Shown one piece after another: positions 1-64,000 of a stretch of 64,000 nucleotides of DNA; the first letter of the stretch is position 1; each line of letters opens with the position of its first letter. The DNA is from Flavimarina sp. Hel_I_48 (GTDB lineage: Bacteria > Bacteroidota > Bacteroidia > Flavobacteriales > Flavobacteriaceae), in NCBI RefSeq assembly GCF_000733945.1, contig NZ_JPOL01000002.1:2481001-2545000 (forward strand), in the 5' to 3' direction. The notes under the pieces are model-generated. The model made no database searches. It saw only the letters and a list, made by a program, of their open reading frames with translations, and was not told where the DNA came from. A program made the translations under genes and the position numbers.

Positions 1-38
1 AAACAAAATCCAAGTAACCAACTGTAAATTTTTGAGCT

Positions 39-1070
39 ATGTACATTACAATCACACCTCAAAAAATAGGAGGTAATTATTCTAAAAGTTCGGCTGATTT
101 TGTTGGCTATCTGGAGAAGGAAAATCAAGGATTGGAACAGCAGGATATGGAGCATTTCTTTAACCAAGATGGCGACGAGATTTCAGCAGAAGAAGTGGTC
201 AGGGAAATAGACGGCAATACTGCAAAACTTGAAAAACACGAACCACGGTTTTATTCTATTACCGTAAGCCCATCTAAATACGAACTCAAACGGTTGCAGA
301 ATCATAGTCAAGATTTGCAAAAATACACCCGTGAGATTATGAAGGATTATGTGGCTTCATTTAATCGCGAAATCAATGGGCGACCCATTAACATCGATGA
401 TATTAAATATTATGCAAAAATTGAACATCAAAGGACCTTCAAAGGCACGGACTTTCAGATAAAAGAAAACCAACCGTATGCTACAAAAATACTTCAACTA
501 AAAACTGAAGTCCGAAATGTGCAAGAAGGGCGAGCGGAAGGAAATCTAAAAAAAATGGAAAAAGAGATTGGGAAACTAGAAAGAGAAGCACCGCACCAAC
601 AGAACGGAAAACGAATAGTACAGGGAATGCAAAAGGAGGGCAGCCAAAGCCATATTCACATCATTGTGAGCCGTAAGGATGTTTCCAATAAATTCAGTTT
701 GTCACCTGGAAGTAAATATAAAGCTTCCGACGTTGAATTAAATGGTAAAACGGTAAAACGGGGATTTGATAGAGATGGGTTTTTTGAGAAAGCAGAAAAG
801 ACTTTTGATAAGACTTTTGGCTATCAAAGGAACTTCGCTGAAACCTATAAAGCAAGAAAGGATTTTATCAAGAATCCGAAAATCTATTTTGCTTCACTAA
901 TGAAACTGCCCACCAACGAAAAAGCATTGGCGTTCAAAATAATGGGGAAAAGTGGCATCCCGATGATGCCGAGTATTCCAGTTACACAGGCACAATTGGC
1001 AATGAAAATTTTTAATAGGCTACGACGTGGTGCGGAAGTGGCCATCAAATCGAGTTCCATCGGAATCTAA
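39..1070 (+). CDS. Relaxase/mobilization protein (MobB-like, DUF5712-type)
   Basis: Predicted DNA relaxase that would nick the transfer origin and lead the strand into the conjugation channel. The 343-residue protein carries a histidine motif of the relaxase type (SQSHIHIIVSRKD, about residues 204-216) after a charged coiled-coil-like stretch (about 150-195). The N-terminus MYITITPQKIGG is typical of Bacteroidetes MobB proteins. It starts at the first ATG in the window and lies 9 bp before the coupling-protein gene, so the two are probably co-transcribed. Any partner gene upstream is outside the window. The family call rests on motif and context; the exact catalytic tyrosine is not assigned. 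Confidence 0.8.
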   Translation: MYITITPQKIGGNYSKSSADFVGYLEKENQGLEQQDMEHFFNQDGDEISAEEVVREIDGNTAKLEKHEPRFYSITVSPSKYELKRLQNHSQDLQKYTREIMKDYVASFNREINGRPINIDDIKYYAKIEHQRTFKGTDFQIKENQPYATKILQLKTEVRNVQEGRAEGNLKKMEKEIGKLEREAPHQQNGKRIVQGMQKEGSQSHIHIIVSRKDVSNKFSLSPGSKYKASDVELNGKTVKRGFDRDGFFEKAEKTFDKTFGYQRNFAETYKARKDFIKNPKIYFASLMKLPTNEKALAFKIMGKSGIPMMPSIPVTQAQLAMKIFNRLRRGAEVAIKSSSIGI

Positions 1071-1079
1071 TCTAAAACT

Positions 1080-2660
1080 ATGCAAATGGACAATCTCGTA
1101 ACGGTACTTTTTATTATTGGTTTGGCCAGTAGTGTTTTTTATGGAATATTTCGGATAAGCAGATATGCATTTGTCGTCAATTTTCTATTGATTGGTGCTT
1201 TTGTGTATTATTTAAATGAACAATTACCATTGTTTCAAATAGCACTTTATTTGGTTTGTCCTCTGACATTAATTAATATAGGAATGTATGTATTCTTGCA
1301 TAAAACGGACGAGCCTAAAAGTGGAAATGCCAAATATCAAGTCAATTTTGCCACCACGAAAGGAAATTTTAAACTGGATAACATCAAACGAGGTGCATCC
1401 ATAATAGGTTCTGCCGGAAGTGGAAAGACAGAAAGTGTAGTCTATGGTTTTTTGAAACACTTCGAAAAAGAAGGGTTTTGCGGAATTATCCACGACTACA
1501 AGGATTTTGAGCTTACCGAAATGGCTTATCCACTCTTTAAGGATGGCGATATCCCATTTAAGGTCATTTCCTTTGATAAAATCATACATAGGGTAAATCC
1601 TATTGCGCCACGCTATTTAGAGAACGAGGAAAGCGTAAATGAGGTTTCAAGGGTGTTAATTGAAAACCTTCTGGAACAAAGGGAATCAGGAACAACTGGA
1701 ACTACAAAATTTTTTAATGATGCTGCGGAAGGCTTGATTGGTGGATTGATTTGGAAATTAAAAACTACCTATCCACAATTCTGTACCCTTCCACACTTGA
1801 TTGCCATTTATCAATATCTGGATACAGAAAGCCTTATCCAGTTTTTGGAAACCAATACCACATCGAGGGCAATGGCGGATGCATTTATTAGCGGAAAGGA
1901 TTCCGAAAGGCAAACTGCAGGTGTGAAAAGCACCTTGGCAAATGCGCTTAAAAGAATCAGCACCCAACGGATTTTTATGGCATTGTCTGCGGATGAAGTA
2001 CCACTCAATATAAATAGTCCTGAAAATCCTACCGTGATTTCGGTTGTGAACAATCCCAAATTTGAAACTTCGTATTCGCCTGTAATCGCCACCATTATCC
2101 ATACCATTACAAAACAAATGAGTGTGCGCAATGCAAACCCTTCATTTCTTATGATGGAAGAAGCCCCCACTATTCGTCTTTTGAATATGCACCGCATCCC
2201 AGCAACCCTGCGGAGCTATAACATTTCTACGATTTACGTAATGCAGGACAAAATCCAAAACGATATGATGTATGGCGATAAGGCAAGCAAGGCAATTTTG
2301 AGCAATCTTTCCTATCAGTTTTTTGGCAAGGTCAACGACCCAGATACAGCCAAATACTATGAACGCTTTTTTGAGATTATCAAAGACCCAACAAAAAGTA
2401 TAAGTCGTGGGCATAACTTGGATTTTGATACACGTATTACTACAGGCGAAAAGGAAATCCCGAAAATTAGAGCAGATGTGTTTTTCAGATTAAAACAGGG
2501 CGAGTTTATCACGTATGCTGATGGGAAAGATAAGAAGGTGCAGTTTAAATTGGCCAACATAAAAAGAGAGTTTCCAAAAGAATCGAAGCAATATTCTCAG
2601 GCGGATTTGGAGGCTAATTTTGAGAGGATTTTTGAGGAAGCGAGGTCTATATTTGAATAG
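1080..2660 (+). CDS. Type IV coupling protein (VirD4/TraG-type ATPase)
   Basis: Coupling ATPase that links the relaxase-DNA complex to the type IV secretion channel at the inner membrane. The N-terminus has two or three hydrophobic segments (residues about 5-75), followed by a Walker A motif GSAGSGKTES near residues 110-119 and a Walker B-like MMEEAPT near 356-362, as in proteins with a TraM-recognition domain. At 526 residues it is the short Bacteroidetes form. It directly follows the relaxase gene. The next genes run on the opposite strand, so the mobilization operon ends here. Confidence 0.88.
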   Translation: MQMDNLVTVLFIIGLASSVFYGIFRISRYAFVVNFLLIGAFVYYLNEQLPLFQIALYLVCPLTLINIGMYVFLHKTDEPKSGNAKYQVNFATTKGNFKLDNIKRGASIIGSAGSGKTESVVYGFLKHFEKEGFCGIIHDYKDFELTEMAYPLFKDGDIPFKVISFDKIIHRVNPIAPRYLENEESVNEVSRVLIENLLEQRESGTTGTTKFFNDAAEGLIGGLIWKLKTTYPQFCTLPHLIAIYQYLDTESLIQFLETNTTSRAMADAFISGKDSERQTAGVKSTLANALKRISTQRIFMALSADEVPLNINSPENPTVISVVNNPKFETSYSPVIATIIHTITKQMSVRNANPSFLMMEEAPTIRLLNMHRIPATLRSYNISTIYVMQDKIQNDMMYGDKASKAILSNLSYQFFGKVNDPDTAKYYERFFEIIKDPTKSISRGHNLDFDTRITTGEKEIPKIRADVFFRLKQGEFITYADGKDKKVQFKLANIKREFPKESKQYSQADLEANFERIFEEARSIFE

Positions 2661-2792
2661 TAAGGAAAAAAGACCTCACTTTCTTCGTTAACCTAAATAT
2701 CATTGAGCTTTTCTGCATCTATATTGAGAAAAAGGATGGAATGAATCATCTATAGTATTCCAAAAACCGTACCATTAAAACTTATTCGCCGA

Positions 2793-3548
2793 TTAATTCA
2801 TTACTATCTGACTATAGTCAAATAGTAGATGGTAAACATAAAATGATTCTTTTCCCCCAAAATTTTTTGTGTGAACTGAACTGTAGGTATTTTGAAAAAA
2901 ACTGTGAAAACTTTGGAATTTTAAATATTGAAGAGTATTGATTTCTATATCTTTTTTTAAAATACTATTGGCTTTTGTCATTACTTTGTGATGGTCTATA
3001 TTCAAATTCTCAATGAAGGCTATTTGTCCCTCAAAAGGAAGCCTTAAATTGGTGTGATTTCTATTTGCTACTTTTCTAATGTCACCTATATAAGCTTTTG
3101 TGTCCGATAAAATTCTGATTCGTTTACATTCTATTGCAAAATAGACCTGATTATTTTTGGACATCCATTCGCTTTGAAGTCCTAATCTATCCACGTATAT
3201 ATCAATTTTATCGGGTTTCTGTTTAGAATCAACAAGGTCTATATATCTTTCTTGGGTTTCAGCAGCAAAATGAATATCTTCTAATTTTGAGATTTTATCT
3301 TTTAATAGGTGTTTTTTAACGTTGAGATAATTATCTACTAAATCAAATTTCAAATAGTCCTCAAATGATAATGTACTATTCTCTTTGACTGCATTAATAG
3401 AGTATGGATTTTTTGTTTTTTCCTTTAGACAAATCCCGTAACATTCGCATACGTAAGAAATTATTTGCTGTATTCTTTTATTAGTTATAGAAAAAGTATT
3501 TTTCCTATGTTGTATGAATTGGGATGCATCAGAAATCATTAACTTCAT
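2793..3548 (-). CDS. Predicted PD-(D/E)XK nuclease partner of the adjacent methyltransferase
   Basis: Protein of 251 residues with no family I can name. Residues about 113-142 read as a PD-(D/E)XK nuclease core: Asp113/Asp116, a strand, then FAIECKR with Glu140 and Lys142. A segment resembling the end of such folds (LPFEGQIAFIE) follows at about 170-180. Its start codon overlaps the last 20 bp of the upstream methyltransferase gene, which implies translational coupling and a joint role. Together the pair looks like a restriction-modification or related defence system. The nuclease call is inference from a short motif, not from an overall family match. Confidence 0.55.
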   Translation of the reverse strand: MKLMISDASQFIQHRKNTFSITNKRIQQIISYVCECYGICLKEKTKNPYSINAVKENSTLSFEDYLKFDLVDNYLNVKKHLLKDKISKLEDIHFAAETQERYIDLVDSKQKPDKIDIYVDRLGLQSEWMSKNNQVYFAIECKRIRILSDTKAYIGDIRKVANRNHTNLRLPFEGQIAFIENLNIDHHKVMTKANSILKKDIEINTLQYLKFQSFHSFFQNTYSSVHTKNFGGKESFYVYHLLFDYSQIVMN

Positions 3549-6500
3549 TACTTAAGTCATTAAACTCTGCTTGCTCAATAGTGTTTCTAAATTCTGCTGC
3601 GTCATACCAAGCGATGGCGCGATGCCAACATTTATACTCATTTGGTTTAATTATATAAAATGAATTATTTTCAAATCCCTTAATGTCCTTTTGTAGATAC
3701 AAGTTTTTTAGAGGATCACGCGTATTTGTAATTTGAGATATACTTAAATTGTCTGCCAACCTTTGCAATACTTCTTTTTCATCAAATTTATCTTTTGGGT
3801 ATATAATTTTTTCTTCCGGTTCTACATTTAAAAGAACAAAGTTCATTGCAATGAAATAATCTAAAATGTAAATCTCTATTTGAATAAATTCATCCTCGTA
3901 AAGGTTCCCAATTTCATTTAGGTAAACTTCTGCATATTTTTGTAGAACGAAATCTTGGTTTCTGTAATGATTAAAATTAAAGTGAGTGAAATCCGTAACC
4001 AAATCTTGCTTGCTTTCTTGGAATTGGTATCTCGAGACATTAAGGGCATAATCTATTAAATCTTTTTCATAGTCTTTAATTTCGTAAATTTCAGCAATTA
4101 ACCCATTTATTTTTAAGAAAATCTTGTCATCAAATTCAGGCTCTCCTAGATTAAAATCTGAATAATGCTTTCGGAAAGAATTCAAAAATTCATCTACCAA
4201 TTTAATAAGCTCCTCATTCAATGAATTATCTGGCTTATTAAAAGGAATGTTCAAAAATTCGTCTACAAATCGAATAGCGGGCCTTGTACCAACACCCCAA
4301 GCGCTCGCAATTAAAAACATATAATAAGTAGCCATTTCTGAAATCAATAAACCATAAATAGGCTTGATTATATTTTTATTAAATGAAGAGATTGCAAAAG
4401 TACCCTTTCTAAATACCGAGTCCGATTCGCAATAAGAAATGACTGGTTTATTCCAATTCTTACTCTGCTCCTTTAATAGAATTTTACTCCCTTTAAAAAT
4501 CTCTATTTTTCTCCCTCTTGAGAGTTTGACATCTGCTTCTCCTAAAGTTTTGGCCTTATTTACCTGTGTATAGTATTCATTTATTTCACTATTTTCAACT
4601 ATTGGCAGTCCAATTAAGTTTGGATATGGTTTTGCATCCAGCCCCCTTTCTATACCAGCTCCTTTGAAAGTAGTTTTCTCATCTATTAAATCTAATATTT
4701 TTAATGTATTTTGAGACTCTAACCTTTTTATAAATCCAAAATCTAAAATATTTCCATATAATGCGACTTTAAACATCCAATCATTTTCAACAAAATGTTT
4801 TTGAGCAATTTTCTTGTTGTCGTATTTTTCAATGACCAACATTTTAAAATACTTTAAAAATGAGTTCACCTTTATACTCAAATGTTCGACAGAATTTTCG
4901 AGATGATTTTCACTTTTCGCTTGGCGATAAAAGACTATCGAAGTTGGGCTCTCTTGCTGCTCGAAAAGAGATTGTTTGACAGCTGATAAATCTAAAAACT
5001 TATTTAAGCAGAAGGAAGTTAAAAATTTATGCTTAAATTCTCTGGTTGTAGTTGAAACATTATAAAAAACGGTGCTGGTTACTATTAAGGCTGTAACAGT
5101 ATCAACTTGCATAAAATCATTCGAACGCAATAAAAAGGATTGTGCAATTTCTAATTTGCCCTTAATTTTTTTGCTATAAGTATTACTGGAATTGACCCAT
5201 TCTAAGTGTTTATACGATTTATCTTTTTTCCAAGGCGGATTTCCTAAAATAAAATTAGGTTTTTGTCCTATAACAATCTCGTTGAATTTGTGGTCAAGAT
5301 CAAAAAAATCTGCTTCAAATAAATTTTCTCCTAAGAAATTCGGGAAAGGATATTTTTCTATATCCTTTGGATTTTGGTAATCTAAGAGAGCGATATATAT
5401 TGAAAAGCAAGTTACTTTTAAAGCCTCCGGATTAATATCAATACCAAAAAGATTGTTTTTAGCTATATTCCTGATAGATGTACTGAAATCCTTATTGTTC
5501 TCTTTGCCATTTAAGTTAATTTCTTTTTCAATCATCTTTCTTAAAGACTGGACTAAAAATATTCCAGAACCCACCGCAACCTCAAAAATCTTGCAGGAAG
5601 ATGTATGACTGTTTTCTAAATACTTATCTATGGTATCATTTAAAATATATTCCACCAAAAAAGGAGGTGTATATACCGCAGCATCTAACTTTCTTTTTTC
5701 CTCATCAATTAATGACTCATAAATACCAGAAATTACTTCTACAGGAATAATTGAAAAGTCAAATATGTGAAAATAATATCCATCAAACAAGGTTCCTTGT
5801 TCTTGGACTTCTCCTTTAAAAACATCTGCTAGAAATTGAGATTGGCTTGAGGTTAATTTTATATCGAATTCTTTAAATAGAACCCCATTGAAATTTTTAT
5901 TTAACTTAATAAACAAGCTGTCCAATTTGGCAGGATCCTGAATTATTTTACTAAAGCTAAATCTTTTCTCATCAATGCTATTTCCTGTGATTTCATCATC
6001 GTCAATTTTAACCCCTCTATCAATCAAATAACGAATAAAAATTAATCGGAGGATTAAGGAATTTGCTTCGTTTTCAGTAAGTCCATCAGGCTTACTTATT
6101 AAAATTTGTCTAACAGAGCTTATATTTTGAAACAATCGATCATTTACCCGTTTCCGAAAATTATTTTTCTTTGTATTTTCGAAATATTCATATTGCAACC
6201 ATTTCCAAGTAAGTCCGCTTTGTAAATTCCAAAAAGAAAATTTTGATTGTCTTTCCTCTGCATTTAAGGGAATTTCTTCCAGAGTTCTTTCTTTTTTATG
6301 GTAATTAAGAGCATTGTAAACTTTTACATCTTGATTTTTAACAATAAAAATCACAGGCGAATTGTCAAACGACCATACTTGTTTATGAATATCTAATTCA
6401 CGAGTTGACAGATGATTTTCATCAAGATAAAAAAAAAGCAATAAGGGTTGCTGATTAAAAACGTAATAAGCATCAGGATTAATTATTTCTAATTTCTGCT

Positions 6501-6549
6501 TAACTTCAGGGGCAAATCCATCATAGGAAATACCATCTGCTCTATCCAT
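3529..6549 (-). CDS. N6-adenine DNA methyltransferase (Eco57I/type IIG-like)
   Basis: Large DNA methyltransferase of 1006 residues, expected to modify adenine in a specific site. The SAM-binding motif FEVAVGSG lies near residue 320 and the catalytic GNPPW near 436-440, the usual spacing for gamma-type N6 methylases. The long C-terminal half probably holds the target-recognition region. The N-terminal 100 residues resemble the nuclease-like or dimerisation domain of type IIG enzymes, but I see no intact PD-(D/E)XK there; the partner gene downstream has one. The frame stays open for about 23 codons above ATG 6549 without ATG, GTG or TTG, so the N-terminus may be trimmed. It sits as cargo between the coupling-protein gene and the tra operon. 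Confidence 0.82.
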   Translation of the reverse strand: MDRADGISYDGFAPEVKQKLEIINPDAYYVFNQQPLLLFFYLDENHLSTRELDIHKQVWSFDNSPVIFIVKNQDVKVYNALNYHKKERTLEEIPLNAEERQSKFSFWNLQSGLTWKWLQYEYFENTKKNNFRKRVNDRLFQNISSVRQILISKPDGLTENEANSLILRLIFIRYLIDRGVKIDDDEITGNSIDEKRFSFSKIIQDPAKLDSLFIKLNKNFNGVLFKEFDIKLTSSQSQFLADVFKGEVQEQGTLFDGYYFHIFDFSIIPVEVISGIYESLIDEEKRKLDAAVYTPPFLVEYILNDTIDKYLENSHTSSCKIFEVAVGSGIFLVQSLRKMIEKEINLNGKENNKDFSTSIRNIAKNNLFGIDINPEALKVTCFSIYIALLDYQNPKDIEKYPFPNFLGENLFEADFFDLDHKFNEIVIGQKPNFILGNPPWKKDKSYKHLEWVNSSNTYSKKIKGKLEIAQSFLLRSNDFMQVDTVTALIVTSTVFYNVSTTTREFKHKFLTSFCLNKFLDLSAVKQSLFEQQESPTSIVFYRQAKSENHLENSVEHLSIKVNSFLKYFKMLVIEKYDNKKIAQKHFVENDWMFKVALYGNILDFGFIKRLESQNTLKILDLIDEKTTFKGAGIERGLDAKPYPNLIGLPIVENSEINEYYTQVNKAKTLGEADVKLSRGRKIEIFKGSKILLKEQSKNWNKPVISYCESDSVFRKGTFAISSFNKNIIKPIYGLLISEMATYYMFLIASAWGVGTRPAIRFVDEFLNIPFNKPDNSLNEELIKLVDEFLNSFRKHYSDFNLGEPEFDDKIFLKINGLIAEIYEIKDYEKDLIDYALNVSRYQFQESKQDLVTDFTHFNFNHYRNQDFVLQKYAEVYLNEIGNLYEDEFIQIEIYILDYFIAMNFVLLNVEPEEKIIYPKDKFDEKEVLQRLADNLSISQITNTRDPLKNLYLQKDIKGFENNSFYIIKPNEYKCWHRAIAWYDAAEFRNTIEQAEFNDLSNEVNDF

Positions 6550-6635
6550 AAAATAGACAGCTCGGTGCTCAATTAGCCCTAATTGATTTAATATGTTATT
6601 TAATGGCTCGATTAGAAATCAAAAATTTATTTACA

Positions 6636-6666
6636 CAAAAATAGAAGTTTTAATAGACCATCCATA
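6636..6666 (-). promoter_or_regulatory. Candidate promoter for the methyltransferase/nuclease pair
   Basis: On the minus strand a TATTTTTG box (6643-6636) fits the Bacteroidetes -7 consensus TAnnTTTG. Nineteen bases upstream lies TATG (6666-6663), one mismatch from the -33 TTTG box. Transcription would begin about 80 bp before ATG 6549. The evidence is the match alone. Confidence 0.4.
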
Positions 6667-6749
6667 AGATAAATTGTATTTGTTTTGTCAAGCGGAACAG
6701 AATGATGTTTTATTTAAGCCACATAAATTCCGAAAATAGTCTGTTTATC

Positions 6750-7115
6750 TTAAAAAGGCCCTTTATCCCTCGGTCCATTATGGGTTACCTTCCATTGGCC
6801 ATCTTTTTGAACCAGTTTAAAAACACCCGGTTTTGGGTCATAAGCTGTTGCATATTTTACCCAAGCCACCTCGCCATCCATAGCCTCATCCACCACTTTA
6901 AAATTAGCTTCTGAATCTTTATCTTCAGTAAACATTGCTTGAATGCTTGAAAGGTTTGCATAGCCTTCCGAAGTGGTAAATTTTTTCAAGGTAGCTTCAT
7001 CACCTTGATAAAAACTTTCGGCAACAACTTTAGCGGTTTCAGAAGGGGAAAGGTTCTTTTTTTCTGAACACGAGAAGAACAACAATACGAGCGAGCAAAT
7101 GACTAAATTTTTCAT
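6750..7115 (-). CDS. Small lipoprotein (DUF4878/NTF2-like) at the end of the tra operon
   Basis: Lipoprotein of 121 residues with a signal peptide ending in the lipobox-like FFSC (Cys16), so probably anchored in a membrane on the periplasmic side. The body (AETAKVVAESFYQGD and a C-terminal KLVQKDGQWKV strand) resembles the DUF4878 fold. It starts 7 bp after traN and so is the last gene of the operon. Its role in transfer is unknown; surface exclusion or envelope assembly are possibilities only. Confidence 0.7.
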   Translation of the reverse strand: MKNLVICSLVLLFFSCSEKKNLSPSETAKVVAESFYQGDEATLKKFTTSEGYANLSSIQAMFTEDKDSEANFKVVDEAMDGEVAWVKYATAYDPKPGVFKLVQKDGQWKVTHNGPRDKGPF

Positions 7116-7122
7116 AACGTTA

Positions 7123-7956
7123 CTAATTTGGGTTATTGATATAACTATGTGATATTTTCAGTTCAATATTACGTTCGCCATCTTTTTCGTGCAGTTCAAA
7201 AATTGCTCTGCGGTCAATGGATAGCGAAAACTTCGGCAAGACATAAACAAACCGAACCGTTTCGTTTTCTGTGATTTTAGAAGGCATATTATGTTTGAAA
7301 ATCGGTTCTTGATACAGTCGTTGTAACGATTTCTTTTTCCCCTTCTGTCTTGTTTCAACAGAGAGTTTTAAGAAATTCAAATCATAATCCAACGTAGAAT
7401 TATTCTCAATCTGGATAACGAAGTAGAGTTCTTCCTTATCAAAAACAATATTCTCAACACTCAAAACGATACCTTCATTTCGCTTTTTAATTCGACCTAT
7501 ACGCTGGTTTCTGTTAAGAAGATACGAGCAGAATTTTTGATAGTAATATGTTCTATTATCTACACGTTCTTCAGAGGATTCAGCAAGAATAGAATCGACT
7601 TTAATCGGTTTCTCATTCCCTATACTATTGGATAACGAAATGAAATAATTGAGCTTAGACAGCTGTTTTTTATATCTTACAATATACGAAAAAATTGAAC
7701 CATTTCTATTGACTACCAGTAGATTACTTTCTTTACCAGGCTTTGCTTGTAGAAGTCCAAAATACTGTTCTTTTTCACGATTGTAGGTAAAAACAAAATT
7801 ATCTGAACCGGTTATACCTTGCCGAATAGGTTCAGGGAAGAATAATGCAACGTTTTTGGTGTCGTTAGCATATATGGTATCGAGGATTGTAGTTGTTTGC
7901 GCTTTCGCGAAAGCGAAACTTAAAACAAGAGTGGAAATTATGATATACTTTTTCAT
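7123..7956 (-). CDS. traN: Conjugative transfer protein TraN (DUF4138)
   Basis: Periplasmic/outer-membrane-associated TraN, an essential part of the Bacteroidetes conjugation channel and a likely VirB9 counterpart. The 277-residue protein has a signal peptide ending AFAKAQ and the DUF4138-type beta-rich body, including NVALFFPEPIRQGITGSDNF near residues 35-54. The signal cleavage region is encoded by a copy of the palindrome CGCTTTCGCGAAAGCG (7900-7915). It lies 31 bp after traM, and that gap holds a mini-hairpin. Confidence 0.85.
   Translation of the reverse strand: MKKYIIISTLVLSFAFAKAQTTTILDTIYANDTKNVALFFPEPIRQGITGSDNFVFTYNREKEQYFGLLQAKPGKESNLLVVNRNGSIFSYIVRYKKQLSKLNYFISLSNSIGNEKPIKVDSILAESSEERVDNRTYYYQKFCSYLLNRNQRIGRIKKRNEGIVLSVENIVFDKEELYFVIQIENNSTLDYDLNFLKLSVETRQKGKKKSLQRLYQEPIFKHNMPSKITENETVRFVYVLPKFSLSIDRRAIFELHEKDGERNIELKISHSYINNPN
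7900..7915. repeat. 16-bp palindrome CGCTTTCGCGAAAGCG, copy 1
   Basis: Perfect palindrome inside traN, at the signal peptide cleavage region, where it encodes the AFAKA stretch. Identical copies occur in cusA and in the tolC-like gene. Confidence 0.85.
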
Positions 7957-7974
7957 AAGAATGTGTTTTTAAAT

Positions 7975-7990
7975 GCCCATTATGGGCTCA
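7975..7990 (-). other. Stop-codon mini-hairpin after traM
   Basis: On the minus strand the traM stop TGA is followed at once by GCCCATAATGGGC, a 5-bp stem with a TAA loop, and then ATTTAAA. The same arrangement with a swapped base pair follows traK (9024-9039). Placement and compensatory change suggest an RNA function in the tra mRNA, such as processing, stability or re-initiation. Confidence 0.5.
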
Positions 7991-8917
7991 TAATTTAGGT
8001 TTTAGAATTAATTTATAATTATTCAATACCGTAACTTTTACGTTTCGGTTGTTACGTCTGAGTACTTTGGATATACCACCAACTTGTGGTACGGTTGGAA
8101 TGTTGATGTCGCCAATAATATCGTCCAAGACTTCGGTGGTGGCTTCAGCTCTAAAATTGTTCTCGACATAAATGCCCTCACTACCATCTGACAAATCGAA
8201 TGCTTTGAGTTTAGTAGGATGATGTTTAATGTTCTCAATATCTATCAATGCACGGTTGGGCTGAAAGCTTATAAAACCAAAAATTGGTGTGTTTTTAGGC
8301 ATCTGCTTACCGTTTATTGTTGCAGGTTTGGTAAGGCGCATTCGTAATCTGGTATTTACTTTCACAACTTGGTCGCCATCGACAACTACATATATGGTTT
8401 CATCAGTATTACCGATGATTGAAAACTCGTTGGGTTTTGGCGATGCGGCAAAGAACAATTGATGTTCTAAGCCTAATTCTTTGGCTTCAATTTTTTGTTC
8501 TCTTTTTACTTCAGTAGAATCAATTTTTGATACCGCTTTGCGAACAGTTCTTTTATGTCCTAAGTTTTGGTATCGTTTCGATGAATATTGAATTTTGCCA
8601 GCTTCATAGATGCTATCTACAATACGCTCTTTTTCGCGTTCTGGTAAATCTGGGTCGTAGAATCCCAAGGAATCAATCAGTTTTTCATCATAGATGCTCG
8701 GTGCATTGTTTTCACGTACTTCCTTTAAATCATTGATGGCATCCAGTTTGGAATCGTATTCTTTTTGATTTTCTTCCAAATCGGGTATCAAGGTCTGTTC
8801 AAGGTTTTCATTTTCACTTTCATCATCGCCCATAACCATTATAGAGTATGATATCAGGAAAATGAAGATTACTGCCAAAACCGCTGCAAATACTATTTTG
8901 TTCTTTTCTACTCTCAT
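7988..8917 (-). CDS. traM: Conjugative transfer protein TraM (VirB10-like)
   Basis: Inner-membrane-anchored TraM of the Bacteroidetes conjugation channel, a likely VirB10 counterpart. One membrane segment (about residues 8-28) is followed by an acidic, coiled-coil-prone linker (30-130) and a C-terminal domain (about 170-309) with the KVNTRLRMRLTKPATINGKQ pattern seen in VirB10-type domains. Length (309 residues) is short compared with CTnDOT TraM but usual for flavobacterial elements. It sits between traK and traN. Confidence 0.85.
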   Translation of the reverse strand: MRVEKNKIVFAAVLAVIFIFLISYSIMVMGDDESENENLEQTLIPDLEENQKEYDSKLDAINDLKEVRENNAPSIYDEKLIDSLGFYDPDLPEREKERIVDSIYEAGKIQYSSKRYQNLGHKRTVRKAVSKIDSTEVKREQKIEAKELGLEHQLFFAASPKPNEFSIIGNTDETIYVVVDGDQVVKVNTRLRMRLTKPATINGKQMPKNTPIFGFISFQPNRALIDIENIKHHPTKLKAFDLSDGSEGIYVENNFRAEATTEVLDDIIGDINIPTVPQVGGISKVLRRNNRNVKVTVLNNYKLILKPKL

Positions 8918-9023
8918 CTGTTGATATTTATTTGTTTTTAAAGGTCAGATGTAATTCGCCAACCAATATTTCGATTAGTATCAAAAACAGTTATGGCTCA
9001 TTTCATAATCGTGGTTTATAAAT

Positions 9024-9039
9024 GCCGATTATCGGCTCA
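9024..9039 (-). other. Stop-codon mini-hairpin after traK
   Basis: The traK stop TGA is followed directly by GCCGATAATCGGC and ATTTATAAA on the minus strand. The stem differs from the post-traM copy by one compensated pair (C-G to G-C), while loop and position relative to the stop are identical. Confidence 0.5.
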
Positions 9040-9651
9040 ATTTTCATTGTTAAGTTTTTTTAAGGTGTTTTCAAAATAATCGGTTATCAATAATCCGTGT
9101 GGATTGTTTGGGAAGTTCCGATTGACCATTATGAGGTTTCCAGTTGAAACCAGTTCGTAGGTGTCAATAATGGAACCTCTATTGATTTCAAAAATGGTGG
9201 TCGTAGTGAAACTATATGAACCATTATTTTCAATTATCTTTGAATCAATACTCAACACTTTCTGAACCAAGGAATATTGCAACAATCGGTTATAAACACC
9301 ATCCGCTTTCTTTTGGCGATAAAGGTTGTCAACTGAACTATTGCCCAACCAAAGCGCTTTTTCCAAATTACGTTCATAGTTGCTCGCATCGATATTGTAG
9401 AAATAGTTATGGAATAGTTCTAAATGTGCCAAAGCTTCAACCCTGAAATTTTCTTTTTGGGTAACGAGTTTAAGCGGAATTATACTACCGTCGGTATTGA
9501 TGGCAAAGGCACTGTTTATCGCACTTTTATGAGTAGTAAATGCCATCCAAACGGAAAATGTGCTAGCCAAAAAGGCACATACCACGACTGCTAAAACGAT
9601 AAACCTATTCAACTTTAGGACATTGTAAATATTCTTATAAGGTGTTTTCAT
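9037..9651 (-). CDS. traK: Conjugative transfer protein TraK (VirB8-like)
   Basis: TraK, a bitopic inner-membrane protein, probably equivalent to VirB8. The 204-residue sequence has a short cytoplasmic N-terminus, one membrane helix (about residues 16-36) and a periplasmic domain of the NTF2-like sort. It lies 10 bp after traJ and is separated from traM by 119 bp, the largest gap in this operon. That gap starts with a stop-codon hairpin and otherwise shows no ORF. Confidence 0.85.
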   Translation of the reverse strand: MKTPYKNIYNVLKLNRFIVLAVVVCAFLASTFSVWMAFTTHKSAINSAFAINTDGSIIPLKLVTQKENFRVEALAHLELFHNYFYNIDASNYERNLEKALWLGNSSVDNLYRQKKADGVYNRLLQYSLVQKVLSIDSKIIENNGSYSFTTTTIFEINRGSIIDTYELVSTGNLIMVNRNFPNNPHGLLITDYFENTLKKLNNEN

Positions 9652-9661
9652 TTCGATTGGA

Positions 9662-10504
9662 TTAATTGGTAAATAGCCTTAATGTGAAAGATGTTGCACG
9701 TCTGTATAGTTTAAATTTCAGAAATACGATAAAGCCAACCGAACCAAGCTGTACAACAGGAGCGAAGAATCCTTCGCCCACATCGGTGCCAAAAAGATTA
9801 TTCCAAAAGTTTGTGTCTATTTCCGTGTAGAGTGCATTTACAAAAACGTTGACCAGAAAAAAAGCAGGAACGAGCATATAGACCGCTGCATACAATTTGA
9901 AAAAATTATAGGCGAGCGAACGGAATTTTTCGAATACTGCCAGACTGATGATTAATGGAAAAAATGCCTGCATAATTCCCAAAAGGAAAAAGCGTTCAGC
10001 CAAAAACAACGGATAAATAAAAAGGTCAAGAATCCAAAGGAAGATACCGATGATGAATGAAAATATCTTGAATCCATAGAGCGGTGTAACCAATGCTTCG
10101 TAAAGCAATGTCATTGCGTTTTTTGCAGCATCAATAAGGCTTACATCTTCTTCAATGGGAATATCCTGCATTTGTAAAGGCAATAATGTTGGTGCAGTAC
10201 CTCGATACTGACCTTCGATAGCAACCAAAATACCATCGAAGAAACCTAAAACCTGTGTAGAGAAAATGACCAAGAGAATGACCGCAAAATTCTTGGCCAA
10301 TTCGCCCGGACTCAATCCCCAAGTGTAACCGTCTTTGTCTGCAATACCCTCATTGTATTTTTTAAGAATGTTGACCAGAAAAAACAGAACAGCAAGTGTT
10401 TTCATCCCTGCAATAGTGTATTGCGAGAAGTTGCTGCTCTGTATGGTCTGGAACACCGCATCTATGTATTCCAACCCAATCCCTAAAAGTATAGTTGCGG
10501 TCAT
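9662..10504 (-). CDS. traJ: Conjugative transfer protein TraJ (VirB6-like)
   Basis: Polytopic inner-membrane channel component, likely the VirB6 counterpart. The 280 residues contain about six hydrophobic helices, with the central LPLQMQDIPIEED loop (about 100-112) typical of Bacteroidetes TraJ. It begins 1 bp after the stop of traI, so translation is probably coupled. Confidence 0.85.
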   Translation of the reverse strand: MTATILLGIGLEYIDAVFQTIQSSNFSQYTIAGMKTLAVLFFLVNILKKYNEGIADKDGYTWGLSPGELAKNFAVILLVIFSTQVLGFFDGILVAIEGQYRGTAPTLLPLQMQDIPIEEDVSLIDAAKNAMTLLYEALVTPLYGFKIFSFIIGIFLWILDLFIYPLFLAERFFLLGIMQAFFPLIISLAVFEKFRSLAYNFFKLYAAVYMLVPAFFLVNVFVNALYTEIDTNFWNNLFGTDVGEGFFAPVVQLGSVGFIVFLKFKLYRRATSFTLRLFTN

Positions 10505-10505
10505 T

Positions 10506-11087
10506 TTAATATCCTGTTTCGCGGTTATTTACCTTATCCTGCATTTTTCTGAAGGAAATGATATCACGATAGCGTTTTGTTTTAGTGGTTATGCTGGAAA
10601 CCATTTGCTTTGATTCCAACTCTTTTGCTTTAAGAATTTCGGCACGTTCGGCATCGCTCATTTTTAGATAGTCGCTGGACAGGATTTTATCAATAAAATC
10701 CACCGTGTCCAATGAATTTTGAACTATGGCATCGAATGATTCCACAACTCTTGAAACTTCATCTGGTTTGATGTAAGGCGAGTTTAAAATATCCTGTAAA
10801 TCATTTTGCATTACATTGATAAGGCGTTGATTGTTGTCTGCAATTTCTTGAACTGCTCTAAGTTGCTGAACCACACTTGAAACCTTTTCGATGGCCTCTT
10901 TTGCATCTTTTAAAAATTTTACAGACTTAATCATTTGAGCTGTCTGCTTGCCAGATTCTAAGAGTTGTTTTACCAAGCTGATAAAATTGGTATTGTCATA
11001 AGTGGGCATTCCCTGTGCAGTAGCGTTACCCGACATAAATAAGGTCAATGCTACTGTCATTAGTAAAATTTTGATTTTTGTCTTCAT
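10506..11087 (-). CDS. traI: Conjugative transfer protein TraI (DUF4141, VirB5-like)
   Basis: Exported, mainly helical protein of 193 residues with a signal peptide ending NATAQG. The body is predicted coiled coil (about 35-180), matching the DUF4141 family, which occupies the VirB5 place in Bacteroidetes operons. It lies 4 bp after traG and before traJ, which supports the assignment. Confidence 0.8.
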   Translation of the reverse strand: MKTKIKILLMTVALTLFMSGNATAQGMPTYDNTNFISLVKQLLESGKQTAQMIKSVKFLKDAKEAIEKVSSVVQQLRAVQEIADNNQRLINVMQNDLQDILNSPYIKPDEVSRVVESFDAIVQNSLDTVDFIDKILSSDYLKMSDAERAEILKAKELESKQMVSSITTKTKRYRDIISFRKMQDKVNNRETGY

Positions 11088-11091
11088 AATA

Positions 11092-13494
11092 TTATGTTTT
11101 AGATGTGAATTGAATTATTGCTTTTTCCATATCGTGATGCTCGTTGTAGAGCTTCATTATTTCTTCGTTTTCCTGACCATCGGTTAAGTAAGCCGCATAG
11201 ACTTCCTTCGGAACTTCAAGACGGAATATGTTACTTTCCCTACCGATTTTAATAAACATTTCGGTGTACTTCCGTGGTCCGGAAAGGTTGTTTTTGATGG
11301 ACTTTAATTGGTTTAAATCGTGGCTTGAAAGGTTGAGTCTTTTAACCAGTTCGTCATAACCTTTTTCATTGTTAAGGCTGTAAATGACCTGCGTATTTTC
11401 CAATATGCTGGCTGAAGTTGAATTGTTAGGCAATTGATTAATGGATTGTAGAATAATCCCAATCGCACCGTTTTGTTTACGTATGGCTTGATAGTAGAAT
11501 TCTACGCTTTCCAGAACATTTTCAAACTTCAGTTGCTTGGCAAACTCGTCGAAAAGGATGATACCTTTTTCAGCACGGTTTTTCCAAATAGTTCTTTGGA
11601 TGGCTGACTTTATCAGCTTCAACATTACAGACAAGATTTCCTTATTGTCCTTTACTTCATCCAGTTCAAAAACTATCAAGCGTTTGTCCTCGATTTTGTA
11701 CGTCTGGTCTTCGCTCACTTCAAAAAGGAAACTATATAGACCATCACCGACATACTCGGACATTACGTGCAAAAAACTCGTGACGTTAAAGTAATCGGGA
11801 TGGATTTTTAAGGTGTCCAGAAGGTCTTTCTGATTCCTTTCTATAAAGCTGTAAAAACCATCTAAAGAGTGATTTTCTGGAATGTTATCGTAATAATGAC
11901 GCAGTATCTTTTTGACCGAAACTGATTGAGCTTTTGTAACTTTTAAATCTGAAGCAAACAGCTCGAATAGGAAAACTGATAAATCTTCCAAACGTTCTGG
12001 AGTGAGGTCATCTTGATGACTAATGTAAAATGGATTAATGCCCAAATTCTTCCCGCTCTCATAACGCAGTACTGTATATTTTTCAGGATAGAGTTTAGCA
12101 AACTTGGTGTATGAGCCACCCAAGTCGATAATAACGAGACGAACACCACTTTCAAAATATTGGCGCAGGATGTTATTGGCCAAAAAGGATTTGCCTTCGC
12201 CTGTTGGCGCAAAAATGGCAAAGTTTCTTGCCTTGATGCGTTTCTTCTTTTCATCCCAAACATCCTTCAGGACAGGAATGTTATGTTCACGGTCATTAAA
12301 GATGATTCCGGTGTTATCAGATTTATAGTTTGTATTGTTGATGAACAGGCAAAGTGCGTGCTTCAAATCTGTCACATACAAATCATTATTTGAGAAGTTG
12401 GAAGAGAAACAGCAGTAACTATTTAGGATGTAATTCTTACGTTCTTCGCCTCTTGGATAATACGGGATGATATCCAATTCCTTAAATTCGGTCTTTATTT
12501 TTGAGGTTATCTTGTCGAGCTCTTTGCCTTCTTTTGCCCAATAAACAATATTGAGATGACCACGTATAATCCGTGCATTGTCATCCGCATTGATTTGGTC
12601 TAGAATATGCTGAATTTTGCCTAGTACCACTTTGTTTTGAGAACCAAAATTGGAACTCTTGTTCAGTTCCTCAATCTTCTTGTCGAGCAGCTTGCGCCAC
12701 TTTTGTTTATCATCGAGATAGATTATCTGGTTGACGATATGATTTTCATTAAGCGTAAGCCCAAGACCATCAATAAACCCTTGATGAAACACAAAATCAT
12801 CTGATGTGAATTTCTCATTGGTTTTGCTACTCTGTACACTTTCGCCAAAGCACAGTTCGCTATTGATGGCAAGGGCATCAAAATGGTTTTCGCCAATATT
12901 GACGCTTTTCTTTTCCAGTATTATGTCAGTATCAAAGCCTTCGTTGAATCCATTGAAATAGGAACTAGTGAGCTTCTGAATCTCTTCCGCTTTAAGCGGA
13001 AGGAACGCCATTTTTCTGCTATTGTTTATAAAGGAAACAGAGTCGCTTACCGAATTGACGAAGCTTTTGATATTGTCATCCAGTTCTTGTACAATTCCTT
13101 TTGAAACCTTTCGGAAGGGATTGACGTATTTTGGATTGTTGAGGGCCTTGTTTTTGGTCAGGATGAAGAACAGATAACATTTATGCTCTATGTGTGTACG
13201 GCCTTTAAAATGTTCGTGGGTTGCTTTTTCTAAAAAGGTTTTATTCGGAAGCTGTTCCGAGGAATAGGATTTTTTCAGGTAGATATCCTGTTTGTGAACC
13301 ACTGTTCCAACAGGCAAAGATTTTAAAGCCTGAAACCAAGCACCGTGCATATCTTCAAAATCCTTTTCGGACAAAGAATAGATTTCGGGTAGGTTTCCTT
13401 CAAAACATAATACCACATTGCCATTATTGGCAAATACGATATTATCTTGAATATCCGTAATGGGTTGATATGCCGAAAGGTTAATCTTGTTCAT
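11092..13494 (-). CDS. traG: Conjugation ATPase TraG (VirB4-like)
   Basis: Cytoplasmic ATPase powering assembly and use of the type IV secretion channel. The 800-residue protein has an N-terminal CagE/VirB4-type domain and an ATPase domain with Walker A PTGEGKSF near residues 428-440 and Walker B IILFDEF near 643-649. Its start overlaps the end of traF by 14 bp. Bacteroidetes TraG proteins of this kind are essential for transfer. Confidence 0.92.
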   Translation of the reverse strand: MNKINLSAYQPITDIQDNIVFANNGNVVLCFEGNLPEIYSLSEKDFEDMHGAWFQALKSLPVGTVVHKQDIYLKKSYSSEQLPNKTFLEKATHEHFKGRTHIEHKCYLFFILTKNKALNNPKYVNPFRKVSKGIVQELDDNIKSFVNSVSDSVSFINNSRKMAFLPLKAEEIQKLTSSYFNGFNEGFDTDIILEKKSVNIGENHFDALAINSELCFGESVQSSKTNEKFTSDDFVFHQGFIDGLGLTLNENHIVNQIIYLDDKQKWRKLLDKKIEELNKSSNFGSQNKVVLGKIQHILDQINADDNARIIRGHLNIVYWAKEGKELDKITSKIKTEFKELDIIPYYPRGEERKNYILNSYCCFSSNFSNNDLYVTDLKHALCLFINNTNYKSDNTGIIFNDREHNIPVLKDVWDEKKKRIKARNFAIFAPTGEGKSFLANNILRQYFESGVRLVIIDLGGSYTKFAKLYPEKYTVLRYESGKNLGINPFYISHQDDLTPERLEDLSVFLFELFASDLKVTKAQSVSVKKILRHYYDNIPENHSLDGFYSFIERNQKDLLDTLKIHPDYFNVTSFLHVMSEYVGDGLYSFLFEVSEDQTYKIEDKRLIVFELDEVKDNKEILSVMLKLIKSAIQRTIWKNRAEKGIILFDEFAKQLKFENVLESVEFYYQAIRKQNGAIGIILQSINQLPNNSTSASILENTQVIYSLNNEKGYDELVKRLNLSSHDLNQLKSIKNNLSGPRKYTEMFIKIGRESNIFRLEVPKEVYAAYLTDGQENEEIMKLYNEHHDMEKAIIQFTSKT

Positions 13495-13765
13495 AATCGA
13501 AGCCAGAATTTCTTTTGTTACTAATGATTTTTGGAAAAGCCTTAGCCATTTGGAATAGTTGTGGATTGTGGGCTATTCTCGTCAGCGCCACATAAAGGGA
13601 AGCGTTGAAAACCAACACACCTATTATTATCCCAAAGCTGAAAGAGAAGATGATGATGAGCAACGAAGCCAAAATAGAAACCATCATCAAAGCAAACAGG
13701 GAAATGGGCAGCCCAAAAATGACCGCCCTTTTCCTGATGTTTTTATAGACTTCGAACCGTTTCAT
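13481..13765 (-). CDS. traF: Conjugative transfer protein TraF (DUF4133, VirB3-like)
   Basis: Small inner-membrane protein of 94 residues with two adjoining hydrophobic helices (about 15-60), matching DUF4133. It overlaps traG by 14 bp and abuts traE, the standard E-F-G order of Bacteroidetes elements. Probable VirB3 counterpart. Confidence 0.88.
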   Translation of the reverse strand: MKRFEVYKNIRKRAVIFGLPISLFALMMVSILASLLIIIFSFSFGIIIGVLVFNASLYVALTRIAHNPQLFQMAKAFPKIISNKRNSGFDYEQD

Positions 13766-14053
13766 TTATACAACGATTCCTATTAGGTAAGTAAAGATTC
13801 CGACTACTGCACCTGCAATCAATACAAATACTAAAACTCGGGTAATCCCCTTTTTTAAATCTGCATTTTCCCCAAAAAAATGTCCTGCGTTAAACAGGAA
13901 ACCTACAAGGAAGATTACACCGAGAAGTATTGGAAAAATAGTTCGGATAGTGTCGCCTACATCGTTAACTGAATCTTCAATGCCACCAATTTGAGCAAAA
14001 AGCGAAGTGGTTAAGAGCGAAAGAATGGATGCTAAATAGTGTGATTTTTTCAT
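13766..14053 (-). CDS. traE: Conjugative transfer protein TraE (DUF4134, VirB2-like)
   Basis: First gene of the leftward tra operon. The 95-residue protein has a signal peptide and two further hydrophobic helices (about 36-52 and 68-94) with a short charged loop between, as in DUF4134, the probable pilin-like VirB2 counterpart. It ends directly against traF. I find no good match to the Bacteroidetes promoter consensus in the 110 bp upstream, so the operon promoter is not assigned. Confidence 0.88.
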   Translation of the reverse strand: MKKSHYLASILSLLTTSLFAQIGGIEDSVNDVGDTIRTIFPILLGVIFLVGFLFNAGHFFGENADLKKGITRVLVFVLIAGAVVGIFTYLIGIVV

Positions 14054-14242
14054 AACGGAACAGTTTAAATTTTTGGTTCATTTTCGTTATTGGAAATTTA
14101 CATATATTTGAACTTAAATAACTGAAAATCAAATAATTGTGAATAAAATATTATTTGATATTGTTTGAATTCCGTTGCTATTATTTGGCATCAAATCCTA
14201 TGGATTTTTGAAGGGAAGTTGTTGATAACCCGAAAATTGAAA

Positions 14243-14884
14243 ATGAAAAATCTGCTCAAAAACGTCAGTTTTGTGATTTTGGTTCTAAAAATGTGCTTCA
14301 TTTTTGGACAAGAATCGACTGCTCAAAAACGAATAATAATTGACGTTGGACACGGCGGAAAAGATGCTGGTGCAATTGGTATAAATGACATTCAAGAAAA
14401 AGATGTGGTTTTATCGATTGCAAATGAGATTTTAAAGTTAAATGACGACTTGGAAAAACCACTCGATATTTATTTGACCAGGTATAAAGACACTTTAATA
14501 TCATTATCGGACAGGACTAAACTGACCAAAGCCTTAAATGCTGATTTGTTTGTGTCTTTGCATTGCAATCATTCCGATAATCCGGATGCAAGAGGTATTG
14601 AAGTTTACGCTTCAAGAAAACAAGAAAAATTCTCAAAAGCATCGGTTTTTATGGGCTATCAAATTGAAAGTGCACTTTGTGAAGCAATAGGCTATGATAG
14701 CAGAGGTGTGAAGTTTACGAACTTTCAGGTGCTAAGGGAAACAGCAGATTATTGTACTGCCATATTAATAGAATTGGGCTTTTTATCCAATTGGGATGAA
14801 GAAAGCTATATCTCAGACAACCATAATATTGAGCGTATCGCACTATCGATATTATTATCCATTCAAAAATCAATAGAATTATGA
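14243..14884 (+). CDS. N-acetylmuramoyl-L-alanine amidase (Amidase_3)
   Basis: Exported zinc amidase that cleaves peptide stems from peptidoglycan. ATG 14243 is chosen because it begins a signal peptide (MKNLLKNVSFVILVL...); a longer reading frame from TTG 14165 adds nothing recognisable. Motifs include VGHGGKDAGA (zinc His and fold signature, about residues 37-46) and SLHCNHSDN (about 100-108), with ILIELGFLSN holding the catalytic Glu near 175. Divergent from the tra operon, it may open the cell wall for channel assembly. That role is inference. Confidence 0.85.
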   Translation: MKNLLKNVSFVILVLKMCFIFGQESTAQKRIIIDVGHGGKDAGAIGINDIQEKDVVLSIANEILKLNDDLEKPLDIYLTRYKDTLISLSDRTKLTKALNADLFVSLHCNHSDNPDARGIEVYASRKQEKFSKASVFMGYQIESALCEAIGYDSRGVKFTNFQVLRETADYCTAILIELGFLSNWDEESYISDNHNIERIALSILLSIQKSIEL

Positions 14885-14979
14885 AAGATATTTTTTTAGA
14901 GTTAACGAAGAGCTTGAAGGACATTGTTTTACAATGTGTTTCAGAAGTTATTTTACTGTACAAATCCTTTAGAAGTTAG
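14881..14979 (+). CDS. Possible 32-residue coupled small ORF
   Basis: The amidase stop overlaps this start as ATGA, the classic arrangement for coupled translation. It would encode 32 residues with an amphipathic, Leu/Val-rich character and one Cys. No family is recognisable and it may be chance. Confidence 0.25.
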   Translation: MKDIFLELTKSLKDIVLQCVSEVILLYKSFRS

Positions 14980-15031
14980 ATTACCTAAGTTTATTATCTA
15001 CACATTATAAAAAACAATTTATTCAATAGTG

Positions 15032-15053
15032 TATTTAAGTATTTGCTTAAATA
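15032..15053. promoter_or_regulatory. Candidate ArsR-type operator
   Basis: Perfect inverted repeat TATTTAAG-(6)-CTTAAATA. It covers the -33 box of the promoter upstream of the arsR-like gene, the usual position for an ArsR/SmtB repressor site. Confidence 0.6.
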
Positions 15054-15073
15054 ATATAATAATGATATATTTG
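15042..15073 (+). promoter_or_regulatory. Promoter of the arsR-merTP operon
   Basis: TTTG (15042-15045) and TATATTTG (15066-15073) separated by 20 bases, an exact match to the Bacteroidetes TTTG-N19/21-TAnnTTTG consensus. Transcription would begin about 15-20 bp before the arsR ATG at 15096. Confidence 0.65.
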
Positions 15074-15095
15074 TGGCCACTTTAAATCAAAAAAG

Positions 15096-15467
15096 ATGAG
15101 CTTGGAAATAACCTGTACACGGAACGAAGCAGACAAGAAGCAAATATCGAGATGTAAGGAAACCATAGAGAATTCTTCAGGTAGCTTAGAAGCAATAAGC
15201 AAAATTTTGTCTCTTGCGGGAAGCGAGGTACGACTGAAAATTCTATTTCTATTGAACATAGAGAATGAACTGTGTCCTTGCGATATTGCTGACATTCTTG
15301 AAATGAGTGTTCCTGCCGTATCCCAACATATCCGTAAAATGAAGGATGCGGGAATTATTACATCGAGACGTGAAGGGCAAACATTGTATTATTCGCTGGT
15401 AAAGAGTGAGGACAATGTTTTGAATGGAATTTTCAATTCAATTTCAGCAAGAAAGAAAACAGCTTAG
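15096..15467 (+). CDS. ArsR/SmtB-family metal-responsive repressor
   Basis: Winged-helix repressor of 123 residues that would release DNA on binding a thiophilic metal. The recognition region DIADILEMSVPAVSQHIRKM lies near residues 66-85. The metal site is suggested by ENELCPCD (about 60-67), the CxC on helix 3 found in ArsR/CadC, plus two N-terminal Cys (7 and 20). It lies 12 bp before merTP and under the operator-promoter described, so it probably represses itself and the mercury genes. Which metal it senses cannot be read from sequence; Hg(II) fits the neighbours. Confidence 0.88.
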   Translation: MSLEITCTRNEADKKQISRCKETIENSSGSLEAISKILSLAGSEVRLKILFLLNIENELCPCDIADILEMSVPAVSQHIRKMKDAGIITSRREGQTLYYSLVKSEDNVLNGIFNSISARKKTA

Positions 15468-15479
15468 AAAGTTTACATT

Positions 15480-16082
15480 ATGGCACCGAATAAAACTTCA
15501 AATACCGCGGCCTATACCGGCATTTTTACCGCAGTTGGAGCATCAATATGTTGTATAACCCCTGTCTTGGCATTAATTGCTGGAACAAGCGGAATTGCAT
15601 CTACATTCTCTTGGGTCGAGCCATTTAGACCCTATCTTATCGGCTTGACCATTATTGTTTTGGTCTTTGCCTGGTACCAGAAACTACGACCGAAAACACA
15701 GGAAGAAATAGATTGCGCCTGTGAAGATGATGCGAAACCATCGTTTTGGCAATCCAAACGGTTCTTATTGATAGTAACACTATTCGCCGCATTGATGCTG
15801 GCCTTCCCGTACTATTCCAATCTATTTTATGCACAGCCCGCCAAGGATATCGTCTATGTCTCTCAATCCAATATCAAAAAACAGACTTTTGAAGTCGCTG
15901 GAATGACCTGTGCAGGTTGTGAGGCACACGTAGAAAGCGAAGTCAATAAATTGGACGGAATTATTTCTATCAAAGCCAGCTACGAAAATGCTAATACCAT
16001 AGTGGAATTTGACAAGACCAAAACCGATTTGCCCACAATCCGAAAAGCTATAGAAAGCACGGGGTACAAAATAATAGAATAA
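15480..16082 (+). CDS. merTP: Mercuric transport protein MerTP (MerT-MerP fusion)
   Basis: Inner-membrane mercury importer fused to its metal-binding domain. Residues 1-125 have three membrane helices with the paired cysteines SICCITP near 22-28 and a Cys pair CAC near 80-82, as in MerT. Residues about 137-200 form an HMA domain with GMTCAGC, as in MerP. It shares a base with the start of the next gene (TAATG overlap). MerT normally delivers Hg(II) to the reductase MerA, which is not in this window, so import without visible reduction is odd. Confidence 0.9.
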   Translation: MAPNKTSNTAAYTGIFTAVGASICCITPVLALIAGTSGIASTFSWVEPFRPYLIGLTIIVLVFAWYQKLRPKTQEEIDCACEDDAKPSFWQSKRFLLIVTLFAALMLAFPYYSNLFYAQPAKDIVYVSQSNIKKQTFEVAGMTCAGCEAHVESEVNKLDGIISIKASYENANTIVEFDKTKTDLPTIRKAIESTGYKIIE

Positions 16083-16288
16083 TGAAGATTCAATTAAAAT
16101 CTACGATTACCTGTCCAGAATGCGGCCACAAAAAGGCTGAAGAAATGCCAACCACCGCCTGTCAATTCTTTTATGAATGTGAGAATTGCAAAACTGTTCT
16201 GAAACCAAAAGAAGGGGATTGTTGTGTATTCTGTTCTTATGGTACTGTGGCTTGTCCGCCGATTCAAGAAAATAAAAATTGTTGTTAA
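16082..16288 (+). CDS. GDCCVxC-domain small cysteine protein
   Basis: Small protein of 68 residues with 11 cysteines, including CPECGHKK (about 10-17), CENCK and the diagnostic GDCCVFC (about 46-52), and a CC at the C-terminus. Proteins of this family accompany mercury genes in Bacteroidetes. It overlaps merTP by one base. A cytoplasmic role in binding or passing on Hg(II) is plausible but inferred. Confidence 0.85.
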   Translation: MKIQLKSTITCPECGHKKAEEMPTTACQFFYECENCKTVLKPKEGDCCVFCSYGTVACPPIQENKNCC

Positions 16289-16305
16289 AAAGCCATACCT
16301 TAAAT

Positions 16306-16968
16306 TCACTTCCGTTTATCCCCAGCTTTAGTATCAAAAGCAATCAAATTAAAAAGTTCTCGCATTCGGCTACGCACACGATTACCATAGCGTTCTTCCA
16401 GTTCTTCAGCATTGAGATTGGTGGTGGCGTGGGTCTTGATTTTGTGTTTGGTTTGTAAGTACAGCTCGTATCGAGATAAAAGCACTTCGCCCATCACATT
16501 AAGATCCTTTCCGTAGAATCTGCCAGACGGTTCCACGCCTAAATCATCAAAACAGTAAAATTTGGTGTTACCATATTCTTCAACGGTTTTAAAGCCTAAA
16601 TGATTAAAACTGAAGGTTACGTTTCGGCAGGGAATCATTTCATATGGTCGTTGCATTGGCACAATGTATCGCAGTAGTTTCATCAAAGTGGTCTTTCCAC
16701 ACCCTACAGGCCCTGAAAGAAGTATGCCCTTGTCAGGATCGATATCATCTTTCAGACAATTTTCTTCATCATTGATGAAATAATGGCATAGTTTGCGGAT
16801 GATAACCGTGTCCTCATCATAGATTCTAAATTGTTTGCCAAAGAGCAACTTTCCCTTTGCATCCAAGTAAATCAAGATTTTGTCAAAATCGTAGAGAACG
16901 CTTTTACCATCAAACTTTCCGAGCGAGTATTCCACGCCACCTTCGGTAATTTTAGAGGGGTTGTCCAT
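16306..16968 (-). CDS. DnaC-like helicase-loader ATPase
   Basis: AAA+ ATPase of 220 residues. Start ATG 16968 (MDNPSKITEG...) is chosen because it overlaps the upstream gene by only 17 bp; an earlier start would run well into that gene. Walker A GPVGCGKTT lies near residues 86-94 and Walker B FYCFDDLG near 138-145, followed by a sensor-1 type ATTNL. This pattern suits DnaC-like loaders that bring replicative helicase to an origin. Paired with the preceding putative initiator it resembles a phage-type O/P replication module serving the excised element. Confidence 0.72.
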   Translation of the reverse strand: MDNPSKITEGGVEYSLGKFDGKSVLYDFDKILIYLDAKGKLLFGKQFRIYDEDTVIIRKLCHYFINDEENCLKDDIDPDKGILLSGPVGCGKTTLMKLLRYIVPMQRPYEMIPCRNVTFSFNHLGFKTVEEYGNTKFYCFDDLGVEPSGRFYGKDLNVMGEVLLSRYELYLQTKHKIKTHATTNLNAEELEERYGNRVRSRMRELFNLIAFDTKAGDKRK

Positions 16969-17704
16969 AATCTTTGTTTTTAGTGGTTCGCAAGTTGTCC
17001 TTGATTTGGGACGGTTGTTTTTTGTTTGGTTTGTTTTCCTCGGTATATAGCTCTGTTCTGTCCATCCAGTTCGTGGCCAAAGCACGCCAATCTCTAATTT
17101 CATTTCCATCACTCGTTTTCCAGTTCCGAGTTTCGTAATGCTCGAAGAATTTTTTTCCTTCATCGGCAATAAAACCTTTTTCAATAAAAAAATCAATAAC
17201 GACCTGCCAGCCCTTTGGTTGTTTTATATTGTTTATTTGTTTGGTATTGTTTATAGTAGATACCAATGCTTGTCCACTGGTGGGATGGTGCAAGTCCACA
17301 ACTTGTCCATTTTTGGGATGGTGGTGTCCCTCAAGCGGTACAACTCTGGGATGGTACTGTTCCGCAAGTTGTTCTAATATGGGATTGTACTGTCCCGAAA
17401 CAGGTTCATCACTAGTCCCAATTATGGACATCTTGATTTTACTGCCCTTGTATGGATTGTTGGATGGGAAATAGCATAGGTAAAGCCACGAGTCTAAATT
17501 TGTAACGCATCGATGATACGTAGATTTTGAGCCTATTTTGGCAGCTCGCATCAAATCCCTTCGATTCACATAAAATTCATCTGCAAACCGACTACTATTC
17601 CATTCCTGAAATAGCGCCATATAAAGGGTTATGTGCGTGGGATTTAGGCGGTCATCGAAATAGAATTTTTCAAATGCCGCATTAAGTAGCTTTATGTAGT
17701 TCAT
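16952..17704 (-). CDS. Putative replication initiator / HTH protein of the element
   Basis: Protein of 250 residues. The N-terminal third looks like a winged-helix DNA-binding domain (VNRRDLMRAAKIGSKSTYHR, about 46-65). A C-terminal part with WKTSDGNEIRDWRALATNW (about 205-223) resembles the DnaD-like tail of phage replication proteins. The middle (about 105-150) is made of degenerate 11-residue units with HHP/YHP/YNP at their heads, encoded by 33-bp DNA repeats. It is followed by the DnaC-like gene with overlap and preceded at 3 bp by the HTH/excisionase-like gene. Function inferred from architecture and context. Confidence 0.6.
   Translation of the reverse strand: MNYIKLLNAAFEKFYFDDRLNPTHITLYMALFQEWNSSRFADEFYVNRRDLMRAAKIGSKSTYHRCVTNLDSWLYLCYFPSNNPYKGSKIKMSIIGTSDEPVSGQYNPILEQLAEQYHPRVVPLEGHHHPKNGQVVDLHHPTSGQALVSTINNTKQINNIKQPKGWQVVIDFFIEKGFIADEGKKFFEHYETRNWKTSDGNEIRDWRALATNWMDRTELYTEENKPNKKQPSQIKDNLRTTKNKDYGQPL
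17281..17389. repeat. Four iteron-like repeats, 33-bp period
   Basis: TGGGATGGT occurs at 17281, 17314 and 17347, and a one-mismatch copy TGGGATTGT at 17380, all exactly 33 bp apart. They lie inside the putative initiator gene, as the origin iterons of phage lambda lie inside gene O. A further exact TGGGATGGT is at 18082 upstream of the operon. Candidate replication-origin or regulator-binding array. Confidence 0.55.
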
Positions 17705-17707
17705 CGC

Positions 17708-17992
17708 TTAAGAATTTAAACCGTGCTGTACACGATTTGATGTCATCACGCCTTGAATTTCCTCGGCATCGTAGTAGATAATACCCCCAACTTTTGTGTA
17801 TGGCAATGTTCCGTTTATGCGAAGATTCTGTAATGTCCCTGGACTGACTTGAAGCAAATCCATTACTTCGGAAGATTTTAGATATTTCTTAAGTTTTCCA
17901 GTTGCTTGTTTAGATAGAAGATTCTTAATGTCATCAAGCAATTCCATTTTGAATTCTCGAAGGTCGTCGGTGGTAATAATATTTGCTGGCAT
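17708..17992 (-). CDS. HTH protein, excisionase/MerR-like (HTH_17)
   Basis: Small DNA-binding protein of 94 residues. The C-terminal half (LKSSEVMDLLQVSPGTLQNL, about 41-60, then LPYTKVGGIIYYDAEEI) is the helix-turn-helix plus wing of HTH_17/Xis-type proteins. Bacteroidetes elements carry such genes next to replication and excision functions. It is the first gene of the leftward replication operon. It could direct excision or regulate the operon. Confidence 0.75.
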   Translation of the reverse strand: MPANIITTDDLREFKMELLDDIKNLLSKQATGKLKKYLKSSEVMDLLQVSPGTLQNLRINGTLPYTKVGGIIYYDAEEIQGVMTSNRVQHGLNS

Positions 17993-18227
17993 AATAGAAC
18001 GATTTTAAAGAAAGGGACTATCGTTTCGATTTCAACTAATTTGATAGCCCCTGATCTGATTTGACTTTCGTTCTACAAATTTGGGATGGTTTATTGGATT
18101 TTAATCCCAAGTTGCACCCAAGTAGGGTGTTTTTATTTGTTCATTTTCAATGGTTTAGATTAGTTCTATTTGGGGTTTGTTCTTTAAATCATCTATACCA
18201 AATGACGATAAATAAAATTAATTTTAC

Positions 18228-18259
18228 TTTTTCCCAAGTTCAACCCAACTTGGGAAAAA
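18228..18259. terminator. Perfect 13-bp inverted repeat, bidirectional terminator
   Basis: Arms TTTTTCCCAAGTT and AACTTGGGAAAAA with a 6-nt loop, A/T runs on both sides, 27 bp after the rteC stop codon. It fits a Rho-independent terminator for rteC. The left part (TCCCAAGTTcaACCCAA) is repeated at 18105-18121 with two changes, so a protein-binding role is also possible. Confidence 0.6.
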
Positions 18260-18285
18260 TTTTAACGTTTTGAATTTTAAAAAAA

Positions 18286-19137
18286 TTATCCGTCCGTTTC
18301 TTCCATTCGCCTTAAAAGTGTTGATTTTAGTCTATCGATAAACTTGGTTTGGTCAATTTTTCGTTCTCTAATTTCTAGAAAAGTTCTATATACATTTCCG
18401 AGTTTGAGTTCAAATATATCCTCACAAGCTGAAGCCATTTCTTTAATGCCAGCGGTACCACTTTTTATTGCCCCAGATGCCTGTAAGGCATAAATCAATT
18501 CAATGAGGTCTGTTTTTGAGGCTGTCCAACCAAGTCGCTCACCATTTGATAAAGTGTTCAATTTATTGGGTTTACTGTAGGAGAGGTCTCTTAAATAACT
18601 TAATTCCCCAACGTAGTGGCTAATTAGAAGGTCATATGCCATAATTTTTGCAATAGCGCTATCGTGGCTTGTAGAAAATTCTGCATCAGTATAAAAGTGT
18701 GATGTGTCAGAAACCAAGCTAATTTTGTCGTGTCCGCGTAAAAAATAAAATTCATCTAAAAGTTCAGAATCCTCTCTGTAATATTTGATAAAGTCTATAT
18801 TTCGTCTATTGCTTTCTTGAAGCCTATTTATTTCTGAATCTATAAATTCTTCTTGGGATTTTATTGTTCCCGCAGGCCTATTTATTAAAAAATTATAGAG
18901 TTGGGCATAAAATTTTAATCTGCTGTAGATGTAAGGCTTATGTTTTTTAAAGAATATTATTTCGTTCTGTTGATCCACGAATTCATTTTCCCTAACACAT
19001 ATTCGTAACTTTTGTAAATATCGTCTTGAAATGGAAATACCTTTTTCAACATTATTGAAATCGCCAAGGTTAGATTCCTCAACTATTTTTATTTCCTCTT
19101 TATAATTGTCTAGTATTATATGAATTAGCTTGTGCAT
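18286..19137 (-). CDS. rteC: RteC-domain regulator of element excision/transfer
   Basis: Protein of 283 residues matching the RteC family of Bacteroidetes conjugative elements. Recognisable stretches are HFYTDAEFSTSHDSAIAKIM (about 146-165) and the C-terminal TDLIELIYALQASGAI near 213-228, which includes the winged-helix region. In CTnDOT, RteC activates excision genes. Here it lies upstream of the HTH/replication operon on the same strand, separated by a terminator, so it may control that operon. Target sites are not identified. Confidence 0.85.
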   Translation of the reverse strand: MHKLIHIILDNYKEEIKIVEESNLGDFNNVEKGISISRRYLQKLRICVRENEFVDQQNEIIFFKKHKPYIYSRLKFYAQLYNFLINRPAGTIKSQEEFIDSEINRLQESNRRNIDFIKYYREDSELLDEFYFLRGHDKISLVSDTSHFYTDAEFSTSHDSAIAKIMAYDLLISHYVGELSYLRDLSYSKPNKLNTLSNGERLGWTASKTDLIELIYALQASGAIKSGTAGIKEMASACEDIFELKLGNVYRTFLEIRERKIDQTKFIDRLKSTLLRRMEETDG

Positions 19138-19193
19138 AGTATTATTGGGGCTTTGGATTTGGGTTAAACATCTATAAGTAATACGTATGTATT

Positions 19194-20410
19194 TTATGGC
19201 GGATTTTTAAGAAAAAATAGAGTGCTAATAGCAACCAAAACAATGATTCCGGAAATAATGAAAGGATAGTAAAAACCACCTGTAATCAGCCACGTTCCTA
19301 AAACGGGGCCTAGAATCTGACCAATGCTATTGGTCGAGCTCTGGATAGATATGTTCCTGCCAGTATCTTTGTTTGATATCAGTGATACGGCCGATAGCAA
19401 ATTTGGTGTTACCATAGCACCTCCAGCAGCAAATACAATGATTAATGCATATACCAAAATTTCATTATTAAAAAATGGAAAGGCTATTAAGGATAATCCA
19501 GATATAAATAGCCCTAGAGCAATTTGTTTCTTTGTGGATAAAAACCTCTCTCCGTAAGTAGCGAACACGGGTTGTAAAACAGCCATTATTGAACCACATA
19601 GCATAAAACCAATACCGACTTGATTACTGTTAAACCCTAATTCATCTTTACCATAGATTGAAAAAGCAGTTTCAAACAAAGTCACTACAAATTGAATGAC
19701 AAAGGATAATACCAGTAATACGATAAAATATTTAGTAAATGTGAAACGCAAGCTTACTTTTTTTGTAGTGAACTTATCTACACGAGCGGTGTTCTTTAGC
19801 CATTTCATCACAACGAAAAGGACAATTAATCCTAGTATGGCAACGAATAAAAAGGGGACTGAAAATCGGTCTAAATGCAGCAGACCTATAGAATATCTTA
19901 TATGAATGTCAGTTTGGGATAAAAAGCCACCAATGACAGGGCCGAAAATAACCCCAGAGCTAATGGCAACGCCAGACCAAGCCATTATTTTTGTTCTCCG
20001 TTTTTCAGAAGTAATATCGCTTAAATATGCGTTGTTAACTGGAATAACTGAAGACGTGAAAATACCACCAAAGATTCGAGCGATATAGAGCATTGTCAAG
20101 GATGTGGCCAGACCAGTAAGTAATTGCATAATTACAAAACCGATTAGTCCACAAATAATAATGGGTTTACGACCGTATTTGTCTGAAAGCTTTCCCCAAA
20201 CCACCACAAATAATAACTGAAAAAATGGATAAATGCTCGTAAGCAATCCAATATGGAAATTGATAAGGTCACAGTATCAAGATTGTCCTTTAACGCTAAT
20301 CGTTCGGTATAATAGGGAAGGGTAGGTAATAAAATGCCATAGCCCAACATCACTACAAACAAACTCAATAGAATTAAAAATATCCTGTTGAGTTTTTCTT
20401 TTCTATCCAT
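19194..20410 (-). pseudogene. MFS drug-efflux transporter, frameshifted
   Basis: The N-terminal piece (20410-20144, MDRKEKLNRIF...) and the rest (from about 20275 to 19194) lie in two frames. Reading past the shift restores the family sequence INFHIGLLTSIYPFFQ followed by the MFS motif A GKLSDKYGRKP, so one base was lost or gained near 20260-20285. The intact part has about ten membrane helices. The family resembles TetA/Bmr-type 12-helix exporters. A shorter protein could be made from a TTG/CTG start at 20246, but it lacks the first two helices, so loss of function is likely unless the shift is a sequencing error. Confidence 0.75.
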
Positions 20411-22528
20411 TTATTTTTTACCGATTTTTCGCTTCAATAATTGCGCATTAATAGCCACTATAATTGTACTCAAACTCATAAATACCGCTCCTACAGCTGG
20501 TCCCAAAACAAAGCCGGAAGAGTATAGAACACCTGCAGCTAATGGAATGGCCACCACATTATACCCAGTTGCCCATATTAGGTTCTGAATCATTTTATTG
20601 TATGTAGCCTTTCCGAACAAAATTAGGTTTGCAATATCTTGTGGATTGCTATTTACCAATATAATATCGGCTGTTTCGGCGGCTACATCAGTACCAGAAC
20701 CAACAGCGATTCCTACATCAGCTTTGGCAAGTGCGGGCGCATCGTTTACGCCATCTCCAGTCATAGCCACAAACTCTCCTTTGTTTTGCAACTCTTCTAC
20801 AATTTCTACTTTTTGGTGTGGTAGCACTTCGGCATAATAGCCATCCAACCCTAATTTTTCACTCACAGCTTTGGCTGTTTTTTCGTTATCCCCAGTTGCC
20901 ATCAAAACTTTGATATTATTCTTTTTAAATATTTTTATAGCTTCCGCAGATTCAGGTCTTATTTCATCAGCAAGCGCAATGTATCCTGCTAGTTGTCCTT
21001 CAATTAATACAAATACAACAGTTTCAGCAGCGTCACTATAAGCATCTTCAGGAATAGTTATTTTTTCATCCCTTAAATAACCAGGACTAACCACTTTTAC
21101 TTGCTTTCCTTCTACATTTGCCTCTACACCTTTACCAGTGATCGCATTAAAGTTTTCAGGCTTTGGGATTGTAATATTGTCTTCTTTAACTTTTTTAATA
21201 ATCCCAACAGCAATTGGATGTTCTGAACTTTGTTCCAACGCACTTGACAGTCTTAAGATTTCATCGTTTGAATAGGACGCATTTACAGATTTGATTCGAG
21301 TAACGCCAAAGTCCCCTTTGGTCAAAGTCCCTGTTTTGTCAAATAGTAAGGCGGATATCTTACGTGATTCTTCAAAGGCAGTTCTATTACGGATTAATAA
21401 TCCATTTTGTGCAGATACAGCAGTAGAAATGGCAACTACAAGAGGAATTGCAAGACCCAATGCGTGTGGACAAGCGATGACCATAACGGTAACCATTCTT
21501 TCTAATGCATACACAAACGGAAAGCCTAAAATCAGCCAAACTGCCAACGTACCAAAACCAATAGCCAAAGCTATATAAGTCAACCATTTTGCTGCCCTAT
21601 CGGAAAGGTTTTGCATTTTAGATTTGGTCTTTTGTGCTTCCTCAACCATCGTAATAACCTTATTGAGATAGCTGTCTTTTCCTGTATGTTCCACCTTTAC
21701 CTTCAAAGTGCTATTGCCATTTACTGAACCACCTATTACCTTATCCTTTTCTTCTTTTTTCACAGGCTTGGACTCCCCTGTAAGCATTGATTCGTTTAAA
21801 TAACTTGAACCTTCTACTATGATACCATCAGCTGGAACTTTCTCTCCAGGCTTTACCAAAATCACGTCATTTTTTAACAAATCTTCAAGTGGTATATCTT
21901 CAATAGTGTCGCCTTTTACCCTGTGAGCTTCGGCAGGCATCATACTAACTAAAAGTTGTAATGCTTTTGAAGCGCCTAATACACTTTTCATTTCTATCCA
22001 ATGACCAACAAGCATAATAGCAATTAGGGTTGACAGCTCCCAGAAAAAGTCAACTCCTCGTAAACCAAAGACAGTTGCAGAACTGTAGAAATAGGCGACA
22101 CTTATTGCCATAGATATAAGTGTCATCATCCCAGGTGCACCATTCTTTATTTCGGAAACAAATCCTTTAAGAAAAGGCCATCCGCCATAGAAATATACAA
22201 TGGTAGAAAGCGCAAAAAGAATATAAGAATTTCCGGGAAGTAAAAATTCATACCCAAAAAAATCTTGAATCATTGGCGAGAAGAACAATATTGGAATAGT
22301 AAGTACTAGCGTTACCCAAAACCGTTTTCTAAAGTCTGCAATCATCATTTTATGATGGTCGTGACCCATTTGTCCGTGACCCGGATTATGACCCGAATGG
22401 TCTCCATCTCCATTTTTCATTTTGGAATGATCCATTTTGGAATGATCTTCTTTTTCGTGGTTCATTTTAGAATGATCCATTTTCGAATGGTCCATTTCGT
22501 TGTTTTTGTGCTGCTCGTGATTTTCCAT
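20411..22528 (-). CDS. copB: Copper-exporting P-type ATPase, CopB class (CPH motif)
   Basis: P1B-type ATPase of 705 residues. The N-terminus (about 1-62) is a His/Met-rich tail with repeated DHSKM units, instead of a CxxC domain. The membrane metal site is CPHALGL (Cys near 352), phosphorylation site DKTGT (Asp near 395), with SEHP and GDGVNDAPAL downstream. CPH marks the CopB subgroup, which exports copper or silver. It abuts the broken MFS gene and is preceded at 18 bp by the 97-residue gene. Cargo transcribed opposite to the main copper region. Confidence 0.92.
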   Translation of the reverse strand: MENHEQHKNNEMDHSKMDHSKMNHEKEDHSKMDHSKMKNGDGDHSGHNPGHGQMGHDHHKMMIADFRKRFWVTLVLTIPILFFSPMIQDFFGYEFLLPGNSYILFALSTIVYFYGGWPFLKGFVSEIKNGAPGMMTLISMAISVAYFYSSATVFGLRGVDFFWELSTLIAIMLVGHWIEMKSVLGASKALQLLVSMMPAEAHRVKGDTIEDIPLEDLLKNDVILVKPGEKVPADGIIVEGSSYLNESMLTGESKPVKKEEKDKVIGGSVNGNSTLKVKVEHTGKDSYLNKVITMVEEAQKTKSKMQNLSDRAAKWLTYIALAIGFGTLAVWLILGFPFVYALERMVTVMVIACPHALGLAIPLVVAISTAVSAQNGLLIRNRTAFEESRKISALLFDKTGTLTKGDFGVTRIKSVNASYSNDEILRLSSALEQSSEHPIAVGIIKKVKEDNITIPKPENFNAITGKGVEANVEGKQVKVVSPGYLRDEKITIPEDAYSDAAETVVFVLIEGQLAGYIALADEIRPESAEAIKIFKKNNIKVLMATGDNEKTAKAVSEKLGLDGYYAEVLPHQKVEIVEELQNKGEFVAMTGDGVNDAPALAKADVGIAVGSGTDVAAETADIILVNSNPQDIANLILFGKATYNKMIQNLIWATGYNVVAIPLAAGVLYSSGFVLGPAVGAVFMSLSTIIVAINAQLLKRKIGKK

Positions 22529-22546
22529 TATAGTATTGTTTAAGTG

Positions 22547-22840
22547 TTATCGTAATTTTTTTCTCATTGCTTCCGATATGTTTTCGGCATAGACGCCATA
22601 AGCATCAACTAAAAGACCTTTAAGCCCTTTTTTGGAAGATATTGCATATAAAATGCTGTTATCATCGGTACTGCTCATTCCTTCAAAGCGATATATTTTA
22701 TCCACATTAAAATCTTCTGGTCGAATCTCAATTTTCAGGGAAGCACATTCCAGACATTCAGGTTTTAAGTTGAAATCATAAGGGTATTCGTTTGCCTGTA
22801 AATCGTTAATAGCTTCTGAAAGGGTGTCATAATTTTTCAT
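22547..22840 (-). CDS. Conserved 97-residue protein, copy 1
   Basis: Small soluble protein with no known function. It has two Cys in PECLECASLKIE (about 28-39), an acidic middle, and a C-terminal block RFEGMSSTDDNS...YAISSKKGLKGLLVD. A paralogue at 48670-48963 shares almost all of the last 50 residues. Database labels such as phosphoribosylpyrophosphate synthetase are not supported: it is a third of that enzyme's length and lacks its motifs. It lies 18 bp before copB on the same strand. Confidence 0.8.
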   Translation of the reverse strand: MKNYDTLSEAINDLQANEYPYDFNLKPECLECASLKIEIRPEDFNVDKIYRFEGMSSTDDNSILYAISSKKGLKGLLVDAYGVYAENISEAMRKKLR

Positions 22841-22847
22841 TTATTTT

Positions 22848-23004
22848 TATTTATAAGTCATTGTAAAATAACTGTTGTCTTCTTCGGTAAATTTTTGAAA
22901 GGTCAATAGACCTTGTGCATTTAATTTCTCGTTAACAGTATAATTGAGTTGCTTAATGCGAATTCCCAAGGCATAGGCCTTAATGTTGATTTTTGCTACC
23001 GTAG
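22848..23004 (-). pseudogene. 3' remnant of an unidentified gene
   Basis: On the minus strand an open frame without start codon runs from about 23004 to a TAA just before the 97-residue gene, giving about 52 residues (AKINIKAYALGIRIKQLN near the start, SYFTMTYK at the end). It is closed upstream by a stop. It reads like the C-terminus of a larger protein cut off by an earlier rearrangement. No family assigned. Confidence 0.35.
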
Positions 23005-23355
23005 GTCAGGTACTTTTTTCAAGATACCTACAATTTTATTCACGGGTTTTATAAGTGCTCAACCAATGATCTTCCTAATATTAAGGAAGAACAGTCACTT
23101 TGATGCTCCTGTGACTTCTGCTTAATTACTTTTAGGCAGCGATTACGTACCATACTCATAATCCAAAATGCTTTTTAATTGCTTATAGTAAATAAAATTA
23201 TCATTGAGTTTTAAGTTAATGGTTTGAAAAGTCTATATCTTACAGGGTTAATAATATTTTGTGATGCTGAAAATAGAGTACAACAAATGTTAGCCAGAAG
23301 TGAAACTTTGGCTATAGAGGGAATGCAGATTAAAGTCAATCTGCGATGTAGAAAA
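23005..23355. other. Gene-poor junction region
   Basis: About 350 bp with no convincing ORF, promoter or repeat, between the copB block and the iron-uptake block. The composition and the truncated ORF on its left side suggest an old insertion or deletion junction. Confidence 0.4.
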
Positions 23356-23777
23356 TCAAATTAAGAAGGTCTCGTTGAGAATTATAATATCTGTAGATAA
23401 TAAAGGCGGCCTGTAGGTTTTAAAAGAAATGACGTTTTCTTCTAGCCCCTCGAACAGATTAATATAAGTATTAAAAAAAGTATTTATGAAAACTAAAGTA
23501 TCAATCTCTAAAATTGTATTGGACTTCTTAAAGGTGTCATCTCCTTCTTTTACAATGGTTTGATTATCGCAACAACTTTTCTCTTGTATGGAAGTACATT
23601 GCTTGGAATTATTATCTTTTTTTTGTACAATCTCCATACAGGATTCTGCCTTACTAAAAAAAGCCATATCCACCAATTTATTACAGCAAAAGTGCATATC
23701 CACCGTGAAAGAAGAAGTAGAAAACAGTATAAAAACTGCTAAAAAAAAGATAGTATTTTGGTAAAAAAAGATTTCAC
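23356..23777 (-). pseudogene. HYC_CC_PP family protein with a homopolymer frameshift
   Basis: Small exported protein related to the one at 30433-30849: shared features are SFTVD followed by H-F/Y-C-C/G, a CC pair (KSCCDNQ), the YRPPLL double proline and a C-terminal LNETFLI. From GTG 23777 the frame reads MKSFFTKILSFF and then hits a stop at an 8-A tract (23741-23748, T8 on the coding strand). One more base there would join it to LAVFILFSTSSFTVDMHFCC. Without the shift only a start at GTG 23703, lacking the signal peptide, is left. Either a decayed copy, a slippage switch, or a sequencing error. Confidence 0.65.
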
Positions 23778-23942
23778 AGTATTAATAAATTTTGTCTAAC
23801 ATTAAATGTTTTCGTAAATTAAATGCTGCTGTTTAACAAGCTTGTTATCAAATTTTTATGAATTAACAGCAAAATTAATTAATGCGAAGATAATTTTAAA
23901 GGTTCAACAGAAATATGATTTTTGTCATTAATGCAGATTAAC

Positions 23943-26390
23943 TCAAAATTTAAGTTGTAAGAGCACATATATGGTTCGTGGTAAACTTGGTATGATCCCT
24001 GGGCCCGGATAGCCCGTCGCACGGCGTGTAAAATAACTTTCGTTCAAAACATTGTTGACCCCCGCTTCCAGTTTAAACCGATTATAGGTATAGGAAAAAG
24101 AAAGATCCATAATATTATAGGCAGGTATTTCACCTACAATACCACTCTGGCTTTGAAAATCCCTGGGCGAATTGGTGGCATCGGTAAACTGTTGGCCCAA
24201 ATAAGTATATTGCAAACTACCCAAAAAGTCTTTATACCCAAAATTTAATCCTGTTTTTAGGTTAATACCGGGAATGAACTCCACTTTTTTGCCCTTCACA
24301 TTGTTTTCTTGGGAAGAGGTGTATTTTGAATCTGTAAGGGCCAGGTTGACAAAAGTACCGAGTTTGATATCGTTTTTTTCTGTGGACAGGGTTTCCCATA
24401 TATTCCAGTCCACAAAACTTTCAATGCCATAGGTAATGGCATCCCCTATGTTCCCTCTAAACCGCTCCTGTTGGATATCACTTACTTCCCGTAATATCAC
24501 ACCCAAACGATCTTTGTAATTTAAAAAAAATGCTCCCACATCATAGGAAAGGTATTTCTTTATTCGCCCGCGAGCCCCTATATCAAAAGTATATCCTTGC
24601 TCATCTTTGATGTTGGGATCTACGGTCAATGACGGATTGGTAATTCTAATATCATTAAAAGTAACCGAGCGGTAATTCTGGCTTATATTCCCATATAGTT
24701 CAACCGTTTTATGGGGTTTATAACTTAGCCCAACACCCAATAAAATAAAAGAACGTTCAAGATCACGGTTATCCGCCACATCTTCGTTTAAGATGGGGTT
24801 ACCTGCAATATCAAAGTTGATCCGTTTAAATTCGCCCCTACTTCTAGTCTTTATATATTCAAACCGTAGCCCAGGAGTTACCGAAATTTTTTCGGAGAAC
24901 TTAAAGACATTTTCGGAAAACAGGGCAAGGTTCAAGTTCGGAAACCTAAAATCGCTTTGCCTTGGGTAGTTGGGGTAGGTCTGTTCTTCAAAATTAAAAT
25001 TGGCGTTGCTGCCGTTGCTGCCGGGCCCCTGCCGCTCTGTATTATTGGATTGATAGTACTTTCCACCAAAAAGCACCGTATTCTCTTTTCCGAAGAAATT
25101 ATACCGCGTCAACAAACGGGCCTCTGCCCCCCAATTGTTAAAATTACCTACTATCAATTCCCTTGGAGCCTCCACATCATCCTCCTGTGAAACCCTGTTT
25201 TCGCGAAAACCAACCGATTTCCTATAGGCGTCCAAGGCAAAGAGGTTGAGGCTAAAATCGGTTTTATTGCTCAAAGCGTGTTCCAATCGCATAGCATATA
25301 ATTTCCAATCCACATTAAACCAGTTTCGGGTTCGGTTGCTAAACGTGGGGTCTTCCTCAAACTGTTCATCGGTAAGACCGCCCGGTTGCTGTGCCAAATA
25401 GTTTAAATAGCTTACCTCAAAGGAAATTTTGGTCCTTTCTGTAGGCGAATAATCCAAATGTACGTAGCCATTGAAGGATTCAAACTGGGAGTTGGGACGA
25501 AAACTATTTCCTTTTTTATAGTTGAAAAAAGTATAATAACCTACCTTGCCCAAGGTCCCGCCTAAACTGTTAAAACTGGTGAACAAGTTGTAAGAACCCA
25601 AGGATTGCCGGGATATCCACTCTATTTTCTTGTTGGGATCGGGTTGTTTCAGTTTAAAATTGATAAGGCCTCCAAATTGTGTCCCATACTGCAAAGATGC
25701 CGCACCGCGTACCACTTCGATCTCTGAAATGGATTCAGCCGGCGGTGTATAGTAACTTTCGGGATATCCCAGTACATCTGCAGAGATGTCATAACCATTT
25801 TGTCTTGTATTGAAGTTTGCACTGCGGTTGGGATTGAGGCCACGCCCACCAATATTCAATTGCAGTCCCGCATCGTTGTTTTCGTAGATATTGAGCCCGA
25901 CCACTTGGGAGTATATCTGCCTGGCATTACCGCCGGCAAGGTTAGCGGTAAGGTTGCTTACCAATACCACTTCGCTCTTCTTGCCCGCATAAATGGCAGT
26001 TCCCTCAACGTCCCTTAATCGTTTTAGGGCGAAAAGGCGTTCTTTTCTTTGGGTGACCACTACTTCAGAAAGTTCTATGCCCAAAGATTCAAGTTCTAAG
26101 TTCAGTGACGTATCATCGGAAATGCTAACCTCGTGATCCAGTATAGCATACTCGTAGGCAAATACGGTAAAATTATAGGTCCCTTTTGGAATGTCCTGAA
26201 ATTTGAAATCCCCAAAATCATTCGTGATGGTTGATTTTCTTAGAGTAGTGAGAAACACTTCGGCATTTGGGACAGGTTCGTTGGAAGCTGCAGAAACTAC
26301 TTTTCCCTGAACCACATATTGTGCAAACATTGCAGAACTTGTGAAGGCAAAAAATAGGGTTGCGATTATATGTTCTTTTTTTAAATACAT
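23943..26390 (-). CDS. TonB-dependent outer-membrane receptor (FecA-like)
   Basis: Outer-membrane receptor of 815 residues. In order: signal peptide (ending MFAQ), a carboxypeptidase-regulatory-like domain (about 26-105), a plug domain (about 110-245, with VVRGAASLQYGTQFGG) and a beta barrel ending in a terminal Phe (VLLQLKF). The plug and the neighbouring imelysin and HTTM genes suggest uptake of an iron complex. It is the last gene of the DUF4856-imelysin-HTTM operon, 8 bp after the HTTM gene. Substrate not readable from sequence. Confidence 0.9.
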   Translation of the reverse strand: MYLKKEHIIATLFFAFTSSAMFAQYVVQGKVVSAASNEPVPNAEVFLTTLRKSTITNDFGDFKFQDIPKGTYNFTVFAYEYAILDHEVSISDDTSLNLELESLGIELSEVVVTQRKERLFALKRLRDVEGTAIYAGKKSEVVLVSNLTANLAGGNARQIYSQVVGLNIYENNDAGLQLNIGGRGLNPNRSANFNTRQNGYDISADVLGYPESYYTPPAESISEIEVVRGAASLQYGTQFGGLINFKLKQPDPNKKIEWISRQSLGSYNLFTSFNSLGGTLGKVGYYTFFNYKKGNSFRPNSQFESFNGYVHLDYSPTERTKISFEVSYLNYLAQQPGGLTDEQFEEDPTFSNRTRNWFNVDWKLYAMRLEHALSNKTDFSLNLFALDAYRKSVGFRENRVSQEDDVEAPRELIVGNFNNWGAEARLLTRYNFFGKENTVLFGGKYYQSNNTERQGPGSNGSNANFNFEEQTYPNYPRQSDFRFPNLNLALFSENVFKFSEKISVTPGLRFEYIKTRSRGEFKRINFDIAGNPILNEDVADNRDLERSFILLGVGLSYKPHKTVELYGNISQNYRSVTFNDIRITNPSLTVDPNIKDEQGYTFDIGARGRIKKYLSYDVGAFFLNYKDRLGVILREVSDIQQERFRGNIGDAITYGIESFVDWNIWETLSTEKNDIKLGTFVNLALTDSKYTSSQENNVKGKKVEFIPGINLKTGLNFGYKDFLGSLQYTYLGQQFTDATNSPRDFQSQSGIVGEIPAYNIMDLSFSYTYNRFKLEAGVNNVLNESYFTRRATGYPGPGIIPSLPRTIYVLLQLKF
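25197..25210. repeat. Variant palindrome GTTTTCGCGAAAAC
   Basis: A 14-bp perfect palindrome with the same TTCGCGAA core as the CGCTTTCGCGAAAGCG copies, inside the TonB-receptor gene. Confidence 0.5.
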
Positions 26391-26398
26391 TTTTTTGT

Positions 26399-27763
26399 TT
26401 AAAAACCTTTGATTTCATCCTTAAATTCCAATATCCAGTCCTTAGGCCCAAACGACTCTTCTTGCTCCAGTAAATTTACTTTTGGGTCAATATAAGGTTG
26501 GCTAAGCCTGCCATTCAGTGCTACATAGCTCTCTACATAGACCGCTACATTTTTATGGCCTTGTGCTGTAAAATGTTTTCCGAGGAACTGGGCGTACTGA
26601 AGGATAAAGTCGGGTTGGGTGCTCATCTGTTTTTCCTGAAATGTTGACAGAAAATCGGTATTGTCAACAAGGAAAGCTGTTCCCTTTTTTTTATCCACAA
26701 TCTTAAATTGTGCATATCCAGCTTTTTCCATTAGCATTACCCGCCAAGAAAAACGGTATCCCTCCTCGGTCCAAAAAAGCTCGTTTTTGTAGAGCAGATA
26801 ACGCCAAGGAAAAAGTAACTGAAAGGCAATAAACAAACCCACGATAAGCATTGGGGCCATGGTTTTATTGCGATAGGTTTTATTGCGTATCCCTGCATCT
26901 GCCTTTTCCTTTTTAATCCTAAAAATAGTCGAAAGCGTTTTCAATATTTTATGGTGGACTCCCGCATCGAAAAAAACGAGTGCGCTCACTATCATCACAT
27001 AAGGGAACATACCTATGGGAAAGAGGATGCGGGTCATCAAATGAAAAATTACCACCAGACCGAAAGCTGCCCAACGGGTGGGTCTATAAAACAACAAAAA
27101 CGGTATCGCCAGATCATAGGCGGCACCGCCCCAGCTAAAGGCATAGTGAAGCCATTGTTGCTGCATTAAATTTCCCAACAATGGCAGGTCATATTGGGCC
27201 GGCAACCATATCTTAAGCGGCATTGCCCCAACGAGCCAGTCGCTGTTCAGTTTTGCCAGACCGGCGTAGAAATAGACTAGTGCAATCAATAATTTTATGG
27301 CATCAACGGTCCATTTGGGAATCTGTTTATAGGCCTTATCCTTATTCCTTTGTGCATCCATTGAATAATAGGCATTTGCGGGAAGGAAGATCATTAAAAA
27401 ACTAAGACAACTAATAAAATAGTAATGGTTAAGATAGGTCGTCTTATCCATCAACTCGATGTAGGTAAAGCTTAAAAAGAAAAGGATGATCGCCATTCTG
27501 TATCGATACCCCAACGCAATGCAGATTGCGGAGATACCGCAGATAAAGAACAATAAATAGGTGTAAACACCCAAAGGCCGTACCCATTCAAACCCATAAT
27601 ATGAAAAAAAGAATTTGGGTTGAATATAAAGTTTATCGATCCAGCCATAGCTCCAAAAACGGACGATGCCAAAAAACATCATCAGTCCAAAAAAAATACG
27701 AAAGACCGCCAACGGGGCAGCCTCTGTAGTTATATTTCGGTATGCATTTAAACGTGAGGCCAT
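26399..27763 (-). CDS. HTTM (vitamin-K-dependent-carboxylase-like) membrane protein
   Basis: Integral membrane protein of 454 residues with the horizontally-transferred-transmembrane (HTTM) domain: about eight helices over residues 17-345, with the signature LMDKTTYLNHYYFISCLSFL (about 126-145) and a periplasmic C-terminal part. Related to vitamin-K-dependent gamma-carboxylases, but its bacterial substrate is unknown. In Bacteroidetes it recurs beside imelysin genes. It follows the imelysin gene by 3 bp, so the two act together, perhaps in iron acquisition. Confidence 0.85.
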   Translation of the reverse strand: MASRLNAYRNITTEAAPLAVFRIFFGLMMFFGIVRFWSYGWIDKLYIQPKFFFSYYGFEWVRPLGVYTYLLFFICGISAICIALGYRYRMAIILFFLSFTYIELMDKTTYLNHYYFISCLSFLMIFLPANAYYSMDAQRNKDKAYKQIPKWTVDAIKLLIALVYFYAGLAKLNSDWLVGAMPLKIWLPAQYDLPLLGNLMQQQWLHYAFSWGGAAYDLAIPFLLFYRPTRWAAFGLVVIFHLMTRILFPIGMFPYVMIVSALVFFDAGVHHKILKTLSTIFRIKKEKADAGIRNKTYRNKTMAPMLIVGLFIAFQLLFPWRYLLYKNELFWTEEGYRFSWRVMLMEKAGYAQFKIVDKKKGTAFLVDNTDFLSTFQEKQMSTQPDFILQYAQFLGKHFTAQGHKNVAVYVESYVALNGRLSQPYIDPKVNLLEQEESFGPKDWILEFKDEIKGF

Positions 27764-27766
27764 TGA

Positions 27767-28891
27767 CTAATCGCCATCGGCATCTACATAATCCACATTT
27801 ATGCTCAGTGCCTGCAACATATCCACTTTTAAGAGGATAACGTTGCGTTGTAGCTCATCATAAGTACTTAGCATTTTGGTATTGTCAGTTTCAATCTGTA
27901 GAGCAAAATTATTGTTCAGTTCATTTGCCTGGGTTTCTGCAGCATTGAACTGCGCATTGATAAGGCCACCTAGATCCTCCCCATTTTTAATACTGTTCAA
28001 AAAATCAAGATAGGTCTTGAAGCTTTCCCCGGTAGTATTGTTGTTAAAGTATTTTCCGTTGAAAAAATCCTGGCTTGCCTTAACTGCTGTTAGCATCAAT
28101 TGTTTGGAAAAATCTTTTTTATAGCGCGCCTCTACATTTTCGGGTAATGGTTGTTGGGAGAAAACACCTGCGGGTATCCCTACTTTACCCGCCCGCAACG
28201 ATTTTTCAAAATAGAATATATAGTCGTTCGTTAGTTTGTCAACAGATCCAGTAGCCGAAGAACTAGTATTTGCAACAAAAACATCCCTAAAGTTGGCATT
28301 CCAATCATCGAGTACTGTTGTGGTCAATTGCAGGATAGTTTCCGTAAGGGTGCCGAGATAATTTTTATATCCCAGGGCATTGCCGTTGGTAGTATAGAAA
28401 CTTACAATTTCGGTATCTGTTGCTCCAAGACCGTTGATCAGATAATCTATAGCAGGGAAACCCTGTACATCCATTGTAGATGGCAAGGCCAGATCGTAAG
28501 AACCGGTGGCTACAAAATCTTCAATTTTTTGGGTGTTTGATGGATAAATATTCAGTCGGTTTCTGTACCGTAACTCTTCGGCCTTGCCTATTTCGAACAT
28601 AGAGACCTTTTGAAAGGAAATGTAGGCCGCTGTCCACGAGGCGCGCAAACTCTGTAGGCTTGCCTCTGTAGGCTCATTTGAATAGACCGTTGCGGCATTG
28701 TTCAGGTTTTCGGCCTCTGTTTTAAAAGAAGTATATGCAGGGACAATGATATTATCTGCCCAATTTAAAAGCATTGCGCCACGATCAAAATTATTGTTAG
28801 CCGGTGGCAAGTTTTCGTTCCCATTATCTTTTGAACACGCTACAATCAGCAGTCCGATACTAATAAAACTCCAAAGTTTCCAGTGTTTCAT
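27767..28891 (-). CDS. Imelysin-family lipoprotein
   Basis: Periplasmic-side lipoprotein of 374 residues linked to iron uptake. ATG 28891 (MKHWKLWSFISIGLLIVACS) is chosen because it gives a clean signal peptide ending in a lipobox (IVAC). The variant imelysin motif GFPAIDYLI is near residues 149-157, replacing the classical GxHxxE. The rest is helical. It lies between the DUF4856 gene and the HTTM gene in one operon. Confidence 0.88.
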   Translation of the reverse strand: MKHWKLWSFISIGLLIVACSKDNGNENLPPANNNFDRGAMLLNWADNIIVPAYTSFKTEAENLNNAATVYSNEPTEASLQSLRASWTAAYISFQKVSMFEIGKAEELRYRNRLNIYPSNTQKIEDFVATGSYDLALPSTMDVQGFPAIDYLINGLGATDTEIVSFYTTNGNALGYKNYLGTLTETILQLTTTVLDDWNANFRDVFVANTSSSATGSVDKLTNDYIFYFEKSLRAGKVGIPAGVFSQQPLPENVEARYKKDFSKQLMLTAVKASQDFFNGKYFNNNTTGESFKTYLDFLNSIKNGEDLGGLINAQFNAAETQANELNNNFALQIETDNTKMLSTYDELQRNVILLKVDMLQALSINVDYVDADGD

Positions 28892-28963
28892 AACTATTTT
28901 TTTTAAATCAACCGATTTTTCCATCGGCGGTAAATCGGTTGATGTGGCTAATTCAATTTTTAT

Positions 28964-30187
28964 TTAATTTGCGCTGGCAGCTTGCTCGACCGTGAAGTCA
29001 AATTTAGCGGCAATAGCTTCAGTAATACTGTCCAGTGTTGAAGGTTCAAGGTCCCAAAAACCATTGAGTCCATCCGCCAAGAGAGCAGATGTAAAACCAT
29101 CAACTTCGCTTGTGCTAAAGAAGGAAGTATCTGTACTCTGGTTTCTAGTAAAACGCAAGCTAAAAACAAACCCATAACCCTCAGAAAGGTTTTGGAATGC
29201 GGCGCCAAAATCACCGTTTGCAAGCAAATTTTTTCCTTGTTGTAAATAGTATACCGCACGTATGGCAATTACCTCGGATATTTTTTGACGTATAATGGCA
29301 GCCTGGGTATCCCGTACTGTATAATCTTTTGCCACTATCGCGGCACGACCCAATTTGAATGCATCAAAAATATCGGCAGCAATGGTAGAAAAATCCGGGT
29401 CTGCGTTTACTGTGCCCAAATAATCATTCAAAAAACTATCATCGCCCCCAATGGTTACATTCGGGTTGGCTGCATCAACGGATGTTCCGTAGAGGTATCC
29501 ATAGGCCTCGTCCCAATTATGTTCCATCGTGGTAAAGGTCTCTCCATCCTCTGTAATCCCATTGTCGTTGTCCGCAACTTTATTATCAGCATCAAGAACA
29601 GCTATGCTGAGATAGTTGTTAAGCATCTGATCTGCCATCAGCGCCCCAATAAGGCTTTTTGCAAACATTTGGTTGTACACAAGTCCTTTAGCGTTAACAT
29701 ACCGGGTTTTTGTCCCATCGGCAAGTTGACCGGCACTGCCAGCGACTGCTAGGACATCCTTGTTAGGGAATACCTCATTGACCTGACCGGAAATATAGCT
29801 ATCGAATAGGTTTCTTATAGCTGCCGCTTCTGTGGTGTTTGCGCTAAAATAATCTTGGGACGCAGCCGTTTTACTGCGTACGTTTTTATCTGACGCATTT
29901 AAGGCAGCGTCTGAAAAATCTAGGTCCCCTTCCTGATGTGCATACATTGCCTGCAAGGATATCACAGTCGTGTTTTCGAAATCTGTAAAGGAATTAAGGA
30001 TTTCTTCAGCCATTAAAATTCGGGTGGTCTGGCCACTAAAATCCACTGTGGATTGTCCATCTCTTTCGAAGGTGTAGTTTGAAGGCACCTCAATGTTTGA
30101 GGTTTCAGTAATCGGCTCATCATCAGAAGAACACGAAGCAAAAATAAGGCTTCCTATAATTGCGGTAAAAAACATTTTTTTCATCAT
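28964..30187 (-). CDS. DUF4856 lipoprotein (imelysin-associated)
   Basis: Lipoprotein of 407 residues: signal peptide with lipobox FASC (Cys19), then a helical body with the DUF4856 pattern, including TMEHNWDEAYGYLYG near residues 222-236. Family members occur next to imelysin and are suspected to act with it in binding iron or haem. First gene of the leftward four-gene operon, with a good promoter upstream. Confidence 0.85.
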   Translation of the reverse strand: MMKKMFFTAIIGSLIFASCSSDDEPITETSNIEVPSNYTFERDGQSTVDFSGQTTRILMAEEILNSFTDFENTTVISLQAMYAHQEGDLDFSDAALNASDKNVRSKTAASQDYFSANTTEAAAIRNLFDSYISGQVNEVFPNKDVLAVAGSAGQLADGTKTRYVNAKGLVYNQMFAKSLIGALMADQMLNNYLSIAVLDADNKVADNDNGITEDGETFTTMEHNWDEAYGYLYGTSVDAANPNVTIGGDDSFLNDYLGTVNADPDFSTIAADIFDAFKLGRAAIVAKDYTVRDTQAAIIRQKISEVIAIRAVYYLQQGKNLLANGDFGAAFQNLSEGYGFVFSLRFTRNQSTDTSFFSTSEVDGFTSALLADGLNGFWDLEPSTLDSITEAIAAKFDFTVEQAASAN

Positions 30188-30231
30188 TAAATTTATTTAG
30201 ACTTAATATAAGTAAGTGATTATTTCAGCGA

Positions 30232-30262
30232 CAAAAATAGAAATGAAATTTAAAAAAACAAA
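30232..30262 (-). promoter_or_regulatory. Promoter of the DUF4856-imelysin-HTTM-receptor operon
   Basis: Minus-strand TTTG (30262-30259), 19-base spacer, TATTTTTG (30239-30232): exact fit to the Bacteroidetes consensus. About 45 bp from the -7 box to the start codon. I see no convincing Fur box. Confidence 0.6.
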
Positions 30263-30416
30263 CTTATTTAGAACAATTCTTAATAATAAATTTAAAACAG
30301 GTTTGTATTCGGCATTTTTCTAGAAATTAGATAATCTTTCATATAGATTTAGGAGAATATGTTGCATATGAAATCAAAATTATTTGTTAAATAAAGAAAA
30401 TTTACTTGAAATTTTG

Positions 30417-30424
30417 TATTTTTG
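30417..30424 (+). promoter_or_regulatory. Candidate -7 box for the HYC_CC_PP/cusA operon
   Basis: TATTTTTG fits the Bacteroidetes -7 consensus 9 bp before ATG 30433. No TTTG is found at 19-21 bases upstream, so the promoter may depend on an activator. Confidence 0.3.
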
Positions 30425-30432
30425 TAAAATTA

Positions 30433-30849
30433 ATGAAGAAAATCTTTTTTAAAATATCAACATTCTCTATGGCACTGTTAGTGTTGTTGTCAACCGTATC
30501 ATTTACGGTAGATAGTCATTATTGTGGAGATATTTTTGTGGACTCTTCATTATTTGGTCACGCTCAAACTTGCGGTATGGATGTTCAACAGCAATCGCAG
30601 TCATCAGAGTGTGATATTTCTAAAAAAGATTGCTGTAGTGATGAACAAGTGATTGTTGAAGGGCAAGATACTTTAAAAACATCGTTCGACAAATTAGATA
30701 AAGACCAACAACTATTTGTTGCTGCTTTTATCCATACCTATATACACTTATTTTTCGAATCTCAAGAAGATTTAAATTCATACAGAGATTATACGCCTCC
30801 TCCCTTGGTCAGGGATATTCAAGTTTTAGACCAGACTTTCCTTATTTGA
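30433..30849 (+). CDS. HYC_CC_PP family protein
   Basis: Small exported protein of 138 residues beginning MKKIFFKISTF (ATG 30433; an upstream TTG in frame adds nine residues without a better signal). After the signal peptide come DSHYCG (about 28-33), KKDCCSD (about 69-75) and YTPPPL near 122-127, the three landmarks that name the family, and a Phe-Leu-Ile end. The conserved Cys/His suggest metal binding in the periplasm. It precedes cusA by 103 bp on the same strand. Function unproven. Confidence 0.8.
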   Translation: MKKIFFKISTFSMALLVLLSTVSFTVDSHYCGDIFVDSSLFGHAQTCGMDVQQQSQSSECDISKKDCCSDEQVIVEGQDTLKTSFDKLDKDQQLFVAAFIHTYIHLFFESQEDLNSYRDYTPPPLVRDIQVLDQTFLI

Positions 30850-30952
30850 TTTTTAAGTAATTAGAACTGTAGTCCTGCATTAATTTGTTTTGGACATTTC
30901 TGCTTGTTTGTCACTTTTAAACAAGATTTATAATTACTTAATAATCATTTCT

Positions 30953-33900
30953 ATGCTGAATAAAAGCATCAAATTTCTAATAGAAAATAAATTAGTAGCT
31001 GTTTTACTATTAGCTTTGTTCGTCGGTTGGGGCGTTGTAAACGCACCTTTTAATTGGGAGACCGGTATTTTGCCTACTGACCCTGTAGCTGTGGATGCCA
31101 TTCCCGATATTGGTGAAAACCAACAAATTGTTTTTACCAAATGGCAAGGGCGCTCGCCACAGGATATTGAAGACCAAATTACGTATCCACTTACAACTTC
31201 GCTTCTAGGTATTCCAGGCGTGAAAACTATTCGTAGTTCCTCTATGTTTGGGTTTTCCAGTATCTATATCATTTTTGAAGAAGATGTGGAGTTTTACTGG
31301 TCACGTAGTCGCATTCTCGAAAAACTCAATTCGCTTCCTTCCAACTTGCTGCCAGATGGCGTTAACCCAGCTTTGGGCCCTGATGCCACAGGTTTAGGAC
31401 AAATATTCTGGTACACCCTAGAAGGTCGTGACAAGGATGGTAATGTAACCGGTGGTTGGGATTTACAGGAACTGCGTAGTATACAGGATTATTATGTGAA
31501 ATACGGATTGTCATCGGCAAGTGGTGTTTCCGAAGTAGCGTCTATCGGCGGTTATGTTCAGGAATATCAAGTAGATGTGGACCCGGAGAAAATGCGCCAA
31601 TACAATATTGGATTAAGTGCCATTGTCAAAGCCGTTAAGCAGAGCAACCAAGATATTGGTGCACAAACATTGGAAATCAATCAGGCCGAATATCTGGTTC
31701 GTGGTTTGGGCTATGTAAAATCCGTTGCAGATATTGAAAATGCCGTGGTCACTTCAGAGAATTTTACGTCTATCCGAATAAAAGACATCGCAACTGTTCA
31801 TTTGGGACCGCAAACTCGTCGTGGTATTTTAGATAAAGAAGGTGCCGAAGTTGTTGGTGGTGTTGTGGTAGCGCGATATGGCGCCAACCCTATGGAAGTT
31901 ATCAATAATGTAAAAGAGCAAATCGCTGAACTGTCATCTGGGCTTCCAACAAAAGTTCTGGCAGATGGCCGCACCTCACAAGTGACCATTGTCCCCTTTT
32001 ACGACCGTACCCAGCTTATTCAAGAGACCCTACACACGCTTAATGAAGCACTCACGCTTGAAATCTTAATAACCATTCTGGTCATTATCGTAATGGTGTT
32101 CAACCTACGCGCATCCATCTTAATTTCAGGTTTGTTACCCGTTGCAGTATTAATGGTTTTCATTGCAATGAAACTTTTTGATGTAGATGCAAATATTGTA
32201 GCATTGTCAGGGATTGCCATTGCTATAGGTACAATGGTGGATGTGGGCGTTATACTGGCCGAAAATATGATTCGGCATTTGGAAGATGAAAAATTACGCT
32301 TTCGCGAAAGCGGAATCGAGTACACCACAAATGAAATCATCTACAATGCAACTGCTGAAGTTTCTGGTGCAATTTTAACGGCAGTATTAACAACCATTAT
32401 CAGTTTTATTCCTGTATTCACTATGATAGGTGCTGAAGGAAAGTTGTTTCGTCCACTCGCATTTACAAAGACAATGGCGCTCACGGCGTCTTTGGTTATC
32501 GCCCTTTTCTTGATACCACCATTTGCCGCATTCCTTTTCAAAAAGAGTACTATTAGGGAGCACGCTAAATATATTATTAATGCTGTTCTCATCGTCCTTG
32601 GTATCACAGCCATCTTCTATGGTTATTGGTTGGGTATTATATTAATTGCCTATGGAATCGTTGCAATTTTGAGTGTACGCGATATTATCACGGCAAAAAG
32701 AGCCAATCTAATACATATCGTTATTTCTTGTATTGCTATTGTTTTCCTTCTAGCCGAATACTGGCGACCACTAGGTTTTGACCGCGGTATTATAATGAAC
32801 TTGATTTTTGTTGCGATTATCTGTTTCGGATTACTGGGGGCGTTTTCAATTTTCCAAAAATATTACGACACTATATTACGTTGGGCACTTCAAAACCGAT
32901 TACTGTTTTTAATAATTCCGACCACAGTGTTGATTTTAGGGGCCATAATAATGCGCAACACGGGTAAAGAATTTATGCCATCGCTCAACGAAGGCTCATT
33001 CCTGTTAATGCCAACATCCTTGCCACACGCAGGTGTTGAAGAAAACAAGCGTGTGTTACAGCAGCTTGATATGGCCGTAGCCAGTATTCCTGAAATCGAA
33101 ACGGTAGTAGGTAAATCGGGTAGAACAGAATCTGCTCTTGACCCTGCGCCGCTCTCGATGTATGAAAATGTGATTCAGTATAAGTCTGAATATATGCGAA
33201 ACAAGAATGGCGAGAGACAACGCTACCGCGTAAACGATGATGGTTTATTTGTTCTGAAAAATGATAAATTCATTATTAATCCAAATAATGAAATCGATGA
33301 TGACGCTAATTATGAGGCCTCGCAACTAAAAACAAATGCAACCCATAACGATTTAATTGAAGACGGCAGCGGTGAATATTACCGAAACTGGCGGCCAGAA
33401 ATCGACAGCCCAGACGATATCTGGAATGAGATTGTGAAAGTGACCAAATTTCCAGGGGTGACTTCTGCACCAAAACTACAACCTATCGAGACAAGGCTCG
33501 TAATGCTTCAAACAGGTATGCGTGCGCCTATGGGTATAAAAGTTAAAGGGCCAGACTTGAAAACAATAGAAGCTTTTGGTCTACAGCTCGAAGACATTTT
33601 AAAACAAGCTGAAGGTGTAAAAGAACAAGCTGTCTTTGCAGACCGTATTGTGGGCAAGCCCTATTTACTAATTGATATAAAACGAGACCAATTGGCACGC
33701 TATGGAATTTCCATAATGGATGTTCAGGAAGTACTTCAGGTAGCTGTGGGCGGTATGCCGCTTACTCAAACGGTAGAAGGTCGTGAGCGGTATGGAGTAA
33801 GAGTGCGCTATCCGCGTGAGTTGCGTGCAAACCCAGAAGATTTAAAAGATATTTATGTTCCGGTTGAGAAAGGAAGTCCGGTTCCACTGAGCGAATTGGT

Positions 33901-34705
33901 AGACATACGTTATGAACAAGGTCCACAGGTCATAAAAAGTGAGGACACCTTCTTGATAGGGTATGTACTGTTTGATAAACTCGATGGTTTTGCCGAAGTT
34001 GATGTGGTCGAAAATGCCCAAGCGCTCATTCAACAAAAAATAGACAATGGTGATTTGATTGTGCCACAAGGTATTAATTACCGTTTTACGGGTACGTATG
34101 AAAATCAGCTGCGCGCAGAAAAAACACTTTCCGTAGTTGTGCCTTTGGCATTGCTTATTATTTTCTTGATTCTGTATTTCCAGTTCCGTTCTGTTTCCAC
34201 CTCGTTGATGGTATTTACAGGAATCGCAGTTGCCTTTGCAGGTGGCTTTATAATGATTTGGCTTTACGGTCAGGATTGGTTCTTCAATTTCAGCTTTTTT
34301 GGTGAGAATATGCGGGATTTGTTCAATATGAAAACCATCAATCTAAGTGTTGCTGTCTGGGTTGGCTTTATTGCGCTTTTTGGTATCGCAACAGATGATG
34401 GTGTAGTTATGGCTACCTACCTCACACAAACTTTTGACAGAGAGAATCCCAATGATAAAAAAGGAATCCGACTTGCCACATTAGAAGCTGCTGGAAAGCG
34501 AATTCGTCCGTGTTTGATGACTACTGTTACCACCGTGCTTGCACTCTTACCTGTACTTACTTCTACGGGAAAAGGAAGCGATATTATGATACCTATGGCA
34601 ATCCCCATTTTCGGTGGGATGATTATAGATATTACATCCTACTTTTTAGTACCAGTATTATATAGCTGGAAAAAAGAGTACCAACTTAACCGAGCAAACA
34701 AATGA
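30953..34705 (+). CDS. cusA: CusA/CzcA-type heavy-metal RND efflux pump, enlarged
   Basis: Inner-membrane proton-driven pump exporting Cu(I)/Ag(I) through a periplasmic adaptor and an outer-membrane channel. ATG 30953 (MLNKSIKFLIENK) is the usual start. Typical features are the N-terminal VDAIPDIGENQQIV block and, near the C-terminus, ATDDGVVMATYLTQTF. At 1250 residues it is about 200 longer than E. coli CusA. The extra sequence is a hydrophobic block of four or so helices (about residues 540-640) between the usual helices 6 and 7, and a polar insert in the second porter loop (about 745-820). It overlaps the TolC-like gene by 4 bp (ATGA). Confidence 0.9.
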   Translation: MLNKSIKFLIENKLVAVLLLALFVGWGVVNAPFNWETGILPTDPVAVDAIPDIGENQQIVFTKWQGRSPQDIEDQITYPLTTSLLGIPGVKTIRSSSMFGFSSIYIIFEEDVEFYWSRSRILEKLNSLPSNLLPDGVNPALGPDATGLGQIFWYTLEGRDKDGNVTGGWDLQELRSIQDYYVKYGLSSASGVSEVASIGGYVQEYQVDVDPEKMRQYNIGLSAIVKAVKQSNQDIGAQTLEINQAEYLVRGLGYVKSVADIENAVVTSENFTSIRIKDIATVHLGPQTRRGILDKEGAEVVGGVVVARYGANPMEVINNVKEQIAELSSGLPTKVLADGRTSQVTIVPFYDRTQLIQETLHTLNEALTLEILITILVIIVMVFNLRASILISGLLPVAVLMVFIAMKLFDVDANIVALSGIAIAIGTMVDVGVILAENMIRHLEDEKLRFRESGIEYTTNEIIYNATAEVSGAILTAVLTTIISFIPVFTMIGAEGKLFRPLAFTKTMALTASLVIALFLIPPFAAFLFKKSTIREHAKYIINAVLIVLGITAIFYGYWLGIILIAYGIVAILSVRDIITAKRANLIHIVISCIAIVFLLAEYWRPLGFDRGIIMNLIFVAIICFGLLGAFSIFQKYYDTILRWALQNRLLFLIIPTTVLILGAIIMRNTGKEFMPSLNEGSFLLMPTSLPHAGVEENKRVLQQLDMAVASIPEIETVVGKSGRTESALDPAPLSMYENVIQYKSEYMRNKNGERQRYRVNDDGLFVLKNDKFIINPNNEIDDDANYEASQLKTNATHNDLIEDGSGEYYRNWRPEIDSPDDIWNEIVKVTKFPGVTSAPKLQPIETRLVMLQTGMRAPMGIKVKGPDLKTIEAFGLQLEDILKQAEGVKEQAVFADRIVGKPYLLIDIKRDQLARYGISIMDVQEVLQVAVGGMPLTQTVEGRERYGVRVRYPRELRANPEDLKDIYVPVEKGSPVPLSELVDIRYEQGPQVIKSEDTFLIGYVLFDKLDGFAEVDVVENAQALIQQKIDNGDLIVPQGINYRFTGTYENQLRAEKTLSVVVPLALLIIFLILYFQFRSVSTSLMVFTGIAVAFAGGFIMIWLYGQDWFFNFSFFGENMRDLFNMKTINLSVAVWVGFIALFGIATDDGVVMATYLTQTFDRENPNDKKGIRLATLEAAGKRIRPCLMTTVTTVLALLPVLTSTGKGSDIMIPMAIPIFGGMIIDITSYFLVPVLYSWKKEYQLNRANK
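32297..32312. repeat. 16-bp palindrome CGCTTTCGCGAAAGCG, copy 2
   Basis: Identical to the traN copy but read in another frame here (LRFRES) inside cusA. Confidence 0.85.
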
Positions 34706-35919
34706 AAAATATAAAAATTATTACCTGTCTTTTGTTTGTTTCCGCTTTCGCGAAAGCGCAACAACTACAATCATACATTGAAGAGGCACAATCTAACAAC
34801 CCCGAGATTCAAGCCTTTGAACTGCGCTATAACATCGCCGAAGAAAAAGTGAACGAAGCAAACTGGCTGCCTAATACTGAAGTGAGTGCTGGGTACTTTG
34901 TCAGTGAGCCCGAGACCCGTGTTGGGGCGCAGAGAGCACGTATTGGCTTTAAGCAAATGTTGCCTTGGTTCGGGACCATAACGGCAAGAGAAAATTATGC
35001 AGCCTCAATGGCTGAAGCTGAATATGTGGAAATCATAATTGCCAAAAGAAAACTGGCACTTTCTGTAGCTCAATCCTATTATCGTTTGTATGAAATACAA
35101 GCAAAGCAAAGGGTGCTCGATAAGAACATTAAATTATTAGAAACCTATGAGCGTCTTGCCCTTACATCGGTTGAAGTAGGCAAGGCATCTTCTGTTGACG
35201 TTTTGAGATTACAGATTCGTCAAAATGAATTGCAACAGCAAAAAGAGGTGCTCGAAGAGGAATTTGGGTCAGAACAAATCACCTTCAATAAGCTACTCAA
35301 TCGTGATGGAACTATGATGGTTGATGTGGTCACATTAATGGAAATTCCAAGTGAAAACGCCGTATCTGGTAGAGATGCACTATCACTTAATCCTGAACTG
35401 CTTAAATATGATAAACTCTACGAATCTATAGCACAATCTGAATTGCTCAACCAGCGTGAGGCATTACCTATGTTTGGTTTTGGGGTTGATTATCTACCAG
35501 TGAGCGAGCGAGCGGATATGAATCCAATAGACAATGGAAAGGATATACTAATGCCTATGGTTTCAGTTTCCATTCCCATTTTTAATAATCGGTATAAATC
35601 TATTTCAAGGCAAAATGACTTGCGCCAACAAGAAATCGAGACTCAAAAAGCACAACGATTGAATGTTTTGGAATCCGCTTTCGCAAAAGCAATATCGCAA
35701 CGCAACCAAGCACGAATAGCATATAATACACAAGAGAACAATCTGAAACAAGCAGAAGATGCTGAAGAAATTCTCATTAAAAACTATGAAACGGGCACCA
35801 TTGATTTTAATGATGTGCTGGATATCCAAGAGTTACAGCTCAAATTTCAGTTAAATCAAGTGGAATCGATACAGAAGTATTACACACAATCTGCAATTGT
35901 TAATTACCTAATCAACTAA
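34702..35919 (+). CDS. TolC-family outer-membrane efflux protein (CusC-like)
   Basis: Outer-membrane channel of 405 residues: signal peptide ending SAFAKAQ, then two long alpha-helical repeats (about 85-215 and 280-390) as in the OEP family. It overlaps cusA by ATGA, so it is the channel partner of that pump. The signal cleavage region and a second site (35676-35691) carry full and degenerate copies of the TTCGCGAA palindrome. The matching adaptor, cusB, is 18 kb away. Confidence 0.88.
   Translation: MKNIKIITCLLFVSAFAKAQQLQSYIEEAQSNNPEIQAFELRYNIAEEKVNEANWLPNTEVSAGYFVSEPETRVGAQRARIGFKQMLPWFGTITARENYAASMAEAEYVEIIIAKRKLALSVAQSYYRLYEIQAKQRVLDKNIKLLETYERLALTSVEVGKASSVDVLRLQIRQNELQQQKEVLEEEFGSEQITFNKLLNRDGTMMVDVVTLMEIPSENAVSGRDALSLNPELLKYDKLYESIAQSELLNQREALPMFGFGVDYLPVSERADMNPIDNGKDILMPMVSVSIPIFNNRYKSISRQNDLRQQEIETQKAQRLNVLESAFAKAISQRNQARIAYNTQENNLKQAEDAEEILIKNYETGTIDFNDVLDIQELQLKFQLNQVESIQKYYTQSAIVNYLIN
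34743..34758. repeat. 16-bp palindrome CGCTTTCGCGAAAGCG, copy 3
   Basis: Encodes the AFAKA of the signal-peptide cleavage site of the TolC-like protein, the same place and frame as in traN. A degenerate copy is at 35676-35691. Confidence 0.85.
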
Positions 35920-35923
35920 CCGG

Positions 35924-36490
35924 ATGGAAAAGAAATTATTTATAAAAAATATGGTGTGTAATCGCTGTATTAAAACAATCCAGAGTGATGTTGAAACATT
36001 AGGGATTCACTTAAAGCATATTGAATTGGGTTCTATTATTTACGAAGAGAAATCTATAGATGATTTTGAAAATATAAAAAATGTTTTAGAAAACAATGGT
36101 TTCGAAATTTTACTGGCGCAAGACCAGCAATTAGTAGAGCAAGTTAAAATTGAACTTATTAAATTATTACAAAAATTACCACTTCAATTAAATAAAACGC
36201 TGTCCAAGCATTTGGAAAGTAAATTAAACCTTGAGTACTCAAAAATCAGTAAAATATTTTCTGTTACGGAGCATATTACCATAGAAAAATACTTTATAAA
36301 ACTCAAGATAGAAAGAGTGAAAGAGCTGATTCAATTACAAGAGGGTAATTTTACGGAGATAAGTCAGCTGCTTGATTACAGTAATGTAAATCATTTAAGT
36401 AGGCTGTTTAAAAGTGAAACTGGTATGAGTCTGACTAATTATAAGAATAATCAAAAAAGTATTAGAAACCCTTTAGATCAAATAAGGTAG
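35924..36490 (+). CDS. HMA-like domain fused to AraC-type DNA-binding domain, copy 1
   Basis: Predicted one-component metal sensor of 188 residues. Residues 1-66 resemble a heavy-metal-associated (HMA) ferredoxin-like domain with the Cu(I)-type motif MVCNRC (about 11-16). Residues about 95-180 are an AraC-type double helix-turn-helix, with EISQLLDYSNVNHLSRLFKS near 145-164 and TGMSLTNY. It lacks the cupin domain usual in AraC regulators. It follows the TolC-like gene by 4 bp and precedes the multicopper oxidase. A paralogue lies at 56265-56831. Copper-responsive activation is inference. Confidence 0.75.
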   Translation: MEKKLFIKNMVCNRCIKTIQSDVETLGIHLKHIELGSIIYEEKSIDDFENIKNVLENNGFEILLAQDQQLVEQVKIELIKLLQKLPLQLNKTLSKHLESKLNLEYSKISKIFSVTEHITIEKYFIKLKIERVKELIQLQEGNFTEISQLLDYSNVNHLSRLFKSETGMSLTNYKNNQKSIRNPLDQIR

Positions 36491-36554
36491 ATAACAACCA
36501 TAATTATGACACAAACTTCTCATAATCAATATTAATTTTAAAAAAAGTAATCTT

Positions 36555-38942
36555 ATGAAAAAAATAAGCTATGCATTTATTCTTTTGTTACTGTGTACCT
36601 ATACAGCATCTGCACAGTCCGTGGAAGGTAATGTCGATAATCTACCCGTTCACGAATACACGTTGACCCTAAAGGAAGAAATGGTTAATAAAGCCGGTAA
36701 AGAAGTAAAAGGGATGACCGTCAACGGAGGTATTCCAGGGCCAACGCTCGAATTTACCGAAGGGGAGTACGCAGTAATCTATGTAAAAAATGAAATGAGC
36801 GTGGAGACATCCATCCATTGGCACGGCTTGTTGTTGCCCAATTTTTATGATGGGGTACCCTACCTTTCTACACCGCCCATAGAACCCGGTAAAACACTAA
36901 AATATGAATTCGCAATAAAGCAAAACGGCACCTATTGGTACCATTCCCATACAATGTTGCAGGAACAGAGCGGTGTTTACGGCTCAATTGTAATACAGCC
37001 CAAAGAAAAAACCTTGGAGTATGATAAAGAGCAGGTTTTGGTACTATCTGACTGGACCAACGAAAAACCGCGGGATGTACTTCGGTTTTTAAAGCGAGGT
37101 ACAGAATGGTACAATATAAGAAAAGGAACAGCTACGCCGCTTAACCAAGTAATTGCAAGGGGCGCATTTGGGGCGCAATTAAATTTTTGGAGACAGCGTA
37201 TGGAAAGTGCAGATGTGGCAGATGTGTATTACCCAGCGTTCTTAATTAATGGAGAAGAAAAAGTGGAGTACCCCGAGTTTAAACCTGGCGAAAAAGTGCG
37301 CCTTCGCATTATAGACGGCTCTGCTTCTACTTCGTTCTGGATGGCCTTTGGCGGCCCTGACCCTTTGCTTGTCTCGGCAGACGGTAAAGATGTAGTACCG
37401 GTTAAGCATAACAAGACATTTATAGGGGTCGCTGAAACCTATGATTTTATCGTAACCATACCGGAGAACGGCAAACTGGAATATAAAATTATGGCCCAAG
37501 ACGGCTCTGGTACCGCAACGGCATACCTAGGCCAAGGACCTATTGTTGCTGCACCCGATGTATCCAAACCTGATAAAATAGGGATGATGCAACAAATGGC
37601 CAAAATGAAAATGAAAATGGGTGCACCCGCTTTAAAGTTCCGACCAGGCAAAGATGAGCGTTACGAGATGAAAGAAAAATGGGGAATGCAGATGGAAGGA
37701 ATGAAAGATATGGATATGGGTACAATGAATATGGACAAGTCCAATATGAAGGGTATGGAAATGAAGAAGCATAAAATGGACGAAATGCAAATGGATATGA
37801 AAAAGGATTCAATGCAGATGGACCATTCCAAAATGGCAGGGATGGACACAAAAATGGATACCAAAATGAAAAAGGCCTCTCAAATGGATGATATGAAAAT
37901 GGACGAAGCAGATGGAATGCAGGGAATGAATATGTTTTCAGAGTATAACTATGACTACTTGAAATCGCCGGAGAAGACCAATTATGACCCAGATGTTCCT
38001 GTAACGGATATCCTATTAAACCTTACCGGGAATATGCAGCGCTATATCTGGAGTTTGAATGGGGTTCCTCTATCTGAAGCAGATAAAATAAAAATCAAGG
38101 GAGACGAAGTAACTAGGATTACCTTCAATAACCTGACTATGATGCACCACCCAATGCACCTACACGGTCATTTTTTTAGGGTCATTAACGAAAATGGGGA
38201 ATACTCACCCTTAAAACACACAGTCAATGTTCCACCAATGAAACAAGTTACCATTGAATTTTATGGTGATGAATATGGCGATTGGTTTTTCCATTGTCAT
38301 ATTCTATACCATATGATGGGAGGTATGGCGCGTATTGTAAGTTATGATACCCCTAGGGATCCAAGGTTGAAGGAATATCCCGTATCTAAACTTATTGACG
38401 AGACCGACCAGTTCTATTCCTACGGAATGATAGATGCCGCATCACATATGACCACTTTGAACCTTATATCTTCAAATATCCGAAACCAATTCAGTTTGAG
38501 GGGCGAATATGGTTGGAACAGGAATATGGAGGTTGAAGCTGCCTACGATAGATACCTCTATGATTATCTAACCGTTTTTGGCGGTGTAAATGTCGAGAAC
38601 GAAATGGAGGATAGCCTTGAAGAAATAACAACAACAGCTATAGCAGGGATACGATACCTTACGCCCTACTTATTTACGTTGGATGTGAGGATGGATAGTA
38701 AGCTACGCCCGCAGATTAGCTTAAGCCGTGCTATTACCATTTTCCCTAGAACTATTGTTTTTGGGATGTACGAGTACCAAGCAGATTTTGGGTGGGTAGA
38801 TGACCTGCCTCAAGGAGATAATTTCAAAAAAGAGATTACTTGGAGTACGGGTGTTGAATATCTTTTATCCAAAAATTTCTCATTGATGGGAAGTTATGAT
38901 AACCGTTTTGGTGCAGGTGGAGGATTATCACTAAGATTTTAA
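36555..38942 (+). CDS. Multicopper oxidase fused to a PcoB/CopB-like barrel
   Basis: Exported oxidase of 795 residues expected to convert Cu(I) to less toxic Cu(II) outside the cytoplasm. After a signal peptide (ending ASAQ) come the copper ligands HWH (88-90) and HSH (130-132), a Met-rich stretch (about 343-460) with about 35 Met, then HPMHLHGH (about 531-538) and HCHILYHMMGGM (about 579-590). The tail (about 615-795) is a separate beta-rich region ending GGGLSLRF, resembling PcoB/CopB outer-membrane barrels. PcoA and PcoB are normally two proteins. It lies after the first HMA-AraC gene. Confidence 0.88.
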   Translation: MKKISYAFILLLLCTYTASAQSVEGNVDNLPVHEYTLTLKEEMVNKAGKEVKGMTVNGGIPGPTLEFTEGEYAVIYVKNEMSVETSIHWHGLLLPNFYDGVPYLSTPPIEPGKTLKYEFAIKQNGTYWYHSHTMLQEQSGVYGSIVIQPKEKTLEYDKEQVLVLSDWTNEKPRDVLRFLKRGTEWYNIRKGTATPLNQVIARGAFGAQLNFWRQRMESADVADVYYPAFLINGEEKVEYPEFKPGEKVRLRIIDGSASTSFWMAFGGPDPLLVSADGKDVVPVKHNKTFIGVAETYDFIVTIPENGKLEYKIMAQDGSGTATAYLGQGPIVAAPDVSKPDKIGMMQQMAKMKMKMGAPALKFRPGKDERYEMKEKWGMQMEGMKDMDMGTMNMDKSNMKGMEMKKHKMDEMQMDMKKDSMQMDHSKMAGMDTKMDTKMKKASQMDDMKMDEADGMQGMNMFSEYNYDYLKSPEKTNYDPDVPVTDILLNLTGNMQRYIWSLNGVPLSEADKIKIKGDEVTRITFNNLTMMHHPMHLHGHFFRVINENGEYSPLKHTVNVPPMKQVTIEFYGDEYGDWFFHCHILYHMMGGMARIVSYDTPRDPRLKEYPVSKLIDETDQFYSYGMIDAASHMTTLNLISSNIRNQFSLRGEYGWNRNMEVEAAYDRYLYDYLTVFGGVNVENEMEDSLEEITTTAIAGIRYLTPYLFTLDVRMDSKLRPQISLSRAITIFPRTIVFGMYEYQADFGWVDDLPQGDNFKKEITWSTGVEYLLSKNFSLMGSYDNRFGAGGGLSLRF

Positions 38943-38960
38943 TGACTAAAAAATAAAACG

Positions 38961-39155
38961 ATGGACTACAATTGGGATTTCTTAACCATTTTCGGTGTTA
39001 TTATTCTAGGTGTTTTCATCTATGCAGGAGGAAAGAAAATAAAGCGGACTAAAAGTTCAAAGGCTATGGATGTCCTTGATGAAAGGTACGCTAAAGGAGA
39101 GATAACCAAAGAGGAGTATGAAGAAATTAAGCAGGCTATAGGCTCAAAGAAATAA
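38961..39155 (+). CDS. Small SHOCT-domain membrane protein
   Basis: Sixty-four residues: one membrane helix (about 8-24) and a C-terminal SHOCT domain (about 36-62, MDVLDERYAKGEITKEEYEE). It lies 18 bp after the multicopper oxidase gene. The family is common in copper clusters but its role is unknown. Confidence 0.85.
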   Translation: MDYNWDFLTIFGVIILGVFIYAGGKKIKRTKSSKAMDVLDERYAKGEITKEEYEEIKQAIGSKK

Positions 39156-39274
39156 AAAAAAGAAGCAATCCAAAAATCTGTTAGACATAGCACTATGTAA
39201 AAAAAAATTAAGCTGTGTAAACAGGTATAACAATAAATTAAAATCAAATATTAACTATTAAAATCGAAATTAAA

Positions 39275-39862
39275 ATGAAAAAATTAAAAATGACCGTCGG
39301 TATTTTAGTAATGACCTTAACCCTTACGGCTATATCCTGTAAGGACGGAAAAAAAGATGAACCAGCTGCACCTATGAGCAATGAGATGTACCAAGAGTCT
39401 ATGGATGACAAAGATGATATGGCAATGAGTGACAACCAAGACGCAAAAGCAGAAGCAATCCTGAAAGATTATTTCAACTTGAAAGATGCACTTGTAGGCG
39501 ATGACAATGATAAGGCAAAAGAATTGGGAGCAACGCTTGCAAGTACTTTTGGAAATTTTGATGCATCCAGCTATTCAGATAGTGAGCAACAGGAACTCAA
39601 GGATATTATGGAAGATGCCACAGAACACGCAGAACATATTTCAGAAAGTGATATAGCACACCAGCGAGAACATTTTAAAATCATAAGTAAGGATGTAACA
39701 GATATGGTTGCTATAACCGGTACAGAAAACACCTTGTATCAACTATTCTGCCCAATGTATGATGGAGGTAGTAATTGGTTAAGTATGAGCAAGGACGTTA
39801 AGAATCCTTATTATGGAAGTAAAATGTTGACCTGTGGTGAAATGCAAAAGGAAATCAATTAA
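39275..39862 (+). CDS. DUF3347 lipoprotein
   Basis: Exported protein of 195 residues with a lipobox-like AISC (Cys22), an acidic Met-rich linker (about 30-60) and a DUF3347 domain (about 62-195). The domain keeps [30 protein letters not shown] and [12 protein letters not shown]; the Cys, Met and His suggest a metal site. The same domain forms the tail of CusB and the protein at 40339-40899. It abuts the haem-binding-domain gene. Periplasmic copper handling is inferred. Confidence 0.85.
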
Positions 39863-40315
39863 ATGAAAATTTTAAAAATCATAGCAATAATAGCACTGGT
39901 AGGGTTTGTGGGGATTCAATTTATTCCCACGGAACGCAATCAAAGTTATACGGTTCCCGAAACTGATTTTATGTTGGTACATAATGTTCCTGAAACTATT
40001 CAGAAAAAATTACAGGTATCCTGCTATGATTGTCACAGTAACAATACGCAATATCCTTGGTATAATAAGATTCAACCCGCTGCTTGGTTTTTGGAAGACC
40101 ACATTAAAGAAGGCAAGGCCGAACTTAATTTTAACGAATGGGATTCGCTTTCAAGCCGAAGAAAATCAAGTAAACTTCGATCAATTATCAAACAGATAGA
40201 AAGCGGAGAAATGCCTTTGGATTCTTACACTTTGATACATAAAGATGCTAAGTTTTCTGAAGCGGAGGCAGAAGAATTAATCAATTTTATCACACAATTA
40301 AAAGATAGTTTATAA
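39863..40315 (+). CDS. Haem-binding-domain protein (single CxxCH)
   Basis: Exported or membrane-anchored protein of 150 residues with one N-terminal hydrophobic segment (about 5-20) and CYDCHSN near 53-59, the c-type haem attachment site of the Haem_bd family (followed by [15 protein letters not shown]). It starts directly after the DUF3347 stop codon. It may carry electrons in periplasmic metal redox chemistry, but this is inference. Confidence 0.85.
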
Positions 40316-40338
40316 ACAATAATTTAAAAATAATAAAA

Positions 40339-40899
40339 ATGAAAAATTTAAAAATGAGTATAGCAGTAATGCTATTGTTAGCAGTTTCTTTTACCAACGC
40401 CCAGGAAAAAGAAAAAATGAACCACAAGCACGGTGAAATGGAAATGGATCATAGTAAAATGAAAATGGACAAAATGAATCCAGCGGCAGAAACGGTTCTT
40501 GCCGATTATTTTATGTTGAAAGATGCTTTGGTAGGCGATGACACCAAGAAAGCGGCACAATCAGGTTCTAAATTGGTAGCCTCTCTTAAAAAATTCGATA
40601 AGAGTAGTTACTCAAAAGAACAACAAAAAGAGCTGGCCGATATCATAGAAGATGCTACCGAGCACGCAGAACATATTTCTGAAAGTGCGATAGACCACCA
40701 ACGCGAGCACTTTAAAACGTTAAGTAAGGATATTACTGATATGGTAGCTATTACGGGTACAAAAAGCACGTTATATGAACAATTTTGCCCAATGTACGAT
40801 AAAGGAAGTGCTTGGTTAAGTACAAGTAATGAAGTAAAAAACCCCTACTATGGCAGCAAAATGCTTAAATGTGGGAAAGTTCAAAAGACAATTCAGTAA
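40339..40899 (+). CDS. DUF3347 protein, second stand-alone copy
   Basis: Exported protein of 186 residues (signal peptide ending TNAQ). A His/Met-rich segment [17 protein letters not shown] (about 30-46) precedes the DUF3347 domain (about 50-186), which has the same [12 protein letters not shown] and KMLKCG motifs as the copy at 39275. The two are clearly duplicates with different linkers; this one has no lipobox and is probably soluble in the periplasm. Confidence 0.85.
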
Positions 40900-40955
40900 A
40901 GTTGTAATCCTTTTGACCAAAATCAAGAGAATTAAGCAACCAACAATAATCAAAG

Positions 40956-41387
40956 ATGAGGACTAAAATAATCAAACTCTTTTTGCGACTTGCAATATCA
41001 ATCGGATTTTTATCGGCAGTAGCTGATAGATTTGGATTGTGGAACAAAGATGTTTCTGTGTGGGGGAATTGGGATAATTTTCTTAACTACACACAACAGA
41101 TAAATCCTTGGATTCCGGACTCATTAATTTCAACAATCGGAATTATTGCAACCGCAGCTGAAATTATTTTTGCATTCTTCTTGATAATTGGATTTAAAAC
41201 AGAATTGTTCGCAAAATGGAGTGGATTTTTACTGCTACTATTTGCGCTTTCAATGACATTTTCCACTGGAATAAAAGGAGCATTAGACTTTTCAGTCTTT
41301 ACAGCTTCTGCTGGAGCTTTTGCGTTAAGCCTAATGAAAGAAAAGTATATGGAATTGGACAGCCTAATTGCAAAAGGAAATAATTGA
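40956..41387 (+). CDS. DoxX-like membrane protein
   Basis: Membrane protein of 143 residues with four predicted helices and the general DoxX pattern (AISIGFLSAVADRFGLW near the start). No catalytic motif is visible. It follows the second DUF3347 gene by 56 bp and ends the first tight group of the copper region; two structured repeats come next. Confidence 0.7.
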   Translation: MRTKIIKLFLRLAISIGFLSAVADRFGLWNKDVSVWGNWDNFLNYTQQINPWIPDSLISTIGIIATAAEIIFAFFLIIGFKTELFAKWSGFLLLLFALSMTFSTGIKGALDFSVFTASAGAFALSLMKEKYMELDSLIAKGNN

Positions 41388-41558
41388 GTGTAAATAAACA
41401 AAGTAAGAAACCGATAATATGGTAGTAGGAAGTTTAAATATGGCAAAATACAAAAGACTATTCAATAGGTAATCCCTTCCCTAAGCATCTTTTGTTGCTC
41501 TGGTTTATTAGTTAACAGAAGTAAATAAGATGTCTGGGATATCTTGGGTAGTCATTAA

Positions 41559-41620
41559 GTCCTGTCGTGGGAAGGAAAACAATGTTGATGGTTAGTGTTA
41601 ATTCCTTCCCAGGTCAGGCA
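41559..41620 (+). repeat. Structured repeat A
   Basis: Imperfect palindrome: CCTG...GGGAAGG, a loop with TGTTGATGGTTAGTG, CCTTCCC...CAGG, then GGCA. Same plan as repeats B, C and D: outer helix, inner helix and a conserved loop sequence. Confidence 0.65.
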
Positions 41621-41629
41621 AAAATTTAA

Positions 41630-41695
41630 GTCCTAATAAGAGAGAGGGCACATACTTTTGGTTGGTTAGTGAAGCCCTTTCTCTTAATTAGGCAC
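41630..41695 (+). repeat. Structured repeat B
   Basis: CCTAAT pairs with ATTAGG, and AAGAGA-G-AGGGC pairs with GCCCT-T-TCTCTT; the loop keeps TTGGTTGGTTAGTG. The inner helix differs wholly from that of A, C and D yet still pairs, which is compensatory change. Confidence 0.65.
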
Positions 41696-41797
41696 AAATA
41701 AAATAGTATGAAATGAGCCATACAAAAAAGTTGATAACAAGCGAAATGTTGATTGGCCAATTACATCTGATAATTAAAAATAAATAAATATCAACAG

Positions 41798-41935
41798 ATG
41801 AAAGATTGTTGTAAAACCGGTAGCGAAACCAAACAAAAGAGAAGTGGCTTCAAAAAATGGTTCAATTATACCATTTATGCCATTATAGCCATTATTGTGA
41901 TAGGTGTATTGATCTTGCAATTAACAGGTGATTAA
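41798..41935 (+). CDS. Small 45-residue membrane protein with N-terminal CC
   Basis: Begins MKDCCKTGSETKQKR and continues into a single membrane helix (about 24-42). Same strand and 16 bp before the DUF2231 gene. The CC pair facing the cytoplasm in a copper region suggests metal contact, but nothing more can be said. Confidence 0.55.
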   Translation: MKDCCKTGSETKQKRSGFKKWFNYTIYAIIAIIVIGVLILQLTGD

Positions 41936-41951
41936 TTTAAAACTATATAAA

Positions 41952-42626
41952 ATGAAATCTAAAAAAATAATTTTCACCGTATTGATGTTAGCCTTGTTTG
42001 GAGGTTTTTCGACGGTATTTGCTGATAGTAATTTTATTGTTTCTGAAACTAAAACCGACATCAAGGATGAGAAATCACTTTCTATTTTTGAAACAAGCAG
42101 TCCAATTTCTGTCTCACAAGACCATACTGAAGCCGGTTTGGACGATTTCCCTAATCTGCATCCATTAGTTGTACACTTCCCGATTGTACTGCTTTTATTG
42201 GCAGTTTTGTTACAGCTCATCCAGCTGTTCGTTTTAAATCGCACACTGGATTGGGTCATTTTACTAACAGTAGGATTCGGATTTATCGGAGCTTACGTAG
42301 CAGGTACACTGGTGCACCCACATACCGAAGGACTTACAGAAACCGCAAAAAAGGTCTTGGAACTGCACGACAAATATGCAGATTGGACTTTATGGGCAAG
42401 TGCTTTGGCAGCCCTATTAAAAATAGTAAGCCTCTTCTGGTACAAATTAAAGCGAGGTTTTGAAATTGGGGTATTTGTAGTTATGGCTTTTGCAGGATAT
42501 TCAGTAGCACAGGCAGGACACTATGGTTCACAGCTCGTGCATATTGAAGGAGTTGGCCCACAGGGGAAATATCTTGGTAACGAAAACGAAGAAGGTCACG
42601 GAGAAAGTGATGAACATTCACATTAA
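41952..42626 (+). CDS. DUF2231 membrane protein
   Basis: Membrane protein of 224 residues starting at ATG 41952 (MKSKKIIFTVLML, signal peptide). The DUF2231 domain with four helices begins NLHPLVVHFPIVLLLLAVLL (about 66-85), with conserved His. The C-terminus is His/Glu-rich (EEGHGESDEHSH). DUF2231 members are thought to relate to haem or redox chemistry in membranes. It precedes the glutamate-synthase-like gene by 9 bp. Confidence 0.82.
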   Translation: MKSKKIIFTVLMLALFGGFSTVFADSNFIVSETKTDIKDEKSLSIFETSSPISVSQDHTEAGLDDFPNLHPLVVHFPIVLLLLAVLLQLIQLFVLNRTLDWVILLTVGFGFIGAYVAGTLVHPHTEGLTETAKKVLELHDKYADWTLWASALAALLKIVSLFWYKLKRGFEIGVFVVMAFAGYSVAQAGHYGSQLVHIEGVGPQGKYLGNENEEGHGESDEHSH

Positions 42627-42635
42627 TACTGAAAA

Positions 42636-44162
42636 ATGAGAAAAGGATTTATTATAACCGCTATATTTTTAGTTGCTGCATATATCGTTATGGTATTTTG
42701 GCATCCCCATTTGTGGTGGATTGGATTGATTATCCTTCCTTTACTCGTTCTCGGTCTTGTGGACTATTTTCAAGAATCAAATAATATTAGGAGAACCTAC
42801 CCTTTGCTTGGTAGAATCACAAATCTTCTTGAGGAGCAACGCCACGTTATTCAGGAAACATTATTGCTCAACCGTACCGAAGGGCAACCCTTTACTTTAA
42901 TTCAAAAGGAAATTGTCTATAAAAGAGCTGCCGATGCGCTTATAAATCAACCTTTTGGAACACAGATTCCGTATGACAAAGTGGGGCGCGAGTGGTTTAC
43001 CCATTCCACATATCCTGCAAAACAAATCAATGACGACTTTAGAGTTCTTATAGGAAGTTCCCACTGCTTAAAACCTTACTCTGCCAGCATTCTCAACCTT
43101 GCGGGAATGAGTTTTGGTTCCATAAGCAAAAATGCTACCCTTGCTTTTAACGGTGGTGCGAAAATAGCAGGTTTTGCTCAAAACACCGGCGAAGGTGGCT
43201 TTACACCCTATCATCAAGAATACGGTGCAGATATTATCTTTCAGTTTGGAACAGGCTATTTTGGATGTCGTGATGCAGAAGGAAATTTTGACGCCAAAAA
43301 ATTCGCCGATATCGCAACCAACGATGTAGTGAAAATGATTGAAATAAAAATATCGCAAGGTGCCAAACCTGGCTTTGGGGCAATTTTGCCGGCAAAGAAG
43401 AACACAAAGGAAATTGCCAAATTCAGGGATGTGGAGCAGGGAACGGAAATTCATTCCCCAGCCTTTCATTCGGCATTCGACAATGACGTTGAAATGCTAC
43501 GCTTCATTAGAAAATTGAGAAAACTCTCTAAAGGAAAACCTGTGGGAATAAAGCTGTGCATTGGTCAACAAGATGAGTTTGAAAGAATGGTTCAAACCTT
43601 TGCCGAAAAGCAAAATTGCCCAGACTTTATAGCCATTGACGGTGCCGAAGGTGGCTCTGGTGCTGCCCATATGGAATCCTTACATTGGGCCGGTATGCCA
43701 ATAATTGAAGCCATCCATTTCGCAAACGGCATTCTTAAAAAGTATGGGTTGCGAGATGAAATTAAAGTAATGGCAGCTGGTAAAATTATATCCGCTTTTG
43801 ATATCTATAGAATGATGGCGCTCGGCGCAGATGCCTGTTATAGCGCAAGAGGGATGATGTTTGCCTTGGGCTGTGTGCAATCGCTAAAATGCAATTTGGA
43901 TACCTGCCCTACGGGAATTACCACAATGGTGCCTTCCCGAGTTGCATCCATTGTTGTAAAAGATAAAAAAACCAAAGTTGCCAACTATCATAAAAATACC
44001 ATCGAAGGTTTTAAGGAACTGCTAAAATCAATGGGTATTGAAAATAGAAAGGGTATCGACAAAAAGTATATTGTCCGCCGAATCAATGAGAATGAGACCA
44101 AGACATATCAAGAGTTATACTCAAATGGATTGAATGGTCGAAAAATAAAAAGTAATGGGTAA
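42636..44162 (+). CDS. FMN-binding glutamate-synthase-family protein, membrane-anchored
   Basis: Protein of 508 residues: two N-terminal membrane helices (about 4-42), then the FMN/Fe-S domain of the GltB large subunit (about 90-480). Motifs: LAGMSFGSISKNATLAFNGG near 152-171, GAEGGSGAA near 337-345 and the Cys cluster CVQSLKCNLDTCPTG (about 412-426), as in the 3Fe-4S ligands. The amidotransferase half is absent, so the substrate is uncertain. The end overlaps the YceI gene by 8 bp. Confidence 0.85.
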   Translation: MRKGFIITAIFLVAAYIVMVFWHPHLWWIGLIILPLLVLGLVDYFQESNNIRRTYPLLGRITNLLEEQRHVIQETLLLNRTEGQPFTLIQKEIVYKRAADALINQPFGTQIPYDKVGREWFTHSTYPAKQINDDFRVLIGSSHCLKPYSASILNLAGMSFGSISKNATLAFNGGAKIAGFAQNTGEGGFTPYHQEYGADIIFQFGTGYFGCRDAEGNFDAKKFADIATNDVVKMIEIKISQGAKPGFGAILPAKKNTKEIAKFRDVEQGTEIHSPAFHSAFDNDVEMLRFIRKLRKLSKGKPVGIKLCIGQQDEFERMVQTFAEKQNCPDFIAIDGAEGGSGAAHMESLHWAGMPIIEAIHFANGILKKYGLRDEIKVMAAGKIISAFDIYRMMALGADACYSARGMMFALGCVQSLKCNLDTCPTGITTMVPSRVASIVVKDKKTKVANYHKNTIEGFKELLKSMGIENRKGIDKKYIVRRINENETKTYQELYSNGLNGRKIKSNG

Positions 44163-44703
44163 AAACTTAATTTATTTGTTAATAATACTGTTGTTTTCAA
44201 GCAATGTATCTATAAAGGCCCAAAATTATATAGTAAAGGAAGGAACCGCATCCTTTAAGGCAAAAATGCCACTTAATTCCTATATCGGCAAATCTGATGA
44301 TTTACAGGGCACCATAGGTTTTAAGGACGGCACGTTGACCTTTTCGGTTCCTGTAAAATCCATAAAGACAGATAATGAAAAACGGGATGGACATATGTAT
44401 GATCTGGTAAAAGCGGAAAAAAAACCCAATGTTGTTTTTGAAGGAAAATTTATGGACGATTTTAATTTTGAAGAAAAAGCGACACAAACGCTCAACGCAA
44501 AGGGAGATTTCACCCTTGCCGGAGTTACTCGGGAAATAACCATTCCTATTGAGTTGAAACTTGTTTCAGAAGATACAATTCAATTAACAGCTTCTTGGTC
44601 TTTATTGATTACCGATTATAATTTGGAACGCCCAAGTTTGGTATTTATAAAAGTTAATGACAAGCACGACTTGAGTGTGGATGCAATACTTACGAAGAAA
44701 TAA
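44155..44703 (+). CDS. YceI-family periplasmic protein
   Basis: Exported lipocalin-like protein of 182 residues: signal peptide (ending IKAQ), then the YceI fold with GHMYDLVKAEKKPNVVFEGK near 79-98 and FTLAGVTREITIPIEL near 119-134. Family members bind isoprenoid-like lipids. It overlaps the previous gene by 8 bp and is followed by a DUF4136 gene. Confidence 0.88.
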   Translation: MGKNLIYLLIILLFSSNVSIKAQNYIVKEGTASFKAKMPLNSYIGKSDDLQGTIGFKDGTLTFSVPVKSIKTDNEKRDGHMYDLVKAEKKPNVVFEGKFMDDFNFEEKATQTLNAKGDFTLAGVTREITIPIELKLVSEDTIQLTASWSLLITDYNLERPSLVFIKVNDKHDLSVDAILTKK

Positions 44704-44732
44704 AATAGATTGTTGAATTAAATAAATGGATT

Positions 44733-45329
44733 ATGAGAACATTAATAAAATTGGCAGTCTGCCTTTTAATAAGCATTACCGCAGTAAGTTGTTCGGTCAC
44801 TTCTTCGGCCATCGTTACCGATTATGACCAAGAAGCACAGTTTGGAACCTACAAAACCTTTTACTGGTCCGATGATTTTCAAATGGACAGCGACAAGGAA
44901 AACGAACCGTTATTTTTCAACACATTGATAAAGAAACGGTTAAAAGGCGCCATTCAGGAACAAATGGAAAATAAAGGCTACGTCTTGAATAAGAGCAATC
45001 CTGATTTATTGGTAGATTCCCGTATCGTTGTACAGACAAGAGATATAAACACAGGTGGTGGCTACCCTTATTTTCCTTCTTATGGTCACGGTTATGGTCA
45101 TTTCGGGTCTTACGGTTATGGATATTATGGCGGTTACCAATCATCTCAAGAACACAAAGAAGGTGGCGTTGTCATAGAACTTATAGATATGAAACGCCGT
45201 CAATTAGTCTGGCAAGGATTTGCGCCAGATGTGCTGCACGCAAATACCACCGACAAGCAAAAGGAAATTAAGGAGGCGGTGGCAAAAATATTTGCAAAAT
45301 ATCAATATGGGAATACTGTAAAAAACTGA
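44733..45329 (+). CDS. DUF4136 lipoprotein
   Basis: Lipoprotein of 198 residues with lipobox VSCS (Cys20) and the DUF4136 body (DYDQEAQFGTYKTFYW near 31-46). A Gly/Tyr/His-rich loop (about 110-135, YGHGYGHFGSYGYG) interrupts the domain. Last gene of its group; structured repeat C follows 36 bp later. Confidence 0.85.
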   Translation: MRTLIKLAVCLLISITAVSCSVTSSAIVTDYDQEAQFGTYKTFYWSDDFQMDSDKENEPLFFNTLIKKRLKGAIQEQMENKGYVLNKSNPDLLVDSRIVVQTRDINTGGGYPYFPSYGHGYGHFGSYGYGYYGGYQSSQEHKEGGVVIELIDMKRRQLVWQGFAPDVLHANTTDKQKEIKEAVAKIFAKYQYGNTVKN

Positions 45330-45364
45330 GCTTAAAATGATATAAAAAGATATCAAGAAAAAAA

Positions 45365-45423
45365 GCCCTAATTAGGGAAGGGTCAATGTTGATGGTTGGT
45401 TTTAGTCCCCCCTTGTTAGGCAC
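45365..45423 (+). repeat. Structured repeat C
   Basis: CCTAAT...GGGAAGGG, loop with TGTTGATGGTTGGT, CCCCCCTT then GTTAGGCAC. Lies between the DUF4136 and ion-channel genes, same orientation as A, B and D. Confidence 0.65.
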
Positions 45424-45586
45424 TAGAAATTTTGTGAAAGAAAATCTTATTGTAAATACTGGATTTTCAGGATGTATATTTTTATGGAGTGGCCACTAGA
45501 GTTTCATCTATCCTTTCAAGGCATCAATACTTATTTATTGGTGTTGCAATGATATAACTAATATTAATGTATTAAAAAAATCAATA

Positions 45587-46144
45587 GTGAAAGAAACTAT
45601 AAATGATATATCAAACGGCAATGGGTTTTATGGACAGCTCTTTAAAAAAGTATTGCTTACCGCAACGGCGGTTATCGCTATATCACTGAGTTATATATTT
45701 TGGGCACAAGCAGATGATAATGGCCTATGGCGACCTATTTTAATTGTGGCTTTGGCTCTAATCAAGACCATTTTTATCGTTCGGCTTACGTTCATACAAT
45801 TGGCTAAAATAATAGGCGAAAGCCATCAGCTTGCGCACGTCCTAACTTTATTTGCGGTGTTGATTGTTTTGATTGTTTTTTCATTCACGACTGATTATCA
45901 CGCGTTATATATTTTGAATTCTGAAAATTTCAAAGAGAGTACTTCGCTCAATGGTTCATTCTTCTTGCAATTTTTTGAATTTATCTATTTCAGCTTGATA
46001 ACTTTTTCCTCGGTTGGATATGGCGATATTGTACCAATTTCAATTGCGGGAAAAACGCTGGTAATGATGGAAATTTTCTTGAGCTTTTTGGTACTTGTCT
46101 TTGGCATTGCAAATATTAATAGAATACACGTTGATAATAAATAA
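45587..46144 (+). CDS. Potassium-channel-family protein
   Basis: Membrane protein of 185 residues beginning at GTG 45587. Four predicted helices; the pore signature TFSSVGYGDIVP (about 142-153) holds the K+ selectivity filter GYGD. No regulatory domain is present. A presence in metal cargo may relate to envelope stress. The filter makes the channel call firm. Confidence 0.85.
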   Translation: MKETINDISNGNGFYGQLFKKVLLTATAVIAISLSYIFWAQADDNGLWRPILIVALALIKTIFIVRLTFIQLAKIIGESHQLAHVLTLFAVLIVLIVFSFTTDYHALYILNSENFKESTSLNGSFFLQFFEFIYFSLITFSSVGYGDIVPISIAGKTLVMMEIFLSFLVLVFGIANINRIHVDNK

Positions 46145-46162
46145 CCTTTAAAAACTAAAATT

Positions 46163-46645
46163 ATGAAAACAATTAAAACAATTGCACTCGTAACAATTCT
46201 CATTGCTACTTTCAGCTTATCCAACGCACAGGAAACAAAAGCAAAGACGGATACGGAAGCGGTTATTGCTGTGATGAAAACCTACAAGGATGCCATTCAA
46301 AATTTGACAACTGAAGGCACGTTCAATTTATTTGCAGAAGATTCTGAAGTATTTGAATCCGGTGGAGTCGAAGGCACGTATGCACATTACATTGAGCATC
46401 ATCTTGGACCAGAATTAGGCGAATTTAAAAGTTTTACCTTTTCTGATTATGAAATCGATGCCAAAGTAGATGCGCCCTATGCTTTTACTACTGAAACCTA
46501 CATTTATACCATAGTGCTTAACCCAAATGAAAAAGGTGAAACACGAACGATTCGCAAAAAAGGCGTGGCAACGTCTATCCTAAAAAAGATGGGTGGCGAA
46601 TGGAAAATCATCAAAACACATACCTCTTCAAGAAACACGAAATAA
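46163..46645 (+). CDS. NTF2-like/SnoaL-type exported protein
   Basis: Exported protein of 160 residues (signal peptide ending LSNAQ) with an NTF2-like fold of the DUF4440 kind: AVIAVMKTYKDAIQNLTTEG near 33-52 and a C-terminal GGEWKIIKTHTSSR. No catalytic residues can be assigned. It lies 18 bp after the ion-channel gene. Confidence 0.8.
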   Translation: MKTIKTIALVTILIATFSLSNAQETKAKTDTEAVIAVMKTYKDAIQNLTTEGTFNLFAEDSEVFESGGVEGTYAHYIEHHLGPELGEFKSFTFSDYEIDAKVDAPYAFTTETYIYTIVLNPNEKGETRTIRKKGVATSILKKMGGEWKIIKTHTSSRNTK

Positions 46646-46653
46646 CAGCAACA

Positions 46654-47898
46654 ATGAGCAATTTTCCTCAAATAATCCATCAATATAAAACCGACTCGGA
46701 AAGTGTTTACAATACTTGGTTTGTTGACAATGACCAGAGATTGAAGGCGTTTAGAACCATCCGTAGAGGCGTTTTGCAGGTGATTGAGGACATTAAAAAC
46801 AAAACCTTCCCAAACGATTTTAAGGAAAGCAGTCTGGAATTTGTGTTGGGCAGCATTGCAGAGCAAAAGCAAGTTTTTGCGGGTGTGGCGCATCCTTTTT
46901 ATTGGAAGCCGAAACTGCGCATTCCTGATATCTATGAAAATCAGGACAATAAAATAGCTTTTGGTCAATTTTTGGAAAACTGTATTAATGCCAAAACGGA
47001 AGAACAGGTCGTAAGGGAAATCGTAAAGTTGGATGCACTCAAAGTAAAAGGCCTCGGCCCAGCGGTAGCAAGTATTTTATATTTTTTGCATCCCACTTGG
47101 TTTCCACCATTTAATACGGCCATACTAAATGGGTTTAATTTTCTGTTCAAGGATAAAAAGAAATTGGGAAGTTGGACGGAGTATCTGAAAATCAGGGAAA
47201 TCTTGATAGAAACCAATACTAAAAACAAAACGGAACTGTCAAACGATTTAGGCGCAATTGCAGGATTGTGTTTCGAGATTGGCACCCAAAAAATGCTCAT
47301 AGGTAACGACGAATATTTAAGTGAGGCCGAACGGGTCAAATTTGAAAAAAACATCGTAAAACGGCAAAGGGAAATTCAGGAAGAAAAGCAGGAAGAGAAA
47401 CTTCACGACGAAATGCAATACCATTTATTGAAAATCGGCATTTCACTTGGTTTTGACGTTACACCTGCCAGCAACGATAAAAGTAAATCTTTTGGCGGTC
47501 AAAGTTTTTCGTTCATTTCAATGAAAACATTTCCAGCGCTTCCTTGCGATAAGGAAACCCAAACCACCATTAAACTCATTGATGTGCTTTGGTTTGAAAA
47601 GGGAACCAATAATATAGTAGCCGCTTTTGAGGTTGAAAAAAGCACCAGTATCTATTCAGGAATTTTAAGACTGTCCGATTTATATTTCAGCATTTCCGAT
47701 GGCGATGAGGTTTTTTATATCATCATTCCAAACCATCGTGAAAAAGACGTCATACATCAATTGAATCGACCTGTAATCAAAAATTCCAAGATGCATATAA
47801 AGTATATTTTGTTTTCTGAATTGAGGATGCATTGCGATGCGATTTGCAAATTTGGTACAGACCTTACAATTATGGAAAAAATAGCAAAATCAGTTTGA
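46654..47898 (+). CDS. Putative HhH plus PD-(D/E)XK-like nuclease
   Basis: Protein of 414 residues; ATG 46654 is chosen because the longer frame from 46600 overlaps the upstream gene. A helix-hairpin-helix-like element LKVKGLGPAVASILYFLHP lies near residues 130-148. The C-terminal part has a nuclease-like core IDVLWF...IVAAFEVEKSTSIYSG (about 310-336), with Asp and the E-x-E-K arrangement of restriction-endonuclease-like folds. No methyltransferase is adjacent. It could be an orphan DNA-targeting enzyme, or a defence protein carried among metal genes. Function is inferred from short motifs only. Confidence 0.55.
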   Translation: MSNFPQIIHQYKTDSESVYNTWFVDNDQRLKAFRTIRRGVLQVIEDIKNKTFPNDFKESSLEFVLGSIAEQKQVFAGVAHPFYWKPKLRIPDIYENQDNKIAFGQFLENCINAKTEEQVVREIVKLDALKVKGLGPAVASILYFLHPTWFPPFNTAILNGFNFLFKDKKKLGSWTEYLKIREILIETNTKNKTELSNDLGAIAGLCFEIGTQKMLIGNDEYLSEAERVKFEKNIVKRQREIQEEKQEEKLHDEMQYHLLKIGISLGFDVTPASNDKSKSFGGQSFSFISMKTFPALPCDKETQTTIKLIDVLWFEKGTNNIVAAFEVEKSTSIYSGILRLSDLYFSISDGDEVFYIIIPNHREKDVIHQLNRPVIKNSKMHIKYILFSELRMHCDAICKFGTDLTIMEKIAKSV

Positions 47899-47969
47899 TT
47901 TGAAATTGGCAATTGCGGATTATGGTTATACTTACTTTATATAGAAAACAATTAGCAACAATAAACATT

Positions 47970-48512
47970 ATGAAAACTAAACTATTGATGTTCGCAGTTC
48001 TTTTAATAACATATTTCGAGGTTTCGGCTCAAAAAATATATAGAACCGATGATGGCCATATTGAGATGATGACTTTGGTGGACGGTAAGACTATCAAGGC
48101 AGAAAGCCATAGTCTGGCACTATATCTTGATTACAATTCTAAAGTAGTAAATGGTGTTCTAGACCTTAAAACTTTAGTAACAGACCTTCCTGAATTAAAT
48201 GCCATTATACAAGAAGGGGAAGCACCTGCAATTCTTCGGTTTACAGGTACTATTCCATCCGTTGATTTTTTATCAAAACGGCACGACCCTATCAATTTTA
48301 ATTGGCTGGTTGATGTTTTATATCAAGGGGAAACCTATAAATCACAGTTTAAAGCAACCATTACCCATATAGAACAGGGCATAAATATGTCTTGTCTGAT
48401 AAGTGCAACGGGACAGGTTTTGGTTTCAGATACGGGGTTAGATTCTTTAATGCAAGGTTTGGATAAAACAATAAATGTGCAATTTGCACAATTGGTGCTG
48501 AAATTGGAATAA
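47970..48512 (+). CDS. YceI-like exported protein, second copy
   Basis: Exported protein of 180 residues from ATG 47970 (MKTKLLMFAVLLITYFEVSAQ). The body has a YceI-like lipocalin pattern (HIEMMTLVDGKTIKAESHS near 31-49, then LRFTGTIPSVDFL) but is divergent from the first YceI in the window. It closes this group; structured repeat D follows. Confidence 0.6.
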   Translation: MKTKLLMFAVLLITYFEVSAQKIYRTDDGHIEMMTLVDGKTIKAESHSLALYLDYNSKVVNGVLDLKTLVTDLPELNAIIQEGEAPAILRFTGTIPSVDFLSKRHDPINFNWLVDVLYQGETYKSQFKATITHIEQGINMSCLISATGQVLVSDTGLDSLMQGLDKTINVQFAQLVLKLE

Positions 48513-48589
48513 CTATGTGTTTTCTATATTCAAAAAGAATGATAAGAGTATTTATGATATTTAAAACAGGCCAAGAGAACATAAAATAA

Positions 48590-48660
48590 GTCCTGATGTG
48601 GGAAGGGAATGGAAAATTTTTCATTGTTGATTAGTTAAAACTCCTTCCCAAGTCGGGCAC
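48590..48660 (+). repeat. Structured repeat D
   Basis: CCTGAT pairs with GTCGGG (with G-T pairs) and GGGAAGG with CCTTCCC; the loop keeps TGTTGATTAGTTAA. It ends with GGCAC only 9 bp before the ATG of the 97-residue gene, so here it is a leader element if transcribed from upstream. Confidence 0.65.
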
Positions 48661-48669
48661 TATTATAAT

Positions 48670-48963
48670 ATGAAAAGCTACGATACACTTTCTGAAACTA
48701 TGGCTCATTTACAGGCTAAAGGCTACACTGTTGATTTCAATTTGAAAGAGAAACATCTGGAATGTAATGCTCTAAAGTTGAAATTCCATCCAGAAGATTT
48801 TGAGGTGGACGAGATGCATCGTTTTGAAGGAATGAGTAGCACAGATGACAATAGTGTACTATATGCCATTTCTTCCAAAAATGGAATAAAAGGCTTATTG
48901 GTGGATGCTTATGGGGTTTACTCTGAAAATATTTCTGAGGCAATCCGAAAAAAATTAAGGTAA
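48670..48963 (+). CDS. Conserved 97-residue protein, copy 2
   Basis: Paralogue of the gene at 22547-22840: nearly the same C-terminal half (RFEGMSSTDDNS, YAISSKNGIKGLLVDAYGVY, ENISEAIRKKLR). The Cys pair of copy 1 is reduced to one (LECNALKL), so those Cys are not a strict metal site. It is preceded by structured repeat D and followed by a permease gene. Unknown function. Confidence 0.8.
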   Translation: MKSYDTLSETMAHLQAKGYTVDFNLKEKHLECNALKLKFHPEDFEVDEMHRFEGMSSTDDNSVLYAISSKNGIKGLLVDAYGVYSENISEAIRKKLR

Positions 48964-49037
48964 TTTGAAACATATATATAACATATAAAAAGTGACCCGC
49001 AACCAATATTGTAATCAGATTAAATAGAAATTTCGAG

Positions 49038-50393
49038 ATGAAACCATTAAAAATAAATACCCAAAAGCTCTCATTATTAGGCTCTGTATCTTTAGGTACA
49101 GGCGTAATGATTGGTGCAGGTATTTTTGTTTTAATGGGGCAGATAGCCGAATTAGTCGGCGATTTATTTCCTATTGCTTTTATCGCAGGCGCAGTTGTAG
49201 TAGGCTTTAGCTCCTATTCGTATGTTAAATTTTCAAACGCCTATCCTTCTTCTGGAGGTGTTGCTAAATTTTTGACAAAGGCCTATTTACCAGGTACACT
49301 TGCTGGTTCATTTTCTTTGCTGATGTATGTATCAATGGTTGTCTCAGAAAGTTTAGTGGCAGGTACTTTTGGGGCGTATGCGTTACGACTGTTTCCGCAA
49401 GGATATGAAGGTTATGCATCTGCATTGGGTGTATTGCTTATTGTTGCTGCATATATCATCAATATTTCGGGTAACAAGATTATTGAGACTACCGCTACCA
49501 TTACTGCAATTATTAAAGTAGTGGGTATTGCAGTTCTTGCTATATCAGGATTGGTTATTTCTGGTTTACCCACAATCACAGGTACTTATAGTGCTGCCAA
49601 TGGCCAATCCCTGCCTGAAGGTTTTGGATTTATTGCCGCATTGGCCTTGTCTATCCTTGCATACAAAGGATTTACGACCATTACCAATCAAGGTGGCGAT
49701 ATAAAAAATCCTCATAAAAATGTAGGGCGTTCCATAATTATATCAATAATCGTTTGTACGGTTATCTATGTTGTTTTGGCATTATCGGTTGCTGGCGGAT
49801 TGAGTATTGAAGAAATTATAATAGCAAAAGATTATGCTCTCGCAGCAGCAGCAAAACCTCTATTTGGCGAATGGGGTTCAACGCTAACTATTTTACTAGC
49901 CATTGTTGCAACAGTTTCCGGTGTAATTGCCAGCGTATATTCTGCCTCGCGAATGTTGGGTATGTTAAGCAATATGAAACAAGTTCCTGATATGAACAGA
50001 ATGAAGCAACTTAAAAATCCTTCGCTGATTTTTACTGTTTCTTTAGCGATACTTTTGACTGTTTTGTTCGATTTAACTCGCATAGCTTCCATTGGTGCTA
50101 TTTTCTATTTGATAATGGACATTGCTATTCATTGGGGACTTTTTAAATATTTGAAAAAGGAAGTAAAATTCAACCCGATTATTCCAATAATTGCCATACT
50201 GTTGGATGTTGTTATTTTGGCAGCATTTATCTATTTAAAATATGTAAACGACCCATTTGTACTAATAGTTGCTGCAATTGGTATTGCCCTCATTTTTCTT
50301 TCTCAATTTATTTTTATGAAATCGCATACAGATAAAGACGGAAATATGAATATGGGAATGGAAAACAGTGAAAAAGAACAAATGAAAATGTAA
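49038..50393 (+). CDS. APC-family amino-acid permease
   Basis: Membrane transporter of 451 residues with 12 predicted helices and the APC start motif LGTGVMIGAGIFVLMG near 20-35. The C-terminus is Met-rich (NMNMGMENSEKEQMKM), unusual for the family and suggestive of adaptation to a copper setting. It precedes copA by 14 bp. The natural substrate is not readable. Confidence 0.85.
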   Translation: MKPLKINTQKLSLLGSVSLGTGVMIGAGIFVLMGQIAELVGDLFPIAFIAGAVVVGFSSYSYVKFSNAYPSSGGVAKFLTKAYLPGTLAGSFSLLMYVSMVVSESLVAGTFGAYALRLFPQGYEGYASALGVLLIVAAYIINISGNKIIETTATITAIIKVVGIAVLAISGLVISGLPTITGTYSAANGQSLPEGFGFIAALALSILAYKGFTTITNQGGDIKNPHKNVGRSIIISIIVCTVIYVVLALSVAGGLSIEEIIIAKDYALAAAAKPLFGEWGSTLTILLAIVATVSGVIASVYSASRMLGMLSNMKQVPDMNRMKQLKNPSLIFTVSLAILLTVLFDLTRIASIGAIFYLIMDIAIHWGLFKYLKKEVKFNPIIPIIAILLDVVILAAFIYLKYVNDPFVLIVAAIGIALIFLSQFIFMKSHTDKDGNMNMGMENSEKEQMKM

Positions 50394-50407
50394 AAATAAC
50401 AGATACT

Positions 50408-52945
50408 ATGAAACACACCTATAAAATACACGGAATGACCTGCAATGGTTGTCGAAATCACGTAGAAGGAACACTTTCCAAAGTGAAAGGTGTCTCAAAG
50501 GCTACTGTGAATTTAGCAAAAGCTGAAGCTACCATTGAAATGGAATCACATATTCCTATTGAGAAATTCCAAGATGCCCTTAAAAAAGAAGGTGGTACTT
50601 ATTCTATCCACAAATCTGGAGAGCGACATCATCAAAACGATACCGCCGGAGTTGATGCTGAGCGTAGTCGAAGTACGAAAGCAAAAAATGAAAAACCTAA
50701 AGGTAAAGGAACTGGCACTTTTTACTGTCCGATGCATTGTGAGGGAGACAAAACATATGAAAAAACTGGAGACTGTCCTGTCTGCGGAATGGATTTAGTT
50801 GAAGAGCAAAATTTATCTGCAAAAACTTCTGAACAATGGACTTGCCCAATGCACCCGGAAATTGTAAAAGATGAACCTGGAGCCTGCCCAATCTGTGGGA
50901 TGGACTTAGTCCCAATGGAAGCAGATAGTTCAGCCGAAGAAAAGACCTATAACAAATTACTCAAGAAATTCTGGATTGCAGTCGCCTTTACCTTACCTAT
51001 TTTCTTAATCGCAATGAGCGATATGATTCCGAATAATCCGTTATATACGGTAATGAAGCAAAAAAACTGGAACTGGATTCAGCTTGCACTTTCAATTCCT
51101 GTGGTGTTTTATGCTACGTGGATGTTCTTTGAACGTGCCTATAAAAGCATCAAAACCTGGAACCTCAATATGTTTACCCTAATCGGCATTGGTGCTGGCG
51201 CAGCGTGGTTATTCAGCGTATTCGGTATGCTTTTTCCCGATTTTTTCCCGGCACAGTTCAAAACAGAATCTGGTGCCGTTCACGTATATTATGAAGTATC
51301 CACTATTATTTTGACCTTGGTGCTCTTGGGTCAGGTTTTGGAAGCACGTGCCCACGGCAAAACCAATTCAGCAATAAAGGAATTGCTAAAGCTCGCGCCA
51401 AACAAGGCCATACTAGTCAAAGATGGCAAGGAAGAAGAGGTTACGATTGATAGCATTAAATTGGGCGATATCCTACGGGTGAAACCAGGCGAAAAAATTC
51501 CAGTTGATGGCGTGATTTCCGAAGGTAGTACAACGGTCGATGAATCTATGATTACAGGCGAACCTATTCCCGTAAACAAAGCGGCAAATGACAAAGTTAC
51601 CAGTGGCACCATCAACGGCAACCAATCTTTTTTGATGAAAGCCGAAAAGGTGGGTGCAGATACCCTACTGTCCCAAATTATCCAAATGGTCAATAATGCC
51701 AGTCGCAGTCGTGCACCAATCCAAAAATTGGCGGATACCGTCTCGGGATATTTTGTACCCATAGTTGTCCTTATTTCCATTATCACATTTGTGGTTTGGG
51801 CTATTTTTGGTCCGGAACCCGTCTATGTTTATGCCTTTGTAAATGCAATTGCAGTATTGATTATCGCCTGTCCCTGTGCCTTGGGCTTGGCAACACCAAT
51901 GTCCATTATGGTCGGTGTTGGTAAGGGCGCACAAAATGGTGTGCTCATAAAAAATGCCGAAGCTTTGGAAAAAATGGACAAGGTGGATACACTTATTATC
52001 GATAAAACAGGAACCATAACAGAAGGCAAACCAACGGTTGAAAAAGTCGGAGCCTTCGGAACTAATTTTTCAGAAAAAGAAGTGCTTCAATACATCGTTT
52101 CCCTAAACAGCAAAAGCGAGCATCCGCTTGCCGAAGCAACTGTAAAATATGGTAAAGAAAAGAATGTTGAGTTTTTGAGCGCTGAAAAGTTTAGCGCAGT
52201 TACCGGAAAAGGTGTTGAAGGAAACATCAACGGGAAAAAAGTGGATTTAGGGAATTCCAAAATGATGGCATACGCCAAGGCTGAATTAACTTCGGAAATG
52301 GAAACCGAAGCACAAAGTTTTCAAAAGCAAGGAAAAACAGTTTCATACCTATCCATCGATTCAAAAGTTGTGGGATATGTTGTCATTGGCGACAAAATAA
52401 AGGCGACCAGCGCCAAAGCGATCAAAGCACTTCAAGACAAAGGTATCGCAGTAATAATGCTTACTGGCGACAATCACGATACTGCCCAAGCGGTCGCAAA
52501 AGAATTAAATCTTGCTGATTTTAAAGCAGGAATGTTGCCCGAAAACAAACTTCAGGAAGTAGAAAAATTACAGAACAGCGGAAAAGTTGTAGCAATGGCA
52601 GGCGACGGCATCAATGATGCGCCAGCCTTGGCAAAAAGTGATGTTGGTATCGCAATGGGAACAGGAACAGATGTTGCCATTGAAAGTGCAATGATAACCT
52701 TGGTAAAAGGCGATTTGCACGGTATTGTCAAGGCACGGGAATTGAGCGACGGTGTAATGCGTAACATCAAGCAAAACCTATTTTGGGCTTTAGGATATAA
52801 CATTTTAGGAATCCCAATCGCAGCAGGTGTTTTGTTCCCTATTTTCGGGTTGTTATTATCACCAATGATAGCGGCTTTGGCAATGAGCTTTAGTTCAGTT
52901 TCCGTTATTATGAACGCTTTGCGGTTACGTTCGTTAAAACTTTAA
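50408..52945 (+). CDS. copA: Copper-exporting P-type ATPase CopA (CPC), with extra metal domains
   Basis: P1B-1 ATPase of 845 residues. In order: HMA domain (1-68, GMTCNGC), a linker, two short heavy-metal-binding domains of the CPMH...CPxCGMDL type (105-131 and 144-170), then the ATPase core with CPC (488-490), DKTGT (Asp532), a SEHP motif and GDGINDAPAL. CPC marks Cu(I)/Ag(I) export. The linker holds a REP-like DNA insert at 50657-50677 encoding AERSRSTK. It precedes the PepSY gene by 2 bp. Confidence 0.93.
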   Translation: MKHTYKIHGMTCNGCRNHVEGTLSKVKGVSKATVNLAKAEATIEMESHIPIEKFQDALKKEGGTYSIHKSGERHHQNDTAGVDAERSRSTKAKNEKPKGKGTGTFYCPMHCEGDKTYEKTGDCPVCGMDLVEEQNLSAKTSEQWTCPMHPEIVKDEPGACPICGMDLVPMEADSSAEEKTYNKLLKKFWIAVAFTLPIFLIAMSDMIPNNPLYTVMKQKNWNWIQLALSIPVVFYATWMFFERAYKSIKTWNLNMFTLIGIGAGAAWLFSVFGMLFPDFFPAQFKTESGAVHVYYEVSTIILTLVLLGQVLEARAHGKTNSAIKELLKLAPNKAILVKDGKEEEVTIDSIKLGDILRVKPGEKIPVDGVISEGSTTVDESMITGEPIPVNKAANDKVTSGTINGNQSFLMKAEKVGADTLLSQIIQMVNNASRSRAPIQKLADTVSGYFVPIVVLISIITFVVWAIFGPEPVYVYAFVNAIAVLIIACPCALGLATPMSIMVGVGKGAQNGVLIKNAEALEKMDKVDTLIIDKTGTITEGKPTVEKVGAFGTNFSEKEVLQYIVSLNSKSEHPLAEATVKYGKEKNVEFLSAEKFSAVTGKGVEGNINGKKVDLGNSKMMAYAKAELTSEMETEAQSFQKQGKTVSYLSIDSKVVGYVVIGDKIKATSAKAIKALQDKGIAVIMLTGDNHDTAQAVAKELNLADFKAGMLPENKLQEVEKLQNSGKVVAMAGDGINDAPALAKSDVGIAMGTGTDVAIESAMITLVKGDLHGIVKARELSDGVMRNIKQNLFWALGYNILGIPIAAGVLFPIFGLLLSPMIAALAMSFSSVSVIMNALRLRSLKL
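50657..50677. repeat. REP-like element inside copA
   Basis: The segment contains GCTGAGCGTAGTCGAAG, a repeat core common in intergenic DNA of Bacteroidota. Here it lies in frame in the linker of CopA, between the HMA and the first CPMH domain. Confidence 0.55.
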
Positions 52946-52947
52946 AG

Positions 52948-53661
52948 ATGGTGAAAAGGAAAACCGCACTAAAAATACGAAAGACCCACAGATATTTGGG
53001 GCTCTTTTTGGGGGTACAGTTCCTGTTTTGGACCATTAGCGGAATGTATTTCAGTTGGACAAACATAGACGACATTCACGCTGACCAATTCTGTAATTTA
53101 GATTACGTGCCCAAAGCCTTTGATGATTTAATAAGTCCTTCACAAATAAACAATCCTGAAGGCATTGGAAGTATCGAAATTAGGGACATCAACAACGAGC
53201 CTTATTACTGGATAAACAATCAAAAATTGTACAGTGCAAAAACTGGGAAAGCAAAAAAAAATATTACGGAAGAAGAGGCCTTGTCTGTTGCCAAAAACTA
53301 TATGAAAGATGGTTTGAAAGTCGCCAACATCGAAAAAATAACCGAAGTGGACGACTATCACGAATATCGGGAAAAGCTATTGCCAGCCTATGTTATTTCA
53401 TATGATACCGATGAAGCTCTTAATGCTTATGTTTCGGTAACAGACGGAAAATTCCAGACTGTAAGGCATCGAGCGTGGCGTTGGTTCGACTTTTTATGGA
53501 TGACCCACACAATGGATTATGACACGCGCGACAATTTCAATACCATTGTATTAAGGGCGTTTTCGCTCTTGGGATTGATTACGGTGTTAAGCGGATTCCT
53601 GCTGTGGTACACCTCCTCGCCAACCATTAGAAAATTAAAAAAGAAAATAATTAAATCATAA
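52948..53661 (+). CDS. PepSY-type membrane protein
   Basis: Membrane protein of 237 residues: N-terminal helix (about 15-35, HRYLGLFLGVQFLFWTISGM), a periplasmic PepSY-like region (about 90-170) and a C-terminal helix (about 205-225). This is a short relative of PepSY/PiuB membrane proteins, often near metal or haem redox genes. It lies 2 bp after copA and 17 bp before the DUF305 gene. Confidence 0.78.
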   Translation: MVKRKTALKIRKTHRYLGLFLGVQFLFWTISGMYFSWTNIDDIHADQFCNLDYVPKAFDDLISPSQINNPEGIGSIEIRDINNEPYYWINNQKLYSAKTGKAKKNITEEEALSVAKNYMKDGLKVANIEKITEVDDYHEYREKLLPAYVISYDTDEALNAYVSVTDGKFQTVRHRAWRWFDFLWMTHTMDYDTRDNFNTIVLRAFSLLGLITVLSGFLLWYTSSPTIRKLKKKIIKS

Positions 53662-53678
53662 CCAAAAACTCTAAAACA

Positions 53679-54158
53679 ATGAAAAATTCAAATCAACACA
53701 CAAACAAAGGCAATTACACAAAATTTATTTTGATGCTTGTCGCATCTTTTATTGCAATGTACATCACGATGTATCTAAATAGTTATGCGTTAGACCACGT
53801 ATATTTTAGTTTAACCAGATTCTATATGAGTTGTTTGGGTATTGCAGCAATGGCAGTAATAATGTGGTTTTTTATGCGGAAAATGTATCAAAACAAGAAA
53901 AAGAACATCGCTATTTTATTAGGTAGCTTGGTGCTATTTTTAGGCGCACTTGGTTTGGTTAGGGCACAAAGCCCAATCATTGGCGATATTCTGTGGATGA
54001 AAGCAATGATTCCCCATCACTCAATTGCAATTTTAACAAGTGAAAGAGCCGATATCAAAGACCCTGAAGTGCGCAAACTGGCTGATGATATTATCAAAGC
54101 ACAACGTAAAGAAATTGGAGAAATGAAAGCAATGATAAAGCGTTTGCAAGCAGAATAA
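53679..54158 (+). CDS. DUF305 membrane protein
   Basis: Protein of 159 residues with three helices (about 16-90) and a C-terminal DUF305 segment, MKAMIPHHSIAILTSERA near 107-124. The Met/His motif is the likely metal ligand set; DUF305 proteins are frequent in copper clusters. Between the PepSY gene and cusB. Confidence 0.88.
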   Translation: MKNSNQHTNKGNYTKFILMLVASFIAMYITMYLNSYALDHVYFSLTRFYMSCLGIAAMAVIMWFFMRKMYQNKKKNIAILLGSLVLFLGALGLVRAQSPIIGDILWMKAMIPHHSIAILTSERADIKDPEVRKLADDIIKAQRKEIGEMKAMIKRLQAE

Positions 54159-54167
54159 TAATAATTA

Positions 54168-54201
54168 CCAAAACCTAACTGGTCTTAAAATCTGTTGGGT
54201 T
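54168..54201 (+). terminator. Hairpin after the DUF305 gene
   Basis: AAAACCTAAC and GTTGGGTTTT pair across a 14-nt loop, 10 bp after the stop codon. A terminator or attenuator before cusB is possible. Confidence 0.4.
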
Positions 54202-54226
54202 TTATAAAGAAATAAAAAAATATACT

Positions 54227-56011
54227 ATGAAAAAATACATCATTTATACCGCAATTTTAGCCATAGGATTGGTCTTGGGCTATGTCTTTTTTGGCCCTTC
54301 TGCGGAAGGTTCCGTAAACAGCAAGAAAGTAACAGATTTGAGCGAAGACGTTAACCACTCCGAAGAACATCAAATGTGGACCTGTTCAATGCACCCACAG
54401 ATTATGCAACCAGAACCTGGCGACTGCCCAATATGCGGTATGGATTTAATTCCCGCCGAAACTGGTGCGGAAGGGCTTGCAATGAACGAAATAAAAATGA
54501 GCGACAATGCAATGGCACTGGCGAATATCCAAACTACAATTGTAGGAAATATTTCAGGAACCGACGATAACAAAATAACACTTTCCGGAAAAATAATGGC
54601 CAACGAAGAAGCCAATGCGGTACAGGCAAGCTATTTTGAAGGACGTATTGAAAAGTTGAATGTCAATTTCACGGGCGAAGAAGTACGAAAAGGACAGTTG
54701 TTGGCAACGATTTATGCACCAACGCTCGTTGCTGCCCAACAAGAACTTTTAACTGCTTCTGACCTGAAAGAATCACAACCAGGTTTATACAAAGCAGTTC
54801 GAAACAAATTAAAATTGTGGAAACTTTCTGAAAGCCAAATAGACCAAATAGAAAGTTCTGGCAAGGTGCGGGAAAATTTTCCGATTTATGCAACTGTTTC
54901 AGGCACCGTTTCCCAAAAAATGGCAGAAGAAGGCGACTATGTAAAACAAGGCCAGCCCATTGTTAAAGTAAGTGATTTGGGTACTGTTTGGGCAATGTTT
55001 GACGCCTACGAAAGACAAATCTCGCAACTAAAGGAAGGTCAAAAGGTAACAATCACTAGTAACGCTTATCCCAATAAAGAATTTGAAGCATCAGTTTCAT
55101 TTATCGACCCTACTTTGAATACAAAGTCCAGAACTGTTTCAGTGCGCGCCACATTGAACAATAAGGAAAATCTATTAAAACCAGGAATGTTCGTAACCGC
55201 AAAAGTGGCAATGACAAAAGGCAATACTATGGAAATTGCGATAAGCATACCTGCAACGGCAGTAATGTGGACAGGCGAGCGCTCATTGGTGTACGTAAAG
55301 ACCAATCCCAATGAACCCGTTTTTGAAATGCAAGAAGTGACTTTGGGAACGAAAAATGGTGAGAACTATACCATTATCGAAGGGCTTTCTAACGGCGATG
55401 AAGTGGTAACCAACGGAACATTTACCGTAGATGCCGCTGCACAGTTACAAGGAAAAAAATCTATGATGAATGCATCAGGTGGTAAAACAATGACAGGTCA
55501 CGAAGGGCATTTGGGAATGGAAAATTTAAACAACACAGTTGATGCCGCCAAGCGTATGGATGTAGCTTCCAAATTCCAAGAGCAGCTCAAAACAGTTTTT
55601 GATGATTATATTATGCTTAAAACAGCATTGACAAACGACCAAAGTGAAAAAGCAAAAACGGCCGCACAGACCTTACAGAAAAGTTTAACACAAGTTGACC
55701 TTGCTTTGCTAAAGGATAAAAATGCGAATAACCACTGGGCGCAACTTGAAAAAGAATTGAAGGCTTCCTCAAATGAAATTGCCCAGACATCCGATATTAA
55801 AACCCAGAGAAATCATTTTATCAGTCTTTCAGCACACCTCATAAATGCAATGAAAGCGTTTGGCATCAACCAAGAAATTTACATAGATTTTTGTCCAATG
55901 GCAAATAATAATGAAGGCGCATATTGGTTGAGCACGGAAAAAGAAATACAAAATCCCTACTACGGACAAGCAATGCTAAACTGTGGTGAAGTAACAGAAA
56001 CCGTACAATAG
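54227..56011 (+). CDS. cusB: CusB-type RND adaptor with CPMH domain and C-terminal DUF3347
   Basis: Periplasmic adaptor joining the CusA pump to its outer channel. The 594 residues hold an N-terminal membrane anchor, a heavy-metal-binding motif WTCSMHPQI...CPICGMDL (51-74), the adaptor core (about 95-400) and a DUF3347 domain (about 440-594) with FCPMANNNEGAYWLS and AMLNCG. Most CusB proteins lack DUF3347; E. coli has the separate CusF instead, so this tail may be a built-in metal donor. cusA and its channel gene are about 20 kb upstream. Confidence 0.9.
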   Translation: MKKYIIYTAILAIGLVLGYVFFGPSAEGSVNSKKVTDLSEDVNHSEEHQMWTCSMHPQIMQPEPGDCPICGMDLIPAETGAEGLAMNEIKMSDNAMALANIQTTIVGNISGTDDNKITLSGKIMANEEANAVQASYFEGRIEKLNVNFTGEEVRKGQLLATIYAPTLVAAQQELLTASDLKESQPGLYKAVRNKLKLWKLSESQIDQIESSGKVRENFPIYATVSGTVSQKMAEEGDYVKQGQPIVKVSDLGTVWAMFDAYERQISQLKEGQKVTITSNAYPNKEFEASVSFIDPTLNTKSRTVSVRATLNNKENLLKPGMFVTAKVAMTKGNTMEIAISIPATAVMWTGERSLVYVKTNPNEPVFEMQEVTLGTKNGENYTIIEGLSNGDEVVTNGTFTVDAAAQLQGKKSMMNASGGKTMTGHEGHLGMENLNNTVDAAKRMDVASKFQEQLKTVFDDYIMLKTALTNDQSEKAKTAAQTLQKSLTQVDLALLKDKNANNHWAQLEKELKASSNEIAQTSDIKTQRNHFISLSAHLINAMKAFGINQEIYIDFCPMANNNEGAYWLSTEKEIQNPYYGQAMLNCGEVTETVQ

Positions 56012-56075
56012 TTTAAAACTATACTTAATTGGGTAGTTTAAATTAGTCATCTTGATTTTTTGAAGGAGAACGAGG

Positions 56076-56252
56076 ATGAGTGAGAGTAGAAGAAATAGAA
56101 GAAAAAATGACAGAAAGAAACATCAGCCTAAAAGTGATATTCCAAAAAAAGATAAAATTATAGCTTTAGTTGTGATAGTATTGATTTTTGTAGTTGCTGC
56201 AACAGCTGCCGTTTATTATTCTCTATACAAATCTGGATTAAAATTATTTTGA
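56076..56252 (+). CDS. Small basic single-helix membrane protein (58 residues)
   Basis: Too short for most gene callers. It reads MSESRRNRRKNDRKKHQP, then a Lys-rich stretch and one helix (about 30-50). A purine-rich GGAGAACGAGG precedes the ATG, an unusually good ribosome site for this host. It sits 12 bp before the second HMA-AraC gene. Confidence 0.55.
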   Translation: MSESRRNRRKNDRKKHQPKSDIPKKDKIIALVVIVLIFVVAATAAVYYSLYKSGLKLF

Positions 56253-56264
56253 AACAAGTACTAT

Positions 56265-56831
56265 ATGAATGAGACTATCCATATTAAAAATATGGTCTGC
56301 CCAAGATGTATCTCAGCAGTTTCCAATATTTTGGAACAACTTAAAATACTGTATGTTTCTATAAAATTGGGGGAGGTTAAATTAGTTTCATCGTTAAGTC
56401 CCAACACAAAAAATAGTCTTTCCAAAGCGCTTCAAAATTCAGGTTTTAGTTTGATTGACGACCGTAAAAGTCAACTTATTGAACAAATGAAAACATTGGT
56501 TGTAGATAAAATCCATCATTCTTCCGAGGAGCTCGATTTCAAATGGGCAGATATTGTTACAGGCGAACTTCACTTGGACTACAAATATTTAAGTTCACTT
56601 TTTTCGTCGGTAGAAAATATTACGTTCGAGCAGTACATCATAAACCAGAAAATTGAACGTGTTAAAGAACTTATAGTTTACGATGAATTAACCTTGAGTG
56701 AAATAGCATTTAAACTTCATTATAGTAGTGTTGCATACTTAAGCAATCAATTTAAAAAGGTTACAGGAATGACACCTACACAGTTTAAAAAAAGCACAAA
56801 TCAGAATCGTAAATATTTGGATAAAATATGA
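56265..56831 (+). CDS. HMA-like domain fused to AraC-type DNA-binding domain, copy 2
   Basis: Second predicted metal-sensing regulator, 188 residues. The N-terminal HMA-like domain has MVCPRC (about 9-14); the AraC part has ERVKELIVYDELTLSEIAFK (about 131-150) and VTGMTPTQFKK. Identity to copy 1 at 35924 is low outside the motifs, but length and order match exactly. It lies directly upstream of the copper-storage, copA and copZ genes, with candidate operator repeats in both of those promoters. Confidence 0.75.
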   Translation: MNETIHIKNMVCPRCISAVSNILEQLKILYVSIKLGEVKLVSSLSPNTKNSLSKALQNSGFSLIDDRKSQLIEQMKTLVVDKIHHSSEELDFKWADIVTGELHLDYKYLSSLFSSVENITFEQYIINQKIERVKELIVYDELTLSEIAFKLHYSSVAYLSNQFKKVTGMTPTQFKKSTNQNRKYLDKI

Positions 56832-56847
56832 TGTTAAATTCTGTTAA

Positions 56848-56874
56848 TCCGAAAATTTTACAAATCATTCGGCA
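56848..56874 (+). promoter_or_regulatory. Candidate operator repeat upstream of the copper-storage gene
   Basis: Near-copy of 57454-57480: 23 of 27 positions match, with shared AAATT, TACAA, TCATTC and GCATAT. About 100 bp before the storage-protein ATG. Both copies are preceded by TTAA. Confidence 0.5.
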
Positions 56875-56974
56875 TATTTTATAACAAAAAACGATATTAC
56901 ATACATTAAATTGTCTTTAGTAATATCCGCTATAGTAGTGGACTATTTTTAACAATTTAAATTCTAATATATTT

Positions 56975-57295
56975 ATGAAAAATTCAAAATTAATCGAAGC
57001 TTTAAACAATTGTGTAGCACATTGTAATTACTGTGCAGATGCTTGTCTTGGCGAAGAAAACGTCAAGATGATGGTAGATTGTATAAGAACTGATAGGGCT
57101 TGTGCTGCAATCTGTAGTGCAACAGCAAATTTGCTTGCGTCAAATTATAAAGATGTTAGAGGTATGGTAGAACAATGCCGTGATATCTGTAAAAAATGCG
57201 CTGATGTATGTGCCAAGCACGACCACAAACACTGTCAAGAATGTGCAGATGCCTGTAGAAAATGTGAGGAAGCTTGTAACGAATATTTAAAATAA
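56975..57295 (+). CDS. csp: Four-helix copper-storage protein (Csp/DUF326-like)
   Basis: Protein of 106 residues with 15 or more Cys spaced along predicted helices (CVAHCNYC, CAAIC, CRDICKKC, CQECADACRKCEEAC). This is the pattern of Csp proteins, which fill a four-helix bundle with Cu(I). No signal peptide, so it acts in the cytoplasm (Csp3-like). It lies between the HMA-AraC regulator and copA, with its own terminator and candidate operator. Confidence 0.9.
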   Translation: MKNSKLIEALNNCVAHCNYCADACLGEENVKMMVDCIRTDRACAAICSATANLLASNYKDVRGMVEQCRDICKKCADVCAKHDHKHCQECADACRKCEEACNEYLK

Positions 57296-57348
57296 TACAA
57301 CTTATCTCAATTCATTATAGTGAGGTGCAACAACCTCAAATTCCGAAA

Positions 57349-57379
57349 GGCTACAACTCACATTGTAGTCTTTTGTTTT
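57349..57379 (+). terminator. Rho-independent terminator after csp
   Basis: CTACAA (57351-57356) and TTGTAG (57363-57368) pair, followed by a T-rich run. A second small hairpin, TGAGGT/ACCTCA, is just upstream (57321-57338). Confidence 0.65.
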
Positions 57380-57453
57380 ATAAAAAATCGGGTATAAGTT
57401 ATCTTGTTTGTATCGGAAACTTGGGAAAATTACATATTGGTGACCCTTAACAA

Positions 57454-57480
57454 GCAAATTCTACAATTCATTCAGCATAT
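57454..57480 (+). promoter_or_regulatory. Candidate operator repeat upstream of the second copA
   Basis: Partner of 56848-56874, 50 bp before the copA start. Matching core TACAA-n-TCATTC-n-GCATAT. Confidence 0.5.
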
Positions 57481-57529
57481 AACGTAATATATTAAAAACT
57501 TTAAATCCTAAAATTTGTGATGTATTAAG

Positions 57530-59800
57530 ATGAATACGATTATGGAGACAATCAACATATTTGAAACCAAAGAAAAGAAGCAAAAACAGGGAATAAAAGA
57601 ATCATTTCCTGTTACGGGAATGACCTGCGCATCGTGTGCAGCGAGCGTTGAATCTGTTTTAAAACACACAGAAGGAGTGTTTGATGCCAGCGTCAATTTC
57701 GCTAATAGTTCTGTTCTTGTGGAATACGACAAAGCGTTGAGTCCTAATCAACTTCAAAATGCACTTCGCGAGGTAGGCTATGATATTATTATAGATACAG
57801 AAAATCCTTCGGAAGTACAACAAGAACTTCAGCAAAAACATTATCAGGACATAAAAAGCCGTACTATCTGGTCGGCTATACTTACGCTACCCATTTTTGT
57901 ATTAGGAATGTTTTTTATGCAATGGGAACCAGGTAAGTGGATTTCTTTGGTGTTAACTTTTCCAATTCTTTTTTGGTTCGGTCGTAGCTTTTTCATCAAT
58001 GCTTTCAAGCAAGCCAAACACGGTAAAGCAAATATGGATACCTTGGTAGCTTTGAGCACAGGAATCGCTTTTATCTTTAGTGTATTCAATACCTTTTTTC
58101 CAGAATCTTGGTTGAGTCGTGGTATTGAACCTCACGTTTATTATGAAGCGGCTACGGTAATTATAACCTTTATTTCCTTGGGGAAACTATTGGAAGAAAA
58201 GGCAAAATCCAATACGTCTTCAGCCATCAAAAAATTAATGGGTCTTCAGCCTAAAACCCTTAAAATCATTGAGAATGGAGAAGAAAAGGAAATTCCTATT
58301 TCATCCGTGCAAGTTGGCCAGACCATTTTGGTGCGTCCCGGAGAAAAGATTCCTGTGGATGGAGAAGTTTCCAAGGGAAGCTCGTATGTAGATGAAAGTA
58401 TGATTACGGGAGAACCTGTTCCAGTAGAAAAATCAACTGATGAAAAAGTATTTGCAGGCACGGTAAATCAAAAAGGGAGCTTTCAATTTACTGCCGAAAA
58501 AGTAGGTGGAGAAACCTTACTATCACAAATCATTAAAATGGTTCAGGAAGCTCAAGGAAGCAAGGCGCCTGTTCAGAAACTGGTCGATAAAATTGCTGGA
58601 ATATTTGTTCCCGTTGTGTTGGCTATTTCCATTATTACCTTTATTGTATGGATATCAATTGGAGGCGATAATGGTTTTTCACAAGCCTTATTAACTTCTG
58701 TAGCCGTGTTGGTTATCGCTTGTCCTTGCGCATTGGGATTGGCCACACCTACTGCCATTATGGTGGGTATCGGTAAAGGCGCTGAAAATAATATTTTGAT
58801 AAAGGATGCCGAAAGTTTAGAGCTTGGCCATAAAGTGAATGCAGTAATCCTTGATAAAACGGGTACGATTACTGAAGGAAAACCTTTGGTAACCGACATA
58901 CTTTGGAAGGACAAGCTTGAAAATCAGAACGATTACAAGGAAATTCTTTTGGCTATCGAAGCACAGTCAGAACATCCCTTGGCAGGGGCTGTAGTCAACC
59001 ACTTAAAAGATGAAAATGTTGAACAAACTGAAATGGCTTCCTTCGAAAGTATCACAGGAAAGGGGGTAAAAGCTCAAACAGAAAATGGTTCAAAATACTA
59101 TGTTGGAAACCATAAGCTAATGGTTGAAAAGAATATTCAAATCGACGCTTCCTTAATGCAAACGGCAGAAAGTCTCGAAGAGCAGGCTAAAACGGTCATT
59201 TTCTTTGGCAATGAAAAACAAGTGCTGGCGATACTCGCCATTGCTGACAAGATTAAAGAAACTTCAAAAAAAGCTATAGAAACACTTCAAGACAGAGGCA
59301 TCGAAGTCTATATGCTTACTGGAGATAACAATAAAACCGCATCTGCTGTCGCAAAACAAGTAGGAATAACAAATTACCAAGGAGAAGTGATGCCTTCACA
59401 GAAAGCAGCTTTTGTTGAAAAATTGCAAGCTGATGGAAAGATAGTCGCAATGGTGGGCGATGGTATCAACGATTCGCACGCTTTGGCACAGGCCAATGTA
59501 AGTATAGCAATGGGTAAAGGGTCTGATATAGCAATGGACGTCGCGAAAATGACATTGATAACGTCAGATTTGCAATCTATTCCCAAAGCTTTGGAACTAT
59601 CGAAAAGAACCGTGTTGGGCATACGTCAGAATCTATTTTGGGCATTCATTTATAATCTTATTGGTATTCCAATTGCAGCAGGCGTTTTGTATCCCGTAAA
59701 TGGATTTTTATTGGACCCAATGATTGCGGGAATGGCAATGGCTTTCAGTAGCGTATCTGTAGTTCTAAATAGTTTAAGGCTTAAAGGAGTAAAACTTTAA
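57530..59800 (+). CDS. copA: Copper-exporting P-type ATPase CopA, second copy
   Basis: P1B-1 ATPase of 756 residues with one HMA domain (about 25-90, [10 protein letters not shown]), CPC (398-400), DKTGT (Asp442), SEHP and the hinge [10 protein letters not shown]. The last motif has His where most members have Pro (NDAPAL). It lacks the CPMH domains of the first CopA. It lies upstream of copZ by 23 bp, so pump and chaperone are co-expressed. ATG 57530 and 57542 are both possible starts. Confidence 0.93.
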
Positions 59801-59823
59801 TATTAATTATAAATTCAAATACA

Positions 59824-60036
59824 ATGAAAACTTTAAAATTTAAAACAAATATCAATTGTGGTGGTTGTGTATCAAAAGTGACCCCTTTTTTAAACAAGCA
59901 AGAAGGTGTCGAAAGTTGGGAAGTGGATACCGCTAATCCTGATAAAATTTTAACCATAGAAAGCGATGGTGCTTCAGAAGAAGATGTAAAGGCTACCTTG
60001 CAAAAGGTAGGCTTTAAAGCGGAACCTGTAGATTAA
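59824..60036 (+). CDS. copZ: CopZ-like copper chaperone (HMA domain)
   Basis: Single HMA domain of 70 residues with the metal loop NCGGC (about 11-15), cytoplasmic. It follows copA and would hand Cu(I) to it. The loop Gly-Gly differs from the usual MTCxxC. Confidence 0.88.
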   Translation: MKTLKFKTNINCGGCVSKVTPFLNKQEGVESWEVDTANPDKILTIESDGASEEDVKATLQKVGFKAEPVD

Positions 60037-60050
60037 TACCTCGCTATAAT

Positions 60051-60836
60051 ATGGTTTATATTTTAATTTTGGTTGTGATTCTTCTGTTTGCTATTCATTT
60101 TTATCGAAAAGAGAAACGGCATAGCGTAAAGCCATTTCCAGAGCATTGGCACAAATTATTAATGGAGAATGTTCTTTATTATAAAAATCTTTCAAAAGGC
60201 AGGCAACTTGTTTTTCAACAAAAAATGATGCAGTTTTTAAGTGAGGTTTATATAGATGGCGTGCAGTTTGAATTGGAAGAATTAGACAAAATTTTAATTG
60301 CAGCAAGTGCGGTAATTCCTGTTTTCGGCTTTAAAGAATGGCATTACACTAATTTAAGTGGAATCCTCTTATACCCAGATAATTTTAATGAAGATATGCA
60401 ATTTAGCAGTAAGGATAACTCGCGCAATATTGGTGGGATAGTCGGGAACGGACGTTTTGAGAAACAAATGATTTTATCTAAAAAAGCATTGTATCACGGT
60501 TTTAGAAACACAACAGATAAAAGCAATACAGGCATACACGAATTTGTACACCTTATTGATAAGCTGGATGATAGAACAGATGGCGTTCCAGAGCGATTAT
60601 TAGAACATCAATATGCAATACCTTGGCTGAATTTAATTCATAAGGAAATAGAAGCCATAAACGACAACCATTCTGATATCAGAAAATATGGTGGTACAAA
60701 CCAAGCAGAATTCTTTGCAGTAGCTTCAGAATATTTCTTCGAGCGCCCAGATTTGCTCAAAAAGAAACATCCAGAACTTTATAAAATGTTAGTTAAATGC
60801 TTCAATCAAAAATTAGCAAATCCAATTAAAAATTAG
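60051..60836 (+). CDS. mtfA: MtfA-like zinc peptidase (M90)
   Basis: Protein of 261 residues: N-terminal membrane helix (about 2-20), then the MtfA-type peptidase domain with HEFVHLIDKLDD (about 163-174), the HExxH zinc motif, and a further NQAEFFAVASEYFFE near 222-236. The N-terminal anchor is commonly present in Bacteroidetes forms. It is the last rightward cargo gene, 14 bp after copZ. Confidence 0.85.
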   Translation: MVYILILVVILLFAIHFYRKEKRHSVKPFPEHWHKLLMENVLYYKNLSKGRQLVFQQKMMQFLSEVYIDGVQFELEELDKILIAASAVIPVFGFKEWHYTNLSGILLYPDNFNEDMQFSSKDNSRNIGGIVGNGRFEKQMILSKKALYHGFRNTTDKSNTGIHEFVHLIDKLDDRTDGVPERLLEHQYAIPWLNLIHKEIEAINDNHSDIRKYGGTNQAEFFAVASEYFFERPDLLKKKHPELYKMLVKCFNQKLANPIKN

Positions 60837-60877
60837 TTTCTATTTAGGAGAGATTAAATCTGTAATTGAAAATCGTA

Positions 60878-60933
60878 AAGAGCGGATATTTTGAATATGC
60901 TAAACTACTTATAGCAATAAAATATCCGCTCTT
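60878..60933. terminator. Perfect 15-bp inverted repeat between mtfA and integrase
   Basis: Arms AAGAGCGGATATTTT and AAAATATCCGCTCTT, with an inner TGCTA/TAGCA pair. It lies between convergent genes and can end transcription from both sides. Confidence 0.65.
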
Positions 60934-60948
60934 CAATTATTTATTTCC

Positions 60949-62163
60949 TCAAAAGTTTATAACACTATCCAATGCATCATCTGCCTCTTTATGGATGAAA
61001 TTGGCTTGATAGTTCAAGGTGGTTTTCAAATCACTATGGCGATATAATTTCTGTAGCATCAACGGATGAATGGCATCCCCAGCAATATTTCCAAAACTAT
61101 GCCGTGCTATGTGCATCGTTATTTTCTTATTTATTTTAGCCTTTTTAGAGATTGATTTTAGATTGTCATTAAACCTCTTTGTAGCAGTTTTTCTCTTGTT
61201 ATATAAATCTTTCGCATTTTCAGGGTCTGCCTTTTTCAATTCAGGGAAAACAAAATCATCATCACTTCTTTTATCATCTTTATATTGGTCTAAAATCTTT
61301 AGTACTTTTTCAGGAATTTTTAATGATAGAAGTTTTGCGTTTTTATGCATTCTATAATGCAGCCTGTTATCATAAATATCTGACCATTTGGTTCGTAGAA
61401 CATCAGAAACCCTCATACCAGCAAAATTGAAACTAAAAAGCCAAACATTTCTAGTATGTATTTCAGAAGGTTTGAGATTTATCAAATTTTCAATTTGTTG
61501 AATCTCTAAAATATTTAGTCCGACTTTGGTAGTTTCAGGAAATTTGATTTTTATTTTATCGCCACCGAAGGGATATAATTCTCTGCTTACAATTTTGTAT
61601 TTAATTGCTCTGTTAAATAATAGCCTTACAAATACCAAAATGTTCATTATTGAGGTTTCAGACAGGGAGTACTTAACTTTTAAAGTTAACATCAGTTTTT
61701 TAAGAAAACGTTCATCAATTTCTTGAAAAGACAATTGTTTCGAATTGTGATATTTTATAATAAAGCTCAACCACGCTTTATCAGTAGATAAACGATTTAG
61801 CTTTTCTGTACTTTCTAAATCGTCAAGATGTTCTTGTGCTAATTCAAAGAATGAAGCATTGATACCGGAGGAATATATTTCCTTCTTAATTTGATTGGCA
61901 GAAGCATCTTTTTGTTCGGATTGAAGCGTAATAAGAGCATTGTTTAATTCAGAAAGTTTCAAGGATAACAAATTGTTCAAGGTTTTGAAATTTATGTGTG
62001 ATTTCTTAACCCGAATATTCTTTTCATCCCAATCTTCCAATTCAATGTAGTGACCTATATATTGGTATGTTGAGCGACGATTTTTTGTAATACGTATGGC
62101 AAGAGGATACAAGCCTTCTTTATTAGGCTTTTTGCGAAGAACTATTTTAGCGTTTGATGACAT
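60949..62163 (-). CDS. Tyrosine-family site-specific integrase of the element
   Basis: Recombinase of 404 residues for integration and excision. ATG 62163 (MSSNAKIVLRKK) is taken over an upstream TTG. N-terminal Arm/SAM-like domain (about 1-190), then the catalytic domain with RVSDVLRTKW (Arg), HIARHSFGN (HxxR) and LYRHSDLKTTLNYQ carrying the His and the nucleophile Tyr near 385. It lies next to the attachment site and reads inward, the usual placement in elements that enter tRNA genes. Confidence 0.92.
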   Translation of the reverse strand: MSSNAKIVLRKKPNKEGLYPLAIRITKNRRSTYQYIGHYIELEDWDEKNIRVKKSHINFKTLNNLLSLKLSELNNALITLQSEQKDASANQIKKEIYSSGINASFFELAQEHLDDLESTEKLNRLSTDKAWLSFIIKYHNSKQLSFQEIDERFLKKLMLTLKVKYSLSETSIMNILVFVRLLFNRAIKYKIVSRELYPFGGDKIKIKFPETTKVGLNILEIQQIENLINLKPSEIHTRNVWLFSFNFAGMRVSDVLRTKWSDIYDNRLHYRMHKNAKLLSLKIPEKVLKILDQYKDDKRSDDDFVFPELKKADPENAKDLYNKRKTATKRFNDNLKSISKKAKINKKITMHIARHSFGNIAGDAIHPLMLQKLYRHSDLKTTLNYQANFIHKEADDALDSVINF

Positions 62164-62197
62164 AATTGACCTAGTTTTGCGTACGAAAGCCAAATCA

Positions 62198-62217
62198 GGT
62201 ACAACATAGGTACAACA
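62198..62217. repeat. Integrase arm-type repeat, copy 1
   Basis: GGTACAACATAGGTACAACA, itself two GGTACAACA units. An identical copy is at 62283-62302. Location between integrase and attachment site suits an Int/Xis arm site. Confidence 0.6.
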
Positions 62218-62282
62218 TTCAATTTTGAATGTTTAGTTTACCAAGAAGTTTCCCTAAAGATACAAATTTATTAGTTTCTCTG

Positions 62283-62302
62283 GGTACAACATAGGTACAA
62301 CA
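62283..62302. repeat. Integrase arm-type repeat, copy 2
   Basis: Exact copy of 62198-62217, 85 bp away (about eight helical turns). Confidence 0.6.
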
Positions 62303-62399
62303 AATGTTGAAATCAATTGATATTAGATGATATCAAAGAAAATGACATATTATATAATCAATTGAAAATGAGTGGCTTTGGTGCTGTTTGGGCAAATGT

Positions 62400-62457
62400 A
62401 CGCTAGACTTAGGATCTAGTGCCGCAAGGTGTGGGAGTTCGAGTCTCCCCGCCTGTA
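62400..62457 (+). tRNA. 3' fragment of tRNA-Leu(TAG): attachment-site junction
   Basis: From the anticodon arm on the sequence is tRNA-like: CTAGA-CTTAGGA-TCTAG (anticodon TAG), a variable arm, GGGAG-TTCGAGT-CTCCC T-arm and CGCCTGT acceptor strand plus A. No matching 5' acceptor strand (ACAGGCG) or D-arm lies upstream; that half is replaced by element DNA. So this is the displaced 3' copy at the right end of the integrated element. The complete tRNA should lie at the left end, outside the window. Confidence 0.75.
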
Positions 62458-62777
62458 CAACGAGAAAAGCCCTTCGGAAACGTAGGGCTTTTTTATTTTC
62501 AGGGAATTACTAGCAGGGTGGCGAGATGAGAAGTTTATCCTGAGCCGAGCTACGAGAGTCTCCCGGACTCCCCTGAGCCTGTCGAAGGGCCTGTACAACG
62601 AGAAAAGCCCTTCGGAAACGTAGGGCTTTTTTATTTTCAGGGAATTACTAGCAGGGTGGCGAGATGAGAAGTTTAACCTGAGCCGAGCTACGAGAGTCTC
62701 CCGGACTCCCCTGAGCCTGTCGAAGGGCCTGTACAACGAGAAAAGCCCTTCGGAAACGTAGGGCTTTTTTATTTTCA
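62451..62777 (+). repeat. 138-bp tandem repeat (2.4 copies) at the element boundary
   Basis: Units begin at 62451, 62589 and 62727. Each starts with the tRNA tail GCCTGTACAACGAG and a terminator hairpin; the first two continue with a conserved block that ends CCTGAGCCTGTCGAAGG, a REP-like core. One base differs between units 1 and 2 (TTTATCC/TTTAACC). An ORF on the opposite strand arises only from the repeat. Confidence 0.8.
62465..62494 (+). terminator. tRNA-Leu terminator, copy 1 (repeated at 62603 and 62741)
   Basis: AAAAGCCCT and AGGGCTTTT stem followed by T's. Three copies, one per tandem-repeat unit. Confidence 0.8.
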
Positions 62778-63439
62778 TCCATAACTGTTTTATCTTAAAA
62801 ACGGCCTAAAAGCAGTGTAAAACAACACGTTTTTAGCTGTAAAAGGCAGTTTTATAGCGCTTTTTCATTCGTTTTACGGCCTCTAAATATGTTCGGAAAA
62901 AATTGCTTTAATTATTCGAGTTGAAAAAATTCGAGCAACCTTCGAAATATGTTTGAAAGAAGAATAACCAACTTTACGTTTAAAAGCCCCCATTTTTATC
63001 ATTATCTGTCAAACCGTCCAGTTCTCTATTTTAGATTATGTATAGTTGAAGTTGGTCAATAGTCTGAATATTTTGAATTATCCACTGAAACAAAAGTAGA
63101 ATTCCTTCCGCATTAGTTCCAAATCGAATCTCGTATGTCAAAGGATTGTTATATTCCAATATGGTTATTTCTGCTGTAAATACTAATTATTTCATAATTT
63201 TGCTTTATTTTAATTCGTTTGAATAAAGACAAAAGGCAAATTAATCTGTTGTAATTTATGATTGGGCAATTTCAACTTAAATTTTCATTGTTGGTGATTT
63301 TAAGTACATCTGCTGTTTTTTTAATGGAGACGCCTTAAAATTCAGTTATCACTCTATTGGTTTACTATACTTTAAAAAGTAACCTTAAAAATGCTTCGGT
63401 AAAATAGCTTACGATCAGATTAAAATAAATAGTATAACT
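62778..63439. other. Chromosomal intergenic region
   Basis: About 660 bp, AT-rich, with no ORF, RNA gene or clear promoter that I can support. Probably holds the promoter of the following gene. Confidence 0.5.
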
Positions 63440-64000
63440 ATGAAAACCAGATTATTTGAATCACTGGAAAAGTATTTTGTCCTTGCCTTAATAGTTCTGG
63501 TTTTTCTGTTTTTGGCTCGGGCAGGTGAACTTATGCTGTACAATAGCAATCATGCGCTTCCCGCTGATTTCTTTTCTTTACTTGTTTCTGGCTGGGCGAC
63601 TGATTTTGTTTTGTGGCTGCAATGGCTCTTGATACCCCTTTTGATTTTTGTCCCGTTCTTTATAATTACTCCCAGGATAACTGTTGTGGTCTTTGGTTTT
63701 TTAATCGTTGTATTTTTCGCGGTACATTTACTACTGATAAGTTATTTCAACACTTCATTGGTTTTGCTGGGTTCAGATCTACTGGGCTATTCGCTTGATG
63801 ATATTAAACAAACGGTGGGAGCATCAGGGAGTTTATCATTCGGTTCTGTTCTTCTTTATATTAGCGTGCTCCTGCTGTTGAGTGCAAGTCTGTATTTCTG
63901 TTCAACAAAATATCGCGTTCACAAATACTTTTCGATTTCTTTTATCTTCTTATCGCTTCTACTTATTATACCCCAGGTTTCTAACAGCGTGACTTTCTCA
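63440..64000 (+). CDS. Membrane N-terminus of an LTA-synthase/sulfatase-like protein (partial)
   Basis: From ATG 63440 (MKTRLFESLEKYF) the frame stays open to the window end, 187 codons. Five hydrophobic helices (about 12-32, 55-75, 80-105, 135-155, 165-180) with LLGYSLDDIKQTVGASG (about 114-130) before the fourth. This is the pattern of the membrane half of alkaline-phosphatase-type sulfatases (LTA synthase family). The catalytic half lies beyond the window. Host gene, not part of the element. Confidence 0.6.
   Translation, partial: MKTRLFESLEKYFVLALIVLVFLFLARAGELMLYNSNHALPADFFSLLVSGWATDFVLWLQWLLIPLLIFVPFFIITPRITVVVFGFLIVVFFAVHLLLISYFNTSLVLLGSDLLGYSLDDIKQTVGASGSLSFGSVLLYISVLLLLSASLYFCSTKYRVHKYFSISFIFLSLLLIIPQVSNSVTFS

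Follow-up and report, generated by a model that had tools for sequence, protein, structure and literature searches.

HMA-AraC fusion proteins of Bacteroidota as predicted one-component Cu(I)-responsive transcription activators

CueR, like the HMA-AraC regulators considered here, is a one-component cytosolic regulator of copA, and acts as an activator, as we propose that they do; it belongs, however, to the MerR family, with another DNA-binding family and another metal domain. CsoR is an all-helical repressor, resembling the HMA-AraC regulators in that it governs copper ATPase operons in cis (generally known, and stated in the available part of PMC10141476), but it is of the PF02583 family, which they do not match. 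Atox1, CopZ and the HMA domains (PF00403) of CopA and ATP7B have a fold and an MxCxxC loop in common with the HMA-AraC N-terminal domain, which differs in being fused to a DNA-binding domain and in reading N-M-V-C-x-R-C in place of the usual G-M-T-C-x-x-C. AraC/XylS activators (AraC, RhaR, MelR) share the C-terminal double HTH and, in what would be the HMA-AraC target, repeated half-sites 21 bp apart by the promoter, 21 bp being the half-site spacing of AraC itself, but carry a sugar-binding cupin where the HMA-AraC proteins have a metal-type domain. In the literature open to search we found no description of an HMA-AraC copper sensor type. With a probability of roughly 70%, we predict that these proteins act in the cytosol as one-component transcription activators responsive to Cu(I), which would bind copper, bind DNA and activate their targets.

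Two such regulators and the genes around them were located in the window (the whole stretch of DNA analysed, 64,000 nucleotides from Flavimarina sp. Hel_I_48):

30953..34705, + strand: CusA/CzcA heavy-metal RND permease (TIGR00914, 796 bits, cut-off 701)
34702..35919, + strand: TolC-like outer membrane efflux protein (family scores below cut-offs)
35924..36490, + strand: HMA-AraC regulator 1, 188 aa, between the TolC-like gene and the multicopper oxidase gene (locus L005)
36555..38942, + strand: CopA-type multicopper oxidase (TIGR01480, E 2e-122, 410 bits, below the cut-off of 479)
50408..52945, + strand: Cu(I) P1B-1 ATPase carrying an N-terminal HMA; belongs to the second block, in its upstream part (TIGR01511, 593 bits, cut-off 397)
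54227..56011, + strand: CusB/CzcB-like periplasmic adaptor (TIGR01730, 151 bits, cut-off 95)
56265..56831, + strand: HMA-AraC regulator 2, 188 aa; ferredoxin-like domain 1-66, MxCxxC 10-15, linker helix 67-85, double-HTH helices 94-176
56975..57295, + strand: four-helix Csp1-type copper storage protein, 106 aa (TIGR04401, E 1.8e-11, 44.4 bits, below the cut-off of 100)
57530..59800, + strand: Cu(I) P1B-1 ATPase, CopA type (TIGR01511, 620 bits, cut-off 397; CPC, YNx4P and MxxSS seen by eye)

Both regulator ORFs were confirmed at these coordinates with ATG starts, and their products are 36% identical over the full length. The 254-nt gap 5' of regulator 2 contains a small ORF, which is why we did not consider it as a promoter region. 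An earlier note on this DNA had described two 188-residue proteins with an MVCxRC-type loop and an AraC double HTH, each adjoining a copper efflux block; the ORFs, the motif (NMVCNRC and NMVCPRC, as M10-x-C12-x-x-C15 at residues 10-15 of both), the HTH_18 (PF12833) scores (37.2 bits for regulator 1 and 61.8 for regulator 2, cut-off 33.6) and the profile matches of the neighbours all agree with that description. The usual cupin, which the note had said was absent, gave no match in either regulator in the Pfam search (E<=1), nor did the CsoR profile PF02583 (E<=1); a MerR-type DNA-binding domain was found in neither, by Pfam at E<=1 or among the NCBIfam matches listed. Regulator 1 has two sub-threshold DUF matches in the Pfam search (E<=1). 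The CopZ profile scored 20.6 and 17.5 bits (cut-off 91), the regulators being fusions to an HTH and not stand-alone CopZ.

The N-terminal domain was assigned to HMA on the basis of profile matching and predicted fold, not of the Pfam HMA model (PF00403), which gave 13.4 bits for regulator 2 (cut-off 24.8), no match for regulator 1, and hits at E<=0.01 in only 9 of the 73 relatives of alignment A2, vs. 73 of 73 for PF12833. The structure model of regulator 2 (pLDDT 92.2, pTM 0.85) has two HTHs and, in residues 1-66, a ferredoxin-like domain (beta-alpha-beta-beta-alpha-beta), the fold that the earlier note had proposed looking for. When the N-domain profile was compared with the PDB, ATP7B was the best match (3.2e-7), followed among others by CopA (2.7e-5) and CopZ (1e-4); the top seven matches were copper ATPases or CopZ, and of the 37 sequences at E<=10, 34 bear the names of HMA-type metal proteins. 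Comparison by hhalign with four stretches from ATPase N-termini, of which two lack CxxC, gave E 5e-6 and probability 86.

Relatives with the same architecture occur in many genomes, ruling out a one-off fusion or an annotation artefact and placing the arrangement well outside what chance would give. Flavimarina sp. Hel_I_48 itself has five full-length paralogues with the loop, so that while the architecture and copper linkage reported for the window pair are real, the pair makes up just two of five paralogues, drawn from two different subclades. Exact DNA for the KNMVCx[R/S]C loop was found in at least 156 of 395 sampled genomes of the phylum, a lower bound since the pattern allows no substitution at K, N, M or V, and a reversed control pattern yielded none among the matches listed for these genomes. 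The CxxC type occurs in 60 of the 149 genomes of the family sample; with sister groups lacking CxxC included, the figures are 75 of 149 for this sample and 182 of 395 for the phylum. MxCxxC is invariant in the 24-row alignment A1, and NMVCxRC is present in 79 of 79 named loci (the ORF of the 80th, L066, begins at MVCNRC), although cysteine conservation in this named set is biased, because NMVCxRC was itself one of the two patterns used to scan for it.

Three groups were distinguished in the family: A, with the CxxC pair, and sister groups B and C, without it. Because membership of group A is set by the motif, cysteine conservation within it is no result; the clustering on trees and the link to genomic context are. 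On the family tree, built with the loop columns included, the CxxC classes form clusters, and regulators 1 and 2 fall in different subclades. A second tree, built from the last 125 residues only and thus leaving out the HMA domain, requires 4 class changes vs. 36.7 for shuffled labels (B needs 2, A 3). In the family sample, used in place of the biased named set, 134 loci were tallied, 129 of them distinct; at least four of its listed matches were left out (G021:C1:729283, G022:C93:33144, G002:C12:1639555 and G144:C15:37266).

New in this analysis is a 36-bp element in the regulator-copA gaps that, judged from sequence, is probably the DNA target of the HMA-AraC family. Derived from 41 such gaps of named records, the element contains repeats spaced by 21 bp (in relative L178 the half-site recurs at exactly 21 bp) and starts within 9 bases of the regulator stop in 33 of the 41. 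In leave-one-out scoring 37 of the 41 gaps exceeded 10, vs. 5 of 820 shuffled, and at 36 of these 37 sites the promoter TTTG lies 22-23 bp past the element. The candidates in the window are as follows:

36479..36514, + strand: possible degenerate operator that overlaps the final codons of regulator 1 (by eye; the promoter-proximal half alone is recognisable)
56852..56887, + strand: operator-like element 1, upstream of the Csp1-like gene (matrix score 26.4; no TTTG at +23, ATTG at +22)
57455..57490, + strand: operator-like element 2, upstream of the second copper ATPase (matrix score 13.0; TTTG at +23)

A clade-specific pattern with up to three mismatches matched twice in the 4.14-Mb genome, both times directly following regulator 2, and its reversed control did not match at all; probable targets of regulator 2 are the Csp1-like gene (56975..57295) and copA (57530..59800). 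The matrix does not accept 36479..36514, its best score in the regulator 1 tail being -6.6 at another place; in many relatives from the regulator 1 subclade the element lies 9 bases ahead of the stop. Matches scoring at least 15 occur at 18 of 25 group C loci, 2 of 17 group B loci and 26 of 90 CxxC loci in the family sample; the element is thus not copper-specific and reflects the shared HTH. Scored by the matrix plus 3 for a TTTG in place, regulator tails reached 5 in 43 of 76 cases for A, 2 of 14 for B and 0 of 25 for C, and other gene tails in 14 of 360. Unseeded motif searches of mixed upstream regions were weak or drifted, and one of regulator tails recovered the coding C-terminus only; the element came from inspecting the regulator-copA gaps. 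We rejected the short motif TTCRGCATWTW, noticed by eye, as an operator on its own, since its 5 occurrences in the window (0.8 expected) are accompanied by 128 genome-wide (reversed control, 21).

These observations suggest a mechanism in which the Atox1/CopZ-like HMA domain would bind Cu(I) through its MxCxxC loop, and the copper-loaded form would most simply be a dimer sharing the copper between two HMA domains, thereby setting two AraC double-HTH units on the half-sites 21 bp apart. With its end 22-23 bp upstream of the TTTG in the Bacteroidota -7 box, the element would cover about -67 to -32, adjoining the -33 region, which is where a class II activator is expected. In the many relatives where the element starts at or just after the regulator stop and copA is next, the regulator would switch on the downstream exporter; in the window, regulator 2 would act on csp1-like storage and copA, and regulator 1 on the RND/multicopper-oxidase block. 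That the effect is activation and not repression we read from the position of the element. The opposite arrangement, in which the apo-protein sits on the -33 region until released by copper, is unlikely, though the best placed of the alternatives: an element abutting that region is compatible with blocking polymerase, but its near-fixed spacing to the -7 box fits polymerase contact better, and AraC-family proteins whose tandem half-sites reach the -35 region are mostly activators.

Genomic context ties the CxxC members to copper. A homologue of a copper-export-type gene (ATPase, RND, adaptor, OMF or MCO) lies within 3 kb of 72 of 85 CxxC members but of none of the 42 lacking the pair, which adjoin other genes (Fisher 2e-22, relatives not being independent); narrowed to 1.5 kb, the figures become 71 of 85 and 0 of 42. 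Full 3-kb flanks were available at 50 of the 85 A loci and 29 of the 42 controls, and full 1.5-kb flanks at 40 of the 42. At the remaining 13 of 85 CxxC family loci the strict copper-gene set was absent within 3 kb. Of two tests suggested in the earlier note, the search across Bacteroidota did find the same architecture with strong copper-gene linkage, and the cysteines do not vary freely among homologues, since the CxxC classes cluster on the trees and members lacking the pair also lack the linkage. The claim needs narrowing in one respect: copper linkage holds for CxxC members, but the architecture alone does not imply copper, given the sister groups without the metal loop.

HMA domains exchange copper through docking, and at 37 of the 80 named loci the next gene is copA, a CPC ATPase within 400 nt; the regulator might thus control copper genes without sensing copper, its HMA domain docking on that of CopA or a chaperone and reporting the partner's metal state. 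We think this somewhat less likely again than repression, as copper linkage is found only in members keeping their own CxxC pair. Improbable is a thiol/disulfide or electrophile switch, with copper genes induced through oxidative stress: 74 of 79 named members have no cysteines beyond the loop pair, as such a switch would allow, but the loop shows the complete MxCxxC, within an HMA fold whose relatives bind metal, and the adjoining genes in the window are copper genes. Least probable is that the metal sensed is mainly another soft one such as Ag(I), Hg(II) or Zn(II), for although ZntA and mercuric reductase, which also have HMA, are among the N-domain profile matches and sequence cannot tell Ag(I) from Cu(I), 36 of the 37 adjacent ATPases have all three of CPC, YNx4P and MxxSS, the marks of Cu(I) pumps (P1B-1), and copper is also indicated by the multicopper oxidase and Csp1-like genes nearby. 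An intact CPC ATPase was absent at 18 of the 80 named loci, 11 of which had no homologue of the 13 queried window proteins except AraC-type ones.

Cu(I)-responsive HMA-AraC activators would fill a vacancy suggested by counts of known copper sensors in the phylum. No CueR scored above its cut-off in the 395 phylum genomes; CueR-like proteins fall just below it in some lineages (best 137.6 bits, cut-off 147.4), so that this vacancy is no phylum-wide proof. The CsoR family (PF02583) is present in 107 of the 395, 8 of which also have KNMVCx[R/S]C DNA; 82 of the 107 are in one taxonomic family and have no HMA-AraC family match. The available part of a survey of 76 marine bacteria, which sampled few Bacteroidota with a strict E-value threshold, reports for this phylum no copper regulators other than two-component and ECF ones (PMC10141476). 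For the flavobacterium Bizionia, the main text of a copper inventory, as available, lists homologues of MerR and CopY that lack copper sites, names two ArsR-type candidates and nowhere uses the term AraC (PMC11213822).

At slightly under even odds, we tentatively propose that much of Bacteroidota relies on HMA-AraC as its principal cytosolic copper sensor, an Atox1-like input domain on an AraC activator, working by Cu-bridged HMA pairing on a direct repeat of 21 bp that begins at the stop-codon region of the regulator itself or within it; the sister branches would have kept the DNA half and the element without the CxxC pair and been rewired, one of them to a receiver/kinase pair. If true, HMA-AraC fills a copper-sensor gap in a large phylum and joins the list of copper sensor types. 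Its operator and promoter, being defined, could then be tested directly and built into expression tools that copper induces in Bacteroidota; groups B and C, lacking the pair, offer a natural control for gain or loss of the metal switch. In the Flavimarina genome, C3, which lacks any ATPase match, carries one HTH_18 place, the 18 others on the regulators' contig are at least 30.9 kb from a P-type ATPase, and the five regulators are 1.8-14.5 kb from one.

The earlier note had described two 188-residue regulators joining an HMA-like metal domain to an AraC DNA-binding domain, each beside copper efflux genes. Both open reading frames were recovered, each of 188 codons with an ATG start:

35924-36490, plus strand, HMA-AraC protein (regulator 1)
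56265-56831, plus strand, HMA-AraC protein (regulator 2)

Each carries the expected metal-type loop, M-x-C-x-x-C, at residues 10-15 and exceeds the Pfam cut-off for the AraC double HTH; end to end they are 36% identical. By the window gene annotation, copper-type genes adjoin both: regulator 1 is flanked by genes for a TolC-like protein and a multicopper oxidase, with a CusA/CzcA permease upstream, and regulator 2 has a CusB-like adaptor on one side and, on the other, a Csp1-like gene and then a Cu(I) ATPase. The Flavimarina genome has 24 HTH_18 places, five of them loop-bearing HMA-AraC proteins whose distance to a P-type ATPase is 1.8 to 14.5 kb. The other HTH_18 places on that contig, 18 in all, are at least 30.9 kb from such an ATPase, and the remaining place is on a contig (C3) with no ATPase match. 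We consider the HMA-AraC protein to be a directly copper-responsive regulator of the adjoining copper genes, most likely an activator, with a probability of about 0.7. What can be read from sequence is the domain make-up, a fold model, a copper context tied to the CxxC pair, and a conserved DNA element at nearly fixed promoter spacing; the protein would bind Cu(I), pair upon copper binding, occupy that element and activate transcription.

The N-terminal domain missed the Pfam HMA cut-off in both regulators (13.4 of the required 24.8 bits for regulator 2, no match for regulator 1), and 9 of 73 relatives matched that model at E ≤ 0.01. A profile of 43 N-terminal domains (A3), searched against all PDB sequences, retrieved 37 distinct sequences at E ≤ 10; 34 of them bear the names of HMA-type metal proteins, and copper ATPases or CopZ fill the first seven places (best E 3.2e-7). 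Profile-profile comparison with four ATPase N-terminal stretches, two from the window with CxxC and two from relatives without it, gave E 5e-6 and probability 86. The ferredoxin-like fold sought in residues 1-66 was predicted for regulator 2 by AlphaFold2 (73 alignment rows; mean pLDDT 92.2, pTM 0.85), with strand 3-8, helix 13-25, strands 30-34 and 37-40, helix 46-58 and strand 62-64; a linker helix (67-85) leads on to the two HTHs with their helices. Regulator 1 is assigned to the family by alignment.

Searching 149 genomes of the source family with regulator 2 gave loci that split into group A (CxxC), group B (MVSxRC, first Cys replaced) and group C (no loop pair, often with one Cys nearby), beside which stand two odd NMLCxCC rows. 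Members of the groups lacking the pair, by locus handle, were:

Group B (KYMVSxRC; Ser in place of the first loop Cys): L037, L170, L173, L175, L177, L179-L181, L183, L184, L187, L188, L190-L194
Group C (no loop pair): L148-L167, L231, L234-L236, L245

In a 109-row tree a single branch sets off B (support 83) and another sets off C (support 100). In a tree from the last 125 residues only, which leaves out the HMA domain, 4 changes suffice to account for the classes vs. 36.7 for shuffled labels. The proposed linkage to copper genes (counted as homologues of the ATPases, RND, OMF, adaptor and MCO encoded in the window) was borne out for CxxC members: such genes lay within 3 kb in 72 of 85 group A loci vs. 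none of the 42 without the pair (B 0/17, C 0/25), nor in the two odd rows; full 3-kb flanks were available for 50/85, 15/17, 14/25 and 1/2, respectively. Within 1.5 kb, where 40 of the 42 B and C controls had full flanks, the counts were 71/85 vs. 0/42. Group C loci instead had, by eye, a receiver-domain protein (24/25) and a kinase-like gene (21/25) within 3 kb, mostly just downstream, and 12 of the 17 group B loci had a small cupin-like gene, likewise identified by eye, within 3 kb. Among 80 named loci a CPC ATPase was the next gene within 400 nt in 37 (CPC, YNx4P and MxxSS all present in 36) and elsewhere in the locus in 18; 7 loci ended within 1.5 kb, and 18 had no intact CPC ATPase, 11 of these showing no queried homologue except AraC-type ones. 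In seven loci (L055, L057, L059, L063, L074, L078, L093) the adjoining copper ATPase has at its N-terminal end [GDN]VxSEHC, which resembles an HMA start but lacks the first Cys, and a second MxCxxC further on.

A recurrent block was first noticed on inspection of regulator-copA gaps in the named loci, and a 36-position matrix was derived by EM on 41 such gaps from a seed chosen by eye (25.6 bits; consensus TAAATCTTAYAAATC-N5-CAAAATnYRYAACA). In 33 of the 41 gaps the start of the best site falls anywhere from the stop codon's first base to 9 bases past it; in many loci of a second subclade the element starts 9 bases ahead of that codon. Leave-one-out scores exceeded 10 in 37/41 real vs. 5/820 shuffled gaps, a slightly circular test, the full matrix having supplied the site positions, and TTTG lay at +22 or +23 in 36 of those 37. 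In F. psychrophilum the -7 box recognized by sigma-A, TAnnTTTG, occupies positions -12 to -5 (PMC9723704), so that the element would by calculation cover approximately -67 to -32. Its half-sites, TAYAA and YRYAA, are 21 bp apart, and one relative's locus (L178, 7598-7654) repeats the half-site at exactly 21 bp and carries it three times at this interval, the third copy being imperfect. Two window sites score above 9, 56852-56887 (lacking an exact TTTG) and 57455-57490, and they are the only genomic matches to a clade-specific pattern allowing up to three mismatches; regulator 1 has no site accepted by the matrix. At scores of at least 15 the element occurred in 26/90 A, 2/17 B and 18/25 C loci, vs. 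one match in 0.92 Mb of shuffled A loci. Since it is thus also found in the copper-unlinked groups B and C, the DNA element seems to go with the HTH half of the protein, and linkage to copper with the CxxC half. Group C matches precede other genes, some resembling Dps-like proteins by eye, and this group, with its receiver and kinase neighbors, looks like a separate regulon.

Regulator 2 was matched (E ≤ 1e-12) in 75 of the 149 source-family genomes, a CxxC member being present in 60 of the 75. Across 395 genomes of the phylum, 182 matched family profile A1 (E ≤ 1e-20, a count that includes sister groups), and DNA coding K-N-M-V-C-x-R/S-C was found in 156, with no match to the reversed control pattern among the rows listed. 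A scan of named genomes confirmed at least 548 relatives; the 80 loci retained confirm the architecture across Bacteroidota in the wide sense, judged by title and including an Ignavibacteria MAG (L113) and a Rhodohalobacter (L079), the one exception being a bin titled Thalassovita (L049), in which the contig was probably binned wrongly. Matches at 1e-10, counted irrespective of the loop, include 32 plasmid records, 16 from Hymenobacter.

CueR reached its curated cut-off in none of the 395 genomes; 237 had matches below it, up to 137.6 of 147.4 bits, so there are lineages with near relatives of CueR, and a part of these lineages have the HMA-AraC family as well. In the Flavimarina genome the best CueR match had E 1.2e-6, and CsoR had no match. 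CsoR occurred in 107 of the 395, 82 belonging to one taxonomic family with no HMA-AraC match; 9 of the 107 had such a match and 8 had KNMVCx[R/S]C DNA, distributions so clustered by lineage that they are no test of independence. For Bacteroidota, of which it covered few genomes, a marine survey gives, in its accessible part, two-component and ECF copper systems and no others (PMC10141476). In the accessible text of a flavobacterial copper inventory, no protein of CueR or CopY type has a copper site, and the term AraC is absent from its main text (PMC11213822). Among the open-access papers listed, no title or abstract opening describes an HMA-AraC copper regulator; one may already have been described elsewhere, for instance in subscription journals.

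A small ORF at 56076-56252 (58 aa; by eye a basic N-terminus and one membrane helix) recurs in orthologous loci, again ahead of regulator 2. The small proteins encoded at 30406-30849, preceding the CusA operon, and at 23356-23697 are related and contain Cys, and homologues of them recur near relatives' RND copper operons. Where the copper block ends, a tyrosine-recombinase-like ORF (60949-62193, minus strand, by eye) adjoins an ORF of near-identical repeats (62416-62778), a possible mobile island.
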